A stretch of DNA of 64,000 nt. It comes from Cladopsammia gracilis. Taxonomy: Eukaryota > Cnidaria > Anthozoa > Scleractinia > Dendrophylliidae. The notes beneath the pieces are model-generated. The model was not told the origin of the DNA and searched no databases. It saw only the letters and a program-made list of their open reading frames with translations. Below are positions 1 to 64,000 of the stretch, piece after piece. The stretch spans positions 296,001 to 360,000 of the forward strand of contig JAJGOT010000214.1 in NCBI GenBank assembly GCA_022457155.1, in the 5' to 3' direction. Made by a program: the position numbers and the translations under genes. Within the stretch, counting starts at the first letter, position 1; every line of letters begins with the position of its first letter.

Positions 1-296
1 GTTCAATGAGTTGGCATTTCCTTGCCTTAACATTTATTAACTAGACAACCGTTCTCTTTTGTGAGAACAGTGATCCCCTCCCCTAAAGATCCTAGACATG
101 TGTAACTTATGACGATGAATGCGATCACCCTAATGTGCGGCGTTTAACTACGTTGAAAACCCTTTCATCTTCCGAAATAATATTTATTCTTTTTTTATAC
201 GATAGCCTGAACAGAACCAAAATTTATTAATAATCACGTCTTTCATTACATCATGGGCTTTCAAATTTCTTCATCAAGGATTTTGAAGGAACTTAC

Positions 297-805
297 AATC
301 TGGCTTATGCTGTTTGTGACATCTGTGTTTAGCTTCTTCAACAAAAGCAGCATTTCAGATATTAAATCCTTTGAGCTTTGATCAGTCTGTATACACGTTT
401 GAGGATTGTTGACAGGAACAGCTCGAGCGATGGTGAGGGTTACAAACCATAAGAAAAGCATAAGAAAGCAAGTCTTCTCAGTGAATCCTACAATAGAAAT
501 AAATGAAAATATATATGTTTAGTTACTATGTAATTTCATGACTTATATTCAATTTTGAGCTTCAAAGTTAGAAAATGGATGGTTTGGACGGTTTTTCAGC
601 GCTGAAGACTATGTTTTAAGGTAAATAAACTACATTTTATTTTCTGTTGCCCGAAAGAAATATGGGGATACCTTTTCAGTTCCAGTTTTAACCATTTTAG
701 ACCAACCACACTCCTTAACGACTATAGTTATGTGAAATATTGTTTTAGCCAGGGTCACTACCAGTTAAAATGACATAATTCTCAACTCCTACCTTTCATT
801 TTCAT
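297..805 (-). CDS. Cytokine-like secreted protein, copy 1 (5' part; exons 1-2 only)
   Basis: Two coding exons are visible: exon 1 at 793-805 (ATGAAAATGAAAG, then GT donor at 791-792) and exon 2 at 297-487 (acceptor ..TATTGTAG, donor GTAAGT). The junction is phase 1 and exon 2 ends in phase 0, giving the first 68 residues; exons 3-5 lie beyond the left edge. The start MKMKGF is followed by a hydrophobic signal segment, then VPVNNPQTCIQTDQSS and a predicted helix with LISEMLLLLKKL. The intron is 305 bp. It is a paralogue of copies 2-4, but it lacks their KR dibasic pair before the Cys. A later in-frame ATG at 459-461 is a less likely start because it would discard the first-exon arrangement shared by all copies. 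Role inferred: secreted four-helix ligand. The family is not recognised by sequence. Confidence 0.72.
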
Positions 806-886
806 TCACTTACAACTGCAATATTCTCTGAAGATAGCTTCGTGTTCTTGAACAAATGATTATGCTCTGCGCATCAAGAGAACGCC

Positions 887-893
887 TTTTATA
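887..893 (-). promoter_or_regulatory. Proximal TATA box, copy 1
   Basis: TATAAAA on the minus strand in the context GAATGTATAAAAGGCG, about 80 bp upstream of the exon 1 start codon. The same box sits at the same place in copies 2-4. Two GGAAGT cores (927-932 and 946-951, plus-strand sense) lie just upstream. Confidence 0.6.
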
Positions 894-1756
894 CATTCAT
901 CCGAAGGCATTTTTTGCAATTTTTTAGGAAGTTTTCACAAGTTTAGGAAGTTAAAAGAACTTTGTCAAAGTTTAAAAGTAGTTCGTACCATTCGTAATGT
1001 CCCGCTACTTTCACCGGAGAAGCTGGCTGTGAGGCAGCTGATTACATGTAAAGTCTTCCCTTTGCGACTGTTAACAACATCATTAACCCACCTGAACGAC
1101 CTGAACAAGAAACAAATTTAGAAACGTTAATCTATTTGATTTAATTGCCAAATAGCCAAGCGTTTCAGAAAATGTTATAACACAAATAGCACCCAAAAGT
1201 GTTGTTCCATAATTGGTTATTTAATTAACTTCACTTTAAGGATTTCATCTACAGAATTGAAACATACATTCACCTTCTTATCGCTCAATAGATTAATATT
1301 CACTAATTTGATAAATGATATAACAGTCCATAAATATGATTTCATCCACAGACGCTTAAAGCAGGTAATTAAAGCTACATGTACACATTTCTGGATTTGA
1401 TCTTTGACTTAAGTTTTGCTTTCACTTCCCCTTTTTCTTTCAACGGTTGTGTTAAATGTCGTTTCTTGACCTGTAGAAAATCCGAAAAATAGGTCAACGG
1501 AAGTTTCGTCTTTAAGTGGTATAAAGTATTTTTACTGAAGAAGTCACATTTTAAGCTTTTCGTAAAAATTAATGTATAATTAAATTTACGTGGACATATG
1601 CATGAACCAAGATTATGCGTATCGTAATTTTTAAATGAGAGAATATTTACATGTTTCACCTGCAAATCTCTCCACACATTTGTTAATGTTTTTATGTTCA
1701 CCAAAAGGAAAAGAAAATTCGATTTAACCGTAGCAATTACTAGAGGAGGAACTCAC

Positions 1757-1851
1757 ATCGATGCTGTGAAAAACGTCATTTCGGTAATTTCTTCCATGTA
1801 AGCTGTTAGTCATTCAGTGTTGTAACTCCTTGACTCATCTTTCCTTTTATA
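1757..1851 (-). promoter_or_regulatory. Distal TATA box and putative untranslated first exon, copy 1
   Basis: Minus strand: TATAAAAGGAAAGATGA (box at 1845-1851) followed about 90 bp on by a donor-like CGAT|GTGAGTTCC at 1755-1756. The arrangement recurs about 0.9 kb upstream of the proximal promoter in all four copies of this subfamily. The short interval has no useful reading frame, so it is probably a non-coding alternative first exon. Confidence 0.4.
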
Positions 1852-3200
1852 AAAAATACCAAATGAATATAAAACCTAAATAAGTCATCTCGCTTGTTGA
1901 TGTTTTTAGTCAACTACTGGGCCAAAAGTTTAAAATACAACGCTTACAGTTTAGAAGCGGATCTTTCAAGAAAACATCTGCCTAACAATTCCCAGAATTA
2001 TAGATGAGATTAAACAAAAGAAAAGTTTTTAAAACAACAGTTCCAACATTGAACAATCAGTGGTCAATCATGGAACTGTTTCGATCTTGAACCATTTGAT
2101 GTTAATTATAATTGTATCCTCAATTAGGACATTGATGTAGGAGTCGACATCACAAAGAGAAACTTTACGCATTACTCGTTTAAAGATTGATGTTAATACT
2201 TTAGACTTGGTTATAACAACAACTTAGGTATTGTGCAAAGTTAGTTTTTAAGACTTTAATACACGATTTACTCGGACAGTACCTCATTTTTCAGTACTAA
2301 TTGCATGTAATATATGAAAATTTTAACACGTCCTCCCCATATAACCCCTTTTCAATGCTGTGTGAGTAATATTGCTTGGTGGCTAATTTGGAGATGGTAG
2401 GGAATGGCAAGCGTTCTCACCTTCCAGACACTTCTAAATTAGTTCAGTATGCTGTATCAAAGAGTTGTTTAACAACATATGCGGTCTATTTCAGTGTTCG
2501 TGATGTGTGATATCCCTCATCCAACGTTTTTGTGAATTATTTGGTATCCATAATCACATTTCTCAGATTCGAAAGTTTGACAAGGCTATTTAAGGGTATC
2601 ACACATGAAAGGCCCCAGCAGGCTTCATATGCACTTAATCCTAATCCCCAGTCTGACTTCTTAACAATTCACCAATTGCCGAAATCATATCCCACACAGA
2701 CAAATATTCATAGAGTGAAAACAATTTTAATAGTAAAGGGATGAATCTTGAAACGATGTTTGTTGAAGGGATTGCTAAAACTGGTTTAAAAGATTGAAAT
2801 TTTTCATTATTTCAAACATAATTGAGTGGATTCAGGTAACATCGGAGTAAAGTTTAACTTTCAAAGGATTAGCGCCTTTCGAAGAACGATTTGCAAGTCA
2901 TAATTCCAAATAGGAGAAAGGTAATAAAGTTTGTTCCTGTTAAGAAAGCATGTTCTACAGTCGATAATTAATGATTTTATTTAAATCAACTGGGTTACAC
3001 GATATGTGACAACACTTCAGGTAGCACTCATGCACTGATTTTTCCATGATTTTTAAATTTACATAAAGAAAGGATTCTAAATGAATCTAAGTTATCTTTT
3101 CATAACTTTTAATTTGTAGGATGTCATATATATAGTATACATACCCACTCGTGTATAATCATTATTAACAATTATTAAGTAATCAGGCAACAGTAATGCA

Positions 3201-3335
<135 letters not shown>

Positions 3336-3383
3336 TCAAATAATATTTCCAAAAACCATCGCGTACAATTTAACTATTACACG

Positions 3384-3389
3384 TTTATT
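3384..3389 (-). other. Poly(A) signal of copy 2
   Basis: AATAAA on the minus strand about 120 bp after the stop codon. The motif is kept at the matching place in copies 3 and 4. Confidence 0.55.
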
Positions 3390-3511
3390 AAATACAGTTA
3401 TTTAATTATTGAATACATGTGATTGTTTGACGAAAAGGATTCACATACAACATCTAGTAACATTGACAGATTTTCTATCTTGGATCAATTTAAAATGGCG
3501 TCTTCATTAAT

Positions 3512-6500
3512 TCAGGGACAGATCTGTTTCTTCGTGACTATTAAGTCAGGATAGACTTCATGCAAAAGCTTTCCTTGTAATTCCGCCAAAATAGCCTTCC
3601 CATGATTCACTGCGATATCGATAAAGTGTTCGCTCCCGTTTCTCAATGCACCGTGTGAACGCACAGTGCAACGGGGTATGATAGTCATACAGATGCTGTC
3701 TGTGGTTTGATTGGCTGGCTGTGGCTTAAAAAAAACGCATGAAGAAGTTAATATTTGGAGTAAACAATCTTAGATTTTAGTTTGGGTTCGTTTACCGCAC
3801 GTGGACAAGCAAAGACCTTATAAGAGGATTATACTGTATTATTCATTGACCTGATGAGTATACAGTTGAAAAGGAATATACAGTTGGACTGATTTAATCA
3901 TCTACCTGAGGGTCACCAATACCTTACAGTATTCTGTATTCGCATTGTGACCGGACGAGTTCTTAGGAATTCTCAAATTTAAAAGTGTAGCGAATGCCAC
4001 ATATTTTACTTCAGGGGAAGGATTGATAACTTCTTACTAGGTACTTCAATAGAGGCTAACGTGTCCAGGTTATAATGAGTCCGATTTCACAAATAGACTA
4101 AAACCATAACTAAACGAATGTGTTTGATGGATCATAAATACAGTGCCTGTGGACCAGAGTTATTTCTTTAATCAAAACTATTGACAATTTCCTTAATTCT
4201 GACTGGTTTATAAACCATTGTATTTCCCTCCAATTTACCCAATTTACTTGCAAAGTTGTAATCGGACAGTTTGTTGTAATTGGACTATGTAACCATTAAC
4301 GAACCGCACTCGGACAGTCGTGAGCCAATCAAATGAACCAATCACATGATCATATTTCAATGCCAGTTTTGCAGTGATGAAAATTGTATAAACGCTCTCG
4401 ATTGATAAAAAGTTTTCTTCAAATTATTATATTGAATTTCTTCTCTTTTTTGTCAATTTGCTCTCGGAAATTGTTTAATAGTTATGATTAATTGCTGATG
4501 GGGGTGTCGGCCCAATTCTGTCTGTAATCATACTTGTGATTAACAAATCGGACTCCCTCCACGCGGTCGTCCTATTTTGTTATTAGGGAGCTTAAGCAAC
4601 CACGACGGCGACGGCAGCGAGAACGGCACAAAACAATAGGTTTAATGAGCAAAAACAATGCCTTTGCACGTGTGTTTTACATTTCGGTACATTTATTTGC
4701 CGTTCCTGCAAAACAACAACGTCAAATGATCAAATTGTAGGTTTTGTGGAGAACGTGAACATACAACGGTTAATTTTCCTTTCTCTATTTGATCTGGAAA
4801 GCCATTCCTTTAAATACGCAGTCACATTAGACAAACTAAACAAATTGGAAAAACTGCAAAGTAGTTTAAAATAGCCGAATCGATCCTTTTTTCAATTGAC
4901 GTTTTCCTTGGCGTTGCCGTCGTCGTTGCTTAGGCCCGGTTCAAACGTCGAACTTCACATGTGCCGAATCTAATGCAAATGAACAAGAACAATACACTTT
5001 GCTCATTTGCATTAGATTAGGCACATGTGAAGTTCGACGTTTGAACCGGGCCTTAAGCTCCCTATTATAACAGACGGAATTGGACTCCATTATTAATTGT
5101 ACTTACCTACCAAGTATAAAGTCAGTTATTTTTTAACAAAATTTTGCATCGTCATAAAATTAAAGAAAAGAAGTGTTGTTAACAGTCGAAGCGAGAGCCA
5201 CACCTTTATAGCTATTAAGAAGTTTTATTAATTTATTTCATGGGAAAATTGACTAAGAGAATGACTGAGCGTCCCCTTTGTGGACAAAAACCTTTGCCCG
5301 TGGAACAGGATTTCACTGCAATTTGATTTGATGTTCTATCAAGTATAAACAGGCAGTTGTAGTTTCGAAATATAAAGGGTTGATATATATATAAAAAAAA
5401 AGAATGGATTCGCTGTCTTAGAGTTCTTACCAAATGCAACGTGTCTCGTGCTTCTTGAAAATGTCGGATGAGATTCTTGGTGTCCCAACTCAAATCTTTT
5501 AACTTATGAGCAATGCCTTTTGTGTTAGGAACGGCATCAAATTCTCTTCTGGTACAATGAAGCAATGGGAGGAATGCCTTCAGAATACAATGATCAACTT
5601 TCAGGCGGGCTTGCATCTGTAGTCAATATTAACATAAAAAACAACGAGATTATAATTCGTTAAATACGTCACAATCTTCGAAATTTATGATAGTTGCAGT
5701 GTAGAACAAACAATATATTTGTGATGGCAAGGAATTTCAATGCTTGTGCAAGACTCAATATATGGAAATTATTGTTTAAATTCACTACTGGATTCTCGAA
5801 AGTAGCATTTATTTTACTCAATGTCCCACTTCAGATCATTTAACTGTCCCACCGAGCAGTCGTTTTCCGATTACGCCTATTTAATTCAAAAGTTATATGG
5901 ATATGGAAATGTTGAAACTAAAAATCCAATTTCCAAAAGAACCGAAGTAAAAAACGTGACTTCTTTGGGTAATCTGTCATTAAATATTGAATTTGTTTTT
6001 TTCCGTGATTGCTGAAATCGCCTTAATTAATGCTTCAAAGTTTACCGTAATAAATTTAACAATGAATCGGAGAAAAAATTGGGAAGCATTGAAAAGTAAA
6101 AAAAAAATATAGCAATCCTTCTTACATTATCATTTGCTCGTTGGGAGTAAGAAATGTAGATGGGGTAATCTGCTGGCTTGTATTCTCCTGGCCAGCGGAC
6201 ATTCTATAACAAAAAACAAACTTATTAGTATATAGAAAAAAAAACTCCAATAGTTAAAGAAAACATTTCATGATAAAAATAATTAAACTTGAGTTTTGGC
6301 ATTTAGTAGCCGTGCAAAGTATGAGAGGGATAGACCAGCAATAGTGTTCAATGAGATGTTCCATGCAAATATCGTCAACTTTATCATGAGACTTATGCGG
6401 ATATTGAAACTGCTAAATGCAACGGGAAAAGCAGTTCGATTCCCTCTTCTACATTTGCGATCCTTTTATTTCCAAGAGTACCCAAAATCAAAATTCAAGA

Positions 6501-7803
6501 AAAAACAAATTTTATATTATAAAATACTGAAAAATAAACGGTACACCGACGAAGATAACTGCTATACAGCTTTCGTTTGAATGGTCGGCACTGATAGAAT
6601 TCAATCCACAGCACATAACAGGACTAAAGGTTTAAATCTTGAAGTGAAAGAGTTAAAAATTGGTGAAATGGCGAACGAAGAAGATAAATGCTATGTAGCT
6701 TTCGTTTGATGGTCTTTACTGTTAGGACTCAATCCACAGCGTATAACTGGACTAAAGGTTTAAATCTTGAAGTGAAAGGGTTAAAAATTGGTGAAATGGC
6801 AAACGTTTGGATAATCTGGTGGTGTTATGGTATTTTGCAAGTTGTAAATTGCCATTGATATTTTGTTGCTTTCGAATGCAAACATGAACATGATATGCCA
6901 AACATCTGTAAGCGAACAGTGATCCCCCTCCCTGCTCTTAACGATCTCAGAAATATTCAGATAAGTATACTGATTTCCCTATTTCGCGGGCTTTGTGTTA
7001 GTTAAGACAATTCCTGATCTTTCAAAGTAAAGAATATACTTGGTTTATTCGTAGGCTGAACAGAAAAAAAAATCGCAAGACAATATTGCTCCATCGCGTC
7101 TAACGCCGTATCAGGGGCTCCTAACTTTTTTCAACAAATTAAAGTTAAGCTACTTACAATCTGCCTTGCGTTGTTTGTAACATCTGTACTTAGCTTCTTC
7201 AACAAAATCAGTATTTCAGATATTAAATCCTTTGAACTTTGATCAGTCTGTATACAGGAGGTGTGACGCTTGTTGACAGGAACACCTCGACAAATAGCGA
7301 AAGTAATAAACAGAAGAAGGAAAGTCTTCTGAAATCCTGCGATAGAAATTAATGAAAGAAGATGAATCATTCTTTTTCTGGCGACAGTATGTATAGCTAA
7401 TAGTCAATGTTCAGTTTCCTCCCTGAGATGCGCCTGCATGAAATCATGAAAGTTGTATTCAACAAATCAAGACTTAGTCCAAGATGGCAGACTATAAAGG
7501 CAAGTACCGTGATTCCCTGCAGGCGCGTCACATAGTAAGAACTGGGCATTTTGAGCTCCAATGTTAAAAAAAAATGTATATTGAATTTTAGAACGTTTAT
7601 GACGGTTTTTTAGCACAAAAGTCCATGTTTTCAGATCTTCAATTTCTGTTAAAAGAAATAGAGCAGTGCTTTTCCAGTTCATCAAATTTCAACCTAATAC
7701 GACCAATCAAATTCATTTCAGTTATGAATTTGAAAACGCGTTCTTGACAGAGTCATTATCATTTACAATAACATAATTCTCAGTCCTTACCGTTCATTTT
7801 CAT
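3512..7803 (-). CDS. Cytokine-like secreted four-helix protein, copy 2 (complete, 5 exons, ~222 aa)
   Basis: Exons (minus): 7791-7803, 7158-7336, 6126-6203, 5431-5616, 3512-3724; intron phases 1-0-0-0; all GT..AG. Exon 1 is only ATGAAAATGAACG. Exon 2 gives a signal peptide (TFLLLFITFAICRG), a VPVNKR dibasic site, Cys in SCIQTD and helix A (DLISEILILLKKL). Exon 3 has the RWP motif. Exon 4 (62 codons) has ILKAFLPLLHC and a second helix (TKNLIRHFQEARDTL). Exon 5 has sequons NQT and NGS, helix D (AILAELQGKLL) and ends KKQICP. Six Cys remain in the mature chain. The exon 5 acceptor can be AAG at 3725-3727 or CAG six bases later, both in frame (222 or 220 aa). Intron 4 is enlarged to 1.7 kb by inserted MITEs. 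Inferred role: secreted cytokine or hormone acting on a surface receptor. Exons are well supported; function is inferred. Confidence 0.8.
4586..5062. mobile_element. MITE, TIR GGGAGCTTAAG, flanks TATTA
   Basis: Left end GGGAGCTTAAGCAACCACGA and right end ..GTCGTTGCTTA[insert]TTAAGCTCCC are inverted repeats. TATTA lies directly outside both ends (4581-4585 and 5063-5067). A partial relative with AGCAACCACGACGGCGA lies at 49463-49720. Confidence 0.8.
4933..5052. mobile_element. Nested 120-bp palindromic MITE, TSD TTA (Harbinger-like)
   Basis: Starts GGCCCGGTTCAAACGTCGAA and ends with its reverse complement; nearly the whole element folds on itself. TTA duplicates at 4930-4932 and 5053-5055 match PIF/Harbinger target preference. 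It sits inside the right TIR of the surrounding MITE and so is younger. Confidence 0.85.
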
Positions 7804-7873
7804 TTACTTACAAGTGCAAGTGCAATGTTCTCTGAGAAAAGTTTCTTAATGCCACACGAATGAAGGCACTTTC

Positions 7874-7881
7874 TTTTTATA
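7874..7881 (-). promoter_or_regulatory. Proximal TATA box, copy 2
   Basis: TATAAAAA on the minus strand, about 70 bp before the exon 1 ATG. GGAAGT cores at 7914-7919 and 7936-7941 lie just upstream. Confidence 0.6.
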
Positions 7882-8658
7882 CATGCATCCAAATGCACTT
7901 TTTGCAATTTTTGGGAAGTTTTCTCAAGTTTATTAGGAAGTTTTAAGAACTTTGTCAAAGTTAAAAAGTAGTTCATACCATTCGTAATGTTCCGGTACTT
8001 TTACTGTGAGGCAGCTGTTTATATGTTAACTTTTCCCTTTTGCAACTGTTAATAACGCCAGTTCCCCTCCTACGACCTAACGATCGAGAAACACGTTTAG
8101 TAAAGGTTTATCTACCTTAACGTTTACTAGTTTAAGCACCGAAGATCAAAGCATTTCACAAATAATCACTTTCACAATTTTACAAAGTAAACAACACCAC
8201 GGACGTACTGTTCGATAATTTGAATTTGTTATTTGAAAGATTTTATTATTCTATTATTCATAGACTTTTAACATTTAGACATTCACCTTGTACAGCGTGA
8301 TGAAAAGTATGACGGATATTACTGCCCGATAGCTTTCATGGTAACAGTCTACAATACGTGCCGTGATCTTTGACTTAAGTATTTTACTATCTGTTTTCGT
8401 TTGAATATTTCCGTGTTAAACGTCGTTTCTTGACAAGAGGAAACCCCAGAAAAATAAGCGAAAGTAAGTCACTGAACACGTCAAAAAAGAGGTATTTTCC
8501 TAAAAATTAATGTTTAATTACGTTTCCATGAACATGGCCAAAGACTATCCGTTCGTGATTGTTTGAATATAAAACTCTGCACAGTTGTTATTTTTTACAA
8601 CTACGGAAGTAAAAGTAAAATTCTATTTCATCTTAAGACTAGTTGAGAAAGAACTCAC

Positions 8659-8752
8659 TTCTTCAATTGTGAAAATCGTCTTTTCTGTTAGTCCTTACGT
8701 GTGTGTGATAACTCCTCAAATCGGTTTTTCGTGAATCATCTTTCCTTTTATA
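8659..8752 (-). promoter_or_regulatory. Distal TATA box and putative untranslated first exon, copy 2
   Basis: TATAAAAGGAAAGATGA (box 8746-8752) and donor-like GAAGAA|GTGAGTTC (GT at 8657-8658) on the minus strand. Homologous to the distal units of copies 1, 3 and 4. Confidence 0.4.
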
Positions 8753-10073
8753 CAATACTATGCAAGAACAAATCGACATAATTTCGCTTACTGATGATTA
8801 TAGTCAACAAACTGGACTAAAAATTTAGAATATAATGCGTATAATTTTGAAGTGGATTTTTCCAAGAAAAACACCTGCCTGAAAATTCCTAGAATTGAAC
8901 AAAAGAAAGGAAAGTTTTTAAAAACAACTGCAGTTTTAACAGTGAAGATGGTCATAAAACTGTTTCCATCTTGAATAATTTGATGTTAATTATTATTATC
9001 CTGAATATGGATGCTGAGTCAGTGTATCAGGAGTATACCTTTAAAAGAGACAATAAGTTTGTGGTCCATTCCCAAACTCGTAACCCTGAAATAACACTAC
9101 ATTTCAGAAGGTCAAACTTGAGTTTTGTGGATGTCAATCAAAGGGAAGCCGTTAAGATTGTTTTTTGAATTCCGACTGGATTTCGAGCAATTTTACAATA
9201 AAAGAAAAAGTTAAAATTTTAAACAACCTTATTCAAAGTCAGTTTTAGTTTTGGCGCTGCATTTAGCGGATTTGTGATCTTTCAGTGTTAACCTACCATT
9301 GATGCATCACCTGATCACTGGCTTTGCAAATTATAACGTGCAGTGAAATTTAAAAGTTAATATGTTTTCGAAATACGGTTTCTATAAACAAAAGCTTTCC
9401 TGTTTGTGTAAACTGGCTTGGAAATCAATTGTAATGAAGTTTTTCCTTCGTTTATCTTGTAACAATGTTGATTTTTTAGCTCTGTTTGATTGAATTCATG
9501 CCAGAATCCAAAAAAAAAAAAAAGAAAATAAACGGCTTTTCTTTGATTGACGCAAACTAATACTGAACTTTTTTTGGTAACCGCTATAAATTCAGTAGTG
9601 ATACTTGAAAGTAATTTAGGTGTTGTGCAGTACTTGTAAGAATTTATTACACGATTCGCCCAGTAAATAACTGATATTTCAGTTATAAATGTCATTTTAA
9701 TCTATGTCACACAGACATAAGTGGTTTAACAAGCAATTCCCTACTGCTTGGTGCGTAATTTGGATAGGGCAGGGAATATAAGCGTTCTATCCTTCCAGAA
9801 ATCGAAGAATTGTTTAACAACAAATGTGGTCCATTTCAGATCAGTGCCCGTAATAGATGATGTCTCTTGTCTAACGGAGTTAATAAGGAACGGGTGGGGG
9901 ATGGGGGTTAGGCGTAGACAACATTAATAAGAGACTGAACATTTTTTCGGCTTTTCGGGCCTTAATCTTTTTGCAAGATTAGGTGGAAAGGGGAGGGAGG
10001 GGAGGGACCAAATCCTAAATCCACCACTGCTTCTCTAATGGTCCAGTGCAGTGGCAGTTTCAACGATAATTAA

Positions 10074-11833
10074 GGAGGCTAGAAAGGGTTTTCAGCTGCG
10101 TGTGCGCGCGACGTGCACTCATCATGCACTGACGCATGCGTCAGCTGATTTTCCTATCAAAAAGTAGCGCGCGCAGCTCACCGGAAATTAAAATACTGCG
10201 TATCGCGCAAACCGGAAATAAATCGTGCATAAGATATTCTTCATCTTAAAAATTTGCTCGGTGACCTATCTTGAAATTTTTTTCATGCAAGTAGCATTCC
10301 ACTTTAATATCAAACATTTGAGACATTTAAAAAAAACTGTAAAGTGGAATTTTTTTAAATCTTTAAAAGGCCTTTTTCGATTTATCTCGATTTTCACAAT
10401 ATAGATTTTTTTGAAATTTACACAGGAAGTCAGAATATTGCAAACTTTTAAAAACGCTTTAAGAGCTTATAAAAAACATAGATCACCGAGTTAGTTTTAA
10501 AGATAGATTAAAAAAAAACTGACTTTTGGGGAATATGTCTTTGGGGGTTATAGTTACCATGGCAACACATATGACGTCATAAATGGTCTTGAAGGAAACT
10601 TTAACAACCCTGTCATAAGCTTATCTAATATATATAGATAGCCCAAGCCTAACAGCGTCGCACTTTGAACAAGCTTAACTAAGGTGAAACTTAACTAAGG
10701 TGAAAGGTTGGAAGCACAAGAATTAAGATTGACGAAGGGGCTATTTTCAATTTTAGCAATTCTCAAAAACAGTATTACGCGACCGTCTGCACAGTACATT
10801 TTTATAGACCGTACAAAAGTTCACAAAAACAACTTTTCTCTGTCTAGAATAAATAGTACCACTAGTTTCCGAATAAAATACAGTTTATGTTTGTCAAAAA
10901 TTGCCCGAGAAACTGATTTGAAAATCAAAAATTGCAAAAATACACAAACATATTTGCATAAGGCGATGCGAGTGAAGATAGAACTGTACTATAAAATCAA
11001 GTCTTGTTTTGTTTACATAAAATCGCTTTTCAATCTATCTAATGAATGAACAAACACATAAAAATGGACAACACAATCTTCTTTCGAAAAAATTTATTCA
11101 AATCGCCATTAGTTTACGTTTAAAAGCAAAACGCGTACCATGTAATTATAGCTCATCGAGTTCAAGCTTTCTTCGATGAAATTCAAGAGATAAGCACGTT
11201 TTAAAATCAATTCGCCAAAACTAACAATAACACTAATAACAAGTCACTCACAGATTGATATCAACATAAATTCTCATCGAAAACTGTAATCTGTTTTACC
11301 TTTAAGTTCCTCGCTTGCTTGGAAATTCAAATCTCCGCTTCTGGTTCTGAAATCATCTCCCGCATTGATAAAAATGTAATACATGAAGTTCCTCGAAGCA
11401 AGATTTTATCCCTGAAAGCTCGTCTTTTTCCACTAAAGCGGCTTCTGAGTATACCTTAATTGGTATCCCTGTCTTGAGTAGCAAACCGCGAAAAAATGCA
11501 GTTTAATTCTCCGCTAGGCACAAGAAAACAACTAAAGTGTTTACCGAGCTCACGGCTGTGTGGCCGCGCGAAAAACAAAGCCTTGCTTTCAAGATCCCGG
11601 ATGTTGTTCCAACACGGCGGGCGCCCGCGGGCGGACACGCGCCCGCGAAACATTCCGCTAGCCATGACCATGAAAAATCTTGGCGTAGGTTCTATGAGTA
11701 TGGAGCTGCGCAGCCAGGCCTTCGGCCTGGCAAGTGCTCCGCTATAATTTGTTTCAGAGACTAAAACCATGAAATTTTAATGTTTAACTGTTCTGACATG
11801 TACATAAGCTGTAAGAAATCCTTTGGCGCCTCC
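10074..11833. mobile_element. 1.76-kb TIR element with TTAA target duplication
   Basis: Ends GGAGGC.. and ..GCCTCC, bracketed by TTAA at 10070-10073 and 11834-11837. The uninterrupted site, with a single TTAA, is at 13350-13353 in the next spacer copy. A TTAA duplication suggests the piggyBac or Kolobok groups. No transposase frame is visible. It contains the repeat family also found at 57.6-61.4 kb. Confidence 0.8.
10770..11760 (-). repeat. Interspersed repeat R1, copy 1 (uninterrupted)
   Basis: The reverse complement matches 57625-57990 joined to 60626-61340. Shared landmarks include CATACTCATAGAACCTAC, the ACAAAGCCTTGCTTTC / GAGGCTTTGTTTTTCGCG region and the GATTGATATCAACATAAATT block. 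A shorter relative is at 26345-26650. Short frames at 11456-11770 fall in this GC-rich repeat and look non-coding. Confidence 0.75.
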
Positions 11834-12540
11834 TTAAGTCCTTTGTGTTTACCTTTCTTTCTAAAGAGGACGATTAAAATTGATTCCAAGAAAGTCCGGT
11901 TTAGAGGAAGTTTAGTATATTGGAACAAAACGCCGACAACGCCAAGATGACAAATTAAGTCATTGGAGCGCCATATTAGAACTGGAAAATAGCAATTTGA
12001 ATTGTCAGGTTTGTGAGTAGCAAGAAATAGAATAGTGAAACGTAACCTACTTATAAATTTTACAAAAGGGCAAAAAACCTATGCGCACGTGCACCTGCAC
12101 ATGCAACTTTCTTAGCCCACGCTAAACCAAATAAAAAATAAAAATACCCTACTAAAGCTGAAATCATTTTCTTTCCTCATGGCCGCATAAATAAATTATA
12201 CAAAACTCCCCCTGAGTAAAAATCCCTTTGCAACCATTTTTTCCTGTTTTAGGTCATGATATGCAAAAAAATATCCATGTTCTTGTTTATTACTTACATT
12301 TGTGCGCTTTCAGCAAATGCGAGGTTGGTTTGTTGTTGTTGTTTTTCTCCCCTTCGTTGTTGTCTTCTGTGTTTGACCATTTCGCTGCAAAAGGCAGCCA
12401 AAATCGAAAAACGAAAAAACAACAATCTGATTTTGTGTGAAATACGTCACAATCATAATGATACCAGCAACTTAAGCAGTTGCAAATAATTGAAAGAAAA
12501 TTCAAAGTTGAACGGGATTCGAAACCAATGTAATGCTCTA

Positions 12541-14060
12541 TCCAACTTGAGTTTCGTGGATGTCAATCAAAGGGAAACCGTTAACATTGTTTTTTGAATT
12601 CAGACTAGATTTCGAAAAGAAAAGAAAAAGTTAAAGTTTTGAAACAACCTTATTGAAAGTTAGTTACAGTTTTTAATTGAAGATTTCATTCAAAGTGATA
12701 AAGCATAGTGCTGCAAGCAGGGGCGTTATGATCTTTATGATAACCTACCATTGATGCCGGCACTATGGCTTTGCAAATTATCATGCAGTGAAATTTAAAG
12801 TTATAGTTTCAAGTACGGTTTCTGAAAACGAAAGCTTTCCTTTTTGTTTAAACTGGCTTATATATCAACTGTAATTAAGTTTTACCTTCGCTTATCTTGT
12901 AAAAATATGAGTACCTGGTATTTCAGTAAATTTATCTCATTTAAATATCTATCATACCGGCATAAGTGGTTTAACAAGCAATTCCCTACTGCTTGGTGCG
13001 TAATTTTGATAGGGCAGGGAATATATTATCACTTTAATATACTGATGAATTTTGTTTAATAACAAATTTATATGGTCCAATTCAGTGCCCGTAATAGATG
13101 ATTTCTCTTGTCCAACGGAGTTAATAAGGGACGGGCGGGGGATGGGGTTAGGCGTAGAAAACATCAATTAGAGACTGAACATTTTTTCAGCTTTTCGGGC
13201 CTCACTGTTTTTGTAAGATAAGGTGGAGGAGGGGGGGGGGGGGAGGGGAGTGACTAAGCGAGACACCCCCTCCCCCTACCCCCGGGCCACTCCCCTAAAT
13301 CTACCACTGCTTCTCTAATGGTCCAGTGCAGTGGCGGTTTCAACGATAATTAAGTCATTTGTGTTTACGATTAGAATTCATTCCAAGAAAGTCCGGTTTA
13401 GATGGAGTTTAGCATATTGGAACAAAACGCCGACAACGCCAAGATGACAAATTAAGTCATTGGAGCACCATATTAGAACTGGAAAATAGCAATTTGAATT
13501 GTCAGGAATCGTGAGTAGCAAGAAATAGAATAGTGAAACGTAACCTACTTATAAATTTTACAAAAGGGCAAAAAACCTATGCGCACGTGTACCTGCACAT
13601 GCAACTTTCTTAGCCCACGCTAAACTGAATAAAAAATAGAAATACTCTACCAAAGCTGAAATCATTTTCTTTCCTCATGGCCGCATAAATAAATTATACA
13701 AAACTTCCCTTGAGTAAAAATCCCTTTGCAACCATTTTTTCCTGTTTTAGGTCATGATATGCAAAAAAATATGCATGTTCTTGTTTATTACTTCTTCTTT
13801 ATTACATCTGTGCGCTTTCGGCAAATGTGAGGTTGGTTTGTTGTTGTTGTTTTTCTCCCCTTTGTTGTTTTCTTCTGTGTTTGACCATTTCGCTGCAAAA
13901 AGCAGCCAAAATCGAAAAACGAAAAAACAACGATCTGATTTTGTGTGAAATACGTGACAATCATAATGATACCAGCAACTTAAGCAGTTGCAAATAATTG
14001 AAAGAAAATTCAAAGTTGAACGGGATTCGAAACCAATGTAATGCTCTATCCACGCCCTAT
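12541..14060. repeat. Duplicated spacer unit, second copy (uninterrupted)
   Basis: Carries the single TTAA at 13350-13353 that is the empty site of the 10074-11833 insertion. Contains a G-rich run at 13220-13250. Nothing gene-like was found. Confidence 0.75.
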
Positions 14061-14069
14061 CAATAGCCC

Positions 14070-14190
14070 GTTCTCTAAACTAGGTCACAATAATTTTGAA
14101 TATCCGAAAAGTGTTTCTTGTTTTCGTCTGTTTTGATTGGCTAAAGCGATTGTTTTGGATCCAGTTTGAAAACCGCTATTGACGCAACCT
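14070..14190. repeat. Short interspersed repeat (GTTTTGATTGGCTAAAGCGATTG type)
   Basis: Matches 20935-21075 and resembles the repeats at 40400-40640 and 43230-43440 (CCAAT-rich, TTTTGGTTTTACGA, GAAAACCGCT). Confidence 0.55.
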
Positions 14191-14386
14191 CGGCCCCAGG
14201 CCCTCATCGGCGTTGAAAATGGCGAGCGAGCATAGAAACCCTGACAAGGCTACCAAAATACTCTACGAGAGCTTAAGGAAATGGAAATTCTTAGACCCAG
14301 GAGTTGTTTATTGAACGACATATAACAGTTCATTTATTCCAAATAATTTTTCCAAATAACATTGCGTACAATTCGACTATTACACA

Positions 14387-14392
14387 TTTATT
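14387..14392 (-). other. Poly(A) signal of copy 3
   Basis: AATAAA on the minus strand, about 125 bp after the copy 3 stop codon. Confidence 0.55.
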
Positions 14393-14516
14393 AAATACTG
14401 TTATTAAATTATTGAATACATGTGATTGTTTGAAGAAAAGGATTCACATACAACATCTAGATCTAGTTACATTGATAGATTTTGTTTAATCAAATTAATA
14501 TTGCGTCTTCATTAAT

Positions 14517-17500
14517 TCAGGGGCAGATTTGTTTCTTGGTGACTTTTAAGTCAGGATAGACTTCAAGCAAAAGCTTTCCTTGTAATTCCGCCAAAATAGC
14601 CTTCCCATGACTCACTGCGATATCGATAGAGCGTCTCCCGTTTCTTAGTGCACTATGGGACCGCACAGTGCAACTGGGTGTGATACAGGTGTTGTCTGTG
14701 GTTTGATTGGCTGGCTGTGGCTAAAAAGAACACATGAAGTAGTAATTGTTAAGAGAACCTTTTTTTAGTTAGATTTCCATCATGATAAACTGAGTTTGGG
14801 TTCGTTTATCACACGTGGACAAGGACAAGCAAAGACCTTTTAAGAGGTTCCGAGTACATTATGCATTGATCCTGATGAATGTACAGTGGAAATTAAAGGA
14901 ATATCACAGTTGAACTTAGTTAATCCTCTACCTGAGGGCCACCGATACATTGCCTTATTCATCTTGTGGTCGGATAAGTTCTTAGAAATTCAAAAGTGGA
15001 AAGGATACCACATGTTTTGTTCTGGGAAAGAAAGTCATGACTTCTTACTATGTATTTCAATAGAGGCTAGAACGTGCCCAGGTTAGAATAATTGGTTCGA
15101 TTTCACAATTACAGACTAAAACCACAACTAACCGAATGTGTGAAAGTTTGTTTGAAAAACAAAAACTTGTGTCCGTGGACTAGGATAATATCTTTAATTG
15201 TACTTCAGGCCAACCAAGTATAAAGTCAACTTTTATTTAAACAAAGTTAAGCGTCGCAATCATATTTCACATTTCTTACCAATTGCAGCGAGTCCTGTGC
15301 TTCTTGAAAATGTCGGATGAGATTCTTGGTTCCCCACCTTAAATCTTTCAACTTGTGAACAATGCCTTTTGTGTTAGGAACGGCACCAAATTCTCTTATG
15401 GTACAATTAAGCAATGGAAGGAATGCCTTCAGAATGCACTGATCAACTTTCAGGCGGGCTTGCATCTGTTGTCAATATTAACAAGAAAAGCAATGGCATA
15501 TAGCTTGTTAGAAATACGATACGTCATAATCTTCGGAATTTAATTTTGTTACAAAAAAGTATATTTGTAATGGTATGTTTAGATCGATTATAAGGAATTT
15601 AATCAATCCGATTTTCGCTCTCCGATCTCTAACGATTAATGAAGCAATATATGGGGATTTTATTTTGTCAATGGTAATGTAATTCATTAACTAAAGAATG
15701 TCATATAACAAAAAAAAAGTTGATATGTCAGGGACGTGTATGTTTAGATGCCGGCTAGGAATTTTGATGTTTTTGCTACGTAAACAATTAAAGTCTCAAT
15801 ATATTGGAATTATAGTAAAAATTGACGTTGATGTTTTTACTCAATGTTGTCCCATTTTCCCGATTATGTTTGATTTTAATGAATCAAAAGTTACAAGGAT
15901 ATGGAAATGTTTGAATCTAAAATTCCAATCATCAAAAGGAACCGAAAAGGGAACGTGTTTTTTTAAGGTAATCTTCCAAATTCAATTTTGTTTTATTTAT
16001 TTTCATGATTGCTGAAATCTCCTGTTAATCAGTGGTTCATAGTTTACTACAATAAATTAAACTGTCGCTGTTAAGTCATTTACAGAATTGAACATTGAAA
16101 TAGAGAAATAATTGGGAAGCATTGAAAAGCTAGGAAAATATAGCAATCCTTGTTACATTATCATTTGCTCGTTGGGAGTAAGAAATGTAGATGGGGTAAT
16201 TTGCTTGCTTGTATTCTCCTGTTGGCCAACGGACATTCTACAACAACAAACAAACTTATTAGTATAAAACTAAAATGGTTAAATTAAAGATTTCATGATA
16301 AAATTAATAACTTGAGGCTCATTAAGTAGCCGTGCAAAGTATTTATTGAGATATTTCTTTTATATAACGTCAATGTGGATATTCAATGTGTATTCAATGT
16401 AGATATTCAAAATGCATCGCTAAAAGCAGTTTCTTCTACTTTTGTGATCCTTTTATTACCAAGAGCAGCCAAAATATAAAAATGAAGAAAAAAACAGATC
16501 ATGGTTCTGTTAATGTATTTAACAAGTTGTCAATTAATTGTTATATTTTGTTGCCTTCAAATGCAACATGACATGTTAAACATCTGTAAGCGAACAGCGA
16601 TCCCCCTTCCTCTTAGTACCGATCTCAGATATATTTCGATAAGTACACTGAAGCGATTTATCTGTTTCGCGGGCTTTGCATGAGTTAAGACAATTCCTGA
16701 TCTTTCAAAGTGAAGAGTATTCTTGGCTTTATTGATAGGCTTTATTTTGATAGGCTGTACCTATTTTTAATTTATACATTACGTATACATCTTTGTAACT
16801 TTATAGTGCGAATAAACGTTGTTGTTGTAGTTATTAGAAAAAAAACACAAGACGATATTGCTCTATCGCTTCTAACTCCGTATCATGGCCTCCAAACTTT
16901 TTTCAATAAATTTAGTTTTTGAAGCTACTTACAATCTGCCTTGTGTTATTTGTAACATCTGTGCTTAGCTTCTCCAACAAAACCAGCATTTCAGATATTA
17001 AATCTTTCGAGCTTTGGTTAGCCTGTATACAGGGGGTGTGACGTTTGCTGACAGGAATACCTCGACAAATGGCGAGAGTAATAAACAGAAGAAATCCTGC
17101 GATGGAAATTAATGAAAGAAGATGAATCATTTTTTTTTTCTGGCGATTTGTTTCAGTATGCATAACTGACAGTCAATGTCCAGTTCCCCCCTGTTAGATG
17201 CGTCTGCAAGAAATCATGGAAGTTTTATTCAACAAATGATGACAGACTATAAAGGCAACTACCATGATTTCCTGCAGGCGCGTCTCATAGAAGGAACTAG
17301 GCATTTTGAGCCTCAACGTTTAAAAATTGTTATGGGAATTTTAGAACGTTTATGTCGGTTTCTCAGCACAACAATCCATGTTTTCAGATGATCTATTTCT
17401 GTTAAAAGAAATAAAGCAGTGCTTTTCCAGTTTTTCAAATTTCAACCCAATACAACCAATCGCATTCGTTTCAGTAATAATGTGTTCTTGACAGAGTCAT

Positions 17501-17541
17501 TATCATTTATAATAACATAATTCTCAATCCTTACCGTTCAT
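14517..17541 (-). CDS. Cytokine-like secreted four-helix protein, copy 3 (complete, 5 exons, ~213 aa)
   Basis: Exons (minus): 17535-17541 (ATGAACG), 16933-17096, 16157-16237, 15280-15465, 14517-14720; phases 1-0-0-0. Compared with copy 2, exon 2 is 15 bases shorter, which removes five residues from the signal peptide (MNGFLLFITLAICRG), so the hydrophobic core is short. IPVSKR precedes Cys in TPCIQAN. Exon 3 has RWPTGEYKQANYP; its donor is AAT|GTAACA, weaker than GTAAGA in copies 2 and 4. Exon 4 has ILKAFLPLLNCT, which creates an N-C-T sequon. Exon 5 begins PQPANQTTD and ends KKQICP. Six Cys in the mature chain. Introns are 438, 695, 691 and 559 bp, without the large insertion of copy 2. Closest to copy 4. 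Inferred role as for copy 2. Confidence 0.78.
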
Positions 17542-17625
17542 CTTCGTTCACTTATAAGTGCAATATTCTCTAAGAAAATTAACTTGTTTCTTAAAAATGT
17601 TAATGACACACGAATTGAGACACTC

Positions 17626-17634
17626 TTTTATTTA
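17626..17634 (-). promoter_or_regulatory. Proximal TATA-like box, copy 3
   Basis: TAAATAAAAG on the minus strand at the position of the TATA box of the other copies. GGAAGT cores at 17665-17670 and 17684-17689. The box departs from TATAAA, so this promoter may be weaker. Confidence 0.5.
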
Positions 17635-18480
17635 TGCATCCAAAGGCACGTTTTGCAATTTTGGGGAAGTTTTCTCAAGTTTAGGAAGTTTTACGAACTT
17701 TGTCAACGTTAAAAGTAGTCCATACCATTCGTGATGTCCCGCTGCTTTCACTGTGAGGCAGCTATTTATATGTAAGGTTTTCCCTTTTGCGACTGTTAAT
17801 AACGCCAGTTCCCCTCCTACGACCTAACGTTCGAGAAACACATTCAGAAAGGTCTATCTACCTTAATTATATAACATATACTAGTTTTTAAAAGTACCGA
17901 AGAGCAAAGCATTTCACAAATAATCACTTTAACAATTTTACAAAGCAAACAACACCACGGAAATACTGTTCGAGAATTTGCATTTGTTATTTAAAAGATG
18001 AAACTTCAAGGATTTTATGCAGACTTTTATCTTAAATCTACCTTGTACAGCGCGATAGACAGTTTGGCGGATATTACTTCCCAATAGGTTTCATTAATTA
18101 AATGGAAACAGTCTATAATACTTGCCGTGATCTTTGACTTTAGTCTTTCACTTTTTCACTTTCTGTTTTCGTTTTAACATCTGTTCAGCGTTAAACGTCG
18201 TTTCTTGACAATAAGAAAACCCAGACAAAAAAGCGAATTTAAGTCACTGAACACGTCAAAAAAATGGTATAAACCTATTTATAAGAAGTAAGCTTTCAAG
18301 AGATTTCAGAAAATTAAATGTTTAATTACTTTTCCTTGAACATGGCCAAAGACTATCCTTTCGTGATTGTTTGACTGTAAGACTCTCCACAGTTGTTAAT
18401 TTATTTTTTTTTTATGATTACGGAAGTAAGACTAAAATTCTATTTCATTTTAGGACTAATTATATTGAGAAAGAACTCAC

Positions 18481-18541
18481 TTCGATTGTGAAATCTTCTT
18501 TTCTGTTAGTCCTTGCACCTTGACTCATCTTTCCTTTTATA
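18481..18541 (-). promoter_or_regulatory. Distal TATA box and putative untranslated first exon, copy 3
   Basis: TATAAAAGGAAAGATGAG (box 18535-18541) and CGAA|GTGAGTTC donor (GT at 18479-18480). Shorter than in copy 2 because part of the interval is deleted. Confidence 0.4.
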
Positions 18542-19965
18542 CAATACTATGCAAGAACAAATCGACAAAATTCCGCTGCTGATGTTTTATAGTCAACAAA
18601 CTGGACGAAACATATAGTATATAACTCTTATAATTTAGAAGACAGTGGATTTTTCCAAGAAAAACACCTGCCTTAAAATTCCAAGAATTGAACAAAAGAA
18701 AGGAAGGTTTTTAAAAACAACTGCAGTTTTGACAGTGAAGATGGTCATAAAACTGTCAAAACTGTTTCCATCTTGAATAATTAATGTGGAGTTAATTATG
18801 ATTATATCCTGAATATGGATGCTGGGTCAGTGTATCAGGATTAGACCTTAAAACAGAGACACGTTAATTTTGTGGTCCATTTACAGACTCGCGAATCTGA
18901 TTCCAGGCTGTCAAACTTGTGTTTCGTGGATGTCAATCAAAGGGAAACCGTTAACATTGTTTTTTGAATTCAGACTGGATTTCGAAAAGAAAAGAAAAAG
19001 TTAAAGTTTTGAAACAACCTTATTCAAAGTTAGCTACAGTTTTTAAACTGAAGATTTCATTCAACGTGATAAAGCATAGTGCTTCAAGTAACGGCTTTAT
19101 GATCTTTATGATAACCTACCATTGATGCCGGCACTATGGCTTTGCAAATTATCATGCAATGAAATTTAAAGTTATAGTTTCAAGTACGGTTTCTGTAAAC
19201 GAAAGCTTTCCTTTTTGTTTAAACTGGCTTATAAATCAATTGTAATTAAGTTTTACCTTCGCTTATCTTGTAAAAATATGAGTACCTGATATTTCAGTAA
19301 ATTTATCTCATTTAAATATCTATCATGCCGGCATAAGCGGTTTAACAAGCAATTCCCTACTGCTTGGTGCGTCATTTTGATAGGGCAGGAAATATATTGA
19401 AGAATTTTGTTAAAAAACAAATTTATATGGTCCAATTCAGTGCCCGTAATATATTATTTCTCTTGTCTAAAGGAGTTAATAAGGGATGGGTGGGGGTTTA
19501 GCATATTGGAACAAAACGCCGACAACGCCAAGACGACAAATTAAGTCATTAGAGCGCCATATTAGAACTGGAAAATAGCAGTTTGTGAGTAGCAAGAAAT
19601 AAAATAGTGAAACGTAACCTACTTATAAATTTTACAAAAGGGCAAAAAACCTATGCACACGTGCACCTGCACATGCAACTTTCTTAGCCCACGCTAAACT
19701 GAACAAAAAATAAAAATACCCTACTAAAGCTGAAATCATTTTCTTTCTTCATGGCCACATTAATAAATTATACAAAACTCCCCCTGAGTAAAAATCCCTT
19801 TGCAACCATTTTTTCCTGTTTTAGATCATAATATCAAAATATCTATGTTCATGTTTATTACTTACATCTGTACGCTTTCGTCAAATGTGAGGTTGGTTTT
19901 CTGTTGTTGTTTTTCTCCCCTTCGGTGTCTTCTTCTGTACTTGACCATTTTACTGCTAAAAGCAG

Positions 19966-20340
19966 AGGGTACACAATACGTTTGGCGGAATGCGGGATCT
20001 GGCCTATTTTGAGGACGGGATTTGGGATGCGAGTTAAAAGCAGTAGCGGGAAGCGGGATTTTACCTACGAGCGGGAGCGAGATTTCGCGTTTTGGAGGGG
20101 ACGGGATGTGGGAATCGTGAGGTATAGTATCGCGGGATACGAGATTACAATCTGAACGTAACCTCATTAATTGACTGAATCGGCCAGCATGCGAAGGTCT
20201 TCAAATGGATCCGTTGTGTACAGCTGTGCCGACTTTAAAAAGGAAATGACGGGATTTCGACGTAAAAAGAGGCGGGATGGTGGGATGACTAAGGAAAAAT
20301 GGGCGGGAAGGCGGGAACTGAGAACCCTATTGTGGACCCT
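19966..20340. mobile_element. 375-bp MITE, TIR AGGGTNCACAAT, ~8-bp TSD (hAT-like)
   Basis: Left end AGGGTACACAAT, right end ATTGTGGACCCT. Flanks AAAAGCAG (19958-19965 approximately) and CAAAGCAG (20341-20348). The other spacer copies read AAAGCAGCC without interruption. The interior is rich in GCGGGAT / CGGGATTT motifs; open frames there are by-products of this composition. Confidence 0.75.
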
Positions 20341-20426
20341 CAAAGCAGCCAAAATCGAAAAACGAAAAAACAATGATCTAATTTTGAGTGAATTACGTGA
20401 CAATTATAATGACACCAGCAACTTAA

Positions 20427-20850
20427 AGGGAAACTGTCCCGACAGAAATATCGTGTTTTCATTAATTTGGCCAGGAGCATCTCCGTCCTCGCATCTTCTC
20501 GCGGAAGGCGATTTTCGCGCGCGTTCGCGCGATCACCCGCTCGACTAATTGCCAAAAGTGATGAACGCAAAGAAATATTAACCAAAGAGACAAAATAACA
20601 GCTAAAAAGGTCAAAATTTCACAAGAATGGGAAGTTTGATTTCTTGACAGGCGGTCAACAAATCAAATTTGATAAACTGTAATCCACTTCAATCCTTGCA
20701 ATCCTGCACTTTATCTCCACGCTAGCTACTGCTTTTGCTTGCTCTATAGAATCTTTTTATCCAACTAAGTTGCATAATTGGTGGCATTTGGCAATATAAA
20801 ATGAAAATGAGGTAAGATAAATTTTGCTATTTCAGCGGGACTGTGTCCCT
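20427..20850. mobile_element. 424-bp MITE, TIR AGGGAMACTGTCCCG, TSD TTAA
   Basis: Left AGGGAAACTGTCCCG and right CGGGACTGTGTCCCT, bracketed by TTAA at 20423-20426 and 20851-20854. The empty site (CAACTTAAGCAGTTG) is present at about 12470 and 13980. Confidence 0.85.
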
Positions 20851-21257
20851 TTAAGCAGTTGCAAATAATTAAAAATAAAATTCAAGGTTGAACGGGATTC
20901 GAAAAGCACTACAATGTTCTATTCACTGACCTATCAATAGCCCGTTTTCAAAACAACGTCACAATTTCTAATATCTGAAAAATGTTTCTTGTTTTCGTCT
21001 GTTTTCATTGGCTAGAGCGATTGCTTTGGTTCCAGTTTTACGGCAAAAAAATGAAAACCGCTATTGACTCAACCTCGGTCCCAGGCCCTCATCAGCGTTG
21101 AAAATGGCGGGCGAGCAAGGCTGCCAAAATACTCTACGAGAGATTGAGGAAATAGAAATTCTTAGACCTAGGAGTTGTATATTGAACGACATATAACAGT
21201 TCATTTATTCCAAGAAATTTTTCCAAATACCATTGCGTACAATTCAACTATTACACA

Positions 21258-21263
21258 TTTATT
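21258..21263 (-). other. Poly(A) signal of copy 4
   Basis: AATAAA on the minus strand. Just downstream, a ~50-bp AT-rich unit (CTGTAATTAAATTATTGAATAC) is repeated three times at 21270-21385. Confidence 0.55.
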
Positions 21264-21434
21264 AAATACTGTAATTAAATTATTGAATACATGTGATTGT
21301 TTGAAAAAAAAACTGTAATTAAATTATTGAATACCTGTGATTCTTTGAAAAAACTGTAATTAAATTATTGAATACATGTGATTGTTTGAAGAAAAGGATT
21401 CACATACAACATCTAGTTACATTGATAGATTAAT

Positions 21435-24400
21435 TCAGGGGCAGATTTGTTTCTTGGTGACTTTTAAGTCAGGATAGACTTCAAGCAAAAGCTTTCCTTG
21501 TAATTCCGCCAAAATTGCCTTCCCATGACTCACTGCGATATCGATAGAGCGTCGTCCGTTTCTCGATGCACTATGGGAACGCACAGTGCAAGTGGGTGTG
21601 ATACAGATGTTGTCTGCGGTTTGATTGGCTGCCTGTGGCTAAAACGAACACATAAAGTAGTAATTATTAGGAGGAAATAATCTTAGATTTCCGTCATGAT
21701 ATACTGAGTTTGGGTTTGTTTACCGCACGTGGACAAGCTTAGACTTTTTAAGAGGTTTCGACTTCATTATCCATTGACCCTGATGAATGTACAATGGAAA
21801 AAGAATATCACAGTTGAACTTTGTTAATCCGTCTACCTAAGGGCCACCACGTTGTGGCCGGACGAGTTCTTAGGAATTCAAAACTAGAAACGATGCCATA
21901 TGTTCTGCTCTGGGAAAGAAAGTCATTACTTCTTACTATGTATTTCAATAGGGGCTAATGTGCTTGGGTTAGAATAATGAGTTCGATTTCACAAACAGAC
22001 TAAAACCACAACTAAACAAAAGTGTGTGAAATTTTTGAAGAACGAAAAACTGTGTCCGTGGACTACAATTATATCTTTAATTGTATTTCAGGCCAACCAA
22101 GTATAAAGTCAGCTTTTATTTAAACAAAGTTAAGCGTCGCAATCATATATATTTTTTTATATATATTTCACATTTCTTACCAGTTGCAGCGAGTCCTGTG
22201 CTTCTTGAAAATGTCGAATGAGATTCTTGGCTCCCCACCTTAAATCTTTCAACTTGTGAACAATGCCTTTTGTGTTAGGAACGGCACCAAATTCTCGTCT
22301 CGCACAATGAAGCAATGGAAGGAATGCCTCCAGAATACAATGATCAACTTTCAGGCGGACTTGCATCTGTTGCCAATATTAACAAGAAAAGCAATGGCAT
22401 ATAGTTTGTTAAATGCGTCATAATCTTCGGAATTTTAGTTTGTTACAAAGCATATTTGTATTAGATCGATTATAAGGAATTTAATTAACGTTTTCGCCCT
22501 CTAACAATTAATGCATCAATATATGAGGATTTTATTTTGGCAATGGTAATGTAATTCATTAAGAATGTCATATAACAAAAAAGGTTGATATGTCAGGGAC
22601 GGTATGTTTAGATGCCGGCGAGGAATTTTAATGTTTTTGCTACGTAAACAAATAAAGTCTCAATATATTGGAATTATAGTAAAAATTTTCTACTTGATTC
22701 TCGAAAGTACTAGTAGCATTTATTTCAAACGTATGTTGGTTTATATAATGTCGATAAAACTTCGATACTTTTAAGGACATTCAAAGACAACGTTTTTTCT
22801 CAATGTTGTCCCATTTCTCCGATTATTTCTGCTTTAATGAATCATAAGTTTCAAGGATATGGAAATGTTTGAATCTAAAAATCCAATTACCAGAAGAACT
22901 GAAATGAAAACGTGGTTTTTTAAGGTAATCTGCCATATTCAATTTTGTTTTATTTCATGATTGCTGAAATCGCCTGTTAATCAATGCTTCAAAGTTTACC
23001 ATGATAAATTAAACTGTCACTGTTAAGTTATTTACAGAATTGAAAATTGTAATGGAGAAATAATTGGGAAGTATTGAAAAACTATGAAAATATAGCAATC
23101 TTTCTTACATTATCATTTGCTCGTTGGGAGTAAGAAATGTAGATGGGGTAATCTGCTTGCTTGTATCCTCCTCCTGGCCAACGGACATTCTACAACAACA
23201 AACAAACTTATAAATATATAGAAAAAAACTCAAATAGTTAAATTAAAGGTTTCATAATAACATTAATAACTCGAGGCTCATTAAGCAGCTGTGCAAAGTA
23301 TTCAATGAGATGTTTCTTATATATATATAACGTCAATATGGATATTCAAACTGTTAAATGTATCGCGAAAAGCGGTTTCTTCTACTTTTGCGATCCTTTT
23401 TTATTATCAAGAGCAACCAAAATCAAAATTGAAGGAAGAAAACAAATTCTATTTTATAAAATACTGAAAAATATTTTGTACGAAGAAGATAACTGCTATA
23501 CAGTTTTCGTTTGAATGGTTGGCACTGTTAGAATTCAATCCACAGCGTATAACACGACTAAAGATTTAAATCTTAGAGTGAAAAGGTTGAAAATAGCAAA
23601 ATGTTTGATAATCTTAGATAAATCATGGTTCTGTTAAGGTATTTAACAAGTTGTAAATTAATTGTTATATTTTGTTGCCTTCAAATGCAAACATGACATG
23701 TTAAACGTCTGTAGGCGAACAGCGATCCCCCTTCCTCTTAACAATCTCAGATATATGTACAATGAAGCGAGCTTCATTAGTTAAGATAATTCCTGATCTT
23801 TCAAACTAAAGCCGGAGTATACTTGGCTTATTGATAGGCTGAACAGAAAAGCATCACAAGACAATATTGCTCCATCGCGTCTAACTCCGTATCAGGGACT
23901 CTAAACTTTTTTCAATAAATTAAGATTTTGAAGCTACTTACAATCTGCCTTGTGTTTTTTGTAACATCTGCGCTTAGCTTCTCCAACAAAACCAGCATTT
24001 CAGATATTAAATCCTTCGAAATTTGATTAGCCTGTATACAGGGGGTGTGACGTTTGTTGACAGGAATACCTCGACAAATAGCGAAAATAATAAACAGAAG
24101 GAAAGTCTTCCGAAATCCTGCGAAAGAAATTAATGAAAGATGAATCATTCTTTTTCTGGCGATTTGTTTCAGTATGTATAACTAATAGTCAATGTCCAGC
24201 TCCCCTGCTAGATGCGCCTGCATGAAATCATGGAAGTTAATATTCAACAAATCAAGTCCAAGATGGCAGACTATAAAGGCAAGTACCATGATTCCCTGCA
24301 GGCACGTCTCATAGAAAGAACTGGGCATTTTGAGCCTCAACTTTACAAAAAATGTTTATGGGAATTTTAGAACGTTTATGCACAGCACAAAAGTCTATGT

Positions 24401-24569
24401 TTCCAAATGATCTATTTCTGTTAAAAGAAATAGAGCAGTGCTTTTCCAGGTCTTCAAATTTCAACCCAATACGACCAATCGCATTCATTTCAGTAATGAA
24501 TTTAAAAACGTGTTCTTGACAGAGTCATTATCGTTTACAATAACATAATTCTCAATCCTTACCGTTCAT
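21435..24569 (-). CDS. Cytokine-like secreted four-helix protein, copy 4 (complete, 5 exons, ~217 aa)
   Basis: Exons (minus): 24563-24569 (ATGAACG), 23942-24117, 23109-23189, 22181-22366, 21435-21638; phases 1-0-0-0, donors GTAAGG/GTAAGT/GTAAGA/GTAAGA. Signal MNGFRKTFLLFIIFAICRG, then IPVNKR dibasic and Cys in TPCIQAN, helix A DLISEMLVLLEKL. Exon 3 RWPGGGYKQADYP. Exon 4 ILEAFLPLLHC and KNLIRHFQEAQDSL. Exon 5 has an NQT sequon, helix D AILAELQGKLLLEVY and ends KKQICP. Six Cys in the mature chain. Introns 445, 752, 742 and 542 bp. Differs from copy 3 by only a handful of residues per exon, so the two are the youngest pair. Inferred to be a secreted ligand; expression unknown. Confidence 0.8.
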
Positions 24570-24654
24570 CTTCGTTCACTTATAAGTGCAATATTCTCTA
24601 AGAAAAGTAACTTGTTCCTTAAAAATGTTAATGACACACGAATGAAGACACTCT

Positions 24655-24663
24655 CTTTATATA
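24655..24663 (-). promoter_or_regulatory. Proximal TATA box, copy 4
   Basis: TATATAAAG on the minus strand. Of the two upstream GGAAGT cores only 24713-24718 remains; the other has become GGGACGTTTTCCC (24693-24705), a kappaB-like near-palindrome. Confidence 0.6.
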
Positions 24664-25495
24664 TGCATCCAAAGGCACGTTTTGCAATTTTTGGGACGTT
24701 TTCCCAAGTTTAGGAAGTTTTAAGAACTTTGTCAACGTTAAAAGTAGTCCATACCATTCGTAATGTCCCGCTACTTTCACTGTGAGGCAGCTGTTTATAT
24801 GTAAGGTCTTCCCTTTTGCGACTGTTAACAACGTCAGTTCCCCTCCTACGACATAACGATCGAGAAACACATTTAGAAAGATTTATCTACCTTAACATTT
24901 ACTAGTTTTAGCACCGAAGAGCAAAGCATTTCACAAATAATCACTTTAACAATTTTACAAAGAAAACAACACCACGGAAGTACTGTTCGATAATTTGAAT
25001 TTGTTATTTGAAAGATGATACTTCAAGGATTTTATGCACGAACTTTTAACTTACATTCACCTTTTACAGCTTTATAAACAGTATGACGGATGTTACTGCC
25101 CGGTAGGTTTTCTTAAAATGGTAACAGTCTAAAATACTTGCCGTGATCTTTGACTGTAGACTCTTTCACTTTTTTACTTTCTGCATGTTTTCTTTTCAAT
25201 ATTTCCGCTTTAAACGTCGTTTCTTGACAAGAAGAAAACCCAGAAAAATAAGCGAATTTAAGTCACTGAACGCGGCTATTTATAAGAACTCAGCTTTCAA
25301 GATATTTCTGAAAATTAGTGTTTAATTAAGTTTCCATAAACATGGTCATGGATTATATTCGTTCGTGATCGTTGACGAAGAAAATATAATTTGCTTTCAC
25401 CTTTAAGACTCTCCACTGTTGTTAGTATTTTTATGATTACTGAAAGTAAGAGTAAACTTCTATCTTATCTTAAAACTAATTGAGAAAGAACTCAC

Positions 25496-25588
25496 TTCGA
25501 TTCTGCGAAAATCTTCTTTTCTGTTAGTCCTCACAAGTGTGTGATAACTCCTTAAATCGGTTTCTCGTGAATCATCTTTCCTTTTATA
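25496..25588 (-). promoter_or_regulatory. Distal TATA box and putative untranslated first exon, copy 4
   Basis: TATAAAAGGAAAGATGA (box 25582-25588) and CGAA|GTGAGTTC donor (GT at 25494-25495). Confidence 0.4.
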
Positions 25589-25744
25589 CAATACCAAGAG
25601 AAAATCGACATAATTAAGCTCGCTTGCTGATGGTTTATAGTCAACAAACTGGGCTAAAAATTTAGATTATTACGCTTATAATTTAGAAGTGGATTTTTCC
25701 AAGAAAAACACCTGCCTGAAAATTCCAAGAATTGAACAAAAGAA

Positions 25745-26865
25745 AGACTTTAAAGTGCCAGTTCAAATTTTGACATGTTGATTTTTTGAAACATTTCGAA
25801 AGGAAATCGTATATTTTACTTACCTTTCCAAACCGTTTTTTAACCAGAGTACGAGAAGATCGCTTTTTCCGGCCTTACGTTTCGCATTTTCACGACCACC
25901 ATTAAGGTGTTTCGATACAGTTTTCTGGAGACCATACCTACATTTTTCAATCGGTTTTTAAGAGGTCTTTTCCAAGTGAGATCAACATGAAATTTTCACT
26001 ACCAACTGGTTTTGAATTGAAGTTTGGCAAGATGTATTTTCTTGGAAAATTGATATTACCATGACGACGATAAACAAGCAACTTCGTCATCAGTAAAGGT
26101 GAAATTTTGCGCGTTTAAGATTTCGCATTGAAAATCCCACATAGACATCTTAAAATATGGTGTATGACATATATATTTTGCAAAAATAAAAAAAAAATAT
26201 GTTAGTTTGATTTCAAATAAATCGCAATAACATTTAAAACCTGCTATTTGTATGCTGGTAATAAATTGATTGAGAGATTAACACTGGTTTTGTGAAATTA
26301 CTTCAACTTAGTGTCAGAATCGAAGAAGGGGAGTTTTTAAGAATTTTCAAGCATGGGAATTTATGTTGATATCAATTTGTGATTGACTTTTTCTTTGTGT
26401 TCTCGTTAGTTTTGGAGAAATGTTTTATAAAACGTGCTCAAATTCAGTCGGATTGACATCTTGAATTTCGACATGTGCCCAGCCCCAGACAGCTCCTCGA
26501 TGCGCTTACGGTACACTTTTTGATTTTAAACATAAACTAACCGACGTTTGAATAACTTTTTTCAAAAGAAGATTTTGTTGTCCATTTTTATGTGTTTGTT
26601 CATTCATAGGTTGAAAAGCGATTTCATGTAAACAAAACAAGCCTTGGATTTTATAAGAAAAATCCGGCAAAGTTAAAGCCCAGGGTTCGATTTGGCGACA
26701 CCAAACAGGCTTAAAATAAGTCATTATTCACTCGACTCGCGTATCAAAACTACTGCGCTAGAAAAAGCTGTCATAGTTCTAATTTTGTGTAGAACTTCTC
26801 AAAGTCTAAACACCATGACTTTATAAAAATTAGATTAATCTAAGTATTCAAGGGAAGTCAAAAGC
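25745..26865. repeat. Gene-free stretch with partial R1 repeat
   Basis: Homology to the other gene units stops at about 25745, marking the right limit of the tandem duplication. 26345-26650 is a partial copy of repeat R1 (TTTATGTTGATATCAATTTG, TAAACATAAACTAACCGACG). No exon-like segment found. Confidence 0.5.
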
Positions 26866-28090
26866 TTATGGGTGACTCCCGTGCTCCGTAAAACGGTAGG
26901 CAAAAAAGCAACGATGATTTTGAGCATGTGCCTTTGTTCAGAATTTTATAATATTAAGAATGGCAATACTAGAGTTAACGATCTTTCAAAATGTGTAAAG
27001 TTTAGTTTGGGGAAATGAATTTGGGATTTTTAAGAATTTGTTGAAAATCGCGAACGAATGCCATAAAATCACGCCATCTTGTGTATATGTGACCAACAAC
27101 AAAAACAAAAACGTTTTTCCGTGAGAAATCTTGGCAACTCTGACCACAAAAAACAATGGAAATAAACAAACCTTAAATTGGATATGACATTCTTGAATGT
27201 CCAAAGTGTTTCATTTTGCCATCTGTTCAATTTCATTCGTGAAGTTTATAATGAACAGTGAAGCCCGTAGCCACGATCAAAAACGCTTTACTTTTCGCTG
27301 AATTCTTCGAAGCTCACTTTGCACTTTCGTACTCTTAATATACTGTTGTTACAATTTTCCCCCAGATTTCTGGCGGAAACTGTAAACGGACTGACAATAA
27401 AGCGAACGTGTTCAATCATATGTTCCCAGTGTTTTCCATCCTTGCATAATCGTGAACCGTTTTGAGACTATATGCAAACAAGAACAACTCTTCGAGTAGC
27501 CTCTGAGGTACGAGAATTAATCCAAAATTGTTATTATTTGTTTTACAGCCGCTTTTTCGGTCACACAAGGTGATCCGTCATGCACGTTACTTTGTCATTT
27601 GAAACCTTTAATTACAGTCTTTCGCAATCACTCGTGCATGCAAGGTCAACTTTAACTTCAAGTTCAACTTTATTACTTCCATTCATCTGTTGCTCGAAAA
27701 GAAAGAAAAGGAATCGTTATAGAATGGAACTCTCGCCAAATCCTGCAATAATGTAAGTTCCTTTTACTTGATGTGTTTCGTTTCGTCATTCATGAATTAT
27801 TCCACTGAGCTGCGTGGTTCGTTTTTCGTTGAGCAAACATGTAAGGTTAAATCACAAAGGAGAGTCAATTGCACATTTTGCATTGAAATATTCTGAAATA
27901 TGAAATGCACGCAGGGTTGCCTCTCGTACCAAATGTAAATGTAAATGCGCATTTCATAAGCAAGCAAATTACATATTTACAATACCACTAACTCCTCTTC
28001 TCCTTTTTATTCAACAAATTTTCATGATCTTGAAGTTGCTATGTCAACTGATATGACGTCACTAACATTTAGCCTCAGGCTATAAACAAC

Positions 28091-28740
28091 TTGAAAATCC
28101 CAACTTTCTTTCAACCAATTTATAAGTCCGGCACTTGGCCTATAGTCAATAGCCCGACCAATTACGTCTCAATTTTGCATATATCAGGCGGAGCAAGCGT
28201 TCGTGACAGTCACGGTGGGTATGCTTCAAGGCTGGAACACGATGCCACTGCAGTACCTGAACTAGAGAAAGCAGAACTTTCCCAAACGTTTTTTGCCTCA
28301 TCTCTCCCAATGGGATGGGCCCTGAAATGTTCTTGTATCCGAAGTACTCGGTTTTCTGCGAAACGGAAGGAGTACTTGAACGCCAAATTCCAGATCAGAG
28401 AGTGGTACTGTCAAAAAGCAGATCCCGCAGGTGTTCCCAAAGCTATATACACCTCCAAGGATGCTAGTGGTGCGCGGCGATATGAAAGCGTCGAATTTCT
28501 AACTCCGCAACAGATTGCCGGCTATTTCTCCTGCCTAGCCGCAAAGAGACACACTGAATAAAATACGCAAGTAGATGAAGACGAAGAAGAAATCGCCAGT
28601 TTGGAAAATGAAACCCACCTCAACAGATGAGAGAGAAAGTTGTGACCAACGTTTTAATTCAGAACGCCAATCCAATCGTGTACGACGCATATAACATCTG
28701 CAAACTTGTGGAAAAGTCCAAACTTTCATCATTTTCTATC
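28091..28740 (+). pseudogene. Fragment of a cnidarian transposon-associated protein of unknown function
   Basis: A 156-codon frame (28091-28561) contains LPMGWALK, RFSAKRKEYLNAKF, KADPAGVPK and QQIAGYFSCLAAKRH. In another frame just downstream, at about 28620-28740, IVYDAYNICKLVEKSKLSSF can be read. From memory, this order (GWALK..RF..YL..F...KADP..V then a C-terminal YDAYNIC..LSSF segment) recurs in uncharacterised cnidarian proteins linked to mobile elements. The N-terminal part of the frame (28091-28180) shows no recognisable motif and may be fortuitous. Stops and a frame change after 28561 indicate decay. It lies between the arms of the fold-back element, so it is probably captured or residual element coding sequence. 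No function can be given. Confidence 0.45.
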
Positions 28741-29325
28741 ACAATGCTCCAGGAAATTTGTTTCTCATTCTCATATAAAACATTACATTAAAGCGAAGGA
28801 AGCAGTCCCACGTTGACCTCCTAACAGACTTTTTAAAGGGGGTTGCAAATGGCACACCGACAACAACAATCGTCCTCTCAGATAATGCACAAATGAAGCT
28901 GTTTATTTTGTACAAGCGACGTAGCACTCGCTTAACGTGGAATGAAATTATGTATGTACGATAGATATGAAGTACTGTTGTAATTGGAAGGTTTGAAATA
29001 AAATTGTTGTTGTTTGTTGTTGTAAAACCCCTAAGAAATCAGAACGCGGAAGTTTCTTTGTTCCATTGTTTCCTAATTTTCTTTCTAGGACCAGTAGTCC
29101 ACAAGGGTGTTTTACGATTAAATGCCTTTTAGCACTCCTACATACACTAAAAAAATATCACATCAGTTTATTTTATTTTCATTATACTGTATTAGCATTA
29201 ATTAATATCTATCTTAATGCTGTGCATGAAACGTGCTGTGCATTGATTCTTTTCAAAATGGTCCACGATTATGCAAGGATGCGAGAAAACTGGGAACATA
29301 TGCTTGAACAAGTTCGCTTTATTAT

Positions 29326-29390
29326 CTTATCTTATCTTATCTTATCTTATCTTATCTTATCTTATCTTATCTTATCTTATCTTATCTTAT
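29326..29390. repeat. (CTTAT)13 microsatellite
   Basis: Thirteen perfect CTTAT units at the inner edge of the right fold-back arm. Confidence 0.95.
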
Positions 29391-29618
29391 TCCCCAGAAA
29401 TCTGGGAAAAAATTGTATCAACAGTATAAAGAGTACGAAAGTGCAAAGTGAGCTTCGAAGAATTCAGCGAAAAGTAAAGCGTTTTTGATCGTGGCTTCAC
29501 TGTTCACGATAAACTTCACGAATGAAATTGAACACTTTGGACATTAAAGAATACCATATCCAAGTTAAGGTTTGTATATTCCCATTGTTTTTTGGCGTCA
29601 GAGTTGCCAAGATTTCTC

Positions 29619-30222
29619 TTCCCCTCGGTGGTGTGCCTTGTCGTGGCGGGGAAGCTTGTGTGACCTTACGACCCCCAGGGCTATGCCGGCGGGAGCCTTG
29701 TGCTCCTGGCAGGTCTAACCATGCCGGATTGGTCTGCGCGGTGAGGGTCCAGACTAAAGCAGCACCGGCTGGGGAGCCATAATACCCCTAAGGGAAGGAA
29801 AACCCTGACAGAAAACCACCGGCCCTCCAGGTCATGGGGGTTGGGCGGCAGGCCAATCACTTGTCCCCGGAAAAAACAGAAGATTACCGAAACTGCAATT
29901 TCTCAAGAACTAATTAGCAATGGCGAAGCTGTGGCCGTGGACGGAGGGACAACTGGACACACCATGACGTCAATGGGTGAAAGCCTGCGGGAAGCCCACA
30001 GACCGACAAGGTCATTGGCAATGGTGGCAATGGGGTGGCAATCCGAGGGGAAGAGGAAAGTGGGCCGACCTAAAACCACGTGGAGAAGGACAGTGGAAAG
30101 AGAGTGCAGACAAGAAAGGTGGACCAGCTGGGCTGAAGCCAGGACCGCAGCAAAGACAGGGCTGGTTGGAAAACGAAAGTTGCAGCCTTATGCGCCTCAT
30201 GGCGCGGAGAGAACTAACTAAC
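29619..30222 (+). mobile_element. LINE-derived short retroposon with 30-bp target duplication
   Basis: Direct repeats of 30 bp (29589-29618 and 30223-30252) bracket the element; the undivided site is at about 27123-27152 on the opposite strand. The 3' part encodes GKRKVGRPKTTWRRTVERE followed by a W-rich stretch (30050-30160), typical of the C-terminal end of non-LTR retrotransposon reverse-transcriptase ORFs. The tail is (AACT)n, ending at the target repeat. The 5' part is GC-rich without the RT core. Best read as a non-autonomous LINE derivative mobilised in trans. Confidence 0.75.
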
Positions 30223-30489
30223 TTTTTGGCGTCAGAGTTGCCAAGATTTCTCACGGAAAAAACGTTTTTGTTTTTTGTTGTTGGTCACGTATACACATGA
30301 TGGCGTGATTTTATGCCTTTCAGTTCGCGATTTTCAACAAATTCTTAAAAATCCCAAATTCATTTCCCAAAACTAAACTTTACATATTTTGAAAGATCGT
30401 GAACTTTAGTATTCTCATTCCTAATATTACGAAATTCTGAACAAAGGCACATGCTCAAAATCATCGGTTGTTTTTCACCTACCGTTTAA

Positions 30490-31269
30490 GGTGGCTGAAC
30501 ACAGTTTCACAGTACCTATGCATCATTAATTGTCATTTTAAAACCACTAACGTCCGAGCGCCCAAAATTGGTGAGGCATACGATTAAGCAACAAGCTATA
30601 TATTTCGATATTTTTATTAAGCTTTTAGGGTGTTGCCATGGCAACATGGTGGATTGTAAATCAGCCTGCAATATTTGGTTTTGTTTATTTTCAGAAAATC
30701 TAGTCGTTAGAGTTTGTCCATCATTTGTCTACAGTAAACTCGTAAAAATATTCGCATGTTAACACTGGTCTCATGTAATTTTGACAGAGGGATCTTCCGT
30801 AATTTGTGGTTTAATATGTTTGCGTTTTGTAAAAATCTCCTTTGTTAGATTTCAAATTTTTGATGGCAGGTGAGTTCAGCATATTCGGAACTATTATTGT
30901 GCCAAATTTCGTGAAATTCTAACGAGTGGTTCCATAGAAACCATCACGTTTCTGAGGAAAGTCGCTAAAACATCCAGTCACAATTTTTGGTCAACTGCGC
31001 ATGCGTTGCATTTGACTGGGTTCTCGATCCAAAGACAAAAACGACCAAAAAGGCAGTGTATTTCTTAAATGGTTCTATAAATGATCTATTGATTCAAGAA
31101 ATATTTTTACGAACAACAAATTGCTTGATTTTAAGACGAAAAACAACACTTTCGCGATCCACACTGAGCAAAATAAAATGATCGCTGAATAGGCGCCACA
31201 AACTCTGCACGTGCTGACTCACGTAAGCAGCTGAAATTGAAGAGCGCGTGCAAAATGTGTTCAGCCACC
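30490..31269. mobile_element. 780-bp MITE, TIR GGTGGCTGAACAC, TSD TTAA
   Basis: Perfect 13-bp inverted ends GGTGGCTGAACAC..GTGTTCAGCCACC, flanked by TTAA at 30486-30489 and 31270-31273. The host sequence resumes as CGGAGCACGGGAG, matching the other fold-back arm (which reads CCGTAAAACGG). Kolobok- or piggyBac-like target; no transposase. Confidence 0.88.
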
Positions 31270-31839
31270 TTAACGGAGCACGGGAGAGCCATAAACCAAA
31301 TACAACCAACAACAACAACAACAAACAAAAATTTATTACACATATAAACTTAAATACAGTTGCCCTGTAAATTAGCAAAAACGCTATTCGAGGCAGGTAA
31401 AAGTAGTATAATTGAAGTAATAAAGGTTCGACAATATAAAAATACAGAAGCTGATCTGTAGAGTTACAGATTATTTTAAAGCTTTAGATAAAGTCATGAT
31501 ATTGGTGGCAGACACGGGAAATAAATGAAATATGCAAATTATAACAATTTCATTTGTTTAATATCGCAAAGTATTTGGGGAACGTCAATATAGTCATCTG
31601 TTTTCTGAACCTTTTTTGGCCGAACAAAAACTCAATCAATTTCCTATCTGAAAAACCCGATCAAGGACAACCTCTTAGAGGCCCCAAGCGTTATTTCTCG
31701 TAATATAAATGTACCCAATTAACCCAATTTATGTGACCACTCGATGTGTATGCATAATCACATTAACGGGGTTCCACTGTATTTCATAAGCATGCGTTTT
31801 AGCAGTTATGACATCATTCTTAACAAATGTAGTCAAACT

Positions 31840-32259
31840 TACCGTATTTCCTCGAATAATTAATAGCGGGGCGATTATCATTTTTTTCATTCCAAAAGGG
31901 GGCGAGGGGAGGCGATTTATCGAGGGTGGCAATTATTTCAAATATTGCTCACTGGAAGTGCTTAATGATTGTGCTAATGTTATATTTATAGAGCTCCAAG
32001 AAATAAAGAAAAGAGTCGAATAAATGAACGTCGCTATGGAAAAACTATATGAAACCTGTGCTTTTGTAATTTTTTTCTGTAACTGCAACGAGCAAATCAA
32101 AGCTTGTTTCCTATACGAGAAGTAAATTTTCTAACCTGACTTGGAAGAGGTGAAAGAAAGACCAGGGGTGACGGGGGTGGCAATTAATCGAGGGAGGCAA
32201 TTTTTTTCAAATTTCCACCTTTTAATCGAGGGACGGCTGTTATTCGGGAAAATAGGGTA
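31840..32259. mobile_element. ~420-bp MITE, TIR ACCGTATTTYCYCGAATAA
   Basis: Left TACCGTATTTCCTCGAATAA and right TTATTCGGGAAAATAGGGTA are imperfect inverted ends. The interior has two GGGGAGGCGATTTATCGAGGG-like blocks in inverted or direct arrangement. Possible TA target duplication. Confidence 0.65.
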
Positions 32260-32505
32260 TATTGTAGTTGTGGTTGTTCACATTAGCACCGAAACATGTT
32301 TAGAGCCAACATTTTTCGGGAACGAAGGGCATTGCAGCGTTTAACAAGGAGACAACATTTGCGCTAATTTTCGTCTGGCTTAGATCGAAACTACCCGTCG
32401 TGAGGTTGTTTCAATCATGCTGAGAATAAAGATGTCTCGATCATGACTCGAGCACTGCACCGCCTGTTTCACGAATGAAACATGTTTCACGTTTACACAT
32501 CATTA
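32260..32505. repeat. Harbinger-like element fragment
   Basis: Contains GTTCACATTAGCACCGAAACATG, GTCTGGCTTAGATCGAAACTAC and TGAAACATGTTTCACG, which match parts of the elements at 46925-56152 and 62652-63123 in a rearranged order. Ends not resolved. Confidence 0.55.
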
Positions 32506-32990
32506 GTCACCTAAAACCTGATTTTATTTCTCACTTTAATTGACTATTTTAAAAATCAGGCTAAAATATGTTGTAATATATTTAGGGGTTTAACTTTCAA
32601 ATTTCAGCCTGCTTATTATAGTGAACAATAAACAGGGTTTTACATTTATTCAATTAAGAAAATCTTACACTTAAACATATAATTTTTTTTTGATAAACTA
32701 TCTTTTGATTTCTTTAATATTTTTATATCTTTTGGTTAGTTTAATTGTTTTTTTTTTTACTTTTGCCATTTAAATAAACAGCATCGAGACAGTGATGCCA
32801 TGTATTTTTAGCGATATCGTTATCGCAGTTACAATATTAATGTAATATAACAATATCATTTCCCATAGGGAGTACAACTAACAACGAGATTTACATCTCA
32901 GGAGTATAAACACTTATTTGTTATTTTACTACTCTATTGTTTAAGTTTATGGAGCTACATGTATGTCATGGGGTTTTTGACGTTTTTGGG

Positions 32991-33347
32991 TCAAAAATGC
33001 CCCAAAATAAAACTAATATAAATACCTTTGTCAGACACAAAGTGCTTATCGCGTTCAAAGAACGCAATTCTAATTTCGTGTTGGTTACCCTGTGCCTTGC
33101 ATGCAATAAAATTTGAGAATTTTTGGTGTTCAGTCTTCCAGATGGCCGCCGCTATTGCTTTTTTCAGGGGCTCGTTTCCGCCGGAAATTCCTTCGAACGC
33201 GTCTCTATAATCTCCGACTACTGCTAGTAGAACATTAAACAGGAACATATGAAGTAAATTTTCGAAGAGAGAATCGAGTTTTAGCGAGTTATCCAAACTT
33301 GAAAGTTGCAATCCATTTCTATCCTGGCCATCTGCAGCCCGAGACAC
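32991..33347 (-). other. Unrecognised exon-like open frame
   Basis: A 118-codon frame, with a possible donor (GACAAAG|GTATTTATA) at about 33027, encodes ..LLAVVGDYRDAF.. and ..FIACKAQGNQHEIRIAFFER... I do not recognise it. It has no visible partner exons on either side, no promoter and no terminal exon. It could be an isolated exon of a gene outside the window, a transposon remnant or chance. Confidence 0.15.
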
Positions 33348-33771
33348 TTATTTTTTACTTTTAGAGCACTATTACTTTCAATAACATGCGGATTTCCACC
33401 AACAGTTGCGTTTTGCACTGCCGTCAATCATCTTAGCTTACCTCTCAGGAAACAGATATTCACTTCAATGAGTTTAAAAGGTCATATCCGTGCATTGTGA
33501 TTGGTAGATTTCGATCCATTTTGTTTGTTTCTTTTTACATGGTCCGTTGGCTTTCGTATTAATTATGATTGACGGCAGGGTATAACACAACCGTTGGTGG
33601 AGAATTGAATTTCAGATTCCGCATGTTATTGAAAGGCGCAGTAAAGTAACTTCAAAGAAAACGGGAACCTTATTTTTGGGTTTTCACTGATATAAATATG
33701 TCTTTTGGGCTTTTCAAAGTAACATTAAAATGGTGATATAGCTCCTATAAAGAATGACTGACTCTGTAAGT

Positions 33772-36700
33772 TTAGTTACAAGTCTGTACTTTGATTTTCC
33801 ATAAGTCAACGTTCAGATTAAGAGCATTTGAGTAAAACTCATCCAATATGAGCTTTGTTTGGAAAGTAACATCTTGAATGGTTGGAACGGAGCCAATATT
33901 TGAAGTACCGGTAATCTTCTGGCCTTCTTGACTTCCCGGTTTGTGTGCCCCTTGTTGTCCTCGCTGTTGCTGTGGGATAAAATAGGACAAAGAAACTGTT
34001 AACGATATAGTGGGTAGCAGATCGAGTCAACACACAAAAGCTATAAATTACAAGGTCATCAAATGTGAATATCTAACGAGAAAGCCTAAAAAAGCCTAAG
34101 CTACCCAGTTACAGCATTTTTACATCATTTCAGAAGAGAAAATATAGCATCAATTGGCCTACATCGTAAAATTAATTAGAGATTCAATTATTTTAAAAAT
34201 AGATTACAAAATGTAGTTTATTGTTGTGAAGTGATTATTCAAAGATGTATATTTTCAAGATTATTGCACACCCAAATAAGGTTTTTGTTGTTATTGTTGT
34301 TGTTGTTGTTTACTAAAATAACGGACATGTAACGTGGCTCGACATCCAAACCTTGAGACGTGGATGTGGTTCAAACTTCCAGGGCCTGTTTGCATGGAAG
34401 GACGGTGGCCCGGTTACAGTAGCCGGTTGACTACCGGTCTAGCTGGGATAAAACTTAGCTGGCCTTCACATGTATTATTAAATTTACTAGCAGCAGCATT
34501 ATTTGAGGCATGTTTAGGCGTGCGAATGCCACAATCTCTTAATAATTCTATTATTAATCTGTCTGCCGTGTAAAGCAAACGGCAAAAAAAAAAAACAAAG
34601 CTGGGTGACCCTTCTATGCAGGCAATCCGGCTAGGCGGGTCACCCTCCCTCCATATAAACAGGTCCTTAGTCTGTGGATGTATTCCTAAGCTTTGACTAT
34701 TCAAATGAAAGACTTTTTGGCAATACTTTCCAACGGTGCTGTTTGAATGTAGTTAATTATTGTGTGTTTTAGATTGTAGAATATTAAAACAAACCCCCAG
34801 GCTAATACTTACAAATGTCAGGATTGCCACAATTTTTCTCAAACAACTGATTAGTGTTTTCGTCTGTCTTTTCAGACGCACTAGTTGGCTCTTTACACCT
34901 TCATCAACTTCAAAACGATTTAGCTGGTTCGAGGAATTCTCTAACAATGAGATAAATATCCTCAATATATGACAGTTTCTTTTGAGCATAGTCACAGGCT
35001 GAAACAGAGAGAAACATCACTTACAAACAACTCATTTAATTGTAAAACAAGCATTTTATAATATAACTTTTAACCATGACTATGTGAAACCTGTATTACT
35101 AGTAAGAGGACACCCTGGAAACTCTCCCTAGTGTCCGCTTCATAGGGGGTTCCGCTAAACACAGGTTCGTTTTTTACAGTAAATATGGGAAGAAAATTTA
35201 GGGACCTAAGCAGCTGGTGTCCGCTTAATAAAGGTTTCACTTGAAAAGATCAGCCATATTTTTCTGTTATACCAAAGTGAAGTTACCATCTATTTAGTAT
35301 ACTGTAACTGGCCCCAGTGACTGACGTGTTAATTGTTTTAGTGGTCCGGTCACAATGAAGCCTAATAATTCATGCTTCATCTAGAAAGCGTAAAATCTAT
35401 CTATTCACGATCCAGAAACACTGAACGAATCGTTTCGGTGTAATTGGCCTTACTCATCTTAAAAATTCGTAAGAAATTGGATTAAAAACTAGTGTTTTCT
35501 TAAGTAAAATGTCGCCTCAAACCTTCGTAACATCGGAAAATTAAACGCCTTTTGTTTTCGGAGGGATCAAAAGTGTTCGGAGAATGTTCGGAAAATGTTC
35601 GGAAAATGTTCGGAATATGTTCGGAAGCTGTTCGGCTTTCTTTAGTAAAATGTCGCCTCAAACCTTCGTAACATCATCGGAAAATTAAAACGCCTTTTGT
35701 TTTCGGTGGGATCAAAAATGTCGTTTTGGGTATGAAATAAGGTCAGCAAGAATTTTAGGAAAGGAGAAAGCTGACATAACCCCATCAAGATTGATCGTAA
35801 GCGATGCGCAAGGAGTGAAACAAATCGATCAAGAAAATGTTGTACGGTTTAACCTTCCATAGCTTACCTTATCTGCAGTTTTATTGAAGTTTTGAAGACG
35901 AAGGAAAAAATCAACAGTGGTTTCTTGGTAAGGATCTGTAGGCCATCTTGTGGACTGAAAAAAGGTCAAGAAATAACAAAATGAAAATACTTGGCGAGTT
36001 GCAATATTTATAAAATACTTATTATGGCCGTCCATTTGCATTGTAACGCATCTCATATAATGTTGTAATTTCACATCATTTGTCAGTTTGTTCTTTAGAT
36101 AAAGACGCTCCATGATATACAAGTTACAAACGAAATATATGTTATATATACGTAGCTAGCAATGTGATTATAATGATGTCTTAGGTAAAAACAATCGTTT
36201 TCAAAAGCTGGAATCACTTTCTCGCACTAAATGACGTGTTAAACATCAAGCTAAAAATGTTTAATGACAGATAGCGCTGAAATTGTGTTTGGATTCGAAT
36301 GCTTCTTGCCTGTCATAAAATACTTCATGCAGAGGGAAAGTATAGCTATCTTGGTTTTGGCGTATGGACGCTAAAAATCTTTCTATGTCAGCTTAAGCTA
36401 TGTTGAGTATCATCTTAAAGTCAAAAGAGATTTGTCCCAAAAAATGGTCTAATTTCGTTTAGATTCACTTAAACTATAGATATCTATAGATTGCAAAGGT
36501 AAATCTATAGATATGGATTACAAGTAAAACAATTTGCGCCAACTTTTGGCCACTTTCCAGTGACTTTCTTCCGCTTCGCCTGGGAAAAATCTCTAAATGG
36601 TGTCTTCCTCTTGGGATATAAGCAATAGTACTTATTCATAGTGTTTGCACGAGAAAAACATTAAATTCCCCATGACAAAGTTAAAGAAGTTAATAAACGA

Positions 36701-37152
36701 AGATAAAGAAAAGAAATTGCTTACCATTTCTTGGCTAAGAACAGAGCTTTGTCCTGCCACTAGGTTAGATAACCCCAATGCATCTCTGAGTAAGGAATGA
36801 ACATCTTTATTCCTCTGGCAAGAAATTTTAGTTGGAAAAGCGTTCACTGCGATAAAAGCGGCGGCGGCCAGGATACTTGTAGTCAATATTCCTATGAAAA
36901 ATAAAGTTTAAAGTTTTTTAAAACAAGACCAGCAGCGATACGAAAAAGTAAAGACGCAATTTCATTTAACTTCTCGTGTTCTTCAAGTACAGTATTTTTC
37001 AATTATCAAAACAATCAACTCAAACGGTTGAAAAACAAACTGACGGCTCTCTAAATTCGCCCCAAATGAAATTATTTAATTTATTTAAGAAGAAACAGCA
37101 TGAATTAAAGGAATAATAAGAAAAGAGCTTTCAACATTGCCTTACCTTTCAT
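33772..37152 (-). CDS. Cytokine-like secreted four-helix protein, copy 5 (diverged, 5 exons, ~214 aa)
   Basis: Exons (minus): 37146-37152 (ATGAAAG), 36725-36891, 35868-35954, 34813-34998, 33772-33969; phases 1-0-0-0; donors GTAAGG, GTAAGC, GTAAGC, GTAAGT. Signal MKGILTTSILAAAAFIAVNA with a clean A-x-A cleavage site. Exon 2 has Cys in ISCQRNK, then helix A. Exon 3 has STRWPTDPYQ and sequon NKT. Exon 4 is 62 codons, the same as in copies 2-4, with RNCHILRIFISLLENSS and SCLRKIVAIL. Exon 5 starts with a Q-rich loop (QQRGQQG), then helix D (KLILDEFYSNAL), and ends VQTCN. Only four Cys in the mature chain. Overall identity to copies 1-4 is low, but exon lengths, phases, RWP, ILRxF and the C-terminal Cys align. 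Likely a paralogous ligand with its own receptor range (inference). Confidence 0.75.
34290..34318. repeat. (TTG)n tract
   Basis: Short GTT-rich microsatellite in intron 4 of copy 5. Confidence 0.8.
34381..34672. mobile_element. MITE, TIR GGNCCTGTTTNNATGG, in intron 4 of copy 5
   Basis: Left GGGCCTGTTTGCATGG and right CCATATAAACAGGTCC are inverted, with a further inner match (GGGTGACCC types). Target duplication not resolved. Frames across it (34334-34704) are incidental. Confidence 0.65.
35100..35245. repeat. MITE-like palindromic repeat (GTGTCCGCTTNATA)
   Basis: AGTAAGAGGACACCCTGG.. and ..GGTGTCCGCTTAATAAAGG with an internal AGTGTCCGCTTCATAGGGG. Lies in intron 3 of copy 5. Confidence 0.5.
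35505..35715. repeat. Tandem duplication with GTTCGGAAAAT minisatellite
   Basis: AATGTCGCCTCAAACCTTCGTAACATC occurs twice (from 35508 and 35648), each followed by AAAACGCCTTTTGTTTTCGG. Between them, TGTTCGGAAAAT-type units repeat about six times (35570-35640). Confidence 0.85.
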
Positions 37153-37199
37153 AGTAAAACAAATCTGTTTACGGCCTCTAAGAATCTTCAAAACATATA

Positions 37200-40100
37200 T
37201 GTACCACGCTGTTTAGCTTACTTAACAAAGAATTCCATGACCAAGGATTTTCTCCTTTTTTAAGCATAAAAAAGTGAGTCATTTTCAGATTTAAGAACAT
37301 TTTCAGGGGAAACCTTACGTCGTACCTGCCGTCCACATCCATTTCCGGTTAAGGGCAGGTGCATCGGTACTTCCTGTTAGCAATGACTACGAATAAGAAG
37401 CAGCACTAAGTTGCGTTAAGAATAGTTTATTTTTGAATCATGCCTGATTTATTAACGATTAAAAGGGAATAAGGAACGAAAAGTGAAAACAAAAAAAAAA
37501 ATGTTGGGGGCCTGAGAATGCATTTTATGATATCATGACGACTTCTGTCATGGCCGGGTGTTATCAGTAACAAACGCTGTTAAAGGTTTTATTCCCCGTT
37601 TTATTTTAGATTCACGTCTTAACAAACTCTTGGTTTTCCAGCCTGTCAGTTATTCTTAAGAGAAGTTTGTATATTGCAGGGCAGTTAATGTCATAGGTTT
37701 TAACTGGTTCCCAATGTTATATCATTGCATAGCGGTAACACAGGCGTAATTAGTTCAAAAATTGTTATTTTGAGACAAAAAGTAAGTACCCTTTATTGGC
37801 AGATAATGACAGAAATATATTTAATAAATAAGCCTTAAAACTTCCTTCAATACATCCTGCATTGGTCTGAACCCTGTATACTAAGTGAGTTTCCTTGGCA
37901 AACGCCGGAAAACGTTAATGACAAACTGTAGTTTCTATTTTAGAAAACATCAAAATTGCCGGTTTAAATCGGCAGTAATAACCGCCTCTTTCCACGTGTA
38001 TATTAAAATATTTGTGGAACAGATATGGCTTTTTATAATTTTTAAAACAGGAAAGATTTTAAAGCCACAAAAAATAATAAATATACTGTAAAAAGATAAA
38101 CGAGCGAATATTGAACCCGTTGCCATAGGATAACGCACGATAGAATAATAATTTTGCGTGCATAATTTATCTCGGGACAATTTTTCCAAGAAAGTGGATC
38201 CACCTGTCGTTGCAGCGCCAGTATTGGTTGAAACCAAATTAAACAGTTTTTGTATGTGATTATCTTATTCCTAGAAATCAGCAAATTTTCATTGAAGAAT
38301 ATTGCCACGATGTTTCTGGATTTGTGTTTTACATACTACTAAAAAATGTTGCTTCGAGTGAGGAACTGATAACGTCCACATTTCAATTTATCCTTGAGAC
38401 TTGTTTTGCCTACGGTTATTTTTTAGGATAATCTCATTTTGGAGGCGAACGACGCTTCATTTATGAAAGAGATTCAAGAAATCTACGCTTCGAACGAAGA
38501 AATTTACACTTCTTGAAAAGGACGAAATAATTGGTGGAAGGTTTTTGTAACAATTCTATTTTAAGCGAGGACATTCGCACCGCATATGTACACAGTGTTC
38601 CCGGGGAAGATATTCTGCATAACAGGTAACTGTAAATATAAGGAAGTGTTGTGCGAACAGACCGCTTAGGGATTTCTACTTCGTAAGGCGACTGAGTAAC
38701 CATTAAAAAGGAACCCAACAGTTTGAAAAATAGAAGATGATTTATTTTTAAAGCTTAATATAAAATACCATCTTGAATTTTCCCTTCCGATCGAAGTTAA
38801 AAATATCAGTTAAAATAGGCTTTATAAATAGAATTTCGGTGTTGTATGGAAATCGAACGGTGAATGGTCTGAATTGGAAGGGAACATCGATTTATTCATT
38901 TTCTTTTCAGGCCAACTTTGCTTCATTGAAATAATCCCGTGTCGACAGGCGGAACTAGATTCGAGTTTTAGAATCAGATTCAGGTTTTGTGCTGGTAATC
39001 GAAGGCACAATCCCTTCATTTTTAACGGAAAATAATTTGTTGTTCTGATGAGGTGTCATAAATGAACATAATATTGCTTATACTCGAGAAACAAGTAATG
39101 TATTTCTACCTTTGGCATCGCTTATTGGCTTCAATCTTTCCAAAAATGGAAATGTGAACTGACGTTTTATCCCTGTCTATCCCATCATTTGTTATCTACA
39201 AAACGATTTCATATCCGCACCATTTCAAATCGTTAAAAAAACCCATAAGGATTACATTTTAAAATATCTAATAAATAACTGTAGCCTGATTGCAGTCAGC
39301 CTCTTGGAAAGGAATTTCTGAATTCACTATTGAAGATATTTTCAATTTCGGTTTCAATTAGTTCTGCTTCCATGTTGGATCCGTAACAAAATTTGCCCTG
39401 TTTGTGTTGTACCTGCTATCCGGACAATTTTTAGTCACCCTTTCAGAAACTTACTATTGAATGAGGTATCATTTAAGAACCTTATTAGTTTCAAACTTTA
39501 CTGGTGAACAGTCATGATCAGTAATGTGAACAGGTGCAAAATTTGCACTGAATCAAACTGTAGCCCCATGAATCCATACTATATCGGTACAATGTGAACA
39601 TTGCCGCACTGTTTTTATATGACACAAAGATTGCTGTAACATGTACAATTAAAGAGAACAATACAGTTGAACATCTCTTAGAGACCAACGTTTAAACCCT
39701 ATGCCGACAAGGGAGTGGGTAAAAAGTGCCCGCGCGCACCGTCTATAACTAGCCACTAATCCTTGTGACGGTTTGACATGTGACGTTTCCATCGAAAACA
39801 TGTTTTCACAGGCATCTTAATTTCCCCAAATTCTAAATTTCATGAAACTATTTTGATTTCTTGCCGTAAAGTTTACACTTCATATCAATTTAATATATTT
39901 CTATCTATTGGTTTTGATTACTCGAGTCAATTTTTACGCCTTTTTGACATCGGAAATCAAAGCTACGACGGCGGCTGTTTGCAATTTCCAATGTCAAGTC
40001 GTAGTGAGACCAATTAAAAAGTATAGATTTTTGGACTTGCCTGCCTCCAAGTTTCCTTGTGATAGTTTCAATAGTCTTTATGTCTCATAAGACGTATCAA

Positions 40101-40355
40101 ACAATCACCTTTCCTTTCGCGATTATCCTGGTAAATTGTCCAACGTTTGCCCCAAAAATGACCAAAAGTGGTTTGAATTTTGCTGAAAGCAATCGGGATA
40201 AGTAGAGTCTGAATAGGATAAAGTGGCCATTTACACCATGATGCTGATGTTTTGTTTGCAAATCATTATATTTGGACATATCGTACTAATACTATTTGAG
40301 TTACAAAGGGGAAGGAGAATACCTCCCCACTCCAAGTCTTATAAGAACAAAAAAT
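37200..40355. other. No gene found
   Basis: About 3.1 kb upstream of copy 5 without exon-like, promoter-like or clear TIR structures. Open frames at 37950-38310, 38461-38718 and 38822-39019 overlap each other on opposite strands and show no family features. Confidence 0.5.
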
Positions 40356-40359
40356 TGCC

Positions 40360-40640
40360 CATTCTTTCGCGATTGTGTTGATTGCTGCGCTTTGTGGTTG
40401 GCGCTAACATTTCGCGCCACTTTTTCGACCAATCAGAAGTAAAATCTTAATCTTTCCCGCACTTGGCACCAGCTAAATGTGTTGTTTTGAGCTCTTATTG
40501 GTTCTTGGATTATCTGCGTCTCGCTGTCGTGATTGGCCAAAGTGATAACTTTGGTTTTGGTTTTGGTTTACGACATTAAATGATTGAAAACTGCTTTAAG
40601 TGATCGCTTACGAAAGGGACAATTGTATTAACAGCTATAA
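40360..40640. repeat. Interspersed CCAAT-rich repeat, copy A
   Basis: GCGCCACTTTTTCGACCAATCAGAAGTAAAA.. to ..TTTGGTTTTGGTTTACGACATT..GAAAACTGCT. Matches 43230-43440. Confidence 0.7.
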
Positions 40641-41246
40641 AACTAGACATTGAACTGACTTTTTTGCCTTTTCTAGCTCTTTATTATAAGGCTTCGATAT
40701 TACAACATTTTAATTTTACTCTTTGCTCATTTTTGCAGGAAAATTATACAGCCATTACTTGAGATCCCGTGTCGTATAAGAACGTTGCACTTACTAGCCA
40801 TGGTCATGACTGCACCAAATTAACGTGTAAACCAAACATTTGCTAGGGTAAATGACATTTGCCATTAAACTGTTATTCTCTGATTCAGAGCTACTTTAAA
40901 CTGTTACACACAATATAACTGTAATAACCTTTTTGAGAAATAATACTCCAAGACCGAAAACACGCAATAAAGTAGGAATTTACGAGACTTATGAGTTGCA
41001 TAACCTATAATCCTTATTGACAATGTATAGTACGATTGGCTACGTAGTTTTATGTATATATTATCCGTTTTACACTACTTTAGTCTTACTTAGTCCCTAA
41101 TTCGACGCTGCATTGATAATTGCAGCACAAATTCTTAAACTAATCAAGCAAATTAAGAGGATTTGGCTGTGAGATAGTACTCTCACCTATGCTACAACAG
41201 TACAGTAGCCGAATTTACAGTTTACTTACTGTAGTGACCTGGGGTC

Positions 41247-41360
41247 AATTCAATAAAACTTTTACAAGTGTAATTTACAAGTGTAGCCATTGCTTCAGAG
41301 GTTGAAAACACTAGCTACACTTGTAAACTACTCTTGTAAAAGTTTTATTGAATCGATCCA
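41247..41360. mobile_element. Palindromic MITE (TCAATAAAACTTTTACAAGT)
   Basis: Left TTCAATAAAACTTTTACAAG and right CTTGTAAAAGTTTTATTGAA are perfect inverts. It sits inside a second inverted pair, TTTGAGTGGAAGTGAGATTGACG (41368-) and CGCCAGCCTCACTTTCATTCAAA (to 41526), so two fold-backs lie side by side. Confidence 0.75.
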
Positions 41361-41768
41361 TGGTCTTTGAGTGGAAGTGAGATTGACGTTGACCTTGTTT
41401 TAATACAAACCTTTCTGCTTTTCATCTGTAAATCATGTCGTTCTTATGCTAAACATTTTTTTGTTTAGCATAAGTACAAATGAAAAGCGGAAAGGCAGTC
41501 AACGCCAGCCTCACTTTCATTCAAAGGCCAGGGTCCTAAGTACACAACTGTGAAATGACCTATCAAACTATAATTTATAACTTCTGTTTCTTCTGCTACA
41601 AAATGGTTGAACTTTTAATTCTGTAGGTGAAATCCCAAATCCTGAAAGCTATTTAGCAGTTATTTTTGTTATTCTGCAATACATTACAAGGCAAACGATA
41701 ATTACCGACCTTTGAGAACGAGAAGGTCAAAATACCTTCAGCTCACTAAGCATTTAACCAATCTGAAA

Positions 41769-44749
41769 TCAAACGCATTTAGTCTTCCGAATTTTGTTAA
41801 AGTCGACATCCATTTGGAGGAGGCTTGAGTACAAGTCATCAAGAATCACGGAAACACGAAGCGCCACGCCGTGAATTGTGGGAGTAGTAGAATTTGAGGC
41901 TTGGGTAAAGTTGTGCGTGGTGCGCATGGGCATAACTGCTGTGACAGATACCGTTGAATCATTTGTTCGTGTCCTTGTTCCCTGCAATTATAATGGTCAC
42001 ACCTATTACTACACGGATATTAGTATCCTTAGTGTTAAAACACTGGAACCTCTTTTATTTTCGTTTGAAAGTGTTTTTGTGGAGGTAATTATAATTTTTG
42101 TGTAAATGTTTGGTCTCTTTGGGACAAAGTTAATTGCAATAAGGATCAGTTCGTATTACATGTATAGAGTTGCAGGTAGGATACCGGTAAAGTCGCACCA
42201 AGTCACTGGTGGTCGATAAAGCCGGAGCCTAACCCGGTTGGTGACGCATTTATACACCTGGGTTAAAAGAGACAATGTAGAGCAAAGATTTCTGCACACT
42301 AAACCATTACACCACCGCGCCTCTATGAGGTTTACCGGAAATAAAGCAGAATTTTGGCCTTTTACAATTGCCTTGTTGCATTGCCATCTGTAATAAGAAG
42401 GTGTCCGTATTATCACGGTATACTACAGAGGAACAGTTAACACGATTTGTGGTCATCATTTGGGAAAAAGTGAGGCTTCGTAGACGGGTGCTGCGTGTGT
42501 TACTACATTTACATTTAGTTACTGCATTAATTTGCTTACAGAATTAAAGATTCGCCGCAACTTCCGCAAAATAATTTGATTTAGATTGATTATGCTTCGT
42601 AGCTCGTGCTCCAAATTCTTCAAATGTTGAGCGACTGCTGAACCATCGGGGAATCGCTCAAATTCAGCTGACGAATTCTTTATCAGAGGCAAGAAGCTCC
42701 TTAGTATACGCTGATCAACAAGAAGGAGGCTTCGAGGCTGAAAACAAAATCAGACAAACGAAAAAATAGCTAAGTAACGATGGCTTTCAACGCTAACAAC
42801 TGTACAAATCAACATTATAACTGATCTGAATTCAAGTTTAACCAAGCGATCACTCTCGTAAGAGATGATTCCTCCTAAACGACACCATTCATGAAATTCC
42901 CTTATTGTGTGTGTTTATGTGTGCCACGTAATCATCGATCATCATGTAAAATGCGATTTTCGATGCGATGTTTCTTGCGATCTCCAATGCAACTTTTTGT
43001 CGCAAGTGTAATCTAGAGGCAACTTCGAAGCCATTTTGACGCGATATTTGCTGCGTTTCCCACAAATCGCTGCCAAGTTGCATCAGGTTTCAAACAAATC
43101 TCAAACAAATAACGCTTTAGATCACCGCTAGTGTACTCATGTGACTTTTATCAAGAGCTCGAGCGCGAAAAATGTTGCATTAACAAGTGCGACAAAAATT
43201 GCACATAAAATGACATGTGTAAACTAGCCTTCAAAAATCTCGCGAAACTTCTCAACCAATTAGAAGTAAAACCAAATCCAATTGTGAGTTACTCACACGC
43301 GTTTTCGTGCGCTTGGAGCCGACTACGTCTATATGCTTCGAGCTCTGATTGGTTCATTGGATTGTGTGTGCCTGTTTTGATTGAACAGAGTAATTACTTT
43401 GGTTTTGGTTTTACGATACTCAGTTGAAAACCGCTCTAAAACGAAATATTAGAGTTATACCGTTAATTCAGTGCTGTTAAGTGGCCTGGGAGCTATAGAA
43501 AGTGAGAAGTCAGCAGTTCCCCATTGATCAGATGGTGTAAGCCACTTGCTGGACTAAAGAAACCAAGGAAAATTAAAAAGTTTAGAAACGACAAACGAGC
43601 TCGAGTTGTGTACAGAAATGAATGAATGAATGAATGAATGAAAGAATGAATTATAGTAATAGTATCATATATCTTTATTGCGCCTTACTCTCCAAAGGGA
43701 GGTAGTATTGGTTTACTTACAGTAAACGGTAAACGTTAACAAGTACAATAAAGTTAAAATTATTAGTATGGAAATATCAAAGCTAAAAAATAAATAACGT
43801 ATTAATTAATTACATTTGTGCTGATTATCTCTTTTCTTTTCTGGAACATTAAATGGATGCACTTGCCTACAACTTGTATTGTATTGTCATTGTCTAAAAT
43901 TAGTAAATATAATTTTATCATAATTACTCAAAGTAGCAGGGAAGAATCTGTTGTGCAAATGAGGAATGTAGTTTGGTTCTTAGATGGATAAGTGGGTGGG
44001 TAAACCAATAAATTAATTCACTTACTACATTCGTAAAAGAACGGTAAACGTTTCCTCCTAGTCTCACAGACAATGGTAATAAATTCCATATCAAGTCTCT
44101 TGTTGTTTTATCGAGTTTGCAGTGGGGGGAATATTTGTCCACCGGTGAAGAGTACGCAGCTAAGCACAAAACGGCCAACAAAACTAGTGTTGTCTTTAAA
44201 AATCCTACCAGAGAAAAAACATATTCATAAAAAATTATATGAAGCACCGGAAGATAATGAAATAGCTAAAGCGTGTTATACACTATCTTTTCAGAGATAA
44301 AAAAGATCATCACATCAGGCAAACGAGAGGGGCCAGTTTTCCCGTATAAATGATTTTTTTTTTTCTCCCTTCAACACCAACACTTTGAAATTCCAATTCT
44401 GTTTGGAAACAGTGGATCATAAGAAGAGCCACTTTGTTAATAATCCATTCACAATATAGCTAGAAACTTTATAAATGAAATAAACGGCCATTTGCTGGAT
44501 TTTCCTCAGTGAAAGGGTTGACTATATTTTTTTCACAGTTTTTCTTGACATATGTTTAATTATATAATCCTTTATTATTGTGCACGTTTGCTAAAAGTAT
44601 GACTTTCTTTAATTCAGTTGCGAACTTCGATTCTCAAATTTTAAACTACTACTGGCCATTTCCAAAAGAATATTAACACATTGGTAGATCTGTATCCTAA
44701 GTCAAAATGTATTATCAATGGTGTATAGGTATTTGCACTCACCTGGCAT
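41769..44749 (-). CDS. Cytokine-like secreted four-helix protein, copy 6 (diverged, 5 exons, ~229 aa)
   Basis: Exons (minus): 44743-44749 (ATGCCAG), 44026-44204, 43461-43553, 42540-42737, 41769-41981; phases 1-0-0-0. Donors GTGAGT, GTAAGT, GTATAA (weak), GTAAGC. Signal MPGFLKTTLVLLAVLCLAAYS. Exon 2 has Cys in SPHCKLDKTTRDLIWNLLPL (helix A). Exon 3 has SSKWLTPSDQ, with KWL in place of RWP, and sequon NST. Exon 4 (66 codons) has QRILRSFLPLIKNSS and a second helix around LEHELRSIINLNQIILRKL. Exon 5 has three sequons (NDS, NFT, NST), helix D (VILDDLYSSLL) and ends KTKCV. The mature chain has just two Cys, one before helix A and one after helix D, the spacing expected for a disulfide joining the chain ends. 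Five sequons suggest a heavily glycosylated secreted protein. TATA box at 44857-44864. Confidence 0.76.
42165..42325 (-). mobile_element. tRNA-type SINE fragment
   Basis: Minus strand GAGGCGCGGTGGTGTAATGG resembles a pol III A-box head, followed further on by ACCCAGGTGTATAAATGCG, which I recall from cnidarian SINEs. The region around the B box is eroded. It lies in the last intron of copy 6. Confidence 0.55.
43230..43440. repeat. Interspersed CCAAT-rich repeat, copy B
   Basis: AACCAATTAGAAGTAAAACC.. to ..TTTGGTTTTGGTTTTACGAT..GAAAACCGCT, ending just before exon 3 of copy 6. Matches 40360-40640 and, more weakly, 14070-14190 and 20935-21075. Confidence 0.7.
43617..43651. repeat. (GAAT)n microsatellite
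   Basis: GAATGAATGAATGAATGAATGAAAGAATGAA in intron 2 of copy 6. Confidence 0.85.
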
Positions 44750-44856
44750 TTCCACAGTCAAACCTTTCTCGTCGACTTCGATTTGAGTATATGGCTCTCA
44801 GTCTCTTGTATCCTACTCAAAGATCGTTTGCTTTTGGACAAGCATGTCGGTGATCG

Positions 44857-44864
44857 TATTTATA
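44857..44864 (-). promoter_or_regulatory. TATA box, copy 6
   Basis: GGGTATAAATACG on the minus strand, about 110 bp upstream of the exon 1 ATG and in the same role as the proximal boxes of copies 1-4. Confidence 0.65.
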
Positions 44865-44939
44865 CCCTATCTTTCTATCGTCATTTTTCAAATACGACAC
44901 TAGACCGGCAGTTTTAATAAAAATAACTCACGCAGAGGA

Positions 44940-46050
44940 AAATATTTGTGTTCCTGTGTTTAATTATAAGTCCAGATATGAATGTCTCTATGAATTACGA
45001 GATGGACACCTCTTTGAATAAATCTAATTTGTCATAGTATTTTTTTAAATACCACGTTACTGGCCATTATGTGAACTCAACCTTTTGGTTTTTGCTTTGG
45101 CGTAAAATAACAACAGAAAAACAGAATCTAATACTGACAGTGATTTATAGTGTGTTATACATGTAATAAGAAAAACTTAGCTAGAAAATAAAGTAAACGT
45201 TGTGTTCCTGTGGTTTATAAGTCGAGAGATATGAACGTCCCTATGAGTTAAAAGATGAATACCCCTATGAATTAATTGGTGTCATTGTATTTTTTCCAAT
45301 ACAACGGTAGAGGTAGTTGTACATATAAAAAATATCAGACAACACAAATATGTTCCTGATTTAGTTTTACAAATGAATATTGCTACGGATGATATGCTTT
45401 TTGCTTTTGACATAAAAAACAACAGAAAAACAGAATCCAATACAATGATTTATGTGTTACAAAAAGTAATAAAATAACAAAAATAAATTAAAGCAAAAAT
45501 GACTCAGGTAGAAAAAAATAATTTGTATTCCTGTGGTTAAAAGTCAAGAGATGAACGTCCCCATGAATTAGAGATGAACACCCCTATAAACTAATCGGTG
45601 TCATCGTATTTTTACAACGATACTGGCACTTGTACATATAAAAATTATCCAGATTAGACAACCAAACTGTGTGTCTGATTTATTATAAATAAAATCAATA
45701 ACGTGAACTTCATTTTTTCCTTTTTACTTTGACAGGTAAAAAAGAATAGAAAAACAGAATCCAATACAGTGATTCATGTGTTACAAAAAGTAACAAAATA
45801 ATAATAAAAAAAATTCAGGTAGAAAAAAACCTTTTGTTCCTGTGGTTGATAAATCGAGAGATGAACGTCCCCATGAATTAGAATTCAAAACCCCTATTTA
45901 TTAATCGATGTTATTATATTTTGAAAGTACAGGCACTTGTACATGTTAAAATTACGCAGATCAGACAACACAAATGTGTTCCTGTGGACGTTTTAATTAT
46001 TAAAAATGAACATTCCTATGGATCATAATCTGTTCCTTATGCTTTGGCGT
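44940..46050. repeat. ~310-bp tandem repeat upstream of copy 6
   Basis: Unit landmarks GTTCCTGTGGTT (44948, 45200, 45525, 45834, 45977), GAGATGAACGTCCCCATGAATTAGA and CAGACAACACAAATNTGTTCCTG (45333, 45658, 45962) recur at 305-325 bp. Four imperfect copies are visible. AT-rich; no coding signal. Confidence 0.8.
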
Positions 46051-46239
46051 CAAAAAGGAGAACAGGAAACAGAATCCAGTATAGTGGTTAATGTGTTGTT
46101 ACAAAAATATCAATACAGCAGTACTACAAAAAGTATTCTGTTAGCGAGGAAACCGGCAACGAGTAATATTGTAACCACTCGTCACTACACTTTCTTGAAA
46201 AGACAGGAAACGCAATTAACATTTCTGGCATCATAAAAG

Positions 46240-46921
46240 ACAACTTGCTCTTTTGATTCACTGACCACATTAGATTCCGTAGATTGTAGTAAATTATTTA
46301 TTATTAAGCGGAAAATGTGAATATAATTTTACCACAAAACAACGTTTATATTGAAGGCAAAATAATGTCTTATATTCAGCTTCACTTAATTTTAAAGTAA
46401 GTTAGAAGAATAATTGAAATGGACTACCGTGGGAAAATGGGAAAAATTAAGCGGCCTTTAATTTCGAATAACAGAATATGAAAGTTTAGAATTTAATTTT
46501 AGACAAGATTCTTAAATGATTTCCAAAAATGTGGTTTTATTCATAAAACAGGATGTCATAGAACGACTCTGGTTAATTCAGTCATATAAATACATATCCT
46601 CAGAATATATTTTAATGTTCAAAAAATAGCCATACGTAGTGTACGCCCCGCGTTTTTAAGCTGCTGTACGTGTTATCATCCCAAAAATCCCACCTGGTCT
46701 TATTTCGTACTCGAAGCAGCATTTTCTATCTCTCCATAAACAAAAGACATTAAATGTTTCTATGCTATGAAAATCTCGAGGTGACATTTTCCTAAAGGAA
46801 ACGTCACTTTTTAGTGTAATTTATTACCAATAACGAATGCAACTATGGCCCGCCCGCACAGACTATTCCGCCACGAAACGGTCCTTCTAATTTTTGTACC
46901 CTCGGAATTTTTTTGTCTTAC
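46240..46921. other. No feature found
   Basis: AT-rich stretch between the tandem repeat and the transposon stack. No exon or repeat structure was recognised. Confidence 0.4.
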
Positions 46922-47089
46922 CTATGCTGTGTTCACACTTAGGGCGAAACATGTTTAGTCTGATTACGAATAAAACATGATTCACTGTAAAACGTGTTCA
47001 CATCAGGCGGCGCAGTGCGCAAAATAATCATGATCGAAACATGTTTACTCTGAGCATGATTGAAACTACTTCACGAGGTAGTTTCTATA

Positions 47090-47638
47090 GCTGCGTTCAC
47101 ATTAAAGCCGAAACATGTTTAGAGTAAACATGTTTCAACGAAACATGTTTTGCGTACACGTGTTTGTTCTTGCATTGTTCACATCAGATGTCGGTTTCAA
47201 ACACGTTTCATGCATGGTTGAATCATTTATGCTGTTTTGTGATACTCGCATAAATTTCTGGGATGCGGTACGCTTAAAACCATTCTCGTTCAGTTTTGCG
47301 GCAATGTTCTCCCATATGTTTTGTTTCCTTCCCATTGCCGCTAATTGTCGTTGTATTTCCTCGTCTGCCCATTCTTCGACTAGACATTTGGCTTCATAAA
47401 AGCTCCAATTTTGGTTCTTTTGCACACTCGTGTCTTCTCCGCATCCATCCGCCATTTTGAATGTGTTCAGTCTGATCATGATTGAAACTACCTCATGAGG
47501 TAGTTTCAATCATGATCAGACTAATCATGTTTCAATCATGATTCGCGCAATGCACTGCCTGATGTGAACACTTTTTATGATGAAACATGTTTCATTCGTG
47601 ATCAGACTAATCATGTTTCGGCCTAGTGTGAACACAGC
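47090..47638. mobile_element. Second Harbinger-like element nested in the first
   Basis: Ends GCTGCGTTCACATTAAAGCC and the inverse of GCTGTGTTCACACTAGGCCG. It interrupts the shell where the 62652 copy reads TTTCGATCTAAGCCAG. It carries the Myb/SANT-like frame. Inner palindromes such as TGAAACTACCTCATGAGGTA lie at 47480-47515. Confidence 0.65.
47135..47509 (-). CDS. Myb/SANT-like (trihelix-type) DNA-binding protein of a Harbinger-type element
   Basis: A 124-codon frame; the better start is probably the internal MADGCG, about 18 codons in. It reads NWSFYEAKCLVEEWADEEIQ, then IWENIAAKLNENGFKRTASQ, the W..E...L...W....I...L......W..IA..L...G..RT..Q pattern of Myb/SANT-like domains. PIF/Harbinger transposons encode such an accessory Myb-like protein, which helps the transposase reach the termini. 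The usual C-terminal extension is short here and runs into the element's terminal region, so the protein is probably truncated. No DDE transposase is visible in the window. Role by family; activity doubtful. Confidence 0.6.
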   Translation of the reverse strand: MKLPHEVVSIMIRLNTFKMADGCGEDTSVQKNQNWSFYEAKCLVEEWADEEIQRQLAAMGRKQNIWENIAAKLNENGFKRTASQKFMRVSQNSINDSTMHETCLKPTSDVNNARTNTCTQNMFR

Positions 47639-47862
47639 TTAAGCCAGACGAAACACGTCAGCGCAAATGTCGTCTCCTTGTAAAACACTGCATTGCTCTT
47701 CGTTCCCAAAGAACGTGAGAAATGAGATTAGACCACAAAACATGTAACAGCAAGTTCGAAATCTATTTTTTCGATCATTTGCAATTAAAATTATTTCATG
47801 CGAGCTTATGCCTGCTTCATAAAACAGCATAAATTATACTGAGAACCAATGGCTGCGGCCGC

Positions 47863-47971
47863 GCTTGGTGAGTTAACTGGGTTATTTTTTTAGATACCCG
47901 GTTAAAATTCCAAAATAAAATAACTCGGTGAAAAGGTGTTTGTAATGAAATAACCGAGTTTATTTTTCTGA
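47863..47971. mobile_element. 109-bp insertion flanked by 8-bp GCGGCCGC duplication
   Basis: GCGGCCGC at 47855-47862 and 47972-47979. Interior AT-rich with AACTGGGTTATTTTT and AATAACCGAGTTTATTTTT in inverted relation. Removing it makes the left TIR of the 8.2-kb element identical to the right one. An 8-bp duplication is hAT-like. Confidence 0.65.
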
Positions 47972-48084
47972 GCGGCCGCACTTCAGAAGGTTGAACTTTG
48001 AACGTGAAAGATCATGTTATCATTAATTTGCTATATTCTTTATTCTTTTTTGTGACATTGTTAAGTTTCTATTCATCTGGGTCG

Positions 48085-48324
48085 GGTTGTTCAAAGCACG
48101 ATTAGTCTAACCCAGGATTAACGTCAATTTTGAATCCAGTTAAACAGTAAGTATAGGGGTCTTTTTTCATTCGTCTTCCAAAGAGTTCTGCCCTTCAGTT
48201 TCGACTTTTACTTGTCTTCACTACTATCTAACAAATGACCTTTTGAAAACATTTTTAAACAGAGAAATGAAATTCTCGGTTAACTTTTAATCCAGGGTAA
48301 GCGTTAATCGGCTTTCGAACAACC
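48085..48324. mobile_element. 240-bp MITE, TIR GGTTGTTCNAAGC
   Basis: Left GGTTGTTCAAAGCACGATTA and right TAATCGGCTTTCGAACAACC are inverted ends. Confidence 0.7.
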
Positions 48325-49359
48325 AGGCCCCTGATGGTTACGAAGAACGAAATAAGCCTGTGAAACATTGCCAAAGCATCCGCCATTCTCGTCCCCAGAG
48401 CTCCAGGTAACGGTCAAAAATTTGAATTTTTTGATACGCCCCTACGTATAAGGTTTTACTTCCGGTTGAATTTCAAATGTTGAAGTCCTATGACTACATC
48501 AACAAAACCAACGTTTTAATTTCAACGCCTTCAACGACCAATGTCACCCAGTTTTGTTTGGATTAGCAGGTAAAGATATGGCTACTAAATTTCAAAGTAT
48601 AACGGGATCTGATTGTCGCTAAATATGAGCGATTCGTTTCCGAAAATAATCAGTATGTGTCTTGGAAGACGAAGGCCACGAATATAAAAGAAGTATGTTG
48701 CTTGCAACAGGGACGAGTATTAATTAAAAGGAGAGGCAGAAATCCTGAAGAAAGCCCAAGGGTGAAAAGAAATATTACCACTAGGTTACCCATTTTAAAT
48801 AACAACAACAACAACGCTATCAGCACTCTCGTAAGCAAGTTATATTTTCTTTATTAGGTAGTACTCTTTGCTACAACTTGAAACACAAATCTAGGGAAAC
48901 GAAGGTCACTCGAAGCCCAATTAAAATAACATGTAACGAATGCAAAACAAACATTCCTCGATATTTCTTACCACCGTTCGCTGAAATAAGCCTTATCAAT
49001 GACCACAGCGTGTCCATCAACAAACTTAGCTGTCCCATCAACTGAGTTGGTCGGATATGAATCAATGATAGCGTTCAGTTGATTCAGTGGCGAAACAATA
49101 AATACACAGCTCCCAAACGAAAGAAATTGGTTGACTTGTCGAGGAATTTCTAAAACCAGTAGGCAAAATACAAAGACAATTTTTTTTCTAAATAACAGCA
49201 GCACGTAAAGCTTTTCTTCTTTCCTTTTTAGCGCGATGTTTTCCTATAATTGTTAAGTCTTGTACAGTCCTTTCGAATGCCATTCCACACACACAACATA
49301 CTCGTCTCCAGAGCTCAACCAATACATTAATGCATTAGGCATGCGCTAACGAATGTCGT

Positions 49360-49720
49360 GGATTTTACGACATCCGGAAGGCACTGTTACCAGAGTCCTT
49401 CGTTTTTTCCGCTGACCAAACGAAACGAAGGCTCTGGGGACGTGAATGAGCATCCGCCGGGCAGCAACCACGACGGCGAAGGCAGCGAAAGCGGCACAAA
49501 ACAATGCGCCTTAATGAGCGAAACAAGCCTCTGCACGTGCATTTTACGTTTTGGTATTCCCTGCAAAACAACATTGTCAAATTATAGGTTTTGTGGAGAA
49601 CGTAAACACACGACGGTTTCCTTTATCTATTTTAAAAAAAAATTGAAAGTAGTCCCTACGAATTCAACAGGGAGCCAAAAATTACCGCGTAAGCGAAGAC
49701 GATTGACAGATCGGGAAAGT
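49360..49720. repeat. MITE fragments (relative of 4586-5062)
   Basis: 49463-49720 follows the 4586-5062 element (AGCAACCACGACGGCGAAGG, CTGCAAAACAAC, TAGGTTTTGTGGAGAACGT). 49390-49440 is a separate fold-back, GAGTCCTTCGTTT..AAACGAAGGCTC. Frames here are incidental. Confidence 0.65.
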
Positions 49721-50311
49721 TAACCTGCAATAAACTAATACAAAGCGAGGAGGTTTGAAGAAACCTAACCCGGTTAATTAATTTCCATGGGAACCGCTAA
49801 CACCGTTGAAATTCGGTGAACGCCAAAAATACGCGGCTGCATCAGGAATTTTGTTAAACCAGTTAATTTTAATTAATTAATTGCAAATAACCCGGTTAAC
49901 TATTCTATCTTTTTTATGATATGGACGCATACATGTCAATTTATTGAACATGCGAGATAAATTTTAGTTAATCAACAACTCTTGTCTCAGGCGACCTTTG
50001 TCAATTGACCTCACGTGAGAACCCTAGGGGGATCCCCTTACTCGGATTATCCAATCAGAATACACCACGCTGCCATGACAAGCGTGTGTTTTCACGTGCT
50101 TGAGATCATTCGAGCAAATGTTTCTTGCTAGAACAATCTACAATGAAATCTCTGCAAAAATTTTTCGTTCTATTGCGAGAAATATCATATTTTCGCAACA
50201 GTTTTTACGTTGTACACTGCCTTTAACGGTAGTGTTGGCTCCAATAGCTCAGTTGGTCGCTTATACAGCCAAGTTTGAAGTTCGGGAGGATCTCTTTGAT
50301 TCGTACAAATT

Positions 50312-51440
50312 ATGCCGCCCACTCGCCGAACGAGAACCAAAGAGCGTTCAAGAGCCTCCGCTGCAATCGGCGATGCACCTATTCCTGCCGACCTTGAGCT
50401 AAACAGCCTCTACGTAAAAGATCTTCGGGCCATCTGTAGTAGACTCAACCTCTCAGCCTCCGGTACGCGCGACGCCTTGGTCAAACGGCTACAACAAGCC
50501 CGAACCACAACAAACAATTCTGCCCCGGCTCCTTGCCCAACGGCCAAGATGGCGGCCAACACGTGGACTCTGCCCTGGAGCAACAATTCCAACATCTCCA
50601 GCATCAGGTCCAGGAGCTACTCAACAGAGAATCCGATGAGAGACTTTTATCTCCCGGCCAGCTTTCACAGGTTCAATCAGTCGTTCAAGGTTCTCTCAAC
50701 GAAGCCATCGAAAAAGCCGCCAGCGCTGCTGCCCAAGCTGCCATTAGTGCTTACACTGGAACTACTGTGAACAACACAACACCAGTAACCGCGGACAACG
50801 GAAACTCTTTGCCTTTGGTTCAGAATACGCCCGGGACAAATCCACCAACGGTACCAGCCCTGCCCAACCCGGGACAACTTTCTGCCGGGACAAATCCACC
50901 AACGGTACCAGCCCTGCCCAACCCGGGACAACTTTCTGCCGCCACAGCTTCCGTGCACGAACTGCCGACAAAACTTGTGAAGGACATCCTCAGCGGTGAG
51001 TTCATGGAACTTTCTCGATTGCTTCCAAAGAACTTTAACTCGTTAACTGCCTTACACGAGGAACCCCTCACCCTAACATTAGATAACTCTGTGATTAAAG
51101 TCACTAAGCCCAAAGGTAGCTCTCTAACTGATATAGGAGAATATGGACCACGGCTTTTACAGCCTACATGGGCGTTGTTATCACAAAATATCCATCTCGT
51201 GCCGCTGAATTATTAGAATATATGTCATTAATTCGTTACGCTGCCAAATATCATAGGGGGCTAGGGTGGTGTGTCTATGACATCAAATTTCGGCAGAAGT
51301 TAAGGTTGCTGTCAATAAGGCATTGCTATGGTCCGTCATCGACAGTCAGTTATGGCTAAAAACCTTTACTGTCCCCTCTTCACTCATGAAGGATGAGATT
51401 GGTGCAAATGTTTTCCAATCAGGACCCTCATCCGCAACAG
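50312..51440 (+). pseudogene. DIRS gag-like region with SAP domain (frameshifted)
   Basis: The first frame (50312 to about 50530) starts MPPTRRTRTKERSRAS and carries a SAP-type motif, LRAICSRLNLSASGTRDALVKR in two pieces (SLYVKDLRAIC, LSASGTRDALVKRLQ). SAP domains bind AT-rich DNA and scaffold or matrix regions. The reading then moves to another frame (50533-51216), coding an Ala/Gln-rich segment with a short exact repeat (TNPPTVPALPNPGQLSAG twice, 50836-50941), and moves again at about 51168-51300 before rejoining the frame of the zinc finger. At least three frame changes separate this from an intact gag. It would package element RNA in a functional copy. Confidence 0.65.
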
Positions 51441-53274
51441 GTACATCTCGAGGGAACGACAATCGTACCTGTCATAACTTCAACAAAGGGATACCTTGTA
51501 GCCGAACCCCCTGCAGGTATGCTCACAAATGCAACAAGTATGGGTGTGGCGAAGATCACCCGGGTCTAAGTGCCCCAAATACCCAGAAGCAAGGAGGGAA
51601 GCCCTGTCATCGGCCAACAAGCCTGCCCCCCACCATAGCGGCCGCCACCGGGAAAGGTAGTTTCGGAGGTGTAGTCACCCCAGTAAATGTTTGTAATCTC
51701 TATCAAGCCTTATCTAAGCATCCTAAGAGGGAATTTGTTACCAAACTGTGCTCAGAACTGAGGGAGGGGGCTAGAATTGGCTACTCCGGTCCTAGATGTT
51801 TCCGTTTTTCGAACAACTTACCGACTGCTGCCCTTAATCCCGAAGTCGTTACTAGGAATTTGTTGGAGGAGGTTGCCAAGGGGCGCACTGTAGGCCCCTT
51901 TTCCTCTCCCCCTTTTGAGAATTTCCAGGTTTCCTCTATTGGCCTTGTTCCCAAAAAGCATTCCGACAAATTCAGAACCATTTTTCACCTGTCCTTTCCT
52001 AAATCTGGGACCTCTAGTATCAATCACTTTTTTGAAAAGGATGACTTCTCACTTCAGTACATTACAATCGATAATGCCATTGCCGCTATTCAAGAGTTTG
52101 GACCCCACTGTTTTATGGCCAAAACCGACATTGAGTCTGCCTTTAGGCTTTTTCCCGTTCACCCTGAGGATTGGGAACTTCTTGGCATGTTTTGGAATGG
52201 GCAATATTATTTTGACAAAGTGCTCCCTTTCGGGCTCCGTTCTGCCCCTTTTATCTTCAACCAATTGTCCGATGCCCTCGAGTGGATTCTACTAAACAAA
52301 TGTGCAATTTCCTTTGTTTGCCACATATTAGATGACTTTCTCATTGTAGAACCCCCATCATCCACCCGCCCCTTGATTCCTTATGCCAGGCAAGCCTATC
52401 GAGCATGATAATGACCTTCAAAAATCTCAATATTCCCATCTCCTCCCCCAAAACCGAGGGCCCATGCTATATTCTTCAGTTCATGGGGATAATTTTAGAC
52501 TCGCATAAAATGGAAGCAAGGCTGCCAGAAGACAAGGTGGAGAGAATAAAGACCGCTCTCTCTACTTTTCAATCCCAACGATCCACAACACTTCGTGAGC
52601 TTCAATCATTGATTGGCACACTTCACTTTGCATGCAAGGTTATTCCCCCAGGGCGCCCTTTCCTTCAGCGCATAATTCAGCTCACCAGAGGTGTCAAGCA
52701 ACCGCACCACCACATTAAGCTCACCGCAGGTTTCCACAAAGACATTGACATGTGGAATATTTTTATCGAACAGTGGAATGGTGTGGGACTGTTTCTGTCT
52801 TCACAATGGGACACTTCCGATACCCTCTCCCTGTTTACTGATGCATCTGGCTCACTGGGGTATGGGGGTATATTTCAAAATAGTTGGTTCCAGGGACAGT
52901 GGTCACCCTCCCAACTGTTAGGCCAGCCTGGCATCAGCATTCTTTGGCAAGAACTGTTTGCAATTAATATTGCTTGCCATTTATGGGGCCCCCACTGGAC
53001 ATCTAAACGCATTAAGTTTTACTGCGACAATCGGGGTGTAGTTGAAGTCATTAATTCCAGACGCTCCAAAGTTCCCCGGGTTATGGACTTGGTACGAGAC
53101 CTAACCCTCTGCACTCTGAAACACAATTTCTATTTTCGAGCAGTGCATGTCCCCGGAAAAAACAACAACATTGCCGACTCTCTTTCTCGATTTCAGATGG
53201 AGCGTTTCCGCCGGCTAGCTCCCCAGGCCAACAAAACTCCAGACCCTATCCCAGTTCGTCTATACTATCTCTAA
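51323..53274 (+). pseudogene. DIRS zinc finger, reverse transcriptase and RNase H region (frameshifted)
   Basis: The first frame (51323-52408) has a CCCH finger (C-x8-C-x4-C-x3-H at about 51470-51530), then RT motifs: GLVPKKHSDKFRTIFHLS, CFMAKTDIESAFRLFPV, LPFGLRSAPFIFNQL and the catalytic HILDDFL box (Y replaced by H/I as in many DIRS RTs). The second frame (52405-53274) continues as the connection domain (FMGIILDS, LRELQSLIGTLHFACKVI) and RNase H, with the acidic residues LFTDASG, WQELFAI, CDNRGVVEVIN and IADSLSR. The frame change lies near 52370-52405. The functional role would be copying element RNA into DNA. All catalytic acidic residues are present, so decay is recent. Confidence 0.75.
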
Positions 53275-53294
53275 ACAAATCAGCGGAGCATTAC

Positions 53295-54228
53295 TTGGGA
53301 ATGGCCCTTGCCCACAACACTAGGAAAACCTACAGTTCTGGGGTTCGCCAATTTTATGCCTATTGTTCATCAATGAACATTATTCCCAAGTTACCCGTCG
53401 ATGAAGACACCTTGATCAACTTTTCAGTCTTGATGGCTCGTTCGGTACAGCATAGTACCATCAAGAATTACCCTTCCGCTGTTAAACATTACCATTCTAC
53501 ACATGGCTATGAGCTTCCGTTAGCAGATTGTCTTCGCCTTCAGCTTGTACTCCGGGGAATAAAGCGCTCACAGGGGATACATTGCAAAATCCGCCGGCCA
53601 ATCACTTTGCAATTGTTAAATTTATTTTACCACCTTCTGAACATCAATCACACTACCAACAAGGATGCCCTGATGGTATGGGCAGCTATGACTCTTGCAT
53701 TTTTCGGTTTCCTTCGAATTGGCGAACTAACTTGTAATTCCAGTTTCGATCCTAGATACCATCTTACCATTTGGGACTTAACATTTATGCCCCAGCACTC
53801 CCCTAAGTAGCTATTAGTGCGCTTAAAAGTGTCAAAAACAGACCCTTTCAGACAGGGGCAAACTATAGTAATTGGAAGGACGCTTTCTAACTTGTGTCCC
53901 ATCTCTGCCATGTTAGCATACCTGGACATCAGGAACCCCCTCTCAGATACAGGCCCCCTTTTCACCTATGAATCTGGGTCATTCCTTATCCCGGGAAAAA
54001 CTAACCAAGGAAACAAGGCTCCTAATTTCCAAGGGAGGCCTAGCTTCAAATGAATTTGCGGGACATAGTTTTCGGATAGGTGCAGCTACAACAGCTGCCT
54101 CAGCTAACTTACCCCCCTGGCTTATTAAGGTTCTCGGTCGCTGGTCTTCGGACTGTTTTGAGAGATATATTAAAACCCCACCCTCGGTTCTAGCACAGGT
54201 TCCACAAAAACTAGTCAGCCTTTTATAA
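53295..54228 (+). pseudogene. DIRS tyrosine recombinase (one stop, one frameshift)
   Basis: The N-terminal core-binding part starts MALAHNTRKTYSSGVRQFYA. Catalytic residues are all readable: Arg in FGFLRIGEL, Lys in RLKVSKTDPF, H-x-x-R in GHSFRIGAAT, and W plus the Tyr nucleophile in LGRWSSDCFERYIK. A TAG stop at 53808-53810 splits the frame, which then continues in phase; a frameshift at about 53990-54010 moves the C-terminal HxxR..Y part to another frame. In an intact element this enzyme inserts the circular DNA copy without a target duplication. Confidence 0.75.
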
Positions 54229-54357
54229 CTTTGTATGATTTATTATTCCTCTGTTACTGTCTTTACTTGTAGTGTGGCTTGTCAATGGGGGAATGCTTCG
54301 CATTTTGTGGGGATGAAGTGCTCCTCTTGTCACACTTTTGCCCCCATAGACTCGATT

Positions 54358-54535
54358 GTTTGGAGGCCCAACTCCCTCCAGTCTGTACCCCTTGCATTTA
54401 GGTTAGTGGAGGCCCAACTCCCTCCAATCCGAGAGGAGGCCCAACTCCCTCCTCTCTACCCAGGAATGCTCACAATGTGTGAGGCCCAACTCCCTCCGAT
54501 TGGAGAGAAGGCCCAACTCCCTTCTCTCAATCCAT
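54358..54535 (+). repeat. GGAGGCCCAACTCCCTCC repeat array at DIRS 3' end
   Basis: Five copies of AGGCCCAACTCCCTYC, most extended to the self-complementary GGAG..CTCC form, alternating with unrelated spacers. Probably part of the DIRS terminal or internal complementary region. Confidence 0.75.
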
Positions 54536-54899
54536 TGTCTGCACTTCCTGGGCTGTAGGTTTTGTTAGCTTGACACTGCAGGGGTACAGGGGGCTGTTTG
54601 TTAGTTTAGCACTGTTGAGCACTTTGTCACCCACTTCCCCATTTTCAGCCACATAAAGTTGTTGTTGTGCTGTTCTGTTAATATTTAAGGGATAAACCCC
54701 TTTAAGCCCCATTATCATTATATACAAATTCTCCATACTACCTCGAGCTCCATACATTTCTTATAGTACCCTTTTAGCGGAGATGCGATCATTCCCTTAA
54801 TTCTCAGGACTTACTTTCTGTACACCAATATTTCAAGGAGAAATCTTATATTGATCACTTGTGGCTTAAAGGGGTTAACCATTTGCATAAGAGAACAAG

Positions 54900-55735
54900 A
54901 GAAAGTTGATTAATGAACAGGACCACCTTACCTTCATTTCTTATCTCAATGACTTTCACCCCACCATCAAATTTACATGCAATCATTCTTCTACAGCTCT
55001 ACCTTTCCTGAATGTCAACGTTGTTCTCAACAACGGTACTATCGAAACAGACCTATACACTAAACCTACTGACAAACATCAGTACCCACTGCATTCCTCT
55101 TATCATCCGCATCATACCAAACGAGCCATCCCCTTCAGTCTCGCCCTCAGACTTCGCCGCATCTGTTCTTCAGACGGGACGTTCGCACTTCGTACCAACG
55201 AACGTAAAACTTATCTTAACAAACGCGGATACAATCTATCTTTAATTTTCTTAACCATGAATTTCAACGCGTTCGTGCCATAACTCGCGCAGAATCACTA
55301 ACACCCAAAATCATCTCCACGGACCAACCTAGCCGTGTTCCCCTTGTTATCACTTTAATCAGGAGCTTTAGGGTAATAAGCTCATACTTTAATACAATCC
55401 CGCACTACGCTCTCTGTCATCCATCATCCGCAAACATTTCTACGTCCTATCCTCCTCTTATCGCTGCGCCAGTGTATTCAAGATCGCACTTCTCGTTGCA
55501 TTCCGACGTACCAAAAACCTTAACGACTTACTAGTAAGATCTAAACTACGCAATGCTGTGCCGCCTAAACAATCGCCTGGTTCCTTTCCCTGCGTCCATA
55601 AACGCTGCACTACATGCAAATACATCAATGACGGACAAACAGATTATACATTTCACTCAACAGGAGACACAAGGACCATTAACCACCACATTAATTGCGG
55701 TTACACATACCTTCTGCCCGAGGTTTCCCAGTGAG
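54900..55735 (+). pseudogene. Penelope-like retroelement fragment (RT C-terminus and linker, endonuclease end missing)
   Basis: 54906-55283 encodes the end of a Penelope-like RT: LTFISYLNDFHPTIKFTCNH, LPFLNVNVVLNNGTIETDLY, TKPTDKHQYPLHSSYHPHHT and FSLALRLRRIC. Frame changes follow. At 55615-55735 CKYINDGQTDYTFHSTGD and HHINCG are the zinc-finger-like linker that precedes a GIY-YIG endonuclease in this class. The GIY-YIG module itself is not visible; coding ends at about 55735 in FPSE*-like or equivalent frames. 5' truncated, as usual for these elements. It lies downstream of the DIRS copy inside the 8.2-kb TIR element. Confidence 0.7.
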
Positions 55736-55861
55736 TAATTGGCTACGGTTGGGATCGGCTTGGGTTTCCGGTTAGGTAATATTTTCCGGTTACACTGCAA
55801 ATAATTACCCAAACGTCCCAAATTAAAATTTGTAACGTTTTTCTTTTAGTACGGTTATACC

Positions 55862-55890
55862 CTGATGAAGAACGGCCGTGCTGTTCGAAA
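55862..55890 (+). ncRNA. Hammerhead-ribozyme-like core
   Basis: CTGATGA, then a 7-bp hairpin GAACGGC-CGT-GCTGTTC (one G.U pair), then GAAA: the conserved core with stem II. It is followed by ATTAAT-C, which could be a minimal self-complementary stem III and cleavage base. Stem I pairing is poor as it stands, so this is likely degenerate. Penelope-like elements are known to carry hammerhead motifs, and this one sits ~130 bp after the Penelope-like coding fragment. Confidence 0.5.
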
Positions 55891-56155
55891 TTAATCAGTT
55901 AAAAAATATATGTATTCCTTTACTGTACGATCAGCCTTTCATTTCTTTTGTTTCTAATTAATTTCGCCGATCAGATCCTTCCCAGGGATCCAGTATTTCC
56001 AGTTTGTCGAGTGGTCCTTTCATTCACAATTTATACTCTTTAAGTGCGGCCGCAGCCAATGTGAACAATAAAATTTCAAACATGTTTATGGGAAAAGTAT
56101 TTCGTTGAAACATGCCACTCTAAACATGTTACGCCCTAGTGTGAACACAGCACTA

Positions 56156-57200
56156 GTCAGTTAATATCAACGCTCGTATGCATAATCTCGGCACGAACCT
56201 TTAAGTTTATATTTTATGTTTATACGTTAATTTTTTTTTTATTATTTAATGTTTGTTTTGCGGCAAAGGATTACAATATAAGTGACATTATAATTCAACA
56301 CATTGATACACTGCCCAAATATGGTCAAAACGTTATCGATATACGCTATTACACGACGTATATCCAACGATGGCGGTAAATTTCGCATTTTGAAGGAAAA
56401 TGAAAATGACTGCTGCCTGCACTTTCGTATTTTGGGAGAAAAATGCGTGATCTATTAGATAAAAAAGGGAAAGGAACGAAGAAAAGAAAAGAAAAGAAAA
56501 GAGAAAAATTATTGATCACATGATTGACAAAAAAGGCGCGAAATTTTCGCGTTGTCGCGGTCACAGTGCAGTGTTTCTTGGCGTAGCTCAATGAAAGCTG
56601 GTTCAAAGTCAACCGCTCGACAAGAAGTGAATGAAGGAGCACAATTTTAGGAAAATGCCCTTAGTAATCACTTCTGGAATATAATTAGACTTGATACTTC
56701 CTCAGAAGAGTTTCTGATCTTTGTTTTAAGCGAATTGACGCCACTACGGCTGTAGGAACTAAAACGAGCAAGTTTGTAAACAACAGCGATCGACTCAGCT
56801 CGTACTTCGATGTTTGAAAATTTAGTGCGCTGATGGAAAGGACTAAAAGCCACATCAACCACAGGTACATGTATGATGTTTTAACCGTTTCTTGTATCCT
56901 TTAGCTGTGGATTTTTGTAAGACATACTGTCCACATTGCAGTTCTTTCAGACTTTTCACCGCTATGTTTAGGTAGCCGTGTGTTTGTTCAATTTGTTTTG
57001 ATTCTGAATTGAACTTTTTAAGCCACGAAACACTTGCAACTAAGAAATTCTATGCCATTTTACTTTGTTTTTATTTGTGTAATTACTACTCTGTCTCGTT
57101 CTTTACGTAGACGAAAGCTCTTCGTAGAAACTCTCAAATTAATTTTAGCTCCGCAAACGTTTTGGCATTCGCTGCTTGTTGTTTAAGAAATGGTGCGAGG
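56156..57200. other. No gene found
   Basis: Open frames at 56349-56642 and 56668-56870 lack family features and overlap one another. A purine run GAAAAGAAAAGAAAAGA is at 56480-56500. Confidence 0.4.
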
Positions 57201-57229
57201 TAAAATATTGTTGTAAGCCTTTTACTTAA

Positions 57230-57600
57230 AAAGGGTTGTATATCTCAATGAATTTTTTCCTGAAACTGTGATTTGTTATCAATGTGTTGAATTATAAAAC
57301 AGTTATAATATTGTTCAAGCTTGTGCAATATTGACAAAGGCGCCACTTTCATTCATGAACTGTGTGATGTTGCAAGTTTCGCGCGGTAAAACATATGTAA
57401 GCTTTTTTTTAAAATAAGAGCCTTGTCGGCGAAATTTTTTCCTCAAACTGTGCTTTATTATCAATGTGTTGAATTATAAAACTATTATAGCGCTCAAGCT
57501 TGCGTGATATCGCCTAATTTTAGCAGACTCGGCCTACGGCCTCGTCGGCTAAGTATTAGGCGATATCACTCGCGCTTTCGCGCTATAATAGTTAATTAGT
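57230..57600. repeat. Direct repeat pair plus fold-back
   Basis: ATCAATGTGTTGAATTATAAAAC occurs at about 57278 and 57460 within longer similar blocks. The second block ends in a fold-back, GCGCTCAAGCTTGCGTGATATCGCC..GGCGATATCACTCGCGC (57490-57583). Confidence 0.7.
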
Positions 57601-58504
57601 TAACGACAACAATAAAAGAACTACTTCATATAACAATTTATAGCAGAACTCTGGCAGACCGAAGGCCGCCGCAGAGCCCCATACTCATAGAACCTACAGT
57701 ATGCCCATGTGAAACATGTGTGTCCGTCACGCAAGGCTAGCTCGCGGGCGCGTATGACGTCGCAAAACATGCGCGTATGACGCCACACAATATCCGGGAT
57801 CTTAGCAATTTTGAAACCAAAGCGAGGCTTTGTTTTTCGCGCAGCTACATGGTCAATGTCGCGTCAGCTCGGTAAACACGTTAATTGGAGCTGTGTTTAG
57901 CGGAGAAAACCGTTCCAAATTAAAGTCGTCATTTTCCTGCATTTTTTCGCGGTTTGCTATTCAAGAAAGGGATACTAATTAAGGGATACTGTAGCCTGCG
58001 AGCAAGCTCTCGGGCTTGGGGTTTCGGGTTTGGGGGAGCGGGCGAGAGCTTGCAACGATGCCTCAGAAATTTGAATGCCGCCCCGAATACTTCCCGTGGC
58101 TCCGAGCTGTCAGAATTTGGCCAATCAGCGCAAACCGGAACCGAGCGTTAATGTAAACAGACATGAAAATAAAAACAGTGTTGGTGACGCAACACACTTT
58201 TTGACAACCAGACTGTTCGCTTCTCTGTTTTCTTTGTAGTGTATCGCTGGACAAAATTAAGATAAGTTTTTCCAATCTCTCTGCTTTCACCAGTCTGAAC
58301 GTGTTTCTCTTTTGAATTCGTGTTTATAATTCTTTGAATAGCGAAATGTTTATATTGAAAAGGTTTCACGATAGCCGTTCAAATGGCATGGCAAAAAATT
58401 GGGTGACATTTGCCTCTAATTTTTTTAACTCGTTCCCAGACCCCCAATTTGACCCTTAAAATCACTGTGAAAACGCCATTTTTTTAAGGGAAAATCAAAA
58501 TTTC

Positions 58505-59560
58505 GCCCATTTATGAATTACTTTTCGGAAATCCACACTCGGATTCCAGTAATTTGGTTATTATTCTATATGGAAACGTTAAAATATTTTAATAACATAT
58601 AAAAAAGTCCCGTCATTTTGACCTTGAAGTGACCAATGTCAAGTAAAGGCTTATATGAAGTTCAACCGCGCGGTCATCGCTTTTAGCGGTATAACTCATT
58701 TTAACATCCACACTCGGTTTTGAAGAGACTGGGATCTTGTGAACATTTTGGTGGGAAATATGATTTAGTTGTAGCGAAAAGAATCCCGTCATTTTGCCAT
58801 TTTTTTCAGTGCACTAACATACTCGATTGAGCCAATTTTGGCTTCTATTAATAAGTCTGTATCTATTTGCATGCTCTACTGTCAATGCATGGCCTGGCAA
58901 TTTATGAATTACTTTTCGGAAATCCACACTCGGATTCCAGTAATATGGTTATTATTCTATCTAGAAACGTTAAAATATTTTAATAACTTTAAAAAAAAAA
59001 GTACCGTCATTTTTACCTTGAAGTGAGCAATTTCGTATAAAGGCTTGTATGGAGTTCGACCGCGCGGTCATCGCTTTAAGTGTTCTAACTCATTTTAACA
59101 GGCATAATGTCAACATCCACACTCGGTTTTGAAGAGACTGGGATCTTGTGAACATTTTGATGGGAAATATGATTTAGTTGGAGCGAAAGAAACCCCGTCA
59201 TTTTGTCATTTGTTCAGTGCACTATGCTTCGACTGAGCCAATTTTGGCTTCCATTAGTCTGTATCTATTCGCATGCTCTTCTGTCAATGCATGGCCTGGC
59301 AATTTATGAATTACTTTTCGGAAATCCACACTCGGATTTAAGTGATATGGTTATTATTCTATCTAGAAACGTTAAAATATTTTAATAACTTTAAAAAAAA
59401 GTGAAGTGAGCAATTTCGTATAAAGGCTTGTATGGAGTTCCACCGCGCGGTCATCGCTTTAAGCGTTCTAACTCATTTTAACAGGCGCAATGTCAACATC
59501 CACACTCGCTTTTGGAAAGATTGGAATCTAGTAAACATTGCGGTGGGAAATTTGCTTTGG
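58505..59560. repeat. ~400-bp tandem repeat, about 2.6 copies
   Basis: TGAATTACTTTTCGGAAATCCACACTCGG starts at about 58513, 58903 and 59307, and the TCAACATCCACACTCG..GAGACTGGGATCTTG block at about 58707, 59110 and 59491, with CGCGCGGTCATCGCTTT between. Frames at 58838-59026 and 59203-59385 are the same repeat read twice. Confidence 0.85.
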
Positions 59561-59814
59561 TTCGAGCGATAAAACCTCCGTCATTTTGCACTTTTCAGCC
59601 GGAAAGATTTCCGTTTAACCCCCCACATTAGTTATGCATACCGTTCTTAAAACTAAAACAAAAGCCAAAACAATAGAAATCCAAAAGCAAAACAATAGCG
59701 CATACATACTTAATTATGAGCAACAGTTCATTTTGGTAACTCGCACGCCCGGAGCAAATGTCTCGTCTGAGGGATCAATATTTTGGAATGAAAAATCTTT
59801 TACCTAAACGGTCT

Positions 59815-60010
59815 CTAACATTAGCCGTTCAAACGGCTGAATATTTTTTCCCAATGGATAACCCTAGCCGTTCGAACGGCTGAAGATTTTTTGAACGGCT
59901 AGTAGCAGCCGTTCGACCGGCCGAATTTTTTTAAACGGCTAATCACGGCCGTTCGAACGGCCTCCTACCGTTCGTGAACGGCTGATGAACGGCAAGGGAA
60001 CGACTCGAAC
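59815..60010. repeat. Array of CCGTTCGAACGG palindromes
   Basis: AGCCGTTCAAACGGCTGAA, AGCCGTTCGAACGGCTGAAG, AGCCGTTCGACCGGCCGAA, GGCCGTTCGAACGGCC and related halves, about ten half-sites in 190 bp, at intervals of ~20-50 bp. A stray half-site is at 58373. Confidence 0.85.
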
Positions 60011-60043
60011 GGAAAGCCCTTAGTATCGTTTTCGTGTGAGAGG

Positions 60044-60445
60044 TCACAAATGCTGATCGATAATTTTCTCGGCTGACCCAAAAGAAAGCTGAAACTTCGC
60101 CGATCTTAATTCTTCATAGGCAACAAGAGCCGCAGACATTCCAATACTTCTGGCTTCTGCTACCTGGTCGTCGATGATGCTTTGTAACGGAAAGACAAAC
60201 AACACTGTTTGATGCTGCCTTCTTCCAATATTTGCAGCAGCGGCAGCAAACAATTGAAATATAAAGCTTTTGCCATAGCCCGTCGGCAAAACAGCGAGGA
60301 CATCGCTACCTTTATGTAGTGCTTCAACTGCTTGACGTTGCTCGGGTTTCAATTCCACAACAAACTTCAGATATTTAGAAAAATTCTCGCACGCTTTATG
60401 AATGCAATCTCCTCCGCTCTCCGTCATTTTGTTTGTCTTGATCAC
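60044..60445 (-). pseudogene. RecQ-like DNA helicase N-terminal fragment
   Basis: A frame of up to 133 codons; the better start is probably the second Met (MTESGG). It has the Q motif region LKPEQRQAVEAL, a Walker A box VLPTGYGKSFIFQ and motif Ia, VLFVFPLQSIIDDQ. RecQ cores need about 350 residues with a DExH box, motifs III-VI and usually a zinc-binding domain. Here the frame stops after motif Ia and the sequence beyond is the palindrome array, so ATP hydrolysis and unwinding are not expected. It lies inside the 57991-60625 element, on the minus strand and reading away from the nearer (right) TIR. It is either a captured host exon or a remnant of the element's own helicase. Confidence 0.65.
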
Positions 60446-60566
60446 GACGCACGAAGAATGACAACGTCATCAACAAATTAAATTTCAACCAATCATCGTT
60501 TTCTGCACACATTTTGAGCGGAGACATTCAAACTTCTAAAACATCGTTGCAAGCTCTCGATCCTTT

Positions 60567-60594
60567 CCCTCCCCCTCCCCCTCCCCCTCCCCCA
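60567..60594. repeat. (CCCCCT)n tract
   Basis: CCTCCCCCTCCCCCTCCCCC adjacent to the right TIR. Confidence 0.85.
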
Positions 60595-61470
60595 AACCGG
60601 AACCCGAGAGCTTGCTCGCAGGCTAGGGATACTCAGAAGCCGCTATATGTTTTATTCTGTTATAGTGGAAAAAGAAGAGCTTTCAGGGATACAATCTTGC
60701 TTCGAGGAACTTCATACGTTTTTATCAATGCGGGAGATGTTTCTCACTTCGGGTTTCAGAACTGAAGAAGCGGAGATTTAAACAATTTCCAAGCAGTCGA
60801 GGGATTAAAAGGTAAAAGAAAATGCATTTTTCGATGACAATTTATGTTGATATCAATCTGTGATTGACTTAATTTTTTTTTTGTCGTTAGTTTTGGAGAA
60901 TTGTGTATAAAACGTGTTCAAATTCAGTTGCATTGATTTCTTAAATTTCAAAGACAGTTCGGCCTCGATGCGCTATAAATGGTACGCGTTTTGCTTTTAA
61001 ACATAAACTTATTGAGATTTGAATAAAAGTTTTCGAAAGAAGATTGTGTTGTACATTTTCATGTGTTTGTTCATTCATTACATAGGTTGAAAAGCGATTT
61101 TATGTAACTGAACAAAACAAGACTTGAATTTTTATAGTTTTAACTTCACTCGCGTCGCCTTATGCGAATATGTTTGTGTATTTTTTGCAATTGTGATTTC
61201 CAAATACGTTTCTCGGGCAATTTTTGATGCCCAACAGGTGCATTTTATTCGGAAATAAGTCATACTGTCATTCTAGACAGGGAAAAAGAAGTTGTTTTTG
61301 TGAACTTTTGTACTGTCTAAATGTACTGTGCAGACGGTCGCGTAATTCTGTGTACGAATATTGCATTTCCATGCGGCTAGATGGCATAAACCTAACTTAG
61401 AAACAATCCAATCATTGCCCAATCATTTCGTCAGATCTTATCAGAATTATCTGCACGTGTCTGTTAAATA

Positions 61471-61813
61471 CAGGTAACCCAAGCTCATAGTGCGAGAAAC
61501 CGTAAGTTTTAGTTCCTTTTGTGAGTTTTGTAATATAATCGTCACGTCACTCCTCTGAAACATCGAGTAACAGCTAAATAACATAAAAATGCCTTACCTT
61601 GTTTCCGTGTTGTATCATGGTCTTGTGTATGCGTGGGGATTTAGGCCATTTCAATAGCAATTTCATAGTATTTTAGTTCCACTGATGTCCTCTCTTTAAT
61701 ACGCTAGAAGGCTTCTCACACAAAGCGCCACTGTTACGCAACATTCACGTGACGATCATATTACAAAACTCATAAAAGATACTCAAAATACGGCTAGGAG
61801 CTTGGGTTACCTG
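61471..61813. mobile_element. 343-bp MITE, TIR CAGGTAACCCAAGCTC
   Basis: Perfect 16-bp inverted ends, with further inner inverted matches (TTGTAATATAATCGTCACGTCA and TGACGATCATATTACAA). Target duplication not resolved. Confidence 0.8.
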
Positions 61814-61944
61814 TGGTGTATCATGCTATGGTCATTTGACACGTCGAATGAGTTTTCCACTCATTCAATAAGTTGCAACAACAACAAATGTTGAACGATG
61901 TTGAACCGTGTATCATTCGTTTAAAAAAAAAAAATGCAGCTCTT

Positions 61945-62190
61945 CCCTTAGTCTCCTCAGTAGCCGCAACGCAGGAGCGTTGCGTGACGTCACAAATATT
62001 AGCTGCGTAGGAGACTACTCTTTTCCCGCCTCTTTCTCAGTCCCTCCTCGTTTGCTATCTCTTTTCGCTTCACGTCGCTTTCGCTAACTCCTAATTCGGT
62101 CGCGATCGCCGATCGCGTGATGCTCGCCCGCTCGACTATCCAGAGAGGGACTGCTAGCATCCTGAACCCGACCGATTGTTTCAAATCAGA
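61945..62190. repeat. GC-rich repeat with GGAGACTACTCTTTTCCCGC
   Basis: The palindromic GCAACGCAGGAGCGTTGC at 61968 and a CpG-rich block. A 61-codon minus frame (61999-62184) lies in it. Short open frames in such repeats are common; I do not call a gene. Confidence 0.45.
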
Positions 62191-62651
62191 GTTTTGGGAT
62201 GTGAATGTACTTGTACATTGCTCGGAGGACTATTTTTACGAGCAAGAAACCATGCATAGATCAATCGAAGAAACATTCAAAATACAGTAGAACATATTGG
62301 CCCACACGTTCCACTGCTTTGAGCAATAATAAAGATTTCCGCTTTATCGCGCACTCCATATAAGGATTTTAGAGTCAAAATTCAGATTTTGCAACTTGTA
62401 GAAGTGTTTGGTTTAATTTTGTTTCCTAGCAGATATCTATTTTCTTGGCAGTAAAACGAGGAATTTCCGAGCAATCTCCTGGAGGACTCGGAAATACTTT
62501 GGTTTAACAGGTTCGTGTACTCAGCTCATTTGACGTTTTAGCTAGGAAACTGTACTGAAATGTATCTTCAGACTCTTTTACTTTGACGGATTAATTAACG
62601 GGGACGAATTATCTTCCATACCCAGTGTTTTCGCGCATTTCATCAGTCTTA

Positions 62652-63123
62652 TGCTGTGTTCACACGAGGGCGAAACTTGTTTAGTCTGATCACGAATGAA
62701 ACAAGTTTCACTGTGAAATTTGTTCTCATCAGGCGGCACATTGCGCGAATTATGATCGAAACACGTTTATTCTGAGCATGATAGCAACAGCCTCACGAAG
62801 TAGTTTCGATCTAAGCCAGACGAAACACGTTAGCGCAAATGTCGTCTCCTTGTTGAACGCTGTAATGCTCTTCGTTCCCGAAGGGCTTGACAAGTGAAAT
62901 AAAACCACAAATCATGCAACAGCAAATTTGAGCTCTGTTTTATTTTCGGTTCATGTGTAATTATAAAGATTTTATGCGAGCTTTATTGCAATATGCTTGT
63001 TTCGTAAAACAGCATAAATTATAGAAGCAGACGTGAAGCGTGTGTTGCAAACATGTTTACGGGAAACGTGTTTCGTTGAAACATATTTACTCTTATTGTT
63101 TCGGTGCTGATGTAAACACAGCA
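62652..63123. mobile_element. 472-bp Harbinger-like MITE, TSD TTA
   Basis: Ends TGCTGTGTTCACAC and TGTAAACACAGCA, with TTA at 62649-62651 and 63124-63126. It is the compact relative of the outer shell at 46925-56152 and shows that element without the later insertions. Confidence 0.85.
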
Positions 63124-63129
63124 TTAGAA

Positions 63130-64000
63130 GCCTGTTGAGCAGTACAACTTGATCGTTTATAAACTAGCCCGCTATCTGAACGAGTTTCGCGTTTTTGCGT
63201 CGCGGTTCAGTTGTGCAATCGACCATCGTGGAAGGAACATCTGTTAATAGCAACTGATGTTTGTATCACCAGTTCTGTCGGCCGTAACTTTCGCATGTGG
63301 GCCATAACTTTCGGGAATTACTAGAAAGGTCCGAAAATTAACGTTACAGTCGGGTAGCCGTTACTTTCTGCTGACTTTTAGGGGAAAACTACTTTCGGAA
63401 CTCCACGGTATGTGAACTCTGTTCAATTGCAGTTTAAAAGCAGAAATGTGGAATTAAGGCATTATTAAATTTATATGTTTGTTTCACTTAATTCAAATTC
63501 TGTGTCATACATGTCATCACTGGTGTGACCTGGTCATCTAATGATTCTCAGATAATTTTGCCAACTTTTGAGATGTCAATAATTATAACTTTGGTATATT
63601 GCCGTCTCAAAAACCAGCCTGTGATTAGTTGAAAATTTCACCGTGGCAAATTTTGGATTTCTCGTATACAAAACCATGTGCAATGGTTATGAAACCTGAG
63701 AAATGTCTTTGTTCGATGTTTTTGTTATCGTTTTTCGGCCTTGACCCTGCACACCACAATAGATGGTGATCTTTTGTTCGAGCAACTGACCAATAGAAAT
63801 GGTGCTATTAGGTTATTCAGACATAGCGTGTGATCAAAAAAACAAAAGATGTGCAGGATTAAGTACGGTTCAACAAAAATTGTAGCTCTTTTGTTATCGC
63901 TATTGAAGTCTGCAAGGTTTCATAACAAAATTAAATGTAAAATTATTTCAAAGGAAGGGCAAAAATGTTGATTTCACTTTGCCTGAGGTTAAATGGCAGA
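63130..64000. other. No feature found
   Basis: No exon-like frame, TIR pair or tandem repeat recognised in the last ~870 bp. Confidence 0.4.

Follow-up and report, generated by a model that had tools for sequence, protein, structure and literature searches.

A contig of the coral Cladopsammia gracilis carries a tandem, same-strand array of at least 12 genes spread over about 115 kb, which continues to the left of the 64-kb stretch analysed here (the window). The explanation favoured, with modest confidence, is that these genes encode secreted ligands, of the type of the long-chain class I helical cytokines and probably folded as four-helix bundles, whose genes go back to an ancestral plan shared with vertebrate EPO, GH and IL-6/G-CSF. 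A helical-cytokine-like ligand family in a cnidarian is considered probable; this cytokine reading is the best explanation available but is unproven, as its modelled fold is unconfirmed. Class I cytokine signalling is usually viewed as bilaterian and mainly vertebrate, and, should the common protein shape be borne out, such ligands would be a surprise in so simple an animal. No such cnidarian gene family was apparent among the open-licence papers listed, which does not in itself prove novelty. Because exact exons are given (Table 1), the cytokine question becomes directly testable.

Array and exon plan

Ten models (A–F, G1, G2, G3 and H3) are complete, and two more (H1 and H2) comprise exons 2–5; their exon 1 was looked for and not found, and exon 4 of H2 is without its expected donor. 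All ten complete models have intron phases 1-0-0-0 and one terminal stop each, with exon sizes of 7, 155–218, 78–108, 177–198 and 189–249 nt. GT-AG borders occur at 40 of their 40 introns, a count that is partly by construction, since the boundaries were set by eye to fit the plan. Exon 2 contains the leader, a Cys and the first helix, exon 4 two helices, and exon 5 the last helix. The layout expected of a long-chain class I gene, namely five coding exons with these phases and helix A, the AB loop, helices B and C, and helix D distributed over exons 2–5, was found in 10 of 10 complete models, with boundaries chosen by eye and helices taken from a low-confidence model. This single plan is retained by five subfamilies that share only 19–30% mutual identity. 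A Cys before helix A and another near the C terminus are present in 10 of the 12 genes, the latter being absent from H1 and H2, and these are the only two Cys in the F protein after its leader.

The preliminary description had reported a cluster of six genes, and exons were located for all six on the minus strand, although the array proved to be larger and to extend beyond the window. Its end points were exact: position 44749 is the A of the gene F start codon, and exon 2 of gene A ends at 297. Genes B–F are complete within the window and all show the 1-0-0-0 pattern, as had been claimed for five copies, while gene A crosses the low end. The reported signal peptide agrees with a hydrophobic N terminus seen by eye in the ten complete models, which points to secretion with an N-terminal leader. 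The shared motifs hold inside subfamilies, but only 8 columns are invariant across A, D–G, G3 and P0006, a 240-aa hypothetical protein of Porites harrisoni with 65% identity to F.

Table 1. Exons and a candidate promoter element of the genes in the window, with the remaining exons of gene A.
Feature	Position	Strand	Basis
Gene F exon 1 (ATGCCAG, phase-1 end)	44743..44749	-	sequence
Gene F exon 2: leader, Cys31, helix A	44026..44204	-	held-out HMM E 1.2e-6
Gene F exon 3: AB loop (SSKWL)	43461..43553	-	sequence
Gene F exon 4: helices B and C	42540..42737	-	held-out HMM E 3.5e-11
Gene F exon 5: CD loop, helix D, Cys228, stop	41769..41981	-	held-out HMM E 7.9e-13
Gene F candidate TATA-like box (tataaat), 5' of start codon	44858..44864	-	by eye
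Gene E exon 1 (ATGAAAG)	37146..37152	-	sequence
Gene E exon 2	36725..36891	-	sequence
Gene E exon 3 (STRWP)	35868..35954	-	sequence
Gene E exon 4: helices B and C	34813..34998	-	held-out HMM E 8.3e-9
Gene E exon 5	33772..33969	-	held-out HMM E 5.8e-5
Gene D exon 1 (ATGAACG)	24563..24569	-	sequence
Gene D exon 2	23942..24117	-	sequence
Gene D exon 3 (NVRWP)	23109..23189	-	sequence
Gene D exon 4	22181..22366	-	sequence
Gene D exon 5	21435..21638	-	sequence
Gene C exon 1	17535..17541	-	sequence
Gene C exon 2	16933..17096	-	sequence
Gene C exon 3	16157..16237	-	sequence
Gene C exon 4	15280..15465	-	sequence
Gene C exon 5	14517..14720	-	sequence
Gene B exon 1	7791..7797	-	sequence
Gene B exon 2	7158..7336	-	sequence
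Gene B exon 3	6126..6203	-	sequence
Gene B exon 4	5431..5616	-	sequence
Gene B exon 5	3512..3724	-	sequence
Gene A exon 1 (ATGAAAG)	793..799	-	sequence
Gene A exon 2	297..487	-	sequence
Gene A exons 3-5, left of window	G000:C492:295108-295022, 294721-294536, 293388-293200	-	adjoining contig sequence

Predicted fold and resemblance to known cytokines

Structure prediction with fold searching, suggested at the outset as the check on this family, was applied to P0006 and returned four long helices at low confidence, with no cytokine among the matches listed. AlphaFold2 model 2 places helix A at residues 35–66, B at 89–121, C at 127–162 and D at 204–238, each 32–36 residues long in this low-confidence prediction, with a long AB, a short BC and a long CD loop; model 1 contains the same four helices and two short extra ones. 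Mean pLDDT is 41.8 for model 1 and 59.7 for model 2 (pTM 0.46), and in blocks of ten residues model 2 reaches 78–88 in helices B–C, 42–61 in helix A and 52–66 in helix D. Foldseek against the PDB gave nothing at E<=0.001 (best E 0.98 for model 1 and 0.40 for model 2) and no cytokine among the best 50 of 106 and the best 50 of 186 matches, respectively. VIA-align against 426 chains likewise placed no cytokine among its best 50, an absence that is not evidence, and the matches listed, apart from 6egc, mostly cover helices B–C only. The 6egc structure is a designed bundle made of one chain, whose loops are probably short, and would suggest, if anything, an up-down-up-down arrangement for the model.

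Searches by sequence gave a similar outcome. No cytokine family was found with Pfam for six proteins at a maximum E of 10 (with filters that remove most matches weaker than about 0.1), where the best rows were DUF4973 (0.021) and CART (0.063), and no EPO/TPO, GH/PRL or IL-6/G-CSF match was found for seven family members, an overlapping set, at a maximum E of 1; the family is therefore not filed under any of these three profiles. PDB sequences up to E 10 contained no cytokine match. The cytokine receptor common beta chain appeared there at E 0.84, a match to a receptor domain that is not significant. The proposal of long-chain class I ligands draws on the exon plan, the four predicted helices, the Cys pair, the held-out recognition of exon 4, the Porites relatives and the presence of STAT, but is set against a low-confidence fold and the lack of a cytokine match by sequence or among the fold matches listed.

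EPO is similar in length to the coral proteins and, like them, has N- and C-terminal Cys, which in EPO form a bridge; Cys placement in G-CSF/IL-6 is unlike that of the coral family, and the phases and helix-to-exon map of the vertebrate plan are general background. According to the sections of PMC5473850 drawn on here, human EPO has five exons, with an 87-nt exon 3 (nucleotides 160 to 246) that lies within the coral range and would be in phase 0 on both sides if the start codon is the origin, and its loops, a short BC loop and two long crossovers, resemble those predicted at low confidence for the coral proteins. In contrast to EPO, the coral family forms a tandem array in a cnidarian and has no detectable sequence similarity to it. 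The five exons and four introns of G-CSF are common to carp, human and mouse, and the carp paralogues show quite low sequence identity (excerpts of PMC6389648); the coral genes share the five exons and a secreted, predicted helical product, but not a Pfam IL-6/G-CSF match. The vertebrate-like exon plan claimed earlier is in part supported by the ten models, the EPO exon and the G-CSF exon number, with a helix map that depends on a low-confidence model.

A less likely reading, although one of some weight, is that these are lineage-specific secreted helical proteins with roles outside cytokine signalling (e.g. in defence, symbiosis or matrix), whose cytokine-like exon plan is coincidental. The absence of cytokine profile or fold matches among those listed would fit it, as would fast divergence with tandem expansion, which also suits a defence family, and relatives named only from Porites: the matches listed include at least eight distinct proteins (one search scored 7999 candidates), of which two are assigned to species, both Porites. 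However, phases, tiny first exon, helix-to-exon map, loop lengths and Cys pair all concur, and five subfamilies have kept the plan at such low identity.

True homology with the vertebrate long-chain class I cytokines is a serious possibility that falls a little short of an even chance; the cnidarian–bilaterian ancestor would then have possessed a five-exon ligand gene, and the ligands of the coral cluster, 12 or more and diverging, would act on STAT by way of some receptor and kinase, possibly without JAK.

STAT and possible signalling partners

If the proteins are cytokine-like, the leader, read from sequence, would be cleaved from each, the chain would fold into helices A–D with the predicted loops, and a disulfide linking the Cys that precedes helix A to the one at the C terminus would close the fold. 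On the target cell the ligand would bring together a pair of receptor chains, leading to tyrosine phosphorylation and activation of STAT, and the five divergent subfamilies may be ligands that drifted to different receptor preferences. The coral family would thereby resemble Unpaired of Drosophila as an invertebrate helical ligand acting via STAT. The fly pathway includes Domeless, Hopscotch and STAT92E (PMC3296744, in part).

The recommended search for receptors, JAK and STAT in the same genome succeeded for STAT; the tests for JAK and for a receptor, which were weak, found neither. STAT_bind matched at its cut-off and STAT_linker at E 9.9e-9 in the same locus, where one exon alone has no Pfam match at 0.1 and another exon matches. 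In the genome, neither the JAK PH-like domain (one domain) nor a JAK/SYK motif was found, both searches being without a positive control, and IL6Ra-bind gave nothing above its cut-off, with two matches at E 2.5 and 8.9.

Receptor tyrosine kinase ligands with four helices, like CSF-1, SCF and FLT3 ligand, would make JAK needless and would suit a genome in which STAT is present and JAK was not found by these weak tests, but they are an improbable identity for the family: CSF-1-type ligands are short-chain and dimeric and have a different gene plan, and the predicted coral helices, at low confidence, are 32–36 residues long. On the side of such ligands, Cnidaria is where the kinome table of PMC8662651 first lists the FPVR kinase group.

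The relevant section of PMC6797617 places the four-helix bundle, SHP, STAT and SOCS already in cnidarian ancestors and does not name a cnidarian ligand; coral genes with an EPO-type plan would put actual loci behind that idea. The same section regards JAK and cytokine receptors as possible additions of Bilateria, which weighs against the cytokine-type reading. The abstract of PMC12026705 describes class I receptors throughout bilaterial species. CRLF3, a WSXWS receptor of the EPO-receptor group, occurs in Cnidaria and its native ligand is not known, according to portions of PMC6797617 and PMC12026705. As a cnidarian orphan class I receptor it is a conceivable partner, and the coral proteins, if cytokine-like, would be candidate ligands for orphan receptors such as this. 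Its candidacy is weakened by PMC12026705, where the domain structure of CRLF3 is called contentious, and CRLF3 may be something other than a classical receptor of the cell surface. If the coral family is cytokine-like, this system may show ligand, receptor and kinase at different stages of assembly, and the diversification of such a cluster would have a bearing on immunity and symbiosis in corals.

Independent support for the gene models

P0006 runs unbroken through the regions of all five exons, as judged from its protein sequence alone. dN/dS is 0.32–0.60 in 11 of 45 pairs, those above 45% identity. In pairs BC, BD and CD, exons 2–5 are more conserved than introns 2–4, and the first intron of these three genes is conserved at about exon level. 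When HMMs were built with one subfamily left out (four groups held out, H excluded), exon 4 was recovered in all four (best E 9e-13 to 6e-8), exon 5 in three and exon 2 in two, and exon 3 was recognised across subfamilies in none. Over 204 kb, in-sample exon profiles gave 34 matches at E<=1e-3, every one of them on the minus strand; the reversed sequence gave none. An artefact of by-eye exons in repeated DNA, or a set of decayed genes, is very improbable: hand-chosen boundaries, the conserved intron 1, the unrecognised exon 3 and the gaps in H1 and H2 would fit it, but the dN/dS values, a protein that spans these exons in another species, the held-out recognition of exons 4 and 5 and the empty plus strand and reversed DNA all argue against it.

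Comparison of the H subfamily profile (two sequences) with the rest gave E 0.00048 and a probability of only 32, so that membership of H rests on exon plan, position and strand. H exon 4 was the best outside match in one held-out test (E 1.1), and H exon 5 was the best outside match in three of the four exon 5 tests (E 0.045–0.25).

A tandem gene array on one strand

The exons of genes A-F were mapped one by one, and all lie on the minus strand. Gene F begins with ATG CCA G, followed by an intron, then by exon 2, in which the leader is completed and followed by a Cys and the first helix, and by exons 3, 4 and 5, the last terminating in Cys-Val-stop. This exon plan is repeated in the remaining genes. 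A search of the 878-Mb genome with F returned 13 matches at E<=10. Six of these, at E<=0.002, fall on the minus strand of contig C492 (JAJGOT010000214.1), of which the window takes up 296001-360000, and comprise four of F's own exons and the last exons of two new genes. Of the weaker seven (E 0.27-7.8), three are on other contigs, and A, B, C and E account for the remaining four. Survey of C492:196001-400000 (204 kb) added G1, G2 and G3, completed gene A and revealed H1-H3, which are more divergent, giving the left-to-right order H1, H2, H3, G1, G3, G2, A, B, C, D, E, F. The single-strand cluster of six genes proposed in the preliminary description is borne out and enlarged to at least 12 genes, 10 with complete models. 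H1 and H2 contain exons 2-5; their exon 1 was sought in C492:196001-400000 and not found, and H2 lacks a good exon 4 donor.

In G1 and G2, the identification of exon 3 did not draw on the exon 3 profile. Between exon 2 and exon 4, the two genes offer 6 and 12 open AG-to-GT candidates, respectively, each 66-120 nt long; just one exon among them, present as two nested variants, is conserved over its whole length, and it contains the Trp typical of exon 3 in other genes.

By eye, a TATA-like box precedes the start codon of F and those of A-D, and none was seen 5' of the start codon of E. Within 160 bases 5' of the start codons of A-D, likewise by eye, a conserved TTGCAAAA stands beside a AAACTTCC-like stretch, followed by the TATA-like box, an arrangement that could be an inducible promoter. 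Intergenic spacer DNA is itself duplicated, and genes C and D, introns included, are recent tandem copies about 7 kb apart.

Coding evidence and predicted structure

In support of real genes, dN/dS (NG86) is 0.32-0.60 in the pairs more than 45% identical (11 of 45). Among B, C and D, third codon positions are more divergent in two of three comparisons, with differences at positions 1/2/3 of 17/14/32 (BC), 22/18/28 (BD) and 14/10/14 (CD). When subfamilies A-D, E, F and G were held out from the profiles, exon 4 was recognised in all four groups, exon 5 in three (missed in A-D, E 4.3), exon 2 in two (missed in E, E 2.7, and G, E 0.79) and exon 3 in none. Plus-strand and reversed-DNA controls gave zero matches at E<=1e-3 with profiles that include the genes themselves.

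Identity between subfamilies is 19-30%. In an alignment of eight rows (F, P0006, E, D, A, G3, G2 and G1), the initial Trp of exon 3, Leu/Ile core positions of exon 4 and the C-terminal Cys are invariant, and the Cys before helix A is shifted by one column in some members. Beyond the leader, Cys31 and Cys228 are the only Cys of F.

P0006, a hypothetical 240-aa protein of Porites harrisoni, spans the portions encoded by all five exons. Its structure was predicted twice, with four sequences (model 1) and with 18 rows (model 2). Both models predict a leader helix and then helices A, B, C and D in order, model 1 with two short additional helices; pLDDT in model 2 is 78-88 for the B-C hairpin, 42-61 for helix A and 52-66 for helix D. 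P0001 of Porites lobata has, by eye, A/D-type exons 2-4 and then G-type exons 3-5, and this junction suggests that the tandem order is common to that species. At least six further proteins returned by the protein search mostly run into introns, as judged by eye. On these matches the host is taken to be a cnidarian close to Porites.

Likeness to vertebrate cytokine genes

A tiny phase-1 first exon is typical of GH, EPO, G-CSF and IL-6, and coral exon 1 is a 7-nt stub in phase 1. If phases are independent and introns fall in phase 1 with a frequency of ~0.3 and in phase 0 with one of ~0.45, the pattern 1-0-0-0 alone would be expected in ~3% of five-exon genes. Coral exon 4 (177-198 nt) encodes two predicted helices and a short connecting loop. 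A passage of PMC5473850 gives human EPO five exons, with an exon 3 of 87 nt (nucleotides 160-246), which would have phase-0 introns on both sides if numbering starts at the start codon; the coral exon 3 (78-108 nt, phase 0) resembles it. An excerpt of PMC6389648 describes five retained exons in the G-CSF genes of carp, human and mouse, the number also found in the coral genes.

Coincidence becomes less likely in that the stub, the loop exon, the two-helix exon, the paired Cys and the loop lengths all fit at once, but paralogues do not count as independent witnesses. Because the gene plan is specific, cytokine is the best reading of the array. The proposal of long-chain class I helical cytokine-like ligands agrees with the gene plan, but Foldseek and VIA-align with the P0006 models gave no cytokine among the matches listed, and the EPO, GH and IL-6 family profiles did not match the coral proteins tested. 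The genes are therefore classed as cytokine-like, outside those three families. As the fold is predicted and unconfirmed, confidence in the cytokine interpretation as the most likely one is moderate.

Signalling components and neighbouring elements

Of the receptors, JAK and STAT suggested for follow-up in the preliminary description, STAT was recovered. STAT is present in the genome: a STAT_bind exon reaches the family cut-off with 27 bits (E 0.0035), and a STAT_linker match (E 9.9e-9) lies at the same locus; translated by itself, the STAT_bind exon had no Pfam match at 0.1. Neither a genome search with the JAK PH-like domain, which likewise gave nothing in control genomes, nor a pattern search with a JAK/SYK motif produced a match. 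Two IL6Ra-bind matches were both below cut-off, and W[ST]xW[ST] was absent from open frames of at least 15 residues in the partly masked 204 kb around the array. Parts of PMC6797617 place the four-helix bundle, SHP, STAT and SOCS already in cnidarian ancestors and suggest that JAK and cytokine receptors might be bilaterian additions; PMC3296744, which takes the fruit fly as its example, dates the canonical pathway to before chordates, and JAK is listed under Chordata in a PMC8662651 table. Together with these searches, the cited origins indicate that the coral ligand side may be older than, or bypass, the classic receptor-JAK module.

Positions of the array and of neighbouring features
Feature	Position	Strand	Match
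Gene array	C492, ~226-341 kb	minus	
Duplicated spacer DNA	window 11764-14080 and 19479-20550		high identity
Myb/SANT-like DNA-binding exon	window 47138-47509	minus	PF13837, E 7.2e-7
Retroelement	window 50300-54230	plus	RVT_1, E 3.4e-7; zinc-knuckle-like stretch
DEAD helicase exon	window 60047-60466	minus	PF00270, E 3.2e-12
Succession of long open frames	C492, ~372-392 kb (L020-L022)		
DBB domain	C492, ~394.9-398.0 kb (L022:4978-8041)	plus	PF14545, E 1.3e-10
Ankyrin-like exon	same locus as DBB domain		E 0.044 (below cut-off)

The DBB locus, about 54 kb from gene F, is a predicted BCAP/BANK/Dof-type signalling adaptor, and at least eight YxxM tyrosine motifs were seen by eye in its tail. The Myb/SANT-like exon is possibly transposon-derived, and the helicase exon is RecQ-like. 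Downstream in the retroelement, which we take to be probably of DIRS type, a frame resembles a tyrosine recombinase, without a Pfam match. Taken together, the long open frames look like a large Polinton/Maverick-type DNA transposon.
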